The notes beneath the pieces are model-generated. The model saw nothing but the letters and a program-made list of their open reading frames with translations, was not told the origin of the DNA and made no database searches. A DNA stretch of 64,000 nt from Auricularia sp. M13 (Eukaryota; Basidiomycota; Agaricomycetes; Auriculariales; Auriculariaceae), in the NCBI GenBank assembly GCA_037042915.1, contig CM073193.1:1984001-2048000 (forward strand), in the 5' to 3' direction. The position numbers were made by a program, and so were the translations under genes. Shown here piece after piece: positions 1 through 64,000 of the stretch (the first letter of the stretch is position 1; the number at the start of each line of letters is the position of its first letter).

Positions 1-889
1 CCAGTGAGGGACCTGTGGTAGAGGCGTTCCACGCGTCCGTCCATGCAGGTCGGAACGAACGCCATATGGTATCGCCCGACCTCGTGCCACTGCGCGAACC
101 GCGTCGCTTCGTGGTGTCCAAAGCGACCGTCGACGCGGCGCGTCGGGAATTCGTTCGGCGGCGGTTCCGGGATGTAGTCCACGTTAGACAAGAACAACAC
201 GTCGTTTGTCCACCCGCCCACGATGTCGCCCTTGTAGATGAACGCGTAGCTATGCTTGAAGTGCCCGCGCGTGATGGCGGGCGCGCTGCTATCTTCTACA
301 TCGGGAGCCTCGACGCGCGACGTGAAGCCGAACATGTTGGGGGCGATACTCGGCGCGGAAGGGTCGCCTTCGAAGGTGGGCACTGTGTTGGGCACAAAGG
401 AGGGCAGCTTGGGGCGCTCCGGGCCTCCGGTCGGGAGCGCCAGTCGTTTGCGCGCGTGCTCCATCGAATTCAACCACGCGCGGCCGGTCTTTGCGTAGTC
501 GTCCAGGAACGTCAACAGCCGCCTGCTGTTCCAGCCGGGCATTGGGATCGGTATTGGATGCAAGTCGGGCATGGGCCCAGGTGCTGCGCCTTTGCGCGCC
601 CTGCTCCGCGCGGCCGGTCGCATGCACCCTGCGCGCCCACTCTTCGAACTCGGGATCGTACCAATGGATCTCGGGGGGAGACTTGAGGAATCCTCGCCCT
701 CCGCACTCCTTCAACGCATCGTTGAGCTGGGACCAGCTCACGCGCTCAACGAGCGCGTCGACTCTGGACCTGATCTCGATGTAGTCGACAACCGGGCCCA
801 GCGACAGCATCTTTGCGTCTTCGTCGTCGTCATTTGCGGCGGGGCTGGCGGGGCTGGGGTTCAACCCGCTGTCGCTGGTGTTGTCTGGC
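1..889 (-). CDS. Hypothetical protein, partial at both ends
   Basis: Minus-strand reading frame in two exons, roughly 889-662 and 600-1, running off the left edge. The 61-nt intron (601-661) starts GTACGA and ends GAGCAG, and it joins the acidic segment ending in PPEIHW to a Pro-rich segment (PMPDLHPIPIPMPGW) in the correct phase. The downstream exon stays open for 200 codons, with folded-looking stretches such as HSYAFIYKGDIVGGWTNDV and RFAQWHEVGRYHMAFVP. The 5' end is unresolved: an in-frame TGA lies just upstream of a likely acceptor near 884-889, so at least one more 5' exon must lie to the right. I recognise no family. Open plus-strand frames over this region are arginine/proline-rich shadows. 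Confidence 0.55.
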
Positions 890-1452
890 CTGGGCGACCG
901 TCAGTAGTGTCAACGATCGCCTCGCCCAGAAGCCTTACGGTGGTACGGGCGTGCTTGCTTGGGCAGCTTGCTCACTCATCTCGGCTGACTGTGCAAGCAG
1001 CTTCTGTACGACGACCTGTATTGCCCAAGTCAACGAGCTCGCTGAAATGCTATGTCTGCCTTACGAGAGCGTGCGGCCTCCTTGCCTGTCGTATGCCGCA
1101 ACTGTCGAGCTTGTGCTGAGCGCTGGTCTCGTCAATCAACATCAACTTTCAACCGCCCGACGAAATACGCACGGTCCTGGCTTCACTTTGGTGTATGCGG
1201 CCCGGGTTTCGTTCTTGCCGTCGCTTCGTCCAGATAACCTGCGCGCTGCCATGCAGTCAATTGCGCTGGTAACGACATAATTCAAATATTCAGCTCACGG
1301 TGCCCTGTCAAAGACTGCGGCTCTCCAACGAATGTGTGGACCTGGCCTCTATCTGTGGAGGGTCGCTGGGTGAGCGTTCGGGCTTGGCGCTTATTTGCGG
1401 AGGCGGTACACAGACTGTACGAGCCGTCCAGCTTTTCGCGCACGTTGTGAAA

Positions 1453-1540
1453 GATGGTCAGGCGCTGCGGCACATATACTGCGCGGACAGGCGTTGCGGA
1501 CGGTCAGACGCTGCGACACATAAACTGTGCAGACAGGCGT
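1453..1540. repeat. Two-copy tandem repeat, 47-bp period
   Basis: Two units starting ATGGTCAGGCGCTGCGG and ACGGTCAGACGCTGCGA follow each other at 47 bp and share the end GACAGGCGT. They lie in the roughly 900-bp gap between the partial gene and the next minus-strand gene. I see nothing else in that gap (890-1815). Confidence 0.6.
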
Positions 1541-1815
1541 GAGAGTTCCGGCATTACCCGTTGCCCGCACGTATGGAGGGGCCAAATTTGGCACCGAGAA
1601 CTGCACTGCTTCCGTGCTGATCATCGCAAATCCTGGTGCATCAGCGGAAGTGCTGTGGGGAATTTAGGCTGCCTTAATACGAAAATTTGAAGTGATATTT
1701 AAATGAATTTAAGTCTCATATCATAGTATAGGTGCATGGGCAATAGGCATATATTGGCATAGATGGTCGGGTGCATACATGTTCACAAAAGGCATAGACG
1801 AGCGTATACATCAAA

Positions 1816-3199
1816 TTATTTGCGAGGCGCCGACACGGTAAACATGCCTGCGAATCCGCGACGCTTTTTCTTGGCCTGAGGGCAAGCGAGCTTGAGGGGA
1901 GCTGGTTTCTTTGACGACGACGCCGTCGGCGCGACGAGCTTCTCCTTTTTGACGCGCAGCTCGCTCGGCTTCTCCTGTTTGATGCGCGGTCCGGAAGAGG
2001 GTCCCGCACGCGGGGCTGCTTCAATGTCGTCGTCGTCCTCACTGGCGTCGTCGGACGAAGTGTCCTCGAAGAAGGCCGTGCTGAACTTCCTCTTCTGGGA
2101 AGTTGCGGAGCCGTCTGAACGCGTCAAAACTGCTGTCGCGCCGTTGCTATAGTCAATGAACACACCTTCCTCGTCACCGGACGAGATGACGATAACGTCG
2201 TCGTCCTTGGTCTCCCGGGTGCTCAGCGGGTTTGCGTTGATGAAGCGCATGCGAATCGGCCCGCAGATCGCCGGCTTCTTCGAGTACCTGCCGAAGCGTT
2301 CCCACTGATTGACATTGGAGTTGAATACCTCGAGGGCGACAGTCTGGTCGTCCTTGCAAACGTCCTTGACCCATCGCGGCAGCGTCGTCCAGCAGACCTC
2401 GTTGTTGTCGACGGATACCGTGCAGAATTTCAGCACGGCGTCCTACGTCCCGTCGCGTCAGAGCAAGTCGGACAGGCGCCACAAGTGATAAACGTCACCT
2501 TTTTCTCGACGACGATCATCATGAAGTGCTCCGCCTTCTTGGTGGGTTTGTCGAGCGCGTCATCGAGTTTTTCCAACATAGACCCTTTGTCAATCTGAGG
2601 GATGAGGCTGATAAGTGATCCTGTGAGACGCCGACAAACAAAGGAAACGCACAGGGACTGTATCCTTCACAACGTCCTTGGCGCGCTTGCACGATGAGGG
2701 AGGCGCGTCAGCCGGGGGCTTCTTCGAGGGCGTCCGGGGAAACTCCCTGGGCGTGTAGGTGGCGAACTCGTCGAACTGAGTCTTGTAGCTGGCGAAGCTG
2801 CCGATCCAAATTCCCTTGCTCAGCTTCGCCTTGTAGCACTCTTTGCACTGAGACAATGTTAGCTCAGGTTCGCAGCAGCGCGGCAAGGCAGTGCGGACGT
2901 ACCGCATAGTAAATGATGTCCGGATGCGTCAACGTCTCGAAGACAGCGATGTCTGGGTAGACCGCGCCGCACACGGTGCACGCAACTCGGTCGGGAGGAG
3001 GCTGGTCGCAGATGATGTCGACGTCTTTGTCCTCCGGGCCGCAGAGCAGCGGCGGAATGTCCTCCAGCTTTGTCCCGAGCGCCAGATGGCGCGCGTAGTG
3101 CGCGTCTTCGAACGACGGCGGACGCTTGCTCGCCGGTTTAGCGGATGCGGAGCGCTTGTCTCGAGAGACCGCGGGAGAGGACTTGGAGGAGCGGGGCAT
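1816..3199 (-). CDS. Hypothetical zinc-binding protein with SUMO-interacting motif
   Basis: Four exons (3199-2903, 2847-2653, 2594-2499, 2442-1816) give 404 aa; introns are 55, 58 and 56 nt with GT..AG ends, and the first carries a CTAAC branch site. Start ATG at 3199 opens a Ser/Lys-rich basic N-terminus (MPRSSKSSPAVSRDKR). A CxxC pair (C74, C77) and a second CxxC (C100, C103), the latter created across the first intron, look like a four-cysteine zinc ribbon. A globular middle follows. Near residue 279 the hydrophobic core VIVIS is followed directly by SGDEE, which is the form of a SUMO-interacting motif. The C-terminus is acidic, then lysine-rich (KQEKP, KKKRR), as in nuclear proteins. No known family recognised. 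A nuclear, possibly chromatin-associated role is inference. Confidence 0.75.
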
Positions 3200-4338
3200 T
3201 TGGTGAGACGCGAGGAGATTTTTGGTGAGGACGAGGCATGACTTTGGAACCGGGCTTTTATCAGCCTCAGAGAGAGAGCAGGTTTGCGCGCATAGACACG
3301 CGGCACGAGAAGGAAAGTGAATCAATCAGTGTAACCACTCGTTTGTCATCTACTGATGGCCACAGAGGACGTGGCTCTTGGCCGCAACAATTCCAGCGCG
3401 CGATCACGTGCTCCGAACTGTTGCACGTGATCGCGCGCAAGGCTCTGAGTCAACTCCGCGAGCTCTGGGCGAGAACCACCAGCGTCGTGCTCGCATGTTT
3501 CGCTTTCGAGCAGCGCTCGCAGGTATCGGACCTCGCAAAAGATCACAACGAGATTTGCGGAGGGCTGTCTCACCAGACCTCGCGCGGCTCCTGCGCAACA
3601 ATTGCGCATCGGTGTTGCATCAAGAGGGCACACGCAGGAGCTACGTGAGACGATCAAGATAGCTTCAAGAAATATCCGCACGCATCATCGCGGATTGACG
3701 CTTGTTGGCGGGCCCGACGCGTGCGCGCCGTCTCCACAGCGTGAGCCGGGACATGGTACCCACTGCCATGCAGCGGAGGTCCGCGGAAAGTCTTGCCAGT
3801 GTCGGCTCTACGACCTGGCAGGCTCGAGGCGCACTCCCAGAAGGCCTGAGTCGTTCAGCGCGGCCGCTGATGCTGTTCCGCGCGCAGGCGGTGGAAATTG
3901 AGGCACTTCGTGCCATCACTTTGCGTCCCACAAGGAGGGCAAATTTACAGGAGATCGCGATCTATGCTGTGCAACGTCTTCGCGGCCACCGCAAACCGAG
4001 CTGGCCACCGCAAAACCAATTTCTCTGGAGTCGATAAGATAGCCCTCGCTACCTGAAGCGCGACAGCCAGGCGCTCGATTCGCCGACGTCGGTGAGGATA
4101 TGTATACCTCTGCTCCCAAACGCAGATGGAAATATCGACGCAGCGATCGCAGAAACCTGATGCGCTGCGATAATTTCGCTCTGTCATGACATTGGGCACC
4201 ACATGGTTCCGCCGAGGCCAGGGACCGGCAGACTCTCCCAAGAAATGCACCCCCAGTATCTTCACAAGTCCACTCCCTCTCTGAGCACGAAGACCCCTCT
4301 ACCCGGAGCCCCAGCCCCAGGCGCGCTCGACGTCGCCA
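3200..4338. other. Intergenic region between divergent genes
   Basis: 1.1 kb between two genes transcribed away from each other, so both promoters should lie here. Open frames exist on both strands but are Arg/Ser-rich, lack matching splice sites and match nothing I recognise. No convincing TATA box, tRNA or repeat seen. Confidence 0.5.
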
Positions 4339-5868
4339 ATGCCCCCCAAGAAAAAGAGTAAGTCGTGAAGCTCTCCGTCTATTACCGAGGCTCACTGCAT
4401 ACCGCGCACGGTTGTCAGAAGACATGGCGGCTCCAGCCACCGCGGCGCCGTCAACGCAGCGCACGCTTCGCTCCCGGGTCGCGGGAGTGGTGCCAGTCTC
4501 AACAGCCGCCAGCAAACCGCCAGCTATCCCACGCAACTGTCGCTCATGCGGCAAACCTCGCGTTGGACACCCGCGGGTATGCCCCGTGCGTAATTGCCAG
4601 TTCATGGCCTGCTCTGTTGCTCACGCCTCCTGTGCGAAAAGTACGGCCCTTCGGCGACGCAGCGCCGCAGTCACCTTGACGACGACGCAGCTCGCCGTGA
4701 AGATGCCTCCATTGCAGACGAGGCCGCGTTCGCAGCCCTTGCAGGGAACGCTCTGACCAGGGCTGACGCTGCTTCGGCCAGCGTGGAAATGGACATCGAT
4801 GAGGGTCGGCCGGGCGACTTGACCGTTGGCGCAGGTGCACTTGACCGCGCCTTCACTGCGCGTGGGTGGCAGCAGCGCTGATACATCTTCCTAGACGCGC
4901 CAGATCAGCCGCTAGTGCTGCCAACCGCACCGCTCGCCCAGCCAACTCAACAGCCCGCTCCCCAAGTTCAGGTGCAAGAGCCCGGGGTGCCACCCGTTGC
5001 GGCGCTCGCGCCGCAAGTTCACCCCTTGGAACCTTTGGAACCTGCCGCACCGCCCAGTGGAGAGTCTGCGCCCCCGGTCGCGCCGCCAGCGCCACCAGTT
5101 CCGCCGACCGCGCCACTGGCAAGCTCGACGCAGAACGCAAACGACTCGCGGCCTCTCGACGCAGACCTCGTAATCCCGCCACCGGCGCCGCACGCGGCCG
5201 CTCATAACGGAAGAAAGAAAGGCAAGAAGCGCAAGAGGGGCGACGACAGCGACGGCGAGGAGGAGGCTGGAACAGAAGTGCTTCGGGGAGGCCTGAAGTC
5301 CACGCCCGCAGGCGATCTTGAGCTCCGTATGTCGCCCGTGTACTCCCGCGTCAGTCAATACTCAGTGCAGGCGCAAGCCATGTTCCGGAGCAGCAAATGT
5401 AAACAGGAATACGACCCGCGCAAGGCCAGCAAGAAGGCCACGGACATGTTCAGGTTGCTCGCGATGCAGGTACGCCATACTCGCGCTGCACCGAACTCTG
5501 CTCATTGATTCTAGGGTGACTTGCTAGCCAGTTGCGTCCCCGGATGGGTCTTCTGCATGTTTGTCCCGAAGGAGCGACGGGGCGAGATGCGGTCGTGGTC
5601 GTCTGGGCAGGTGCTCGAGGACGTGCCCGACATGCCCGCAGAGCTTCGCAACATCATTTTCTCGAGACTCGAGCCGTTCCGAGAACAGGCAGACGAGGAA
5701 CGCGAATTGCTCATCAAGCAGAAGGACGCCCGACTGCAGGAACAGGAAGGGGAGCTGGAGCGGTATAAGAGGGCGGCAGCGGACGCAGAGGCACGGGCAA
5801 AGCAGGCCGAATCACAGGCTGCCGCGCTGCTTGAAGCGTACGGTAACGGAGAGCACAGGGTATTCTGA
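4339..5868 (+). CDS. Zinc-knuckle, proline-rich, coiled-coil protein (hypothetical)
   Basis: Five exons (4339-4357, 4419-4585, 4642-4861, 4916-5469, 5515-5868) encode 437 aa; introns of 61, 56, 54 and 45 nt all have GT..AG ends and keep the frame. The short first exon reads MPPKKK. Residues 47-61 (CRSCGKPRVGHPRVC) form a C-x2-C-x6-H-x3-C zinc-knuckle-like site. A Pro/Ala-rich linker leads to a strong nuclear-localisation-type stretch (RKKGKKRKRGDDSDGEEE). The last 60 residues are a charged coiled coil (around EERELLIKQKDARLQEQE). Such proteins are common near KDZ-type elements in mushrooms, and a KDZ-type gene is the next gene downstream on the same strand. Nuclear location is inferred; function unknown. 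Confidence 0.7.
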
Positions 5869-7102
5869 GTCTTTAACCCGCTCCAGACTGTCCAAAAATT
5901 GCGAAATAGAGAGCGTTGCCCTGAACGCCGTCGCCCATACCGCCGAGCACGAGCATGCTGCTGAACCCCCCTGCACGTCCAGCGAGCTCACGTTCAGGCA
6001 GCATAGCTGTAACGTGTCTTCGTGCATGCCTGAGTCACAATTCTTATGGAAAAGTCTGCCCGTAGAAAACGGACATCATTCTGAGCGACAAGTGCTGCAC
6101 ATGCAGCGAGCTCTCGCGGGATCAGATTCGATCAACATTGAGCGCACGCAATTATGGTACAGGGCGCGAAATAAGCCTATCATGACCTATCACCAGACGC
6201 CTGAAGCCACGAACATTGACCTCAGGCTGTTGTGGTTGCGGTCTCAGGCATTGCCCACGCCAACCGGGCGCCAGGGTCTGTTCTACGACACTGCAGTCAT
6301 GCAACGGAGTTGTAGAACTTATGAAATTAAAGAATAGAAGTAACGGACAGCACTCGGCGTTTGTCAGCGCGTTGTCGGGCTCGAATACGGGCGGACGCCT
6401 ACGGTGCCCGTCCGGGTGCGCCATTGCCCCTTCCAACGCAGCCAGCAAAGCAGCATGGAACAGAGCCAGCGCGTCAGCACACTCCTACTATGCTGCCTGC
6501 GTAATAGAGGGAGAATGCAGACGACATTGAGCGCGCACGAGGGTCGTCTGCGCATGCGGATCGAGCAATCTGGTCGACTCCCGCGACCGCACTCCTTTCG
6601 CAGACACCGCGCCATAACATTCAGCGGACACTCCAGATAGCCAGGGACATGAGCTGTCCGGGTGGCTGACCGATGTGGCACCGTGCCCCGGCACATCTGC
6701 TGTGCGGAGGGCAAGGCGGCTGATCGGGAGCGGCGGAGTGCGAAACGGACTTAGACTCTTGCTCTCGCTCCCCCACCTTCCACCACAGGTCGCGGCCGCG
6801 CAAACTCGGCCTCGCGGCGCAGACTTTAGGCAGGCAACAGGTGAGCCTTTTAGGCCCCGTCTTCTCTTTCCGTTCCCTTTTTAATTTTTATTTTCATCCT
6901 CGTTGTCGCTGGCGCTGCTGACCCCGAGTCACAGGCACCTTCACCACCAGCTCTCACCGCTCGGGCCCAGCCTTTTTGACAGTCCGTGTCGCAGGCTCGG
7001 CTCTGACGGTGGCCTGCGCGTTCTGACAGTTCGTGTCAACGCGTCGGCCCTTGTGAGCGATTGCGGCGACAATCAAGTCATTCCCCGCAGACGAGGTGCG
7101 AC
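5869..7102. other. Intergenic region upstream of the transposase gene
   Basis: About 1.2 kb. Reading frames here are antisense or out-of-frame and show no domain. A T-rich run (about 6877-6895) just before the transposase gene could be its core promoter. A matching left-hand terminal inverted repeat for the transposon was looked for and not found. Confidence 0.4.
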
Positions 7103-10100
7103 ATGGCGATCAGGACAGCGAAATACCGTCCTCCCCGTCAAGGTCGAGGTCCGACACGCACGCGGGTGGGCGACTCGACGAAATCCCAACCATCAGGAGG
7201 CCCGCCCAACCACAATCACTCGGAGCACGCGGCGACGCGTGACCAAGATGCTCAAGCCATCAATGCACGTGACGACGTGGCATCCGCAGTGTCGCCTTCC
7301 CAGTGTGAGTAATCCCCGGTCACAGCACGTGCTCGCGATGCAGATTGCATCAACTCACGTGATGCCGCAGCGTCCTACGCGTCTGCCGTCAGTCCCGCCT
7401 GCTCACGTCGGCATGATAGCCATCCTGCGACTCCAACGCGAGGCGCACACCGCAACCGCCCCAACTACCATCGACGCCCTCCGCCGTCGCAATTCTCAGC
7501 AGAAACGTCGTACGCCCTATATCGCGAAGCAGTTGAGCAGTACCGCGCGGGTTTCTTCCAAGTTGATCCTCGCACCTGGATTGCCGAAATATACGACGTA
7601 GCCACGGGAGACAGATACCGCGGTGTCCACGCATGGACCGTAATGCAGTCTCATGCCGATCTGCGCGGTGCGGTCACTTACAGCTGCTCGCCGTGTGCCG
7701 ACTACAAAGCGCACGGAAAATGCGTGCACATTCTCGTACTTCAATCCGAAGATCCACTCTCGCTGCGCCCCTTCTCTGACCTCGACAATCCGCCCTGTCT
7801 CACATTCGAACATTGGGCTCCGAGCGGCGACAAACCCTCGCAGACCACCTTTGTCTGCATGTCGACCGCAAGCGCGCCCGTCTTCGTTGCTCACAATGGC
7901 AACTCTTCCAAGGGTGGCGTGTGGAGTTGCAGCAAGGATCGCGGCGCGACCTGCGGTCATGTCGAGCTCGCGCGCGAAGACGCAACATGGCGCTCCTTCA
8001 TGGAGCGCTATGAATCACGCGATGCTGGCGAGGACGACGGCTCGAGCGAGAGCAGCGACGACGACGAGACGGCTCGCACGGAGCGAGAAGCAGGTACTGG
8101 TGCTCCGTTGTCGTCCGATGATGAGGCTGACGAAGAGATAGTCAATCGCCGTAGCACCAAAGACCTTCACGACGAGCGCAGCATTTCGTACCAACCCGTC
8201 GGCCCTCCAATCTGGTCGAGGCTCGAATCCGATAGTGCACCATCTTTTAAAACCGTAAGGCCACTGCCCAAGGTGTTGAGCATCAACGCGGACGCGCGAT
8301 GTCGATGTGGGAACGTGGCGCGCGAGAACACCGAGGTTCAACTGCTCAGCTGCACGGTCTACGGTACCATGGGCGCAGAGAAAGTTCATATCGAAGTGAA
8401 ACCGTGCTCCGTTTGCCGGCCCGAGTCGCGACAGTTCGCAGGACCCGATCTCCGCGAACTCGGCCTGTTCAATTTCAATAATCGCCGAGTCTTCACCCAC
8501 GAGCTCATGAACCGCTTCACGACCTCCATGCTGGCACACGAAACACCATTCCACGCTTTCCGCACCGTGATCGATCGCGGTTACCAAGAGGAACTTTCTG
8601 CGATACCGTTCGTTGGCGACGCGCTTTCCGCATGGCTTGGTTCTCATTTCGCCGCATACAACACCTGGCCGACTCCTTCCAATGTTCCCAGTGCGGGGAC
8701 AACCCGCGCGTCGTCATCTTCGACGGCGTTACGGCCGCTTCAATGCAAAGCATCGGACGTCGACTCTAACGCCACCCACGACCGTGCTGCCCGACGCCAG
8801 CGCGCGCGGCGAGACGCAAGTGCCGGTTGAATCGACGGCGCTCGTCTGGGGAAGAATCCGGGCCAGCGCGCAGAAGGCCGTCCGCTGGCGCATGGGCTTG
8901 ACGAAGTCCAACAACTCGCGCTTGGATGGCATCGTGGGTGACGAGGACGCGGACGCCGCTGATGCCGACATTAACTTGACGAGCGCCGAACGCCAGACGC
9001 AGAGCCGGCAAACCAAACGCGACGCCGCGGACGCGCTGATGCGTGAAGGGCTACCGGGTCTTGTCAAGCAGGTCGCACTCGTCGACAAGCCTCTCGGGGT
9101 CATGTTTGCGGCCTTCGTGCCCACAGACTTTGACGAAACTCGAGAAGTCAAGGAGATTGTATCTCGAGCTACTCAACCACGTGAGGCATAGCTCCAAATG
9201 AATATCACTTGTCGGCTGACTTTCTCCGTCTAGCTTTTCGCCTACGAGTCTGTCCTGCTATTCGTACCCGAATCCTGCTGGTTGACACTGCGCTGCCTGC
9301 TATCTGACGATCCCGCCGCCGCCGCCGTCCTTCTACGGGAAGTTCCCGCGCTGGGCGCCGTCGCACGACTGGAACAACAACTGCATGGCAGATACACGGA
9401 CGCGCTCAAGGGCGTCGTGGAGTTTGTGTGGCGTCGCGCGGTGCGCGTTCGCAGCAGTCTCTCCGACCACGACTTCGAGGCGCCCGACCCGAGTGCGGAT
9501 AACGAGGACTGGCGCGAGGTGAGAGCATATACCAAGTACTCGATGCAGATGAATACTAACCGTTGGCCGAGCAGACAGGCACATTCTACGGGCGGCCTCG
9601 CGTGCGCCTTCGCCCGGAGTATCCGCATCTCCCTGGCGACAAGAAGGTCGACCGCTCTGTCGTGACAGACGCGGGAGCGGGCGGGATAGGCTGCTCGAAA
9701 TACTACGAGACGTACGGGCTGCGCGGCCAGACGGGTGGACTCATGGCGGCGTGGTGTCCCCACTGCGTTTGCCTCGGGTTTCACTGCATCCCCAAGGGCG
9801 AAGGGCGAAACGACGTCTTCTCAGCGCTGTTCACGCGCTGGGAGACGGCGCCCGAGGTGGTTGTGTACGACTTCGCGTGCGCGCTCGGCCCGTACTGCAT
9901 GCAGCGCGAGCCGAAGTTCTTTGCGCGCACTCGCTTCCTAATTGACGGCTTTCATGCCAAAGGTCACAGGCGCTGCTCCAAAGCCTGCATGATCAGCGCC
10001 TACAAGAAAAACTCCCCCGACCTCGCCTCCATCAACTCGAGCGCCGCAGAGTGCGGCAACGGCGGTCTCCTCAAAATCCGGCGCCCGCTGAGCTACATGA

Positions 10101-10192
10101 CTCAGCGGCATGCGATCGTCTACGCGTATACCTTCTTAGCCGTCTGGAACCGTGACCGCCGCATCGCAGCGGCGCGGAAAGCCTCGAAGTAG
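7103..10192 (+). mobile_element. KDZ-superfamily DNA transposase gene (HMG/cysteine-cluster type), decaying
   Basis: Main exons 7103-7304, 7371 to about 9180, 9234-9518 and 9575-10192, with introns of 66, 53 and 56 nt. In order: a basic N-terminus; a SWIM-like zinc site (CSPCADYKAHGKCVHI); a second Cys/His cluster (WSCSKDRGATCGH); an acidic stretch; a third cysteine cluster (CRCG...CSVC); a C-x2-C pair in a neighbouring frame (FQCSQCGDNPRVVIFDGV); then the catalytic-type core. The core shows VVTDAGAGG, VVYDFACALGPYC, FLIDGFHAKGH and NSSAAECGNGGL, matching the spaced Asp/Asp/Glu pattern of KDZ transposases from mushrooms. The frame changes without splice sites near 8625 and near 8770, and again around 9155, so the copy is probably inactive unless these are assembly errors. 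The last exon is intact to its stop. Host gene derived from a transposase is the alternative. Confidence 0.75.
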
Positions 10193-10214
10193 CTCTTTTC
10201 ATATGTTTCTGTTT

Positions 10215-10535
10215 TTTTTTTCGGGACACGAGTTGGTAGTTTTAGGGGACATGGTCATTTTGTGCGACGGCTGGGTTGTTTTCCGGGATACTCTCATTTT
10301 CCGGGACACGACTTGAGTATTTTCCGGGACATTCTCATTTTCCGAGACACGACTTGACCGTTTCTCGGGACACGACGGAGTTGTACATTTTAGTTACTTT
10401 CAGTGTACATTCACACTTAGCTAGTTAGAGTGAGTTTTTGCGCTTCGGGACGGCCTCTGCGGTTTTTGGGGACATGTATATACAAGTTCTGGCTCGGATT
10501 TCGGGACACTTGGGTCCAAAATCCGTGACAGCGCT
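10215..10535. repeat. Clustered GGGACAC-type repeats 3' of the transposase
   Basis: About nine copies of a degenerate unit built on TTTTCCGGGACACGACTT occur within 320 bp directly after the transposase stop. They probably belong to the subterminal region of the KDZ-type element. The block ends about 50 bp before the homology of the left inverted arm begins. Confidence 0.6.
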
Positions 10536-11740
10536 AAGTACAAAATGGGACTACTTTACTGGAAAGGCCTCATCTGGATACCCCGGTGGCGACGTCTTCT
10601 GGTGTTCGGCTGCAGAGTTGCTGCCTTGGCCGGATGTCCGCGCGAGATGATTATGATTGGAGACGAGTTGGCCGGCAGTACCTCGACAAGGGAGAATGAC
10701 GAGGGGCGCCTGGCAGTTACATCCGGTGTAGAGCCTTCTGGGACTGCCGCAGGTGAAGACCCGGTCGAGCGATGGAGGTCTGCACGTGGTTATGAGACTA
10801 TTGACCGTAGTAGCGAATGCAGGAAGAAAACATACTGTGAGTGGAGAGGGAGAGCAGCTAAGCAAGGCGGCAGACGATAGCGTTAGAATGGACGTGTAGG
10901 GGAGCGGAATGAGCTGCTTTGGGTCGTCAAAGAGCACAGACGAGAATGTGTTGACGGCCCGATGATCCTAGGATACTCGTCTTGCAAATTTGCCTCCTAC
11001 TAGGTGGTGGCCTGCTGAGCGTGTGCCTTCAAATCCCTAGCATCGTTGGAGCATCTTCATGGTCGATTTCGCGGCACGGGGGCAATGGCACCCGGATTCA
11101 AGCCTTGAGAGCGAACGAGTGCCGTGCTTGAAGAAATTCGCAGACAGCCCGCAAGCTATGATCTGAAGGCCAAAACAGCGAACGAGAGCCATTGGGAGCA
11201 TATATCGCCTGTATTTCAGAGTAGAGGGAACACTTGACGTACGGATAAGTTGTGATCATGGATGATCAGAGACAGGAGAGACGGCGGAGCGAGCACCGGA
11301 ACTGAGGCCAGCCTCCGCTCGCTTCCTCGCTAGCCTGCGTCCGCCACACACGGCCGCAAGGGCGCAGCACCCGATGCCCAGGCGTCTTGCTCGTCGAAGG
11401 CCCAGCACCGACTTGCAGTTTGACCTTGCGTGGGTCAACGCCTGGACGGCCATCCATTCCGGAACCGCCCACCACGCTCGAGCTCGAGCCGTAACCAGCC
11501 TTGCCAGCCGCCGTTCTGCGCCCTACATCTTGACTCATTTTCAGGCTCGAGTGAGTGGGCTCCATCCGCGCACACAGACGCTGTTAACGCATCAGTCCGC
11601 GGCGAAAGCTGTCCAGCTTCAGTGGCAGATGCTCGCGAACAGGGGCCCCAGCGGCCGCCTAGAGTCCGTACTCGGCGAACGGACAGCTGAAGACTCGCGC
11701 ACAGGTCTTCAGCTACTTGCGGTGCCAGCCGCAGCTGCGG

Positions 11741-12615
11741 TTATGTTGGATCTGTTAGCTCCGTCAGACCTTGAGGACTCGGAGTGTCGGCAGGTCGGCA
11801 GTGATGACACTGCGCACTGACCTCCTCGACAGTTACGGTTGAAAGTGGACTAAGTACCTTTTCTTTTAGACCTGATTCGCCATAGCCCGTGCCTGTGGGG
11901 GCCCGGATTTCGACGTCTGGCGACAGGCAGTGAAATGAGGGGCCACAGTCGAAGTCGACGAAACGGCGACACATCTGGTCGAATAATCCGCGTTGATTTG
12001 CTTCAAGGATGCCATTCCGTGCCCAGGAAATTGCTGCGTACACAGTAAGCGGCGTAAAATCCATTTGGGCAAGGTAGAGATTAATACGAACCTACCTAGC
12101 GCACGCATCGAATGGACCTCATCAGACAGGCCACACCACGACTGCCAGGGCGCGTAAACGACCTCGATGCGAATCAACGAAGGCAGCCACGCGCACCTGC
12201 GTTTGTGGTAAGCGTCGTGGAATATTCAGGACGAGGGCGAATCCAATTTCGCAGACTTGCCTACTTCACGCACGCATTCGAAAGGAAGCCGCCTATCCAG
12301 CAAAGCGAGCCCGCGTCGCGTCGACCACATATAGACTGACCATCCAGGGGCCCTGGTCACTGCGTCACCGTCGTACACTGCACCAAAGAACGCGCTCGCG
12401 TTGCTCAGACATACCTTGCCCGACCCGGTGCCCGACTCGCCTCGCTCGACGCTCTGATGGCAGTGCTTCCCGGTCGCCAGATGTCTGATGAGGGAAATGA
12501 GCATCAGACATCTGGCGACCGTGTATCGCGGTGTCGGGGGTGCATATTCACACGTAGCCGCACACCTGGGCCTTGGCTGCGTGCCCTGATCGCCATGCCT
12601 ACCTCGCAACGTCAA
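11741..12615 (-). pseudogene. Arm-conserved decayed coding segment (unknown family), left copy
   Basis: Minus-strand frames here share short protein motifs with the right arm at 59,915-60,470: NASAFFGAVYD against NASAFFDAAYD, REVGKSAKL against REAGKSARM, and LSPDVEIR in both. The motifs lie in the same order but neither arm keeps one continuous frame. This suggests an ancestral gene that was part of the duplicated unit and has since decayed. Family not recognised. A GTGSGK stretch occurs only in this copy and is not a complete Walker A motif. Confidence 0.35.
12471..12521. repeat. Perfect 20-bp hairpin, left arm
   Basis: CGGTCGCCAGATGTCTGATG is followed by an 11-base loop and its exact reverse complement. 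A matching hairpin sits at the equivalent place in the right arm (59,827-59,873). Confidence 0.85.
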
Positions 12616-14639
12616 TGGTGGCTCGTCGAGGGCGTGTTCACGTAGTCTGCGCGTCCTTCGAACTGTGGGCCCTCGATACGTTGCTCATGATCAGGGGACA
12701 CGACGAACCTTCCGCCTTGCCAGCTATAATTTGCCCGTGAGCGTGTCGATACTGTCGGTGAAGCTCTTCAGCTGGTCGTGGGAACCCTGCATCTGGTGTC
12801 TTGCTCGTATTGTATCACTGAGGCGTCTGCTGTACCTGGCCATGCTGGAATATGCGCGTGCTACTCCAGCGTCAGCGCCTGCTCAGCGATGCTACTCGGG
12901 CGGCGTACCCTTCGCCCTGCTGTCTGTTGCCTGTCGACGGCCCATACTGTCTACGCGTCGCCCGCGAATCCGGAAATACTGGGACTCGTGCTCGCTACTT
13001 CAGACGTCAGCATGTACTCGCCTGCTTTAATAGTGTGGCGTACCTCATGCCCTGCTGCATGTCGCATGTCAGACGCGAACGCTGTTAACGCCCTTGTCAG
13101 TTCTGCATCTTAGAAGTTTGTCAAACAAAGGAAAGACGAGCGACGACGACAACTCGGACGGACCTGGGCTCTCGCGACGGCGACGACGTCGTCCTGCTGC
13201 ACGACAGCCTCGGCTCGCGAGGGACTGTGCGGAGGCATCGAAGGGAACTCCACGCGGCGTGCTATACGGCTGACCGGGGTAAGTCGGTCGTCTTGTGGTA
13301 TTTGTGTTAGCTGGAGGCTGCGCTCGCCGACCGGACTGCGTACGAAGCTATGCACTATGACCATAACGCCTCTGATCCTTTCGATGCATGTTCTGTAGCG
13401 AGCATGGATAGTATGGCTGCGAGCATGTACGCTGGTCGCTATCGGTAGCAGGGGCACGCTGGTCGCCGTCGTGCTCGGCAGCCAGGAACTCGCGCGCGTG
13501 CCGACCAAGACTCGGCCACAGTGACTCCCCAGCTAGTCTTCACCCAAGCCTATGGCGGTCTTGATGCACTCGACGTGTTTTCATATCGCTAGCCTGGGCA
13601 ACGGGCGTCGCAGCGTGAGCGTTGGCTGCAGGCCGGCGCGAACTGAACGCACACCTGCTGTACCGGGGTATCTCAAGGTTTGGGGTAGCCGCGTGACTGT
13701 CTCCATCACACTGATTCACTGGGCAGGCTGGCCCGGCTTCGGGCTACGTCTTTTGCCAGAGATGAGGCAGATTGGGTTCGTCTGCGCGTTCGGGCATGTG
13801 AAGCAGAACTGCGACCCTGGAGCCGCGTCCAAGGCGCGCCGAGTACTGCGCCACAATACAGCATGATACCCTGTCCTGGCGCACGCATGCCTAGCTGGGA
13901 AAGAGGGTACGGGGACGCGGGCAGCCTGAGGGATGCGGTGACATTTCGCGCGTGCCAAACACCGGCATCCGCCCTAGCCGCCGCTCCCTCGCTGACCAAC
14001 GCTCGCTCACGCCGCCAAAACGTCTGCAGGTTCTCTTAGGGCACGCATGAGCCGTCGTTTATGCGTCTCCCTGCTTGTATGCGCGGACTTTTCGCGAGAC
14101 GGTGGAGCGACAATCAATCGGCGGCGTAGAAACTTTCCGCCGCGTCGGTCCATCAGACTGATTCAGAGTCACTGCGGGCCTTTCTGTACCTGTTGCGCCG
14201 TGAAGCTGCCGCTGGGACATCCCGCTTCTCCGGGGACCCCAGGACTCCTACTCATTTTGTTTTCGTTTTCGTTTCGGGCGACGGGCGCCGCGCTAGCCTC
14301 TGGCCCGAGCGTGCTTCCCTTCCTTCCCCCCGTCGCTGCGCCCCTCAATAAACTCACGGGCGCGTATGGTGCGCGTACTGTTCGCGCGAAATTACACTGT
14401 ATCTAAGATCCCATCCCCAACGTCGCCGCTGCCTGACAGCAGCCTCCCTCGCGATCCACCGGCTAGGATCTCGCGTCCCCTCCCACGCGCAGGCCGTTAG
14501 CAGCTTTCCAGAATACACGTCATTTGGGCATTCAGTGCGAGGAAGCACGGGCCTTGCTGCTCACGTTTTCTTGCGAAGCACGGCGAGAATCATTTGCATA
14601 TGATCTTGATTCTTGACGTTGACGGCCCACACGCGGCTT

Positions 14640-14860
14640 GTGCTTGTGCTTTGGCATTCCGATTGCATGCCTGGAAGAACTTGACGTTTTGACGTTGCTT
14701 GGGTGCAGTTTCGCGGTGTGGCTGAGGCGGATCCCTGCGTACGCTTGCGGAATTTCGAGATGGCAGGATAGCCCCTTGAATCACACAAGCTTGAGCTTGA
14801 ATCTTGATATTGAGGTGTTCGTCTTGAATCTTGAAGGCAAGGTAGTCTTGAGGGAGAAGG
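14640..14860 (-). repeat. CAAG/CTTGA-rich block downstream of the WOPR gene, left arm
   Basis: On the minus strand the pentamer TCAAG recurs densely. The same type of block lies at the equivalent place in the right arm (57,590-57,850) and in the third copy (46,990-47,165). Confidence 0.45.
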
Positions 14861-15684
14861 GTTCCAGCATAGAGTAGATGTTCCATTGAGCAAGAAGTAA
14901 CGAAGTGGGAGTGGTTGGCACGGCACGGGCAGCGCCGCCGCATAATTGACCAGGGATAACCTCCAAGTCACGCCCGGCATCGGTACAGCAGCCATTGCGA
15001 GACATACTGCCCGACTCCAGTCGTTGCTGGTGCGCAAAGTCGAACGCTGCTGCCACAATTGCTCGTCGATGGCTCCGCCGAGTCGCCAAGCGCAAGCACC
15101 CACTGATCGGCGGCGCGGGTGATCGGGATGGGCGCGGGCCTCGTCAACGATGACTCTGGTCGCAGAAGTCGGTCGCGCTGCTCGTCGTGCTCGTCGTCGG
15201 GAGATGGTGGCGGGAAGAGAGCAAGACGTCCGGCCGGATCACAGCCTCCGGCAATTGTGGTCGCGGCTTCAGAAATGCACCCGGGCGCGCGCTTATCGTT
15301 CACAAGTGCCTGGGCGTGCCGTTTAATTTTTTTTTGAGCTCAAGTGACTCGGCGAGCTTCTCTGAGTGAGCAGACCTGGAATCTCATTCAGTCTCAGTCC
15401 TTCCACAGAGGTTCGTGACCGGTTCGAAATTCCAGCTCCCATTCTCAGCGAACAAAAAGCCATACCTTCAGCTCCTCGCAGGAAACAGCAATGTCCAAAA
15501 CTCCTAACTCGCACGATCCTCGGTGGCACAAAGACTATACTGAAGGAAGACACCATTTGTATTTAGTACACTGGAATTCACTATGCCGTGTGTAGGTACT
15601 TGAGACTAGCGAGCTATTACTGTGAAATGACGAGCGACGAAAGCAAGATAAACACATCGAGAGCGAGCAAGATCATTATCAAAA

Positions 15685-16752
15685 TTAAAACCAATGTCCG
15701 TAGTCGCACGCGAGCCAGGGGCGAGCGTCGAGGCGCGACAACATCCTGTCATCGTAAGGGTCGCGGCGGCGGGCGTACGGTAGCCAGCGCGTCGATTCCG
15801 CCAGGCGTGTGGTGAGCCGCGGCGTGCGCAGGCGCGGAAAGAGCTGGCGCTCTTGTTTTGAGATTAGAGGAGAGTCGGACGGGGAGACCCAGCGTTCGGC
15901 CGGAGTGGGCGGTGACGGCGATGACGAGGGAGACGGCGACGGAGATGGAAGAACAAGAGACGCCGACGGTGAGAAAGGTGTGAGAGACACCGCGCGCTCG
16001 TCAACGATGGCTCTTGGCGATTGAGTCGACACAGCGCTGGCGTGCGCGGGGAGCAGCAAATCGTCGATGTCGCTCGTGAGGTCGCGGAAGTCGAGGCCGT
16101 GCACCTTATGCGCGTCGTAATCGTAAGCGACTGCAACACCAGGTGAGCAAATGTAAAATGCCGCGCGCACACGGAAGATTCGCAGCGCGACGTACTGATT
16201 TCCCATTCACGCTCGACGCCGTCCGCGCCTTTCACCTTCAGCGTCGCGCGTTTTTTAATCCAGGGCGCATTCGGGACCGCGCCAGGGAACGCGGGTGGGT
16301 TGGGGACGGGGTAGCAGAGGAATCCCTGAGCGCGCCGGCGTCAGTGCAAAAGGCAAGCGCCGGAGAGCGACACGCACCCCGCGTTTTGTGCTGCTGGGAT
16401 CATTCTTGTCGCGCAGCCCATCCGTCTGCGGGACGCGGTCAGCCTGAGTGCGGGAGCGGCGAGGTCGGGAAACGAAATCCGCAGCGGCACTCACCCAGCG
16501 CTTGCCGTCCTGCGTCGGGATCGCCCACACCTGGCCCGGACCGACCAGCCTCTGCTCCGACTTCCTGAGGTAGCGGTGCGCGACGTTGAGCCGGCCGCGC
16601 GCCGCGTACTTGGCGATCTGCTTCGCGTCGTTCACGTTCCTGCACAGCGACAGAGGGGTCAGCATGCACGGGGAGAACACTCAGCGCTCGCAGGCGACGC
16701 ACTGTAGGCGGAAGCCGCGCAGCGCAGGCTCGGGCGGCGCGTCGTAAGTCAT
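15685..16752 (-). CDS. WOPR (Gti1/Pac2-like) transcription regulator, left-arm copy
   Basis: Five exons (16752-16703, 16639-16495, 16425-16378, 16325-16196, 16130-15685) give 272 aa; introns of 63, 69, 52 and 65 nt. WOPR proteins are fungal DNA-binding master regulators of morphology and development. The N-terminal half-domain shows GQVWAIPTQDGKRWTDG (about residues 51-68), then GGFLCY; the second half-domain shows WIKKRATLKV and EWEI, then AYDY (about residues 126-129), the usual WOPR order with almost no linker. A Ser/Pro-rich middle and a conserved tail (RRRDPYDDRMLSRL) follow. At about 272 residues it is shorter than most described WOPR proteins. A TATA box lies 96 bp upstream. Exon sequence is nearly identical to the right-arm gene and the frame is fully intact. 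Confidence 0.85.
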
Positions 16753-16847
16753 CAGCAGCGGCGGGAGGACGGGCGAGTGGGCGAGTAGTAGTTGGGGAAA
16801 AAGGACAAAAAGGCGCAGAGTCCGGCCGGCGCAAACAGTGGCGAAGC

Positions 16848-16853
16848 TATATA
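16848..16853 (-). promoter_or_regulatory. TATA box of the left-arm WOPR gene
   Basis: TATATA on the minus strand, about 96 bp before the ATG at 16752. The right-arm gene has the same element at the same distance. Confidence 0.6.
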
Positions 16854-18619
16854 CAGTCGCGTTGTCAGTGTGGGAAGACAACTGTGATTAGCGGTGCGTG
16901 TCGCACCTACATGACGGCGTGCTGTTTAAATCAACTGAATGGAGGTTAATTTGAATGGGTTTATGTTCGCGCGGCGCGTGCTGAAGTCCGAATTCGGCTG
17001 TGAATTTGTTGTTCGCCGTCACCTGGCCGACGACAGCCGAGGCGGGACCCCGGAGAGCGCGCGACCGATCGTGACCGTCCGCATTCGGACGATTTGCACC
17101 ACCTAATCTGTTTACACCGTCTGTCGCTGGCGCTGTGCTGCCCTTTGGATGCGATGCTTCCCTGCCTCCGCAACCCTGCTAGTTATTCGTGGCTTAGAGT
17201 TCGCAATTAAAGGGACCGAGCGGATACAATGCTGACCTCATTTGCATGCGAATCGGATTTCCCAAGATCGTGGGAAATGGCGTAGTGTCCGAGGTTCAGG
17301 CAGCGTTTACTGGCGAAGACTGCTGGGAGGCACGGTCAACTCATCGTGGAAAGCAGCGCAATGAGGTTGGATTTATTATAGGAACCGATACCTTCAAGGG
17401 AGTGCATATAGACTACTGTCAGCATATATTCACACGGTAGAACTGCAAGACCAGAGCTCGAGGCAAGCTTGAGCGGAACAGCGGCCAAATATGAAGGCCA
17501 TTTATGTTGTTGCGGATTCTGATTGAACCGCACATTTCGTTGGTGACAAAAGAAAGTATATTATAGCGAAAGGACAGAGAATTTTACAGTCACGTACTGC
17601 GAGGTCGTTACACGCGGCAGAGCGCTGGAACCAAGGATCGCGACGATGCGAGGAGCGTAGAGTGCTGGGATGAAATGAGCCATGGAGTGCACGGTGTGAA
17701 AAATGACGAGTCGGCGATGATTTGATACAGTCGAGGATGGTGCAGCGGCGAGGGCAGGCAAGGCAGGGGAGGAAGTCGCGAGTAGGAGGGCAAGTCCGGG
17801 TCGCGAATTCGATGATCTGAACTTGAACAAGGTTTCCGCGCGACCGGCCGGAAACTTGAACGACTCAGCCTCGATGTTGCTCGTAGCAACAGCCACGGCC
17901 TCCGGCAAGCTGCAGCGCGACTGCTCCACCTATCAGGCGCCTTGTACTTGTCTTGGGTAGCATTAGTTGGCGGGCGAAAGCAGTATCGGGGGTTCAGCTT
18001 GCCTGTCGAAGTTCGCAACGCTCGAAGAGCCGTTGTTCTTCAATGTAGGTCGAGCTCGAGGCTTGCACAGGCTGTGTAGCTTGTCCTCCAAGGTCTGTGG
18101 AGGATATGGCGTGGATAGGGTACGAGGCCAGGTCTTGAGCGGATCAAGACCTTGACGACCGAACCGGCCCCCATCCAGTCTGCGCGTTCAGCACGAGATT
18201 AGTTGGCAAACTCGCTCGTAGAGGTAGCCCACCATTTCCAGCATACCATGCGCATGTACTGATGCAGTTTGAAGAGTCCAACGGGTGTCGAGCTTGAACC
18301 AAGCGCGGCGTGGTGGAGATGCCTTTCAACTTGAAGCCCCAGATTTCAAGCGAGGATATGAGCAAAAGCACGACCCACGTCAACTCGAGAAGGCCCTGCA
18401 TAGATTCGACGCCTAAACCTGCGCGAAGTAAGCAATCTTATTCGATAAGTTGCCCGTGCTGACCTTGCCGACGTTCTCTACCACTCGACAGCCAGCGACC
18501 CTCCCTGCAACCGCGCTGTGATCAATCGCTCGGCAGGCTACGCGCATCACCCACCCCATTTTTATTTTCGATGCGATATCCAAGCTCGTCATCACCCCAA
18601 TCGACCTGGACGGTATATA

Positions 18620-18949
18620 TCAGCTCGATCGTCGATTGCGCGCGACCAGTCCCATGTGTCCAACGTACTCCAACGAACCCTGCTTCTCGGACGACGACGA
18701 CGGCGTGTGCAGACCTTGACTGCATCTTGGGCGCCGGTGGGCGAACGACTCGATGGTCGAGGCGGCCTGCTCGCGAGTAGGATGCTGTTGGCCCAAAATC
18801 GTCAAGACCAACTGGCTCGTCGTGGACGGCGTGCTGCCAGTGCATGTGCTTGACGCCGCGAAGTCGCGCGACAGCGCGTACACGAGCGCCTTGCTGCACT
18901 CGCGATGGATATGCTGGCAATGGCGGACCTCGTCGGTCAGCATCTGCAC
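18620..18949 (-). pseudogene. Arm-conserved decayed coding segment upstream of WOPR, left copy
   Basis: The frame carries MQMLTDEVRHCQHIHRECS, and the right arm (53,344-53,590, plus) carries MQMLTREMRHLQDMHRECS; both continue with ALVY and LSR. After about 45 codons the two diverge and no intact longer gene is visible. Upstream on the same strand, both arms also share an ALRV(D/E)EH motif. Probably remnants of one ancestral gene; family not recognised. Confidence 0.35.
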
Positions 18950-21627
18950 GCGGACTCGGACCAGCGGGCGTACCTCCTCCCTCGTCAGCGGGCGTGAAGC
19001 TCGCCAGGAAATCCTGTCGATGGTCGCGGTCAGCGCGCGAACGGGACGTTACGGGCTGGATGCTGATCATGCTCGTCAAGCCCGGCCTGCGCGAGGAGGA
19101 TGGCATACTCGACGGCGTGTTCGTCGACCCGCAATGCCGTGACGGCGAGCACAAGAGCACGCCACCGTGCTCGGGACTCGATGCCCCGATGCCCTGCGGA
19201 CGGCGCACGCGTCCGTCAGTACATGTGCGTCAAACCCCTGAACGATGAGCGTACCTTCGCCTAGACTCGAGCGCGCTGCTGCCTCCGCAGGCGGTCGTGC
19301 AGCTGCATCGTCGCCGTATCGTTCTTCGGCTGCTGCGGAACGAGCTGCCTCAAGCGTGCGCAGACTTTGTCGGTATGAGCGGCTAATGCTCACTGGTCGT
19401 CCTGAAGCTGCATACGCTGAACCACCGGAAGACTGGATCATGAGCTCTCCATGGCGGACGCGCATGCGCTCGCTGGATGCTGCGTACCGCTCTGGGATCA
19501 TAGCAGCCTATGGTGTACCTCGCCATGCATAATGGTGTATACAACTTGGGTATAAACGCCTGGTATTCTCGTCAGTCTGGCAGCTCACAGCATCGTACGC
19601 GCAACATCACTGCAACCTTGAGAAGCCGTTGAGGCAACGCATCGCAGACTATAGCGGCGTCCGTGCCAGCCACGAGCGTCGCTGTCGTCCGCAGGCATTG
19701 CCTCAACGCGCAGCGAACTTGTCCACACCGCTAGGCCTGACCAGCATGTTCATCTTCGCCTTGAATGTCCCTCCACTCTTGAGCTTGATATGTGAGCGTC
19801 GAGCGCATTCTGGCTGTCTTAGAGCGTCGAGCGCGGGCTGGGAGGGGAGCAGCGGTTCAACACCTGAAGCTTGAAACTGTTTGCTCGTCGGACGGTCGGC
19901 GCTTGCGTTAACTCCGGCCGTTCAACTTACTGCTGCTCGCTGTCTCCTGCAATCTAAACGATCTAGTCTACTGTCAGCCGCGACGTTCGAGCTCGTCATG
20001 CATCATGTTCCAAGACTGCGTCGCCAGGGACGGGCGGGATACGCGTCCGCCGGGTGCGCCGCTGATTCGGTTGCAGGCCCCCGGCCACTTGAGGCGTTTT
20101 GATTTGAGCCTGGGCTGCCGCTGTTGTGTTTCCCCGCTGCGCCCGCGCGAATTTCGCCACATCGCCATCCGGAATTCTTTTTTCGATTCTTTGATGCGCG
20201 CTTTGGGCGCCTTTCGCACGGACGAAATCACCTACTGTATTGCTCCTCTCCCCCGCGCGTGCACGTCTTTGATCAGGGCACGCCCCCGATCCACGCCCGC
20301 CCCGTGCTCGGCTATACTCAGACATCTGTCATTTGGGTTGCCACGGGCAATTTTGTACGGTGCGCGCCGCGTCTGTCGCTGCTCCGAGCTCGCCCGAGCA
20401 CCTATTTTCCCATGTCAAACAGCGGCTTGCGCATTGGGTTGTGACGGTGTGCGACGCTCGCGCTCCCGTTAGATTTGTAGGTTTACTTCCCTTAGAGACC
20501 TTGCGGGCTGGCAAGGTTCCCGCAATTCTTCGTCGTTTGCGTCTTGCGTCTTGCATCTCGTGTTTTGCTGCCTTGAGGCACTCTTCTGACGGGGCAGGCT
20601 CTTGGGTCACTCAGCTTGATGAATCTTGACGTCTTGCCGGGGATCTTTCTTGTAGTAGAAGCTAGAGGTCTTGAAGGCTTGACGGGAAATTAGGAAATGG
20701 AAATAAACGGCATAATAATTTTGATTCAAGGACGAAGCAGAACAGAAATGCCAGTGCATCTAGGTAACAGGGTGAATCATAGTTAGGTCCGCGGATTCGA
20801 GGAATCCGTGATTCGCAAGAGAAATTGAACGTGGGTGCTTAGCATGGCCGAGGGATCGCGCGTTACGTTGCAGCCTTGCATCTGTTCGAGTGGCGGCTGG
20901 AAAAAACCAATCAGTCGTAATTCCAGTCATCCGAGCAGCCAGAAGAGCGTACTGGAATTATCGGACATAGATCCAAGAATGTCTTGAACCGAAATCCAAA
21001 AGCGGGCGTCCCTGGTAATCGGTATCGCCTACGTGTAGACCCGGCCAACCGCGCAGTCTTAAGATGCAGTTTGCCGGCTTACAGGGCGTCCAGTTTGGAT
21101 GGATAGAAGGCGAAAGCAGGAGGAATGTGGCAACATCAGGGCAGAAGGGCAAGCTGCGTTACGGCTCCGAAGCGGAGTGTGCAAATCGGGAGTCCCGGAC
21201 CCGTTGGCCGGTCCGTCCCGAAGTTTTGCATTCGCCCTGAATGCTCAGAAGGCGGATTCACATGAGCGAAACAAGTGCGCTTTGGGGTCGGATTCATTTT
21301 ACATTCGGTTTCAAATTTCTCCGGCGAACCCAATAGCGAGCCTTCTAGCAACTGACCCAGTCGACTCCCTGTCGTAAACCCGCAGCCTATTGGCGCATCA
21401 GCACATTCACGTTGGCGAAAAGCGCTCTTTATGAGCTCGTATGATACTGATACACGATACATACTGTACTGTAGAATGTCCACACAATGAGCCGGAATCA
21501 ATAAGTGAACGTTCGCATTATACAGGAGCACGCGGTCAAAGTCAGCTTATCATACTTAGCATACAGTACAGTCAGAGGGGTGTGTATAAGTAACTCTAGC
21601 ATGCAACGCGCAAAGAACCGGCCTCGC

Positions 21628-25571
<3,944 letters not shown>

Positions 25572-25997
25572 CGTCGGCGGTAGCGGTGGGCAGGGGATGC
25601 TCGGCGCTGAGTCGCTTAGCGCCCGCATTGAGCCGCAATTTTTCAGCAGGCGACCGGATGCAAATGGGTCTGGCCACACAGTCTCGATCCTCCACCACAC
25701 CAACGCACACAAATACCGCGTAAATACTCACAAAAGCAACTTTCAATATGGGCGTTTCTCAGAGCGGGCGTCTCGTTTGTGTTTGCGTTGGCGCCTCAGG
25801 GTCTATTAGATTAGATAACTGTCACTTCGGCAAAGTAACACCGTGCAAAAAGCTTGATCGACGTGGACAGACTATCCCCAAGTCACGAAGTCTCAGTGCT
25901 CCGCTGGTAGCAAGCCCAAGAGCCTGAGGCGGCCGAGACAGCTCTCAGAGAGCCAGCCGGAGTGACGCGCATGCCACCCCAATCCCTCCCATTTGAA

Positions 25998-26149
25998 CTC
26001 TGTGTGTCCCGGCCGCCGTACGCGTGTTGTATGGGATGGCCATTCTCCCCATTGATCTCTATGTCTCCCGGCCGCCGTACAAGTGTGGTATGGGACGGCC
26101 ATATCTCTATGTCTCCCGGCCGCCGTACGCGTGTTGTATGGCCTGGCAT
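25998..26149. repeat. Three-copy tandem repeat
   Basis: Three units, about 45-58 bp each, share CCCGGCCGCCGTAC followed by a GTGTTGTATGG-like stretch. They sit in the intergenic region (25,572-26,418) between the divergent 5' side of the demethylase and the 3' end of the next minus-strand gene. Nothing else recognised in that region. Confidence 0.8.
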
Positions 26150-26418
26150 TTCTGGCAACACAATGAAATTGCCCTTGGCTCTGACCGTCTGTGCTACAAG
26201 ATTTAATAACTATCATTTATTGGTTTGACATTGGTTTGACGAGATTAAGCAGTACACAGTACGCTACAGCATTACCCTGGAGATATCACTACAACGAGTA
26301 AGAGTAAACAGAGAAGAGACGAAGGGAGCGGTGAGGGGTTGTGTGTTGTGTGTTGAGATGACGGAGCGGGCATGACGATGATGACAAGACGCTTCACAAG
26401 CTGACGACAGATCAATGC

Positions 26419-27219
26419 TCACATGGCCGCAGCACGCAGCCTCGCAAGAAGGATGCACTGCGAGACGGCGAGCGCGACGACGATGAGCATGAGCTGCTGG
26501 TCCGTCAGCTGCATCCGCTGCTTGAGGTTCAGTGTCGCGCCCGCCGAATCCTCCTCCGCCGAGTCCGAGACTGGCTCATCGACGAGCGTGTCGAGACTGG
26601 TCTGTCTCTTCTGCTGCCGTGGCTCGAGAGCGGGCGCGGCGTCGAAGAGCGTGCTGGTGCTCGCCGCCGGCGAATTCTTAGGAGGCTGTTGTTGTTGTTG
26701 TTCCTGCTGCAGCGCCAGGGCCTCCTCGTACCCCCGGCGCGCAAGCGGGCAGAGATACAGCTTCACGGATTTCACGCCCGGGCTGCGCGGCGGCGGCGGG
26801 GAGAGCGGCGGGTCCGACGAGTCCTTGCTCGATCGCCGCGCGAAGAAAAGTTTCGGCGGCCGGTTCGTCACTGTCACGGTGGTCGTGGTATCGTCCGACG
26901 AGCCTGAGCTCTGGCGTTTCTACTCGCGTGAGTATGGCAAGCGAGCACCAGACTGTGAGAAGAAGCACACCTGAGGCGGCCATTTCGCCTTCTTCTCACT
27001 GGTACTAGCAGAGGGCGAAGGCGAGACGAGCCCGGCGGCCGACTCTCCGGCGCTCACGGGCACGGGCATCGAGCTCTGTCCCTGCCGCTTCGCCCGCATG
27101 TTCTGTCCGCACGTCCACAGCGTGTCAGCCTCCCCGCAACGACACCCATCCATCCTGCGTGCCCCCAAGCTCACCTTAATCGAGCACCGTCTGCCCGAGC
27201 AGTCGACTTTCAGGTTCAT
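26419..27219 (-). CDS. Tail-anchored membrane protein, hypothetical
   Basis: Three exons (27219-27175, 27102-26971, 26919-26419) give 225 aa. It starts MNLKVDCSGRRCSIK; a Ser-rich middle, a Pro-rich stretch (PLSPPPPRSPG) and a glutamine run follow. Near the C-terminus a hydrophobic segment (LMLIVVALAVSQCILLARL) is followed by only four residues, the form of a tail-anchored protein inserted after translation. The first intron (27103-27174) is 72 nt, divisible by three and without a stop, so keeping it would add 24 residues containing several cysteines (CRCGEADTLWTCGQ); both forms are possible. The second intron is 51 nt. Family not recognised. Confidence 0.65.
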
Positions 27220-27903
27220 CGTGGCCCGCTTGCAGATGCGATGAGAGAGCGCACTGGCAAAGCCAAGAGAGCACAAGTAGGAAAGGAAAAGGGTAGGTAG
27301 AGAGGGAGAAGGTCGAGAATGAGAGAGAGAGGAAGGCAGGCCGGAAATCGCCGTTGTATTTCTAAACGCGGACGCCGAGACGCGCGTGCGCGGCGCGCGA
27401 TGACACATCCGCCCGCGCCGCCTGATCGCGACTACTTACTAGTATTAGTATTACATAGTCGGGGAATCATGCTCATTGTGCAAATCGCGATGACTCACTC
27501 AGTGGCCCATTGTGACTCTGAGGGTGGAGAGGTGGATGGAGGCTTCATGCTGAATCCTTGCTGCACAACAGCGGGCTCGGTGGCGGCTTGCCGGTTGCTC
27601 CGTGGACGAATCCGAGGTGACCACTGTTCTCCCCGTAGGATCGCTTAGTCAGGATGTAGAGAGAGTTATGAGTCGTCAGCGGGATTTATTGCACTAACCC
27701 GCCATGGAACTCGTCAGAAGAGCGCGAAAGGGATTGGATGGTGGGGATATGACTCACACCGTTCAGACCTGGAGACTCAGGGCTGAGGCCTAAGGGCTCA
27801 GCCTGCGATACCCTCATACTTCGATATCTTAAAGGGGTCAGTGGCCCTCAGCGCTCAGCGCTCAGCCGTCGATTCCTAGTCTGTATCAAATCACACCTGC
27901 CTA

Positions 27904-28150
27904 ATAGAGAGCCCAATTCGGCTGGGGCCGTGATGCACGTGATCGAGACGCGTCGTGTCCAAGTCGCCAAAACAAAATCTCTCCTATATTTCAGACGGGA
28001 ATTCAAGGGGAATTGAAACTCATCTCAGGTTGTGCTGCCCGCCTGCAGAATTGGGACTTCGCCACGAAGCGCACGACCGTCCCAAAGACCTAAGCGCCGG
28101 TCACGGATCAGGGCGGATCAGCGATTGCCTCCGAATTGGGGGCTCTCTAT
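27904..28150. mobile_element. Small element with imperfect terminal inverted repeats (MITE-like)
   Basis: ATAGAGAGCCCAATTCGG at the left end and CCGAATTGGGGGCTCTCTAT at the right end are inverted copies apart from a 2-base gap. About 250 bp, no coding frame. I could not settle a target-site duplication. Confidence 0.45.
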
Positions 28151-28715
28151 CAGGGGGGCGCGTATTGATGCAGACTTTAATTCGAACGATTATCTTCGAA
28201 CTTCAAAGTCTGCGAAGGAGACTAGTCGATTCCCTGAATCCTGAGCACCCAGCCTCCGAATCCTTCTCAACTATACAATTGGGTGAAGAAGAGGCACCAC
28301 AGCAAGGAGGCATTCTTCAAGGCGCACGTGACTTGCTTGTGTATCCAATAGCGCGCCCGATGTGCACGCCGCATGAAAGCCGTCTAAAAACTGAGCTGCA
28401 ACGGCAACGGGCAAGAGAGTATATTCCTCTTAGTACACCCCTCATGCTTCAAATGGTCATGTGCTCGCAGTGTCGCCTGTCCAACGTAACGCCGCCCTAA
28501 CATCTCCAAACTGCTGCCATCTCTCGGACAGCTTCAGCGTCGCCTTTGACAGCGGCAGGGTGCCACCGTTGTCCAGACCTGTCGACACTCTTGGTTGCCA
28601 ATGCTTCTTGCCTCTGCAGACGCTGAGGCTGAAGAGTCCACTGTAATTGACTCACGGCCGCTCTCGCAGTTGAAGTTGCCGAATCCGGCCTAAGAGTTAC
28701 CTGTTTCCGACGCAC

Positions 28716-28916
28716 CTAGTATGGGAACTCGATGGACTTTTTGGGAGACGCAATTTCTCCGGAGCGCCACGCAAGTTTCGTCGCTTTCTCAGGAGGCAAT
28801 TTGCGCATTGCGCTTTCATAGTGACGCAACGGCCTACGTAGCAACAAATAAACACGGTAAGCGATGATAACATTGTACGCCCAGCTCGCGACGGTAAGTA
28901 GCACCATGGGAAACAA
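28716..28916 (-). CDS. Possible short single-pass membrane protein
   Basis: A 66-codon minus-strand frame from ATG at 28916: a hydrophobic start (MVLLTVASWAYNVIIAYRVY) followed by a basic tail (RRPLRHYESAMRKLPPEKA). An in-frame stop lies eight codons upstream, so either this is the whole gene or a 5' exon was not found. Support is only amino-acid composition. Confidence 0.25.
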   Translation of the reverse strand: MFPMVLLTVASWAYNVIIAYRVYLLLRRPLRHYESAMRKLPPEKATKLAWRSGEIASPKKSIEFPY

Positions 28917-29606
28917 AGTCGGTGAGTATCAACGACTATCGGGAGTCTACGCAGGCCGGATGACATTGAAACTGCATTTAGCTGGAAGTCCGAGATTTGT
29001 TTGAGCACTCGGTGAGTCAGTCGCACTCAGCTTGATCAATCTCCATAGAAATATAGTGCTATCGAGCATGGCAATCAGGTCCCGCGTAAGCTTGCAGGGG
29101 AACGGGAAGCGAAGAATCATAAGTACTATCTTTATCAGTGATCACGGTATCAGACTATTGAACTAACCATATCAAGAGTCAACTCGATGACACTTACTTA
29201 CGCGAGATCGTGTGAGCCTGTACTGTATCAGAGGGATCAATATGAGAGCAAACAACGCTCCGGCGTCTCGGACATCGGACGTCGAAGACAGCATCCCATG
29301 CGTTCTCCGTGCAGCAGCAACCGCTCGCGCGTGAAGGGCAGACGTGAGGCTGAAATCCGAAGGAACAGTGCCATGCGCGTGGGACTGCTGAATGCAGAAT
29401 TGCAAAATCGATCGCATTGACGGCGGCAGGACTCAACGTCGGTGTGGGAGTTGAGCGGACGTCGGAGGGTGGAGACTGAGGGAAAATGAGATCCTGATCT
29501 GGAGTCCAGTGTCATGAGGTAAGATGATCGCCGGGATTATACCTTCCTTCTTGCCACTATCAACTGAACTAACTCAATGTCCGGACGCCGCCGACGCGCC
29601 AGAGAT

Positions 29607-29612
29607 TATAAA
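29607..29612 (+). promoter_or_regulatory. TATA box of the WOPR-like gene at 29669
   Basis: TATAAA, 62 bp before the ATG; the same distance separates the TATA box and the ATG of the gene at 37892. Confidence 0.5.
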
Positions 29613-29668
29613 ATGAGAGAAGCGCGGGCGGGCTCCAAGCTCGCCGTCTCCCCCTCCCTCCGTCTGCC

Positions 29669-30744
29669 ATGATTAGGAACGCAGATTGGACGTGTCGCGG
29701 CGTGCGCCTTAGGTGCGAACTCTGTTGCTCTATCTTGACGACCTTGCGTTGACTTCTCTTCCCAGGAACGTGGACGACGCCCTCAAAGTTGCCCGCCTTG
29801 CTGCGCAGGACGTGCTGCCGATGTGCCTGGTCCCGCTGTACGATCGCGCGCGCGACGACGTGCGACCGGGCGACGTTTTCTGCTTTGACGACGAGACATT
29901 CCGGTCGCACGGCGCCCAGCCCTGGGTACGGTCAGCTCCTTTTCCACTGACTTAGCCCCTCTAATGCCTGGCTGTGGGCAGGATGACCGCAAAGACTGGG
30001 CGGGGAAGGAGGTAGCCCAGGTACGCGCGCCGCCCTGGCAAACGCTATTTCCCGTTCTTAAATTGGCTGCAGGGCTTCAGGGTGCATTCCCGTTTCGACG
30101 AGCTGGGTCGGTATGTCGCCCGTCATGCTGCCCGTGGCGAATCCGGCTGACGCTGGGCAGGGAGGTGCGCAGGAAGCATCTCGCGGCGCACGGTAAGTTG
30201 GACGGTGTGTGCCGCACCGTGCACGTCGGTGCGCCCAACAATTCGGTATCGCGTTGTCTTCTGATCGCACCCAGTCGCGTACGACTTCCTCCACGAGCGG
30301 CCCGCCGACGGTCTCCGCTCTGTCGAGGACATAGTCGGCCGTGCGCGCGCGCCGAGCCGCCAATGCACCTGGCCCTCGCTGCGGCCGACTTCCCCGCTGG
30401 CGTCCGCCGCGACGCCAGTCACACCGTACTGCTGGACATCCTCCCTGCCTTCTGAATCTGATGCGGGGGGATATGAATACCCCGAGGCGGCGTATCCCAC
30501 GCCGCGCTGCTCGCCGTGTGCTCCGCAGCCTCCGTCGGCGTTGGCGGCGGCGGAGGACGCGAACGCTGCACGCCAATCTCAGCATCTCTCCGTTGCATCA
30601 GTGCGCGCGATGCACCCCATGCCGACGTACGAGCAGGCCGCGTCCCGGCTCGCGCACCACAAGAGGACCGTCCTGGAGCCGCCCTTTGCGCCGCGCCGGG
30701 ACTGGGACGAGGAGATGCTCGCGCGTCTCCCGCCAAAGCTATAA
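29669..30744 (+). CDS. Divergent WOPR-like regulator
   Basis: Six exons (29669-29712, 29766-29925, 29982-30020, 30073-30110, 30161-30192, 30275-30744) give 260 aa; introns of 50-82 nt. The gene keeps the exon pattern and motif order of its relatives: RNVDDALKVARLAAQ, then RPGDVFCF (about residues 48-55), then VAYDF (about 105-109) and the tail RRDWDEEMLARLPPKL. The normally invariant RWTDG is PWDDR here (about residues 67-71), and the GFLSY segment is GFRVHS. So the fold may persist while DNA contact is altered. The middle is low-complexity and Ser/Pro/Ala-rich. Alternative: a degenerating copy, though the frame is fully open. Confidence 0.7.
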
Positions 30745-33700
30745 TACGATCACGATGAGCACCAGTGCCGCTGTCGCCGTTTCTTGCTGTAATGCTGCTT
30801 TTTCAGTCAGTCGCTGTCTTGTTAATGCTTTCTTGCCCCTTCTCGCACCTGCACCTGCTTTCCCCTTGCTGTACATTCCTCCCACTCTCCCGTTGTGTCT
30901 ACACACGCCCATTCCATGAGCCCCTCACGACCAGCCGAAATGCTCATTGCTTTCCCCACACGTGCAAAGATTGTTTGAGGTGCAGGTACGCGAGATACAA
31001 TAGTCAGGGCGGTGTCAGGGCCTGGTCGCAGATCCAGGAACACGAAGCGGAATCGGAGATTTCGGTGTCCAGATCTTCCTCCGGCTTCTGCGTCTCCGCA
31101 GCTTGCCCCGCACTTTCCAACCTCCAAGTACCTACATGGCCGTCGCCACATCCCCCCCCCCACCCCCCCCCCCCACCCCCCTAACCCCAGCTTGCTCTGG
31201 ACGTCAGATGCGAGCAGAACCGTCAATTCCAGACGACTACGGGGATTTACACCGATTTCATCGAACCGCTGCGCTGAACGGGGTAGTCATTACACTCAAT
31301 TGGACTTGAACGCGGTCGGGAACGACCCTCGTTAAATCGAGGCTGGGAGCTCTGAATGTTTCAATAATCATTCAAAGGATATACATAGTAGGTTCGCGGG
31401 ATCTAATAGCTCGTTGTGGCACGCCTTTGATACCGCGCGCAGAGTCGTCAGGCCGCTCATCAGCAGCTATACTACTTATTGACGACCAACGACTCTCACC
31501 ATGATTCGTACTGGGCAGCATGTTGGCGCGGGCGTCGGTTGAAGCGGACGACCCACCGCTCTCTGTACGCGTTTAGGTATGTGCATTTTCGGCACTGTCT
31601 GCTTCGCCATGCTGACTGACCAGTGTCCAGCCTCAGAGGCTCAGCATGTATCGACGACGGCCTCCATTTTCTGCCTAAAAATGCCTGGACCAGCCTGAGT
31701 ATGTCAGAAATATTTGTGGATTCGTTGGGCGCTGACGTGGCAGCAGGACCTCACAACTGGCCGCCCAAGCTGCCGACGCCCGCACTTGGGACACAGGGCC
31801 CTTTTTTACAACTAATAAAAGGTGCGTTCGAGGATTAACCGGGCTTGGCGAGCTTGGGATCTGATTTTCCGCCAATAGCTCGTCTTTTCACACAGGACTG
31901 AGGACAGATCCTTGCAACGCTTGGCTATGCAGGCCCGTGCCGCGCCAGTGGCGCACGAGACTCTGCGTCGCGGATGGAGACCGAGCAAAGAGCGCGGGAC
32001 CTCATTTACATGCCGTGCGTACGGTACTCTCTTAGATCGAGTCGTGCTCCCATTTCTAACCGTGCGTGACCTCGTTCAGATCCAGACAGTGCTGTTCTGT
32101 CAAGGACTCGGCGCGCCCGAGCAGTCCCGGTCGAAAAGGGCCTCCATGCTCAGCAACTGCCTCGCGAAGGAGCTCGGTGCGGTCGCAAGGCCAGCTGAAG
32201 TCTGGATTGCGTTGGAAGAACTCTGCATGACTCTGGCTGCGTCTCCGGCGCATATGGATGCATGGAGTACCGAGAGCACGGGCTGCGCGTTCAGCGGCCG
32301 CACGACCAAGTCGTCCTTGGGTTCGTCCCCTTTTTTTGCTGCTGTGCCGCGGTGTCAATGCTCATGCTGTATATATCAGTCTGCTGCCGCCATGAGGCCA
32401 ACGTCAACTGCGCCGCGATGCCCTTGGGCTTCTCAAGCGCCGCCTGCATGTGCATGTGCGTCGTGCGATAGAGACTCGCGTCCCGTCGTACTCATCATGA
32501 TTCCTCGTTCCCGCGTTCCGCTCGTCCACCTCCACCCGCTGCCCCACCCGTGCAGTACTCCCCACGTATACGGATAGTCTCCCTCCCCCTCCCGGACCTG
32601 CTTCGGCCTTAGCTAGAGTATATTTTTCTTCTCTCTATTTAACGTGACATGATTATTCGAGTGCTGCAAGACTGACAACACGGAGTGCCCTCCCTCAACG
32701 TCAAGAGCTCGTCAAGCTTCGAGCTGCAAGATTCAAGCACGGCGATCGTCAAGGGTGGGATAGAGTACAAGTCAGACGCGTCGCATATGCAGATGCAGCC
32801 CCGTCAAGACCTAGGCTCCAGATCGAGTCATGCGCGTTGCAAATACCAACGGGTCAGCAGCCGCAAGCCATTCAAGTCAGTTGGACAGCAGCAGGAAACG
32901 CCGACGCCATGCAAGTATGCGCGACGTCCAGGCTTAACAAGAAAGAACACGGGATAAGAACGGCGGCGTCCCAGGCTAAACGACGTGAATGAAAACAAGA
33001 TACCGTGCTGTGTACACGTCGGGCTCGGAGTCGGTAGGTTCAGCGCCGCGGCGGATCGCGAGGGCTGATCGAACGTGCAACAGTGTCACTGGCAGCAGCG
33101 TTATTATTGCAGCGAGTGTCTGCCACGGTGTGGGGCCCTGCATGAATCTGGAATCTAAAGTTTGGGATCTGGCATTCGGGGGGAGGAGGTCAGGGCGGCG
33201 GGATGCGCAGACGGGAGGAAGAAGCAGTTAGAGTTGAGCTAGGGTAGAGTAGACGCCGGCCGGGATGATTCGCGGACGCCGCCAGTCTGAGATTCAGAAT
33301 GCACTGGATGGCAGCAAGTAAGTTGATTCTGAACAGCGAAGAAAACCGGGAGCCGTGTGGCGACGAAGCGCAACGTGTCCATTCAAGAGGCGGCGTCACA
33401 TCGACATCAGGCGGACCGAGCTGCGAGCGCACCGAACAAAACAATAGGCGTCGGAACAAAGAAGGCCGCGTCCAAGCAAGGGGACACGCGACACGGGACA
33501 CGCGGCCGAAGGAAGTGACAGGGGTCCTGCTGCGATGCCCGACAAACAGCGAAATGGCGAGCGCTGGATTTGGACACCCCGCTCCTCTGAGGCCCCGCGA
33601 AGAAAAAGCGAATCCGGGCAGCCCCGCGCGTTGCGCCTGAACAGCAGAGCAGCATCAGACTGCAGAGTCGGATGGCGCGCCAGGCTGAGCTCCAAAGGGC

Positions 33701-36700
33701 CCGGCGCTCAACGTTCAACCTCCAGTCGCGCGATCGCCGTGCGCATCCCACAGCCCAGCGTAGTCTACAGCGAGACGGGAGCCGAATAATCGGTGAGTGA
33801 AGTAATGAATCGCGTGAGCTGGGCTGGAGAACGACTGATAGTGCTCACTGCATGCAGTAGCCGACGCGTGTTGATAGTGCCGTACACGTTCAGCTGATCG
33901 CGCGGCGCGCTGCCAGTGTTGAGATGCCCCAGCGGGAAAAGCACTTGCGACGTGCGCGAGGAAGACGAGCAGCCATGTTCTCGGTGTGGAAGGTCGCGAT
34001 GTTCCTCACGGTGCAAGACGTTCTTTCGACGCCTGGAAGCATGGAACCCGCCCTCGCTCGTTCCAGCAGAAGTGCGACGAGCAGCGACCACTCGAAGGTG
34101 AGCCACAGCATGCTGCCTGGGAGCGACGGGGCGCTGACGATCTGGAGAAGGTACAGTGCAGCCAACGTGACTCTGCTCGACGAAGAACACGCACCGAACC
34201 GCGCGAAGCACATAGCGCATCGTGGAAGCCCTCGTTCTCGTTCTGGAAGCTCGTCCTTGGGAGCAGCATGAGCTTGTAACGCAGCCCAAGATACTCCGAG
34301 TCGACGAACCGGACGACGCACCAATCCTCCTGCTTCAAGCTCGCTACGCGTCGCTCAAGACACTCGCTGTTGAACTCGACGAGGCTGAGCAGGTGCGTCA
34401 CGAGCTCGCCACGCGAGACGCTAGCGACTGACGAGCCCGGCGCAGATACCGTTCCTGCGAATCGCGCTGGCTTTACCTTGCTTTCCCGGTGGCGCGCTCT
34501 GCGCACGCTGCGTGTCCTAGGCGATGGATCGCAGACTCTGCAACCGAGGTAAGCTGCACGCTGTGGCGATCACGTCTCGCGCAGACAGAGTGCCGATCGC
34601 TTGCACTTTAGAGCATGGAGATTCTGGGCGCATAAATGAGCACCGTGGGTCGGTGTCGCGCGCCTACAGCCCTGGGCAAGCGCGCGCGAAATGCGGGCGG
34701 CAAGACTCGCGACGATGGCGGCCGCGTGCTGCTCCAGGGTGGAAGATCGGCCTCGAGTTCGGTGGTGGACGTCGTCGGTGCACGGGGCGCCGGTGTATCA
34801 GGTGACGAACTACCTCCCTCTTGCTGCCGGTCGCGAGCTGATCATGTAGAATAGCGTGTTAGCCGGCGACCCGAAGCCTAGCAGGCGCGAAGTCATCGAG
34901 CGTCGAGCATCGAATATCGAATATCAGGCGCCAGAGGTGTGTGTCATTTTGTTACAGCTGCAGGCCTGGGTCCCGAGCACTGACGCGATGGCGCGCAGGA
35001 AGTCGCGGTGTCGCAGGCAAGCATGCACTACCGACCCCACCGCGGGGCGATTGACACGGCGAATGCATTCTCGCCCGGCGCGGTCGCAGTCGCAGTCGCG
35101 CAGGCGCGTTGGATCTTTGGCGGTGCCTGTCAGACGCTGCTACTCCAGCTGTTCAGTGTACGGCGTAGCACGTGCCTGCATACACTTGTCCGAATGAATA
35201 CCAAGATGAGCTGCACATGCGTGAGCACGGTCGGACGGCTTCGTTAGTGTGATTGACCCGATTTTAAGCGTCAAGTTCGTGCGTCTGCACGGCTCGAGAG
35301 TGCAACAGTCAACGCATGAAGAGTCCTGGACACATCAAGACAACGCCAGCCTGAATCTTCGTATCACCTCGGTTGGAACTGCGGGCGCGGGTATCCACAC
35401 CCAGAGCCAAAATGCGAGGCATTACCACGAAGACTACTAGTTGCTCGCCGAGCCTGGACGAACGCTCGGCCAACATCGTCGCCGCTCGGCAACCTTCTGC
35501 GGCTCGGCGAGCGTAGAGTCGTCCGCGGCCAGCTTTCAGCGACCAGGGCCGAGTAAGTCCGAGGCGGACCGACTGCGGGGAGACTCAGGAGGACGAGCGG
35601 ACTCGGACGGGCCGACTTTCAAAGTCGCGCCGAACCAAATTTCCCGAATTCGAACATCCAGCGGCCCCGCCGCTGCCTCGCGCAGAGTCGGCATTGACTA
35701 CAGCCAGCCGCCGCAACTGCCCTACCTCCTCGAAACTTGCTCGTGGGCCTCGACTAGAATTCTAATTGAGTTCGACCACCTCGTTGCCTCGGTGCTCGAT
35801 CTCTTCGACTTGGCTCTTGGCTCGAAATCGCTCATAATATCACGATTGAGGTGCTCATAGGGGTGCCCTGACCTGGACGGCCGAGCTATCATGAGGCGTT
35901 CTGTCAACGTGCGAAGAGCATCGTCCAACTCTAGATTGTAGACTCTTTCCGCTCTTCGTTCTGGCCTTCGCCGCGCATGGTGACCAGCTCGGAGCCTGAG
36001 TGCTCCAGAAGTCTCGTGGATGCTCCCACCCCATCGCTGCTTCTTCACAGGTCTTCTAATCACCGTGGACCGTGGCAGTCCAGACTCGCGACCGACCTCT
36101 ATGGCGACCGGCCAATATGCACTCAATAGTCGGGTTCAATCTCGACCGCGTCAGTCCAGCTCGTGTACAGCGCTCGCACCCTGCACGACGCTACCCTGCG
36201 CTTCGACCCATTGTCCAACTCTCGCGGCCTTCATAACTCACTCACAATGAATGTGACGGGCGAAGTGTAATGAAGGCCTCAGTCAGACTCAGGCTCAGGC
36301 GTCCGGCCCCGGCGTCTTGACTCCCAATCCAATCGTGTTAGCGTTTTGCGACACCCCGGCCCAGCCGTGCCATCCCTCGGTAGTGGTTAGTGGTGTGGTG
36401 CGGTTGCACCTTCTCAGGCTGCGCTGCGCCACCCGTGGTGCACGGGCACCACTCGCACCCCACTACCGTCGAGGGACCTGTCCGGTCTCTAAGGCTCGCA
36501 CTCTCTCTCACGCGGCCGGCAGTCGACGGTGGCGCCGGCGTCCTTCCACTGGAGGTGGCACGCGGGCTGACACTGGTACAGTGCTGGGCTGAACTGAACT
36601 GGACTGGGCGATCGAGCTGCTGTCTGCTGTCCCGGATTCTGGTCGGTGGTGCGGGTGGCTGCTCGTCATTCAAGTCACCGGGCAGCCGCGCCCGGGCCCA

Positions 36701-37827
36701 TACATACAGTGCATTTTGTTGTCTACGTGCCCGGGCTCTCACTGGCACTGGCGGTTCCCTCAGGCTTCCTTTAGTCAACGTATCGATTCCTGCCAGCGTC
36801 CAGCGTCCAGCGTCCGTCCCCTTCACTCAATGAATGCATCGCTTCCCTTAGTCACTGCCGCGAGCGCGTCCGTCCGATGGTGACTCCTGGCAGCTGCATC
36901 CTATCTTGTCCCGCGTGCACTACTCGCTGGGATTTACGTTATGCACATGAAGCTGAACGCCTGACGTGGAATCATTAAATGCCGAAGCGAACCGAGGGGA
37001 CGGGCCTTCAAGCTTCAAGTTCGGCGTTCAAGTGTCAGCCAGCCGCCAAGTTCGGCGACCATACGGTACGGGCACTCACCAGCAAGGTTGGGTACTCGGT
37101 GCGTGCTAACGTTAGCGGTAGCGGTGTTTGTCCGCGACGATGAATGCCACCCCAATCCGGCCTGTTGACTGCTCTGCAAGCACAGTAGCGCGGAAAGTCG
37201 GAGCCCCATAACTAACGGTATCCTGACGGCAGCCCAACCTTCCCACGCTGAGTTTGGCTCTTGGGTGCGTGCTCATATTGGCTGCCGCACGTCAGCGGCG
37301 AATCATGATTAATGCGATGGGCATCCGTGCAGGCGTCTCGATGCCAGGCCGGATTAGTGGTTTCAGAGTCTCATCCGCAGCTGAGATTGGGATGCGCGCA
37401 CTGCAGCCTGTGGTGAGTCCTTGCCAACTGAGAATGTCAGCCCGGACAGTTACAGTGCAGTAACTTTCCTCAGTCCACCGTTCGGGTTCTCCTTCTCCGT
37501 CAGATCTCATCTCTCAGGAGAGTGAAGGGCACGGGGGTGCGTCACTGGCAGGAGGGAGCGAGCATGGGCCGGCGTCCAGCCTGATCGTCTGCGGGTCCGG
37601 CATCTAAGATGGAAACCGTCGGGGCGAATCGGGGGTGGAGGAAGCAGTGAAGGCCAATGGTGGCGCGGGCGACGATCCCGTCTCTCGCTTCGAGAATAAG
37701 CGACCGAGGGCGGGGGAGCCGTGCGAATTCTGCGCGGCCGTCACGTTACGTACGCACGCTGCGCCGCGCTTCAGCGTCCACGTCCGGTCGCCGCCGCTGT
37801 GACAATGACATGCCGTGCTGCTGCTGC
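30745..37827. other. Long region without a gene I can support
   Basis: 7 kb. Contains a C-rich run at about 31151-31195, several GC-rich frames and a stretch rich in CAAG (32,690-32,770). Frames at 31912-32577 (plus) and 33890-34324 (minus, hydrophobic run VTLAALYLLQIVS) are open but lack supporting splice structure or a recognisable domain. No copy of the arms was found here. Confidence 0.35.
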
Positions 37828-37833
37828 TATATA
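37828..37833 (+). promoter_or_regulatory. TATA box of the WOPR gene at 37892
   Basis: TATATA preceded by CTGCTGC, 64 bp before the ATG. Confidence 0.55.
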
Positions 37834-37891
37834 GCCCGCCGTCGAGGGACTGCCCATCGCCATCCCCACTCCCCGCATATTATCCTCGATC

Positions 37892-38891
37892 ATGTACCCG
37901 CCCACGCTGCGCAACGTCCGTCTCAGGTGAGGGCCTCGCCGTCTGCTCGCCCCGGGCCTTTCTCACTCGTCTCGTCGTCGCCCGTCGCAGCTCGCCCGAG
38001 GAGGCGCACAGAATATTGCGGCTCGCGATCGACGGCAGGCTGGAGGAGTACCCGTGCCGGCTCGCGCGCGACGGCGAGGACCAGGTGCAGCCGGGCGACG
38101 TGTTCGTCTACAAGAAGCGCGGCGTCGCGGACATTGTCCGCTGGGTGCGTCCCGTCCTCCGTCTGCCACAACTGCTCCCGGCATTGACGCCCGCTGCAGA
38201 CCGACGGCCTCAAGTCGAGCCCGAGCCGCAACCGCCAGGTGCGCGTCTCGCCAGTTGTGACGGGCGTCGCTGACTCGGCCGGCTCGCAGGGATTCCTGTC
38301 GTACATCCTGTACAACACCGCGGACGGCCGCGACTGGTGGCGCAAGACGACGAAGCTCGTCAACATCTACGACAAGACCGATGAATGGCATCTCGGTGCG
38401 TCTCCCACGCCGGCCACTCGAGTCCCTCGCTGACTCTCAGCGTCGCAGTGGCCTACGACTACGCCGACCCCGAGGCCCACGGCTCGCATCTGCACGGGAT
38501 GGACGTCGCACCGGAGCTGCGCGCGCTGGACGGCGACGCGGACCCCGCGGCGCTGCACGGCCGCGCGTCGGCGTACTACGTGCACGTGCCGTCCTCGGGC
38601 TCCTCAGACCTCGCCGACATCCTCAGCGTCAGCTCCGACGAGCAGAGCGAGCGTCTCCAGCGGTACGCATACAGCGACCGCGTGCGCTACGCGTCGCCGC
38701 ACAGCAGCCGGACGTCGACGTCGCCGCCCGCCGACGTCCGCCTGCCGCCGCGCGTCTCGCTCTTCGGGCCCGACCGCAGCTACATCCCCGACCCGGCCAA
38801 GATGAAGATGCTGCGCGGCCCCGCGCGCCCCGCCGCGCGCCCGAAGCGCTGGCTCGACGAGGTCATGCTGCGCCGCCTGCCGCCTCTCTAG
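37892..38891 (+). CDS. WOPR (Gti1/Pac2-like) transcription regulator
   Basis: Five exons (37892-37926, 37991-38144, 38200-38238, 38290-38395, 38449-38891) encode 258 aa; introns of 64, 55, 51 and 53 nt. This is the clearest WOPR match in the window: LRNVRL near the start, QPGDVFVYKK (45-54), RWTDG (62-66), SPSR and GFLSY (77-81), WWRKTTKLV, then EWHLVAYDY (about 108-116). These correspond to WOPRa and WOPRb of Gti1/Pac2 proteins, joined with almost no linker. The C-terminal region is Ser/Pro-rich and ends KRWLDEVMLRRLPPL, related to the tails of the four other copies. Expected to be a nuclear sequence-specific DNA-binding protein. It does not lie in a recognisable copy of the arms. Confidence 0.88.
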
Positions 38892-40889
38892 GCGCCCTCT
38901 CCTTTCTTGCTGCCCACGCCGCTCTCTGCTCTGCTACTGCTCTGCTCGCTATCGGGCTGAGACCCCCACGAGACACGACCTCGTTCCCGGATTTTGTTAT
39001 GACCTATCGTTATTTGCCACATTTTTCCGCTGGGCTGGGCATCGCCGCCGCTGCCCGCTTCTTCGGTCTTCTGCTTCTCCAATCTTGTCGCTTGTACACT
39101 AGCCGTCCACACACGCAACTGAAATCAGAAACGCAATACATAGACTCTAGAGCATGCGCACCGCAAGGATTGGGGAGCCTCACACAACGTCGTAGACCCG
39201 GAGCTGTGCATTGTGCGCGCCGCCCTCGACGGCGTGCATTCAGCACCGCCTCGTGTCGATCCGGCCCCAGATTGAGAACCGGAATGCTGACGTCCGACCC
39301 GGGCCCGTCGCTTGCCTTCAGAGTCAGACTATCATCTTGTAATTGGGGTGCCCGTTCAGTTGCCACTCTCGCGCGCTCCTGCACCGAGCAGCGTACACAA
39401 CCCTGCATTCCAGCCTGGGCGGCTGGGCGGAAGGAACGCGGAACGCCCGCATTGGGCATCCCGCGCCCCTTACACTTGCTTACGTTCGTCCTCGAGCCGG
39501 GATCGACACGCGCCCCCTCCTCGGATGGGAATCGGATGCGTCGCTTCGTATTTCGTCCCTGGGCAGCGTCTGTTCTCTTCCCTTCCCTTCCCTTCTTCCT
39601 TCCCTGTTCTCGAAGACGAAGCCTCAGGCTCCCAGCTTCCAGTTTGGCGAGTTACATCATGCCGAGAGCTCCAGAGGACGGACAAGATTCTGATTTGGTA
39701 CGGTATGCGTACTTGGACCTGACTACAGCAGCCTACCAATGGACGACGCTCCTCATTCAAGCTCCCCATTCTGAAGATCCTTGCTGCGATGCTTGGCAAT
39801 CTCACTTCCAGATGAGGCGGCACTGGCAAGACGTCACTTTCGCGGCTACTCGGTTCCCTCGCAGTTTCACATTCCCCTGTGTGTGCTACCGTAGACACAT
39901 TAGACTTACAGACGGGAGTTCATTATCATGGATCGTCCGGGCGTCAACTGCAAGCTTGAAGTCGAGCGTCAAGATCCCAGATGTAAAGACACACTTGAAG
40001 CAAGGGCGCCAACTGCAAGCCACTGTAAAAATTGGCGCTCCAGAGTCCAGTTCCAGAAGAACGCCGCTGCAGACAATCTGAAATCTGAGCCATGCAGCGT
40101 CAAGATCAGATCCGAGTTGCGTGGTTGTACCCTACTTACAATCAGCGATCTACTAGTACTAGTAGCGAATCGCAGACTCTGCTCGAACGGCAAAAACATG
40201 TCAAGCTGCAGACGTGCTGGAGAATCGTCCCGCGTCGGGTCGAGTCTCAAGGTCCAGCTTCACTGTCACTGACACTCAGGACAACCCGAGCATTTTGGCA
40301 GGGTCGATGGATCGCGGAGCCCGGGCACCTTCAGCTCCAGCTTCAACTCCTTCCATCGAACCTCGCAGCTGACGTGGGAAAGAAAAAGCTGCGCGGTGCA
40401 AAGGCCCAGAGCGGTCGGGGAGATCGCGCCAAAGCGGTATCTGGCAGCCCTAATGTGTCTTAGCCGGGGCAGGCCCTGAGGTCAGCAGGCGCACAGGACG
40501 TGGGAGTAGAATCAAGCGCGGTGTCGTACAGTATTCTGCAGCGTGTGCTCCCGGGTGGTTTTATTCGCTGTATCCTCAAGCGCTGGGCAAGGCAGGCTGA
40601 GGGAGAAGCACTAAGCGCTGGGACTCGGAGGGCGCGCATCATTATCACAAGAACAACGTGGCAGAATTCGCGCCAGGTCTCGGGGGTCCTGCGATTGATA
40701 TTGATTATTGATGCGCCAGCCGGCGGCACACCGCGAGTTGATCATGATGAGACTCGTTTGCCCCTGGCGATGGCGACGGACGGGATATTTCGACGGATGG
40801 AAGCATGACAATGACAGTAGGCTGGGACTAGCACCGTTGGATGACACCGGACAGGACAGAGCAGCGTGCACAGACCGGAGTTAAGACAA
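38892..40889. other. Intergenic region
   Basis: 2 kb with a T/C-rich stretch (39,580-39,610) and CAAG-rich patches (39,940-40,010). The long plus-strand frame crossing it is an artefact of GC-rich sequence. No gene supported. Confidence 0.4.
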
Positions 40890-41496
40890 GCACCGACCGA
40901 CCAAACTTCAAGCTTCAAGTTGGGGTGGCACGCTTGTTGAACACTCCCCACGGCCCAGCTAGGACGTCCGACAGTTGACCCCAGCACGCTAAACGGCTGG
41001 TCACTGCATTAAAAGTCCATGAACTGTGAACACGAATCCAGCAGGGAAAAGAGGGCTGCAAAGAACCTGTCCGGGGTTGAGCAGCACGAGCCGGCGTCCG
41101 GAGCGGCAGGAGGTGCAGGACTGCAACAACGCTCGGTGAAGGGCGCAGACCGCGACATACTGGGCCAGAACGTCCCCGTGCCGCAGCAAGCTGGGTGAGT
41201 CGTGACGCTTAAGCGTCAGGCTGGAGAGAACCGCGAGGCCGATACGTTCTTCGCCAGGTATACGGTGCCCGCTCGACCTTCCAGTGCCAGTTCCAACAAT
41301 GATCACAGATTAGGCCGCCTGGCAGAGGTGCGCAGGGACCGCACGCGTTTATAGTCGAGGACTCATGCTCTATGCTCATCGACGTCGTAGGTCCGGTGAC
41401 ACTGCGCGCGAAGGAAAGCAGGGCATAATAATACCGCACTGGCCTACGAAAAGCCAGCATTCGTCCGAATAAAAGCGTTCTGCGGGAAAACGCACG

Positions 41497-42003
41497 GCCA
41501 GTCGGTCGGTCGGCAACGCACTGCGGTCAGCGCGCACCGTCCGTGACGTTGCCGCGGCTCGTCTCGCCAACGCTAGCGCGCGCCGACCGTGACGACACCG
41601 TACGCCTGTCCTGCGACGGGCTCGTCTCGTCGAGGGTAGCTCGTCGGCCTTAGACATCGTCGCCGACACAGGAGTCCAGCGATAGCACAGGGGGACGGAA
41701 AGCTGTACGGGCCCAGGCGAAGCGTGCTTTGGACGGATACAACGCGCGCATGGCCAGTCAGACAGTCGGCAACGCACTGCAGTCAGCGCGCGCCGACCGT
41801 GACGACACCGCGCCGAGGGTAGCTCGTCGGTCTTGGACATCGTGGCCGACACAGGAGTCCAGCGATGGCACAGGGGGAAGGAAAGCTGTACGGGCGCAGG
41901 CGCAGCGTGCTTTAGATGGATACACCACGCGCATGGCCAGTCAGTCATCAGTCGGCAACGCGCTGCACTCAGCGCGCGCCGACCGTGACGACACCGCACG
42001 CCC
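41497..42003. repeat. Three-copy tandem repeat with 183-255 bp spacing
   Basis: Units begin GGCCAGTC and contain GTCGGCAACGC, then TCAGCGCGC, GACCGTGACGACACCG and CACAGGAGTCCAGCGAT. They occur at about 41,497, 41,752 and 41,935. They have no counterpart in the arms that I can see. Confidence 0.75.
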
Positions 42004-44293
42004 ATTGCAGCTTGTTCCCGGGTCGTCTTGGACTTCGTTGCGCCGCTCCCAGGGCTCGCGAGCATGAGTGCGAGAGCAAGTCGTTTTGACCGTCTATTTG
42101 TTCTCGCGGCGAAGAGGACAGGCTTCTGACCGATAAGGTGCATCGAGAAAAATTGGGTGGCGCGGGTGAGGTCGAGCTGATATAGCGCGGTACCCAGGAC
42201 GATTGGGCGATGACGGCCATCGATTACAGGTGCATTTCGCGGTCGGTGATACCGCGTACGTAGCATGCTGATCGATCGCAGTTGCAGGACTGCTCGATGG
42301 CGAGGTTGCGGTTTACAGAGGTTAAAGGCGAGGGCGCTGCAACCGTTCGTATCCCAAGGTTGGTGCACGCAGTCTACACGATAGAGGGTTTACTTACGAT
42401 ACTTTCGCAGGTTCAGGCGTATTATTGGTCTTTGCATTGCAGTGTCGTGTCGAGTCGACGCAAGAGCCGGCGAGGAAGCCGCACTGAAGACGTCGGAAGA
42501 ATTCGCCGCGGCGTGCTCGATTCAAGTTCGGTTCGCGAGCTGTTCCCCAAGCTGCATCAATACACGTGAATGGCATGCTGGTCAACGTTGCGCACCTTTA
42601 GGAGTAAAGCTACCAGTTATTCGCTGTGGGACTCGACGAGGAAGCGCTGCTGCCCGCCGACACCTTCGGGCCCGACGTCCGGCGCGCGCTCACCGCACAT
42701 CACCTTCAAGGCGTTCCTAAGCGTTGGACAACGGGCTGCCCAGCCTCTACATGCCTCGCGCTTGACTTGCTCAAAGAACAAAGTCTTTTCATGCCCACCA
42801 GTGTCAATGTCAAGTGTCAAGCCCAGTCCTACCCAAGCGCAACTGACGCACACGCGTTCATGCTGCGCTGGAAGTCTTGCTGCGTCGCGGACATAGCAGC
42901 GTCTGTGCGCGCGGTCAAGTCGTCACCGGCCGAAGGTGCGCGGTGCCGCGGAAACCTTGTTTTTGTCTGCTTCATCCGTTGTATCATCCGACCTTGCCCT
43001 CCTGCCCGCTTCTTCTCCTCTCGCCTGGCTCGCGCCGCTTACACCTGCATTCCACTCATGAATTTGACATCCATTTCTTCGCATCCTTCGCTTCCCTTTG
43101 GGCCCTCCATTGTCGTGCCTCGCCCTTGACCTCACCGCAGGCGTGGTGCGCGGTGCTCGGTACATTCATCGGAGGGGTTTCATCATCTCTGTCTTCCTTT
43201 CTTTTTACTCCTACGTCGACAGATCGTTCTACCTATTACTGTTGGTGCTTGTGAGCATCCATCCCGCGTCGCTCAGCAGCCTCGCGCACACTCCAGCTGC
43301 TTCTCATGCCCCATGCCTTTCAACATAACTGCTGCCTGTATGCACCCCACGTCATTGTTTCCGCCCCAGTTGCCATCGTCCAATCCAAACCCATTGAATG
43401 CCTTCTCCGGATTCGTCGATGGTCGACGTTTTATGCTCTTTCGAACGCAAGTGACTGTACCGGCGAAGCGTCTGACGGCTCTGAACGCCTTCGCCCAATT
43501 CTTGGAACCCGACTAGCGCGTCCTCGCGTGCAGATGGCCAGGTGTAATTGGAAAACGTCCGTGTCAACGCGGCTGTTGTAGAAACTCTAAACTACCAAGC
43601 AGCGCAGGGTAACGGCGCTGGGCAATGCATCCTCAGGACGGCATCTGCAAACAAACGTTAACAGATTGGGAGGGTGAGAATCCTCACCGGTCGCGGGGAT
43701 CGGTCGGTCCGTCCCCGGGGTCCTCCTCGGTCATGAATTCAGAACAGGTTGGGTCACGGCTAGTCTAGTCTCACTTGCACCCGGTTTGATGGAGGTCCCG
43801 GTTTGCGGAAAGGTCCGGTGAACCTCATATCTCGACCCACTTGAATGTACGCTCCTCCAGACATACCGACTTGATTTTATGCGGGATCTGTTTAGAAGGG
43901 CTGTATGTGCCTTGATATCCAGGAAATTGTGCTGAAATGGTTGTGTGAGGTGGTTCCGGCAAGTCGGCTCATCCGTTAAGTCCGGAGCAGGCCAGCAATC
44001 CTCTACCCACGTCCTATTTCTCTTGACACTGGATCCAATCAAATTTCTATGTAAATTCTGTATAAAGGAATCAAAAAACAATGTCCTATTCAGAATTAGC
44101 TTATCCCTGCTCCCAAGGCTGCAAAGCTTTCCGGGTAGAAATAAGGTTCAGCGGTAATGGCCGAACCGGGACCTCCAGTCTGGCGCTCGCAATTCGGAGC
44201 AGACTCTACATCACGGATCGAGTTTCATCCGTACTAGAGTCCGCAACGGAGACTAGGTCACGGCTTGGTCACGGCGTCTTCTGAGGGCGGACT

Positions 44294-44956
44294 GGATGCC
44301 TTCCCGTACGGTATTCCGCTAAATCTACGTGCCCTAAACCGACGGAAGAAGTCCGCAGGCAAGGGCATCACGCTTCTTTGATCCAAGCCGACGTGCGTAA
44401 ATCTCTGGCCAGAGGCAAGTCTGCGTAGGGGGGGTACCCCCCTCACGCAGATTTAACGTGGTCCCGCAAACCTGAATTGATGTGAACCGCGCTGATTACG
44501 GCCGTAACACCCGACAACGTCTCGATGGCAAGTCAAATGTCCCAGCCATGGAGAATAACTCGAAGTCCGAGAGCACTTTTTTGTGCACTTGGACAAGGCC
44601 TGAGAATGCTGGTGGAAGTTCTGTATCATTCTCTTGCACATTTCTCACTCTAAGTAAACAATCAGTCTCTTAAAGCTATCCTGGTATGCTGAGAGATCAT
44701 CTGCTGTTGTTCTGTGCTCTTGCGGTAGCATCTGGATTGGGCAGGGTTGGACATGAAGCTCCATGTGCATGCGGGCCGTCGGACATGGCACGGACATAAC
44801 GGGAAAGTGAGAGTTTGAGGCAGCCTTGCCGATCTGCGGTGTCCGTTGATGCAAGTGCGTTGCGGGTTGGCGGACCCCCCGCTATTTCTCGGATGTATCC
44901 ATTTGATGAAATTTGGAGCACACAGATTTAGCGGAATAGCGTACGGGAAGGCATCC
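44294..44956. mobile_element. 663-bp element with about 33-bp terminal inverted repeats
   Basis: The left end starts GGATGCCTTCCCGTACG and the right end is its reverse complement; after that the repeats continue through TTCCGCTAAATCT with one small gap. ACT flanks both sides and may be a 3-bp target duplication. The element is non-coding, so it would be non-autonomous. A near-perfect 32-bp palindrome centred on GGTACC lies inside at 44,420-44,451. It ends 157 bp before the TATA box of the WOPR gene at 45195. Confidence 0.75.
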
Positions 44957-45113
44957 ACTAATCATTTGAATGCAATGCAGTATAAGCGAGATACCGACGC
45001 CCCATCTTGGATAGACCTGTACCCGACAACATGATACGTAATCCCAGCCAGTGCCAATCTGGTTGACAGATGCCTTGTCCACTTTTTCGAAGCGGATGGA
45101 CACTCCGCGTCGC

Positions 45114-45119
45114 TATATA
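45114..45119 (+). promoter_or_regulatory. TATA box of the WOPR gene at 45195
   Basis: TATATA in CGCTATATAG, 81 bp before the ATG. Confidence 0.55.
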
Positions 45120-45194
45120 GTCGCGACTGTTTGTGCCGGGTGCTCTATTGCCCCTTCCCTTCGCCCACTCCTCCTTCGCCCTCCAGGAACGCTC

Positions 45195-46262
45195 ATGCCC
45201 GACGACGCGCTCCAGCCTGCCGGGATACAGCCCGCGCTGCGCAACGTCCGTCTCAGGTGCGCTGCGGGCGGTCTGCCGCGATTATCATTGCGTAGCGCGC
45301 TGGCCTGACCATTTGTTTTCTCAGGAAGCGCACCGTCGACCAAGACGACGCCCAAGCAATCGGCGAGCTCGCGTCTCGCTCCCTGATTCACGTCGCCAAT
45401 CGACTTCTGCGTTCGACGGACAAGTCTATCATTCGTCCCGGGGATGTGTTCGTCATGCGGTCCGAGCCAGGAAAACGATGTGTGCGCTCTTTTCTTACCT
45501 CTATTCCTCGTACAGCCCATCTCATAGCGTCTTCTCGCGCGCAGACGGACGGCCTGCGCGGGAAGAAGGCCCCGAGCAGTTCTAAACGCGACGTGCGTCC
45601 CTCTCGCCTTGCATCCGTATGAGTCATGCATCTCACCACCGCGCAGGGCTTTCTTTCCTACTGCATACCCGACCCGCCTCAGTGCGACGTGACGGAATCG
45701 ACTGGTCGGGCTCCTTGGATCAGGAAACGCGCACGGATCACGGTCAAGAGGGAGGACGGGGAGTCTGACTGCTGGGAGATCTGTGCGCCTACATCCTCCA
45801 TGCAAACGCGGTACGATCCTCACGCAGCTTCATTCTCTAGCCGCGTACGACTACGCTAAGCCCAGGCCGCGCGAGACGGACCATGGGCAACACTTTCGTA
45901 CGCTCGGCCAGCCAATTGATGACATGCTGCTCGCCGCCCCGGACAACGGCACGGCGGCAGAGTTGCGCGGGTGCTTCAATGATCACTGTTTGCGCGGCCC
46001 TTCGTCACCCCTTTCTGCCCGCGTCACAGGTCTGCCTCTCAACTCACACCGGTCCCTCTCGCCATCAGTCTCGCCCGTTATGTCGAAGCGCGAACAAAAT
46101 GTACTCTTTCCTCACGAGCAGACCACACAGCTCCCCGTCGCAAATGGGTCATTAACGCGTTACCATCCCTACGTCGTGCGCCGCGACCCATACGACCACT
46201 ACATGATTTCTCGCCTCCACCCACGCTCCCACTCCCATAGCTGGGCTTCCCATCATCATTAG
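45195..46262 (+). CDS. WOPR (Gti1/Pac2-like) regulator, third-copy gene
   Basis: Five exons (45195-45256, 45325-45481, 45545-45592, 45647-45782, 45841-46262) encode 274 aa; introns of 68, 63, 54 and 58 nt. Motifs in order: ALRNVRLRKRTVDQDDA, RPGDVFVMRSEPGKR, TDGLRGKKAPSSSKRD, GFLSYC (about 90-95), WIRKRARITV, CWEI and AYDY (about 136-139), and the tail VRRDPYDHYMISRL. The tryptophan of the RWTDG signature is cysteine here (residue 73, TGT instead of TGG, immediately before the intron). That tryptophan is nearly invariant in the family, so DNA binding may be weakened. The frame is otherwise complete. Closest relatives in the window are the two arm copies. Confidence 0.83.
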
Positions 46263-46989
46263 TATTTTACCTGCTTTTCGTGCAGTTGCTCTCCATCATT
46301 TCTATATCTTGCTTGGCTGTCATCGTCATTGCTGTGGTAGTCTTTTTTTGCATGTCCCTAGTACGACGAAACCTGGTGTACTGTATCATACAAAATGTGA
46401 ACACAACTGTCCTTCTGACCTGATCAGCTGCGCAAAAATCTGAAAGTTGTGCCACTGGAAACTCATTCACAGTTTCAAGTGAATACGACAATTCTCTGAG
46501 CTCTCGAGGCCCATGGTAAGAGACGCGGCGCTGCTTTGAAGAAAATAAGCGCTCGTCGGGAGTGCTTTGAAGCCGCGAACGCTGGCGGTGATCCGGCCGG
46601 ATGCTGGCTATCTTCCCGACCGCCATCTCCCTGCGACGGCACGACGAGCAACGTACCTGCTGCTACGATTTCGACCTCCGCATCGTCGCTCTACGCAGAG
46701 CTCGCCTTATTCCGAGCTGCCGATCGAGTGCTTCGTCCCCCGCTCTTGGCCGAGTTACAGTGGCCACGTCGCCTGCGATGTTGAATCGCCCGTCGACGTC
46801 GCTCGTGCCAGAAGACGATGAACATCGCTGAGGCTGACGAGCTCTGAGTCTCTACCACCTCATTTGCGTTCCCGAGAACAAGCATCGGGATCGTCGCCGC
46901 ACGTCTGCGAGGTGGTCCCGTCCCTTCCTCTCTTCTCGGTCTAAACACTCTATAATTCCCTATGCAATATGGACCACTTTTTACCCCAT

Positions 46990-47165
46990 GTTATCTCGTC
47001 ATCCACAATCTTCTGTCAATTCAAGATCAAGGCCACAAGATTCACCATCAAGACGCCGTCAAGCGTGCAACGTATTGAGTCGCCACTGGAAGACTGCAAG
47101 GCATTAGGCCGTCCAAGGTCCTCGTTCTCAAGCCAACGTCAAGCTGTTGCAACGTTGCACCCGTT
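46990..47165 (+). repeat. CAAG-rich block downstream of the WOPR gene, third copy
   Basis: Repeated TCAAG/CAAG pentamers, at the place equivalent to the block at 57,590-57,850 in the right arm. Confidence 0.45.
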
Positions 47166-48497
47166 TTAGATGAATCCCGAATTCGAGAAGCCCACCACCG
47201 TCGATGTCAAGGCGAAGCATGATCATCGTCGCAGTTCCACGAGAATGTGAGCAACAGACCGTTTCATCGATATGAATGGCCAGTTAACATGGCGAGAAGG
47301 ACGCTTAGACGTGGAATCACGCCGCGGTGGTGGATCGCGAGAATGGAAGGCAGGGTGCAGCTTGGGAGTTGGGTGTCGACCTAGATACCGTCACGTTGTA
47401 ATTTCGCGCGAAGAGCACGCGCCGCTAGTCCGAGAGAGTGAAGGGACGATGGATTAAGAGGCGCAGCGGCTGACTCGGAGGGGAAACTGAATTATCGGCT
47501 GAGAGAATGCTTGCGCGTGGGAACGGAAAATTTGCAGTCTTGGGGTCCCCAGCAAAGCGGGACAGCCCGGGAGTCAGCATCGCGGCGAGAAGAATGACCG
47601 ATGACTGATGATCCAAGACGACGGAAAGTTCTACGTGCAGCGCGGCATGAGCCTGACGTCCCACGGCGCGATCCACGAGCGGCGCAAAGGGTCCTCTCGG
47701 TCCTCTCCGCAAGTGATACTGAGAGAACGAGTGAGGGCGAACAGTAGCAGAAAGTTGCAGAGGCATAAGTGCGTGTTGGTCAGCGCGGGAGCGGCGGTCA
47801 GGGCGACTGCCGGTGTTTGGAACGAAAGCAACCGCACGTCTGTCCCCATCCCAAAGCTCTCTCTTCCTACGCGCAGGATCGTCCCCTTGGGAATACGTCA
47901 CGCGAAACCGTAAGACAGCGTTTGATAAGCCTGGGACCAGGTCCTAGGGCGGTTCTCTTCGTCGTGTTCCCACAGCCGTGCAGGCAAACTCAATCTGCAG
48001 CATGATGGCTAAACCGGCTGAGCTCCAGTAGTCCAGAAGACCATCGTGGTAGAGAGCACCCCGTCAGATTCATAAACTGTGAGACCTCGTGGAAGCAGTA
48101 GCTGTGTCTGTAGCATTCGCCAAGTTGGCGACAGCAGTATGCTCACCGTCTCGGGACGTCTCGCAGTCGTACACTCTGGCAAAAATCCAGCTGAATTAAC
48201 GCGCCGTAAACGCATCAGCCAGGATCAACATTGCAATACCGTGGTAGGTGCTCCATCAATGCTATCGCGCGCGAGTATGCTAGCACCTGGGAACGAAGGC
48301 GACCAGCGCGACGCCAAGCTCTTCCAGCAGCAATACGACAACACACAATCGATTAAGGACCAACTGCAGGAGCGCAGAGCTTATAGTCACGAATACAGGT
48401 ACGTACGTCGTTCGGTCGAGGAAGGTCGCAGCACTTACTAACGACCGACGCGCACAGCAGCATCGCATCGCTCGGGCTATGAATCCAGCGCTATTAC

Positions 48498-48897
48498 ATG
48501 TTTCCTGAGCTCTACCCAACAGATCGTCTGCAGCACTATGCGAAGCAGTTGCTGCTAGCCGGGAGCATGTGCGTTGTGCGCGATAAAGCAGGTCAGTAGG
48601 TCGTGCTCCATTTTCGCAGCAGCCAACTGATCGTATACAGCGAGAAACGCAGAAGACACTTGGACACACAGGCTCCAACGACAGCGTGCAAAAGGTACGC
48701 GATTCTCCATTGAAGGCGAGCCAGACGATGACGGCTCGGCAAGACGACTCGGGGTTCAGCGCGAGAAGATGCAGCCAGGTCAGACACGAGAAACAGCGCG
48801 GCCAAGAGAATCACGAGCAAGTAATGACGACTCAAAGAGAGCACGAGGAGCAAAGCAAAAGGTTCGTCGCAATCCTGCAGCAGATTCAGCTAGCTGA
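48498..48897 (+). CDS. Candidate small basic protein (116 aa), unknown
   Basis: Two exons, 48498-48591 and 48641-48897, joined by a 49-nt intron (GTCAGT...TACAG) in the right phase, give 116 aa. The first exon reads MFPELYPTDRLQHYAKQLLL; the second stays open for 85 codons and ends in a basic cluster (KRARGAKQKVRR) that looks like a nuclear localisation signal. A further open segment upstream (48259-48398, helical, with DAKLFQQQYDNTQSIKDQL) ends at a good donor, but joining it to this frame meets one in-frame TGA at 48480. So either the gene starts at 48498 or it is a longer gene broken by a stop. No clear counterpart in the arms. Family not recognised. Confidence 0.4.
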
Positions 48898-51640
48898 CAT
48901 GACCAACGTAATACAGAGCGCCTCCGTATGCTTCAGAACACCTTGCCTGGGTGTCCTGTGCTGAGGGAAAGCTCAAGAGCAAGCGTATCATATCCTGGGA
49001 CATAGGAAGCCTGGCGACCGAAGTGCGAAGCAGGCTATATCGATAGTAGGTCCGTGTCGCTCGTCGCGAACGCATTATAGGATGGGGCGCCAGTTGACGA
49101 CGACACTCAGAAGCATTATCATCAATACAACACGGGAGGACGCGCAGGGGTCGTGCTTTGGTCTGAATAGAGCAATCCAGGCGCAGGTGTACCCATGTGA
49201 GTCTGCAACAATCATTTCGCACGCTCCTTGAGTTAAGGCTCACCCTGCCCAACCTGCAGTGTATACGGTTGAATTAGGGCGCAGCAGCCCACGCGATGCC
49301 GTATGCCTATCATAGCATGTGCGTGAGTATCTTCCTGGCTGTGGGACGCGTATACTGACCGAGCATGCTGAGCAGGTAAGACTGCGGCTGTTGGTGCGCA
49401 CAGCCCGCTCAAAGAGCTGCCAGTATCTTAAGCCATGCATATTCTCTTCAAGCTTCAAGCCCAAGCTGATGGCGGTCGATGAGGCCTGCCATGTGCGCGA
49501 ATCTGCGACTGTCCGGGCAGCTTGTCGCCGCGGACTGATGCGTCAACAGCGTCTGTGCGTAGGCGCTGAAGGCACTCACACGAGCTCAATGAAGAGTCAA
49601 GGTACAAGGAACGGAATTGCGTTAAGCACGCCGAGTTACAGCTCAAGGTCGGGCGTGGTGGGTCCTCGCGCTCACTTCTTTGAGACTGCCAGTGGATAAC
49701 CTGCCGATCCTTCCAAGCTTGCGGGCAGCGACAGTTGGGCAGCGACGACGGCGTCTGGGTATCGGAGCCTTCATGTTGCGGTCTCGTGTGGTGGTCGCCG
49801 GCAGCAAGGAGCGGAGGGCTGAGTTCCGTTTGCTCCTGTCTCTGACCATCAACCATGATCACAATCACTTGTTTCTCCCAGCATTTCACTCTGTCTTACG
49901 ACACAACAGGCAACTGCTTCAAATGACACTCGATTGCTCTCGCTCCTTCAGCTTTGGTCTGGCGCTTTCGTGCGAATTTTTGCAATCATCCCCCGTGCTC
50001 CGCGTCGTTCATGGCTTTCACATGGACTGAAGCGACATTGCGGCTCCAGCTACCTGCTAAGTACGTTAACATACTACATGAGGTAGCGAGGCGAGAATCC
50101 TAGATCATGGCTCTCTTGGACTGCTCATTCCTGTCCTTCTTACCCGGAAGTTGTGCAAGCTGTTAACGTACGTTCTTACAGATCAGCCTATGCTTTGACA
50201 CCACCTGCAAGGCTAGAATGGCTTCATGCGGCGTGATTACGCTCACAGCTGGCTCTTGCATGATGTACTGATCACGCCCAACCATCCGTATTAGGATGCC
50301 CATGACGCCACTTCATTACTCGAAGTTCTGTGCAAACTATCGTGTCACTCCGTGCCCGCAATCAAACGAGTAGAACATGGTTGGCAGGTCTTTCCAGAGC
50401 GTCCGGCAGGCAAGCTGGTTTTGCGCTTCACGTCTGCGAATTACCCTTCGCTGGTCGACTGCAATCGAGAAACAGAAACACCCAGAGTCTTCGTGATTCC
50501 GGAAAGACTGGTTGAATTTTGGATTCTGGACTCGACTGTCGGGCATTCGACTTGGACTGGGGCAGATGTCTACCAGCGAAGTCACGAGAAGGCGTTGGGA
50601 TTTTTGCGTTGCTTCGATAATGGACTTTGGGGGCGCGGAATGGAGTCGCCTTGGATTCTCCATCGATAGAGTCCATCACAAGCCTTGGACTTGATCATGG
50701 CTCAGAATCTCTGAACGCAGGTTATCCCGGGCCGTCATTGGCGTCATTCAGGACCAGAAAATCTCACTGGAGAATTCCAATACCGCGTCTACAATGGGTA
50801 AGATCCAAGAACGCGCCTTTTCTCTCCGAGCAAACACGCATTTTGATCACGAGCATTCAGGGGCAGGTGCAACAAAACTTCGGGAAAATAAGTTGTCTGC
50901 ATCGCCACACGGACCGGACACCGGACCGGACCGGACACCGGACCGGATCCGGCATTCTCCATTTGCACGCTCCGCTTCGGAGTCAGAGCGCATCTTGCCC
51001 TCCTGCCCTGTTGTTGCCACATTCCCGCTTTCGCCTTGGACCACTTCAAACTGGACGCCCTGTAAGCCGACAAACCGCGTCTTAAGACTGCACGGTTGCC
51101 CGGGTCTATACGCGGGCGAGCTGGGTGCGATGCGGAACACCCGCATTTGGATTTCCGTTAAGAGGCAAGAGGCTCACGGACAACCGCTCTCGTTACCGGT
51201 ACTCTTACTGCGCTCGTCTAGCATCCAAGAATCTAGCTTGTGCGCTCTTATGCACTCTTAAATGGATGCACTCTTAAATGGATGGAGTCGTAACAGATTA
51301 TTTTCAGCCCCGTGACGGACGTCGGAGTCTGACCCCAGCAACATTTGGTGCGTCGTGAGCCCGCTTTTTATCTCAGTTCGTGACGGCGCGTTTACAGGCT
51401 CGTGCCATGCTCGTCGTCATTCGAAGCAAGTCAACGTCCCTTCAGCAACTTCGTCGGCACGCGCGTCCCCGGCCATGCTAAGCACCTACGTTCAATTTCT
51501 CTTGCCAATGACGGATTCCTCGACCATTGGCCTAACCATGATCCACCTTGTTACCTAGATTCACTAACATTCTTGTTCTGCTTCGCTTCCCTCGTTTCCG
51601 AATCAGATATATTATGCCGTTCATTTCCTGCCTAATTCCC

Positions 51641-51715
51641 CGTCAAGATTCAAAGACGTCAAGCTACCCGCCTAAGCGTCAAGATACCTCGCAAGACGTC
51701 AAGATTCATCAACTC
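51641..51715 (+). repeat. CGTCAAG cluster
   Basis: Four CGTCAAG sites at 51641, 51657, 51677 and 51697, at 16- and 20-bp spacing. The left arm has the related CTTGACG block at about 20,590-20,690. Confidence 0.6.
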
Positions 51716-53343
51716 GAGTGACTCAACAGCCTGCCTCCCGAGAAGAGTGCCTCAAGGCAGCAAGACGCAAAACGCAGATGATGTACGACAATTGCAGAAA
51801 AAAAATCTTCAGTTCGCAAGATATCAAGCATTTAGATCTGACGGTATTGCGTCCGCGGCAGACCGTTCACAATCCGTGCGCAAGCCGCCGTTTGACGTGT
51901 GAAAATAGGTCCTCAGGCGAGGTCGTAGGAGCGACGGACGCGGCGCGCACCGCGCCAAGTTGCCCGTGGCAACCCAAATGACAGATAATTGAGTATAGCC
52001 GAGCACGGGGCGGGTGTGGATCGGGGGCGTGCCCTGATCAAAGACGTGCACGCGCGGGAGAGGAGCAATACAGTAGGTGATTTCGTCCGTGCGCAGGCGC
52101 GCATCAAAGAATCGAAAAAAGAATTCCGGATGGCGATGTGGCGAAATTCGCGCGGGCGCAGCGGGGAAACACAACAGCGGCAGCCCAGGCTCAGATCAAA
52201 ACGCCCCAAGTGGCCGGGGGCCTGCAACCGAATCAGCGGCGCACCCGGCGGACGCGTATCCCGCCCGTCCCTGGCGACGCAGTGTTGTAACATGATGCAT
52301 GACGAGCTTCAACGGCGCGGCTGACATTAGACTAGGCAGTTTAGATTGCAGGAGACAGCGAGCAGCAGTAAGTGGACCGGCCGGAGTTAACGCAAGCGCC
52401 GACCGTCCGACGAGCAAACAGTTTCAAGTGTTGGACTGTTTCTCCCTTCCCAGCCCGCGCAAGATCCTCGAACGTGAGCAGGATGCTGGCGACACTCAGA
52501 TATCAAGCTCGGGAGTCAAGGGATGCCCAAGCTTCAGAAGAATACGTTGAACAGCAAGCACAAGTTCGGTATACATCGGCACAGGTCAAACGAAGCCAAC
52601 CGACTACAACGTCGCTCGTGTCTGGCACGGGCGGCGCTATAGTCCACGCTGCTGCCCTCCGCCGCCTTCCTAGGTTGGAGTAATGCGTACAGTGCCGTGA
52701 ACTGCCAGGCTCTCGACGCTCCTAGTACCTGCGCGTGCACCCAACCCGTAGCGGTCACGCATGGCCGAGCAAGTCGAAGTTCGTTGTAAAAACGACGGCC
52801 TGGAAGCCCGATAGTGGTACACACCGCCCTGTACAGGTCCGTCGTCCAAGCTGATGATGCTCCAGCCCGGGAGGTTCCCAGAGATCAGCCTTACAGGAAG
52901 ATGATGCTCCAGCGGCGACGGCAGGAGTGTGCAAAGACGGCGGCGACCTTCACGATCACCGGTGGCTGCAGCAGCGCGTTCGCGCAAAGGCGAAGGTGCG
53001 CCCGCTGTTGCTTAAGTTCGTGCCCCGTGTGCTGACCGACGCGTACGATGCAGGTCTTGCTTAATGCGGGCCTTCTCGATCGCCATTGAGCAGGCCATCG
53101 GATCCCGACCGCGGCGTACTCTTTTGGTGACTGTCGCGGCGTTGCGGGTCGAAGAACACTGCGTCGAGAACGCCATGCACCTCGCGCTGGCCGGGCTTGA
53201 CGATCTTGGTCAACGCCACACGACCCGTAACGTCCCTTGCGCGCGCGGACTGCGACCTTTGGCGTGACGTCCTGTACGCCAATGGCAACCGACCGCCGAT
53301 AGCTAGGAGGATGTACGCCCGCCAGTTCGAGCATGCCATGATC

Positions 53344-53590
53344 ATGCAGATGCTGACCCGCGAGATGCGCCATCTGCAGGATATGCATCGCGAGTGCAGC
53401 AGGGCGCTCGTGTACACACTGTCGCGCGGCTTCGGGGCGTCAAGCGCACGCGCTGGCAGCACGCTGTCCACGACGAGCACACCAGTCTTGACAATGTCGA
53501 GCTGGCATCCTGTTCGTGCGCGAACAACCTCGAGCATCGACTGGACCTCCTCACGCTGCCGTGGATATCGTCGCGAAGGGCGCACGCGGC
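53344..53590 (+). pseudogene. Arm-conserved decayed coding segment upstream of WOPR, right copy
   Basis: Counterpart of 18620-18949. The frame reads MQMLTREMRHLQDMHRECS, then ALVYTLSRGF. It is not part of an intact longer gene that I can see. Confidence 0.35.
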
Positions 53591-55406
53591 GCAGAGGGTG
53601 CGTTGCAGGGCTTGCTCGCGTGCGGTTGGCGGTCGAGCTGATATACCGTCCAGGACGAGTGGGGTGATGACGAACTTTGGATATCGCGATTAAGTCGCAA
53701 TTAAAATAAATGGGGCGGGTGATGCGGCGTAGCCTGCCGAGCCATCGATCACAGCGTGGTAGCAGGGTTCGTGGCCTGGCCGTCGGACGGTCTGCGATGA
53801 AGAGAACGTTGACAAGGTCAGTACGAGCAATTCTTCAATAGAAAGCAGGTTACTTACTTTGCGCAGGTTCAGGCGTGCTATCTATGCAAGACCTTCTCGA
53901 GTTGACGTGGATCAGGCGGTTGCTCGTATGCACGAAGGGGCTTCAAGTTGAAGACGAGGCATCTCCACCACGCCGTGCTCGGTTCAAGCTCGACGACGGA
54001 CTCTTCGACCTGTATCAGCACATGCTCCTGGAATCTTGGACGCGGTCGGCTACCTTTATGAGTGAGTCTGTGAGCTACCATGCCGTAGAACGCGAAGAGA
54101 GGGCGGGCGTCGGTCCGGTCGTCAAGGACTTCAGCAGCTCAAGACCCAGCCTCGCGCCCTATCCACTCCATATCCTCCACAGACCTTGGACGACAAGCTG
54201 CTCAACCTGTGCAAACATCAAGCTCGACCTACATCCAAGAACAACGGCTCTTTGAGCGTCGCGAACTTCAGCAGGCAAGCTCAACCCCAATGTACAGCTT
54301 TGACCCCGCCATCTAATCCTAGCCCAGGCAAGAGCAAGGCACCGGCTCCCTGAAGCAGCCGCGCAGCAGCTCGTCGGAAGTCGTGGATGCCACGGTTGCC
54401 GCGAGCAACTTCGAGGCTGAGTCGTTCAAGTTTACGGCCGGAAACCTTGTTCAAGTTCAGATCATCGAATTCGCCAGCACCCTCCGACTCGGACTTGCCC
54501 TCCTACTCGCCACTTCCTCCCCTGCCCTGCCTGCCCTCGCCGCTGCATAATCCTCGACTGTATCAAATCTTCGCCGACTCGTCATTCTTTACACTCTGCA
54601 CCCATGGCTCGTTTCATCCCCGCTCTCGCTGCTCCTCCGCATCGTCGCGACTGCTGGCTCAAGCGCTCTGCCGCCTGTAACGACCTCGCAGTACGTGACT
54701 ATAAAATTTTCTGTCCTTTCGCTATAATATACTTTCTTTTGTTACCAACGAAGTGTGCGGTTCACAACAACATAAATTATTTGGCAGCTGCTTCGCTCAA
54801 GCTCGCCTCGAGCTGGTTTTGTACTGTCCCCATGCGAACATATGCTGACAGCTGTCTATATGCACTCCCTTGAAGGTATCAATTCCTATGCTAAATCCAA
54901 CCTCATTCCGTGGCCACTTTTCACCATGAGTTGACCGTGCTTCCCAGTCATCTCAGGTGAACGCTGCTTGAGCCTCGGAGACACAGTCTTTAAGATCGCC
55001 ATGGTGCCTTTCCCACGATCTAGGGAACTCTTATCCGCGTGCAAATGAGGTCAGTACCGTGTCGTCTCCGCTCGGACCCTTTGCGAACTCTAAGCCACGA
55101 ATAACTAGCAGGGTGGCGGCGACAGGGAAGCACCGCATCCAAAGGGCAGTACAGCGCCAGCAACAGACGGTGTAAACAGATTAGGTGGTGCAAATCGTCC
55201 GAATACAGACGGTCACGATCGGTCGCGCGCTCTCCGGGGTCCCGCCTCGGTCCTCGGCTGTCGTCGGCCAGGTGACGGAGAACAACAAATTCACAGCCGA
55301 ATTCGGACTTCAGCACGCGCCGCGCGAACATAAACCCATTCAAATTAACCTCCATTCAGTTGATTTAAACAGCACGCCGCTATGTAGGTGCGATACGGTA
55401 CCGCTA

Positions 55407-55583
55407 CAGTCGAACCTGTCTTAACCCATACTTGTCATAGCCCATAACCTGCAGTAACCCATAGGTTTTGGCTCTGACAAACTGAACGCTACAATGGCAA
55501 TCCACCTCTGGGAACCCATAACCTGCCATGACCCATACCTCGGAGGTTGAACCGACCGGTATGGGTTATAACAGGTTCGACTG
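55407..55583. mobile_element. 177-bp pogo/Fot1-like MITE in the WOPR promoter, right arm
   Basis: The ends are CAGTCGAACCTGT and its reverse complement, and TA is duplicated on both sides (55405-55406 and 55584-55585). The left arm has the empty site: the sequence that reads CCGCTAATCACAG there is split at TA by this insertion here. TA duplication with CAGT ends is typical of the Tc1/mariner group (pogo/Fot1). Inside, AACCCATA is repeated several times. No coding frame, so it needs a transposase from elsewhere. Confidence 0.88.
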
Positions 55584-55620
55584 TAATCACAGTTGTCTTC
55601 TCACACTGACAACGCGACTC

Positions 55621-55626
55621 TATATA
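55621..55626 (+). promoter_or_regulatory. TATA box of the right-arm WOPR gene
   Basis: TATATA 101 bp before the ATG at 55722; conserved in the left arm. The MITE at 55407-55583 ends 37 bp upstream of it. Confidence 0.6.
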
Positions 55627-55721
55627 GCTTCGCCACTGTTTGCGCCGGCCGGACTCTGCGCCTTTTTGTCCTTTTTCCCCAACTCCTACTCGCCCACTCG
55701 CCCGTCCTCCCGCCGCTGCTG

Positions 55722-56795
55722 ATGACCTACGACGCGCCGCCCGAGCCTGCGCTGCGCGGCTTCCGCCTACGGTGCGTCGCCTGCGAGCGCTGAGTCTTCT
55801 CCGCGTAAACGCTGACCCCTCTGTCGCTGTGCAGGAACGTGAACGACGCGAAGCAGATCGCCATGTACGCGGCGCGCGGCCGGCTCAACGTCGCGCACCG
55901 CTACCTCAGGAAGTCGGAGCAGAGGCTGGTCGGTCCGGGCCAGGTGTGGGCGATCCCGACGCAGGATGGCAAGCGCTGGGTGAGTGCCGCTGCGGGTTTC
56001 GTTTCCCGACCTCGCCGCTCCCGCACTCGGGCTAACCGCGTCCCGCAGACGGATGGGCTGCGCGACAAGAACGATCCCAGCAGCACGAAACGCGGGGTGC
56101 GTGTCGCTCTCCGGCGCTTGCCTTTTGCACTGACGCCGGCCCGCAGGGATTTCTCTGCTACCCCGTCCCCAACCCACCCGCGTTCCCTGGCGCGGTCCCG
56201 AATGCGCCCTGGATTAAAAAGCGCGCGACGCTGAAGGTGACGGGCGCGGACGGCGTCGAGCGTGAATGGGAAATCAGTACGTCGCCCCTGCGAATCTGCC
56301 GTGTGCGCGCGGCATTTTACATTTGCTTACATGGTCGTTGCAGTCGCTTACGATTACGACGCGCACAAAGTGCACGGTCTCGACTTCCGCGCCCTCACGA
56401 GCGACATCGACGATTTGCTGCTCCCCGCGCACGCTGGCGCCGCGTTGACGTCGACTCAATCGCCAAGGGACTTCGTTGACGAGCGCGCGGTGTCTCTCAC
56501 GCCTTTCTCACCGCCGGAGTCTCTTGTTCTTCCATCTCCGTCGCCGTCTCCCTCGTCCTCGCCCTCACTGCCCACTCCGGCCGAACGCTGGGCCTCCCCG
56601 TCCGACTCTCCTCTTATCTTAAAAAAAGAGCGCCAGCTCTTTCCGCGCTCGCGCCCGCCGCGGCTTCACACACGCCTGGCGGAATCGACGCGCTGGCTGC
56701 CGTACGCCCGCCGCCGCGATCCTTACGATGACAGGATGTTGTCGCGCCTCGACGCTCGCCCGTGGCTCACGCGCGACTACGGGCATTGGTTTTAA
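55722..56795 (+). CDS. WOPR (Gti1/Pac2-like) transcription regulator, right-arm copy
   Basis: Five exons (55722-55771, 55835-55979, 56049-56096, 56147-56276, 56344-56795) encode 274 aa; introns of 63, 69, 50 and 67 nt match the left-arm gene. Motifs: LRGFRLRNVNDAKQIAMYA, VGPGQVWAIP, KRWTDGLRDK (residues about 63-72), GGFLCYPVPNP, WIKKRATLKV, EWEIIAYDYD, a Ser/Pro-rich segment, and RRRDPYDDRMLSRL. In exon 2 it differs from the left copy at two of 145 bases (one silent, one Lys/Met). In intron 1 there are about five differences in 63 bases. Both arm copies have kept complete frames, which suggests both are under selection or are being homogenised by gene conversion. Confidence 0.85.
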
Positions 56796-57589
56796 TTTTG
56801 ATAATGATTTTGCTCGCTCTCGATGTGTTTATCTTGCTTTCGTCGTCATTCCACAGTAATAGCTCGCTAGTCTCAAGTACCTACACACGACATAGTGAAT
56901 TCCAGTGTACTAAATACAAATGGTGTCTTCCTTCAGCATAGTTTTTCTGCCACCGAGGATCGTGCAAGTCAGGATTTTAAGACATTGCTGTTTCCCGCGA
57001 GGAGCTGAAGGTATGGCTTTTCGTTCGCTGAGAATGGGAGCTGGAATCTCGAACCGGTCACGAACCTTTGAAGGACTGAGACTGACTGAGATTCCCGGTC
57101 TGCTCACCCAGAAGCTCGCTGAGTCGCTTGAGCTCAAAAAAATTAAACGGCAGGATCAGGCACTTGGGAACGATAAGCGCGCGCCCGGGTGCATTTCTGA
57201 AGCCGCGACACAATTGCCGGATGCTGTGATCCGGCCGGACGTCTTGCTCTCTTCCCGCCACCATCTCCCGACGACGAGCACGACGAGCAGCGCGACCGAC
57301 TTCTGCGACCAGTGTCTTCGTTGACGACGCCCGCGCCCATCCCGATCATCCGCGACGCCGATCAGCGCTTGGCGACTCGGAGGTGCCCCTGGCGAACCGG
57401 AGCAATGTGGCTGCAGCGCTTGCCTTTGCGCACCAGCGACGGCTAGAGTCGGGCAGCATGTCTTGCAATGGCTGCTGTACCGATGCCGGGCGTGACCTGG
57501 AGGTTATCTCTAGTCAATTATGCGGCGGCGCTGCCCGTGCTGTGCCGTCCACCTCCCACTTCGTTACTTCTTGCTCAATGGAACTTCTA

Positions 57590-57850
57590 CTCTATGCGCG
57601 AACCGTTCTTCCTCAAAGAGTCAAGACGAACACCTCAAGATCAAGATCAAGCTCAAGCATGTGTGATTCAAGACTATGTCCAAATTCGAAATTCCGCAAG
57701 CGTGCGATCGCACTCGCAAGGATCCGCCTCCGCCACAGCGCGAAACTGCACCCAAGCAACGTCAAGCCATCAAGCCGTCAAGTTCTTCCAGGGAATGCTC
57801 AAGCACAAGCCGCGTGTGGCCCGTCACGCGTCAACGTCAAGATCGTATGA
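57590..57850 (+). repeat. CAAG-rich block downstream of the WOPR gene, right arm
   Basis: TCAAGATCAAGATCAAGCTC-type runs and many scattered CAAG sites; equivalent to 14,640-14,860 in the left arm. Confidence 0.5.
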
Positions 57851-59826
57851 AAATGATTCTCGCCGTGCTTCGCAAGAAAACGTGAGCAGCAAGACCCGTC
57901 CTTCTTCGCACTGAATGCCCAAATGTATTCTGGAAAGCTGCAAACTAACGGCGAGATCCCAGCGGTGGATCGCAGGAGGAGGCTGCTGTCAGGCGGCGAC
58001 GTTGGGATGGGATCTTAGATACCGTGTAATTTCGCGCGAAGAGCACGCGCACGCGCCCGTGAGTTTATTGAGGGGCGAAGCACCCGCGGCCCAGGGCAAG
58101 GGAAGCACGTCGGCTAAGAGGCTGGCGCGGCGCCCGTCGCCCGAAACGAAAAACAAAACAAAATGCGTGGGGAGTCTGGGGTCCCCGGAGAAGCGGGATA
58201 TCCCAGCGGCAGCGTCACGGCCAGATACAGAAAGGCCCGCAGTGACTCTGATTCAGTCTGATGGACCGACGCGGCGGAAGGTTTCTACGCCGCCGATTGA
58301 TTGTCGCTCCACCGTCTCGCGAAAAGTCCGCGCATACAAGCAGAGAGAGAGAGAGACACGGAGAAAGCTGTTCAAGCGTGCTCTAAGAGAGCCTGCAGAC
58401 GTTGTGGCGGCGTGAGCAAGCGTTGGTCAGCGAGGGAACGGCGGCTAGGGCGGATGCCGGTGTTTGGCACGCGCGAAATGTCACCGCATCCCTCAGGCTG
58501 CCCACGTCCCCATACCCTCTTTCCCAGCTAGGCATACGTGCGCCAGGACACGGTGTTATGTTGTATTGTGGCGCAGTACCCGGCGCGCCTTGGACATGGC
58601 TCCAGGGTCGCAAGTTCTCCTTCAGATGCCCGAACCCGCACACGAACCCAATCTGCCTTAATCTCTGGACCAAGACGTAGCCCGAGGCCAGGCCAGTCCG
58701 TCCAGTGAATCGGTGTGATGGAGACAGTCACGCGGGCCCCACAAGACATGAGATACCCCGGCATAGCAGGCGTGCGTAGAGTTCGCACCGGCCAGCAGAC
58801 AACGCTCACGCTGCGACGCCCGGCGCCCAGGCTGGTAATGTGGCAACACGTTGCGTGCATCAAGGCTGTCATAGGCTTGGGTGAAGACCAGTTGGGGAGT
58901 CACTGTGGCTGGCGTTGAGTCCTGGTAGTCGCACGAGTGCCTGGGCGGCGTGCACGACGGCAGCCAACGCGCTACCGCCAGTGAGCAAAGCACATGCTCA
59001 GTAAAGAACGTGCACCGAAAGGCCAGAGGCGCTGTGGTCGTTGCGCTCAGCATGGTACGCCTTTCGTTCACGAGCGCAGCTAGTTTAACACGAATACCAC
59101 AGGACGACCTACCTACCACACGCCAGACCCCGCGGAGCACTCGCCCACACCCCTGCGCGCAGTCCTTCTCGAGGCCGTCGTGCAGCAGGACGACGTTGTC
59201 GCGAGAGCCCAGGTCCGTCGTCGTCATCGATGCTCATCCTTTCTTTGGCTAACTTCTGTGGCACAGAATCCACAAGGCCGTTAACAGCGTTGGCATCCCA
59301 CATGCAGCAAGGCATAAGGTACGTCACGCACGTAACATTGCTCAGTACATGCTGACGCCCGGATGAGCAGGCGCGAGGGCTAGTATGTCCCGATTCCTCA
59401 GCATTACGGACGGCGCGTCGACCGTACGGGCAATCGACAGGCCACAGGCAGCAGGGCGAAGGGTACGCCGCCCCATCAGCATGACCGAGCAGACGCTAAT
59501 GCCTCGATCAGCGAGGGGAAAATCCAGCATAACCAGGTACAGCAGACGCCTCAGGCACACACTACGAGCAACACAGCAGAGTCACGGAACCCACGACCAG
59601 GTGATAAGCTTCACCCATAGCAGCGGCACGTTTTGGGAGAGATTACGGCTGGCAGAGCGGAAGGTTCGTCGTGGTAGAGGGCTCACAGTTCGCAGGACAC
59701 CCAGCGTACTGAAACCCGGCCTGGACTGAGCACCATCCACGTCGCGAGGTAGGCGTTTCGCTCAATACACACATCCAGGACCCAAGTGCAGCAACGCGAG
59801 AAGATGCACCCCAACACTGCGCTGCA

Positions 59827-59873
59827 CGGTCGCCAGATGTCTGATGCTCGCTTCATCAGACCTCTAGCGACCG
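59827..59873. repeat. 20-bp hairpin with two mismatches, right arm
   Basis: CGGTCGCCAGATGTCTGATG, a 7-base loop, then its reverse complement with two mismatches. Orthologous to the perfect hairpin at 12471-12521; the loop differs completely between arms. Confidence 0.8.
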
Positions 59874-59914
59874 GGATGCGGAGCCATCAGAGCGTCGAGC
59901 AAGGCGAGACGGGG

Positions 59915-60470
59915 CAACGCGAGCGCGTTCTTTGATGCAGCGTACGACGCTGGCGCGGTGTCCTGGGCCCTGGAAATGGTCAATTCAGATCATCTGAACA
60001 CAGCGCAGTCTCGCTATCATCCGTAGGATACCGTCGTGCGCGAAGCAGGCAAATCCGCGAGAATGCATTCACCCTTGCCGTGAAGATTTCACGACGCTGA
60101 CCATGAGCGCAGATGCTCTTGGGTACGCGGAGATCCCTCGTTGGATCACATCGAGAGCGTTTACGTGCGCGGGCAGTCGTGTCCTGGTCTGCATGACGAC
60201 GTCCGTTCGAACGTGTGCGCTAGGTATGTTCGTCAGAATCATTAACTGCCCTTCTATAATGCTTACCATGTACGCAGCGCTCTCCAGGGCACGGAATGGC
60301 AGCGTTATTGTAAACGAATGCACGCGGATTATTCGACCGGATGGGACGCCGTTTGTTCGACTATCGACTATCGACTCGGAGCCGCCCTATCGCCAGACGT
60401 CGAAATCCGAGGCCCCGCAGGCATAAGCTGCGCTGGACAAGGCGCTAAAGAAAAGGTACTTGGCCTACTT
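59915..60470 (+). pseudogene. Arm-conserved decayed coding segment (unknown family), right copy
   Basis: Counterpart of 11741-12615: the motifs NASAFFDAAYD, REAGKSARM, MYAALSRARNG and LSPDVEIR occur in the same order but in different frames, with stops between. Confidence 0.35.
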
Positions 60471-61695
60471 GCGGCCGCAATTACGTCGAGGAGGTTGGGG
60501 GGATCACTGCCAGCCTCGCACTTCTCCAAGGTCTGACGGAGCCAGCAGATACCTCATAACCCTGGCCATTGGCACCCGTGCAAGTCTTTGGGGACCTATA
60601 GGTGCGCATTATCACCCGTCTGCTCTTCGAGCACAAGCTGGAGCTGGATCCTCTGTTCGCGCCGAGCATCTGCCACTGAACCTGGACAGCTTTCGCCGCG
60701 GACTGATGCGTCAACAGCGTCTGTGCGCGCAAGGTGAAGACCACTCACTCAAGCCCTAATAGGAAGAGTCAAGATGTAGGGCGCAGAATGGCGGCTGGCA
60801 AGGCTCGGGCTCGAGCGTGGTGGGCAATTCGAGTGGATGACCGTCAAGACTTCAACCCTTGCAAGTTCCCAATTGCAAGCTTGCGCGCGTCGGTGCTCGG
60901 CAAGATGTCTGGGCATCGGGCGTTGCGCTCTTGCGGCCGTCTGTGGCGGTCGCAGGCTACGAAGAGAGTCAAGCGAGCGGAGGTTGGTCTCAGTTCCGCT
61001 CGCTACCTCCGTCTCTCCTGTCTCTGATCATCCGTGATCACAACTTATCCGTACGTCAAGCGTCCACTCTGCTCTGCAATATAGACGATCCATGCTCTGA
61101 ATGCTCTTGCTCGGTGTTTCGACTTCAAATCATCCCTTGAGGCAGTCTGCAAATTTCTTCAAGGATTGCAAGTCGTTCGCTCTTCATCGTTCCAATCCGG
61201 ATGCCACTGGTCCTGTGCCGCAAACTCGAACATGAAAGTATGTCAAAGATGCTTGGGGCTTTGAGGATAACCGCTTAGCAAGTCACCACTCTAGTAGGGG
61301 AGGACTTTGCAAGACGAGTATCCTAGGAATCATCGGCCCGCCGACACATTCCCGTCTGTGTACTTTACCGACCCAAAGCAGCTCCTTCAGCGCAACCATA
61401 CGGTCATCCTGACGACCTTCATCTGTGGCTTTGCCTAGCTGCCTCCCCATTCAGGGTAAGTATTTCTTCGTCGTCCGATACACCGGACATAATAATCTCA
61501 TATCCACTTACAGACCTTCATCGCCCGACCATCCCACAGCTGCGGCATTCCCGGAAGGAATGCAACCACCAGGCGCGTCTCCTGATGCTCCCTTGTCGAG
61601 GTACTGCCGGCCGACGTCTCCAATCATTATCTCGCGCGGACATCCGACTAAGACAACAACTCTGCAGCCGAACACCAGAAGGCGTCGCCACCGCT

Positions 61696-62589
61696 TCCAT
61701 CATGGGCTCGCCGCGGAATGCCTTCGTCTTGGTGGCTGAATAAGCCTGGTCAGGACCGGGAACTTGATTGCTTCGGGCGCGTAGGAAACATCTTCACCTC
61801 GGGTCGGGTATGGAGGGCGCGCGAGTATGGGGTATGGGTTCGGTACCCCTTGACGCGGGTAGGTGCGCTCGGCTGCCACCCAGATCAAGCGCGTTGTTCT
61901 TTTACTCCTCTTTTTATGCGATCTCTATCTGTAATGCTTACGCATCTACAGGCCGCGGTCGCCCGACAGACAGACGCAGGGCTGCCCCTGCAAGACCCGC
62001 AATTGACACAGCAACGATGACCACTACGCGCCGCGCGTCGAGGGCGCTGACACCGCGCGTCGAGGGCGTTGACGACGCTTCCGCTGCCAGCAGGGTCGAT
62101 AGCTCGCAAGAAATTCGTAGCGCCGCGAGCGGACTGACAGGCACAACTTACGACTGTTCTATTGGAGACGTGCGTAAGGCGTTTGCTGCTAGCGGTCAAG
62201 TGAAATAGACTATTTTATCAAGTTCACGCAGTCCTCATCAAGCACTTTGGCCACAGGCGCCCATTCTTCAAGGATTGTGTGCGTCCAAGCACGAAAACGC
62301 GAGCGACGAGTTGCCTGTCTCTAGACGAAACGAGTCTGCCCAAAGCGCGGACGTTTTATAGCAGTATTATCAATACATACTGCAACAACCATCCTCCACA
62401 GAACAGTCCACAAGCACCAGCTGCTACGACGTATCCACCGCCGCAGCGTCCTCGCGCACCATGTCCGTCTGCAGCTGCTGAGCCGTGATTGTCAGGCACT
62501 TGACCTTTTCGCGGAAGACGGTCATGGACTCGACGAAGAGTCGCTCCAGCGTGTACGCCGACTCCTTCTCGATTCGAACTATAACACGC
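61696..62589. other. Region right of the inverted arm, no firm gene
   Basis: Homology to the left arm ends here. A plus-strand frame at about 62018-62208 (MTTTRRASRALTPRVEGVDD) and a minus-strand frame at about 62440-62585 (ERLFVESMTVFREKVKCLTI) both look partly coding but could not be joined to a supported gene. Confidence 0.3.
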
Positions 62590-63076
62590 GGTCAGCTCTG
62601 TGAATATCGGGAAGGAAGAGAACGCACAGATGGAGAAGTCGCGGATGTAACCGAGCTCACCATCGCGGGCACCGCGACGCTCCTGAGCGTTTTCGCGAAC
62701 ATGTCGGCGCCGAAGCTGCCTAACTTGGGGATCGACGTCGAGAATAACGGCGTGGCGTCGCTTGCGGCGACCATGAACGAGTTTTTCATTCGCTCGTCCC
62801 TGGCCAGCGTGCGCACGGTGCACGTCGGCACCGATCGCGGTAAGCTGCTGCCCGACGAGACCTTCGGCTCTGGCGGAATGGAGCGAGCTGCTCGCGAAGC
62901 TCGTCGACGTGCGCGAGCTCGGCATTGGGCTGCACCTCGAGGGCGCACGGCCGCTGTTCGCCGCGTTGGCCACCGACGCTAGCATGCTGCCGCACCTCAC
63001 GCGGATCGTCGTGCAGGGCCTGAATAGGGGAGCTGGGAATTCATGTTGTACATTAGGGATTGAATTTCATCTCTGA
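62590..63076 (+). pseudogene. LRR-like gene fragment
   Basis: The frame VADVTELTIAGTATLLSVF, NLGIDVENNGVASL and FFIRSSLASVRTVHV has the alternating leucine pattern of fungal F-box/LRR proteins. Near 62,876 the good reading moves to the next frame (WSELLAKLVDVRELGIGLHL, then HLTRIVVQGL) without splice sites, so the copy is probably broken. It ends at 63076, overlapping the 3' end of the convergent LRR gene by ten bases. No start was found. Confidence 0.4.
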
Positions 63077-64000
63077 TTGCGCACTTGGTAATGAAAAACT
63101 TGTGCCCGACCTGCGGTGATACAGGTCGGGCACAAGTTTGCATAGTTACAGCCAATGCAAGTCCCAACTGGAGAGCGGTCAGTCAGAAAGTCGTGTTCGT
63201 GAATGAGATATACAACTTCAACTTGCTCGCACCTTTTTCCGAGAGGTCTCGGCGAATGCCATTCAACAATCGGTTCGTGTTCGCCGTCGCGTTTGATCGT
63301 CCAAAGACCCCACTCGGTTAAACCGCTCCTGGTTTCGTGGAGGATGTAGAGATGGTCCAACCAATGCACGGCCTTCGCCACGATCTTCGCCTGTTCAGTG
63401 AGAAATTTCAAACACGCGCGGAAGTGTCCTTCAACCGGCGCAAGACGCCTGACTTCAGGAAAATCGAAGTTGAGGCGCAAGTCTCGAAGCGTCGTGAGCC
63501 GGCTCAGCGCCTCGGAAATGGCGCCCTGCAGAGCAATTGATGAGCCTGGTTAGCGTAGCAGGTGCATGGGACGAAAGGCATACCATTCGAACTGGCGTCT
63601 GCGCGTTTGCGGAGCTCATGTAGCGATGGAGCTCCAGGTAGTGAAGTTTGGGGCAGCCGGACGCCAGGAGGGCGTAGAGCTCCATCTCGCTCGACTCACC
63701 GCTCTCGACAAACACAAGTTCTAGGCACCGCAGATACGCTGTAGGCACCGTGCGCAAAATGCTGAGTACTCCGCCACAGTCGAGAACCGGCGTAGCATAA
63801 TACCCTGGCACTTCCAGTCGAAATTTCGAATGATAATACCGAGGCGTGTCGCGAAGGGCAAGTTCCGTCAGCCTTTCGCCGAGATGAGAGAACACGCGAT
63901 CCTCGGGACTTGGAAACGCTATGACGAGGCGTTCCAAATTTCCTATGGGAGCGTGCAGTGTAGGCGCGGTATTCGGAGGCCACAACAGTAAAGGGATTGC
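63067..64000 (-). CDS. F-box/LRR-like protein, 3' part
   Basis: Two exons, 64000-63584 (open at the window edge) and 63525-63067, with a 58-nt intron (GTATGC...CTGCAG) that keeps the frame. Leucine-rich segments: NLERLVIAFPSPEDRVFSHL, ERLTELALRDT, YLRCLELVFVES, GCPKLHYLELHRYM, LTTLRDLRLNFDF. This is the pattern of the large families of F-box-associated LRR proteins in mushroom genomes, which pick substrates for ubiquitination by SCF complexes; the F-box itself, if present, would lie beyond the edge. The last 70 residues (GLWTIKRDGEHEPIVEWHSP) are followed by a Cys-rich tail (CIGCNYANLCPTC) whose DNA includes a perfect hairpin. Confidence 0.65.
63096..63139. repeat. Perfect 18-bp hairpin in the LRR gene 3' end
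   Basis: AAACTTGTGCCCGACCTG, an 8-base loop, then the exact reverse complement. It lies inside the last codons of the minus-strand LRR gene. Confidence 0.85.

Follow-up and report, generated by a model that had tools for sequence, protein, structure and literature searches.

A probable inverted segmental duplication with conversion-like exchange in a WOPR-like gene cluster of Auricularia sp. M13

Architecture and gene content of the locus

The window, a 64,000-nucleotide stretch of chromosome 1 of Auricularia sp. M13, contains two 10.7-kb arms in opposite orientation on either side of a 29.7-kb spacer (21204-50943, Table 1). In a self-comparison of the window, the left (L) and right (R) arms form one colinear inverted chain (L 10584-21203 versus R 61693-50944). 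The blocks of this chain, with E-values from 0 to about 1e-42, are L 10584-16890 / R 61693-55584 (81.4% identity), L 16889-18631 / R 55406-53630, L 18815-19186 / R 53478-53093, L 19768-20863 / R 52523-51459 and L 20982-21203 / R 51163-50944. Across the 10,144 aligned columns of a global alignment the arms share 82.29% identity, with individual segments ranging from 59 to 95%. With 18% of sites mismatched, the inverted copies look unlike an assembly artefact, which is judged unlikely.

Table 1 Features of the locus in window coordinates; negative positions lie to the left of the window
Feature	Position	Strand	Remarks
Left arm (L unit)	10585-21203	-	Copy of R in inverted orientation; a transposon insertion site forms its outer edge
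Right arm (R unit)	50944-61693	+	
WOPR-like gene, left arm	15685-16752	-	Five exons, GT-AG introns, open frame
Exons of the L gene	16752-16703, 16639-16495, 16425-16378, 16325-16196, 16130-15685	-	
WOPR-like gene, right arm	55722-56795	+	Five exons; PF09729 19.5 bits, below the cut-off of 23.6
Exons of the R gene	55722-55771, 55835-55979, 56049-56096, 56147-56276, 56344-56795	+	
WOPR-like gene of the third unit	45195-46262	+	Five exons; PF09729 18.4 bits, below the cut-off
WOPR gene in the spacer	37892-38891	+	Five exons; PF09729 45.8 bits, E 9.8e-12
WOPR-like gene in the spacer	29669-30744	+	Five exons; PF09729 16.1 bits, below the cut-off
JmjC gene pieces (KDM4/Rph1 type) with PHD-like pieces, spacer	22688-25410	-	PF02373 E 3.7e-17
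Conversion-like core of L	15078-17224		95.0% identical to R 57380-55062
Core partner in R	55062-57380		
Second high-identity tract, L	19831-20350		95.2% identical to R 52460-51960; adjoining stretches at 59% and 73%
Partner of the second tract, R	51960-52460		
Third, older, degenerate colinear unit, within the spacer	40826-49988	+	Direct to R
KDZ-type transposon, right part	1-10584	+	Whole element 17.5 kb (-6892 to 10584); splits the outer end of the left arm
Inverted homology beyond the right arm	61694-62656		Partner about -6892 to -7767, left of the transposon
Miniature inverted-repeat transposon (177 bp), R only	55407-55583		TA on both sides; ends read by eye

One intact five-exon WOPR-like gene is found in each arm and in a third, degenerate unit within the spacer. 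Five-exon models were built by hand for the genes of L, R and the spacer (29.7, 37.9 and 45.2 kb), as well as for a gene that lies some 25 kb to the left of the window. The six models are all open and have GT-AG introns, with two TAG acceptors and CAG at the rest. A further exon-level match, outside these models, lies at about -28.3 kb, and the cluster comprises at least seven WOPR-like genes (six modelled) within about 85 kb. Searching the whole genome with the Pfam family (E up to 1) returned 16 exon-level matches, one of them within the cluster. Spliced proteins of R and the three spacer genes were scanned against PF09729 (Gti1_Pac2). The curated score is reached by the gene at 37.9 kb; the proteins of R and of the spacer genes at 29.7 and 45.2 kb fall under the cut-off and are for this reason named WOPR-like. 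The first 130 residues of the 37.9-kb protein match the solved YHR177W (E 2.5e-5) and Wor1 (E 2e-4) structures, and a profile of six cluster proteins, this one included, matches the same solved WOPR domains (YHR177W, E 8.6e-6; Wor1, E 2.1e-5). Because both arm genes look intact, two near-identical WOPR-like proteins (93% identical overall and 98% in the core) are probably made, and one insertion distinguishes their promoters. The Wor1-type motif TTAAAGTTT is not enriched, with 7 sites at up to one mismatch against a shuffle mean of 3.94 and 11 of 100 shuffles reaching 7. No relatives turned up in prokaryote contigs, a result of little weight, as the query was a stop-to-stop frame that overlaps the 38-kb gene in another reading frame. 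Among the literature titles listed, none concerns a cluster of WOPR genes or their inverted duplication.

In addition to these genes, the spacer carries the pieces of a JmjC gene; Rph1 is its closest solved relative (E 5.6e-32), and its PHD-like Pfam matches remain under their cut-offs. The idea that its protein is without an iron ligand was dropped; the ligand is presumably the conserved histidine of GYHAGF, as placed by residue count relative to KDM4A. The earlier note on this DNA had described two 10.7-kb colinear inverted arms, with coordinates that prove accurate almost to the base, around a spacer holding a histone demethylase and three WOPR regulators. The self-comparison bears out the former, and the latter agrees with an Rph1/KDM4-type JmjC gene and with WOPR-like genes that start at 29669, 37892 and 45195, two of the three being under the Pfam cut-off. 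A laccase-like gene was also observed; its closest solved chains, with E-values no better than 1e-39, are laccases and multicopper oxidases.

No second gene per unit was recognised when the R and L units were compared frame by frame with the third unit. The strongest matches in this comparison are the WOPR exons. Weaker matches, down to E 2e-8, occur near 11.5, 13.9 and 18.2 kb in L and 58.4 and 60.7 kb in R, and most of them recur on the other strand or in other frames, as expected of conserved DNA. The match at L 18194-18313 is absent from the other strand and for that reason may represent a short further exon. Twenty frames of at least 150 aa overlap the arms; none of the 19 that were scanned reaches a Pfam cut-off, and the sole match at E up to 0.1 is to TSSC4 (16.8 bits, cut-off 27).

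Arm edges, mobile elements and copy number

At the left edge, the inverted homology halts left of 10584 and picks up again at -6892, on the far side of a KDZ-type element. The same 9 bases (GGTGGCGAC) flank this element on both sides and are present as a single copy at the corresponding R site, so that both a target site duplication and an empty site are observed. Its inverted terminal repeats are about 128 bp long (104 of 130 columns identical). The element scores 121.7 bits for CxC4 (PF18717, cut-off 26.9) and 26.5 bits for the KDZ transposase (PF18758, cut-off 26.6). The 47 matches listed for its right 3.3 kb include full-length copies at 99% identity on contigs 5 and 9, which makes the insertion probably young. 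The sharp left edge of the arm is a consequence of this insertion: the arm boundaries given in the earlier note stand as coordinates, but on the left the outer edge marks where a transposon inserted, not where the duplication ends. Beyond the element, L -6892 to -7583 aligns with R 61683-62339 at 67% (725 columns) and L -7578 to -7767 aligns with R 62467-62656 at 92% (190 bp). The history of this outer sequence is not simple, since R 62212-62646 recurs at 80.9-81.3 kb. The right arm carries an insertion of its own, a 177-bp miniature transposon located about 140 bp upstream of the R start codon and absent from L. Its inverted ends measure about 25 bp by eye, and two 99% copies occur elsewhere.

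The copy number of the arms was assessed in the 52-Mb, 14-contig assembly with searches that score only the best candidates and pass over very common words. The query L 10584-16890 gave five matches, all at the locus: L, R and three short ones that belong to the third unit. The query L 16891-21210 gave six: L itself, three pieces of R, and two shorter matches, of which one (378 bp, 68%) lies on contig 3 and the other (82 bp) inside L. No full arm copy beyond L and R was found among the candidates scored, and on this search the arms are a local duplication.

The arms could also be read as two oppositely oriented copies of a large DNA transposon, given that they are colinear and similar in length and that the left one adjoins a KDZ-type transposon with near-identical copies elsewhere. 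This reading is scarcely credible. Neither dispersed full copies nor a transposase within the unit were recognised, in the 52-Mb assembly (best candidates scored) and in the 19 of 20 frames scanned at the Pfam cut-off, respectively, and the homology extends past the arm edge to the far side of the KDZ insertion. A plain transposon was rejected because dispersed full copies were not found among the best candidates scored. As had been supposed earlier from the length of the arms and their gene content, they are something other than a plain DNA transposon, with one gene each and two full copies in the assembly search. What is observed instead is a pair of colinear, inverted, non-dispersed copies on one chromosome, as in an inverted segmental duplication.

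The third unit and sequence exchange between the arms

The third unit is colinear with both arms, with eight matches to R and nine to L in conserved order and none in the reversed control of either pair. The synonymous divergence of its gene from those of L and R is about 1.6, near saturation, compared with a dS of 0.118 between L and R, which makes the third unit much older. Three-way alignments reveal blocks upstream and downstream of the gene that are kept in all three units. One of these, 31 bases long, occurs at only three places genome-wide when up to 3 mismatches are allowed, and these are the three units; its backward control occurs nowhere in the genome. No Rfam family at E up to 5 accounts for the blocks, the sole match (mir-465, E 2.9, under the gathering score) lying elsewhere at 44077-44150, and no tRNA behind them was detected by ARAGORN, run with the bacterial code. 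A structured or transfer RNA as their source was dropped on these results. Comparison of coding frames yields weak matches at the blocks, for the most part independent of the frame. The conserved non-coding blocks are likely regulatory, and their retention at a synonymous divergence of about 1.6 would point to long, constrained flanks of the WOPR-like genes.

The identity between the arms is uneven along their length. A core of about 2.1 kb around the gene and a second tract of about 0.5 kb both reach 95%, compared with 59-87% elsewhere. Change-point analysis divides the arms into eight segments with identities of 0.768, 0.875, 0.950, 0.855, 0.761, 0.590, 0.952 and 0.734, and the best single split has a log-likelihood ratio of 67.6, whereas 100 shuffles reach no more than 5.7. 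Exact matches between L and R extend to 102 bp; the longest in 2,000 random draws, which assume independent sites at the mean identity, is 85. The dS of 0.118 between the arm genes compares with a raw mismatch of 23% in the outermost segment. Identities within the core are 776/819 for exons, 234/247 for introns, 555/585 for the 3' flank and 448/468 for the 5' flank (94.7-95.7%).

Purifying selection on coding and regulatory DNA, acting without exchange between the arms, might produce such a profile. Some non-coding blocks, such as the 31-base stretch limited to the three units, are indeed kept even in the old third unit, and the second tract contains such a block and agrees with the third unit as closely as exons do. 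However, introns and exons of the core have the same identity (94.7% each), for which selection on the protein is insufficient. In addition, where a site of the third unit matches neither arm, L equals R at 97.1% (536/552) in core non-coding DNA compared with 83.6% (2038/2438) in the flank, here taken as L up to 13688 plus everything from 17225 on, second tract included. The third unit itself is no more conserved in core non-coding DNA than in the flank: it equals R at 50.9% in the former, versus 41.7% with the third unit reversed (excess of 0.092), and at 49.1% versus 39.1% in the flank without 19184-20350 (excess of 0.100), values that do not indicate stronger constraint in the core. This test of constraint is weakened by the third unit's alignment beyond the matched blocks, which is hardly better than that of the reversed control. 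Selection without exchange is thus considered unlikely. For the second tract, the third-unit excess of 0.133 (0.531-0.398) equals that of exons at 0.132 (0.572-0.440), and constraint may account for it as well as conversion may.

In agreement with these comparisons, the core is a tract of raised identity regardless of function, as seen in one genome, and it is likely that the arms exchanged sequence here, with gene conversion as the simplest means. The core could also owe its profile to a second duplication, shorter and younger, or to a mutation rate that is lower locally. The decay of identity around it is partly gradual (95, 86 and 76%). Taken as a whole, the structure is probably an inverted segmental duplication with gene conversion inside the chromosome-1 WOPR-like gene cluster: an ordinary kind of structure with unusual content.

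The following history is proposed. An old tandem duplication would have produced the third unit and the ancestor of the R unit. A later inverted duplication would then have copied the 10.7-kb R unit, probably with about 0.9 kb more, to a site about 30 kb away, giving L. Gene conversion between the arms, supported by the identity profile and seen indirectly, would have been centred on the WOPR-like gene and perhaps also on one upstream tract. Finally, as the empty sites in the opposite arm show, the KDZ-type element inserted at the left edge and the miniature transposon in the promoter region of R only.

Possible inversion of the spacer and comparison with known systems

The conversion pattern at the core suggests that the arms recombine, which is a precondition for inversion of the spacer, and inversion of the 29.7-kb spacer by a crossover between the arms could mechanically occur. 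If it did so occasionally and with no regulatory role, the result would be a neutral inversion polymorphism. The signs of recombination in the arms are consistent with this outcome, but one orientation is seen in the one assembly and gene conversion is possible without a crossover; such a polymorphism is a tentative possibility.

A stronger proposal is that a crossover between the arms inverts the spacer within the population and thereby alters expression of the JmjC and WOPR-like genes. The same signs of recombination speak for it, as do the inversions reported between long inverted repeats of C. albicans, with a median repeat identity of 98.3% and spacers of about 3.1-94.3 kb (PMC6591007). 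Against it stand the single orientation in the assembly and the mean arm identity of 82%, with a longest exact match of 102 bp and only short tracts near 98.3%. Moreover, the JmjC and the three WOPR-like genes of the spacer would be expected to keep their own promoters after a flip, so that a switch would need a chromatin or neighbourhood effect or exchanged halves of the arm genes. This proposal is regarded as very unlikely. Its most specific version, a natural switch in which a crossover in the conversion-prone WOPR core flips the JmjC and three WOPR-like genes to give two heritable regulatory states in the mycelium, is highly improbable; if true, the old third unit would lie in tandem with the left arm in one orientation and with the right arm in the other.

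The probable inverted duplication with gene conversion provides a concrete fungal locus for following ectopic recombination between gene-bearing copies of opposite orientation. Its two regulator-like genes are nearly identical, its core is homogenised, and its arms are marked by two transposon insertions. Should both orientations be found, the locus would represent a DNA-inversion polymorphism around likely developmental regulators.

The N-terminal domain of the cluster, which matches solved Wor1 and YHR177W, resembles that of WOPR (Gti1/Pac2) regulators of the Wor1, Mit1 and Ros1 type. PMC4917244 gives two WOPR paralogues for most fungal genomes; in contrast, at least seven divergent and clustered genes are present here, and three of the four scanned in the window fall under the Pfam cut-off. 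The long conserved flanks of these genes recall the unusually long promoter that the same paper reports for Ros1 and that is bound by Ros1 itself. The left-edge element resembles KDZ (Kyakuja-Dileera-Zisupton) transposons in its CxC4 domain and borderline KDZ match, and differs from those described in PMC12730594 in its inverted repeats of about 128 bp and 9-bp target duplication, compared with 8 bp for Zisupton and 7 bp, without inverted repeats, for two Kyakuja families. The human Y palindromes (PMC6790999) likewise have gene-bearing inverted arms homogenised by conversion; their arms are described as highly identical, with a spacer of 3.4 kb in P8, whereas the present arms have one or two conversion-like tracts and a 29.7-kb spacer. 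The inverted repeats of C. albicans share with this locus a fungal chromosome, gene-bearing inverted copies tens of kb apart and recombination between arms. PMC6591007 reports PCR checks of two inversions there and the prediction of a further seven from sequence data, at repeats of 98.3% median identity, compared with a mean of 82% in the arms described here, which are seen in a single orientation in one assembly.

The WOPR-like gene cluster and its repeats

The WOPR-like genes of the two arms and of the older third unit belong to a cluster of at least seven divergent genes of this type, which in window coordinates runs from roughly -28 kb to 57 kb (positions 1955710-2040795 of C1, the contig that carries the window). 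This minimum comprises six modelled genes and one known from an exon match. The minus strand carries the three leftmost genes, including that of the left arm; the plus strand carries the four rightmost. Further repeated sequence, both direct and inverted, is found around the cluster; a Pfam scan of one frame within it (62482-62979) returned no match.

Transposons at the arms

Of the two arms, only the right one has the miniature transposon, in the promoter region of its gene; 99% copies of this element lie on contigs 3 and 1. For the KDZ-type transposon at the outer edge of the left arm, 99% copies of the right 3.3 kb are located on contigs 5 and 9, among the matches listed.

Features in and around the cluster (window coordinates; negative values and those above 64,000 lie outside the window)
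Feature	Position	Size	Remarks
Miniature transposon	55407-55583	177 bp	TA on either side; right-arm gene promoter region
KDZ-type transposon	-6892 to 10584	17.5 kb	9-bp target duplication
Minisatellite-like array	41491-42041	unit ~184 bp	upstream of third unit's gene
Repeat	61.7-62.7 kb		
Repeat	80.9-82.0 kb		
Repeat	-8.5 to -6.9 kb		inverted
Direct duplication	97350-102539	~2 kb	copies ~3 kb apart

Duplications and matches farther away

The direct duplication beyond the window has a best identity of 80%. On a different contig, a 378-bp stretch (C3:290653-291030) is 68% identical to positions 19086-19463 of the window.
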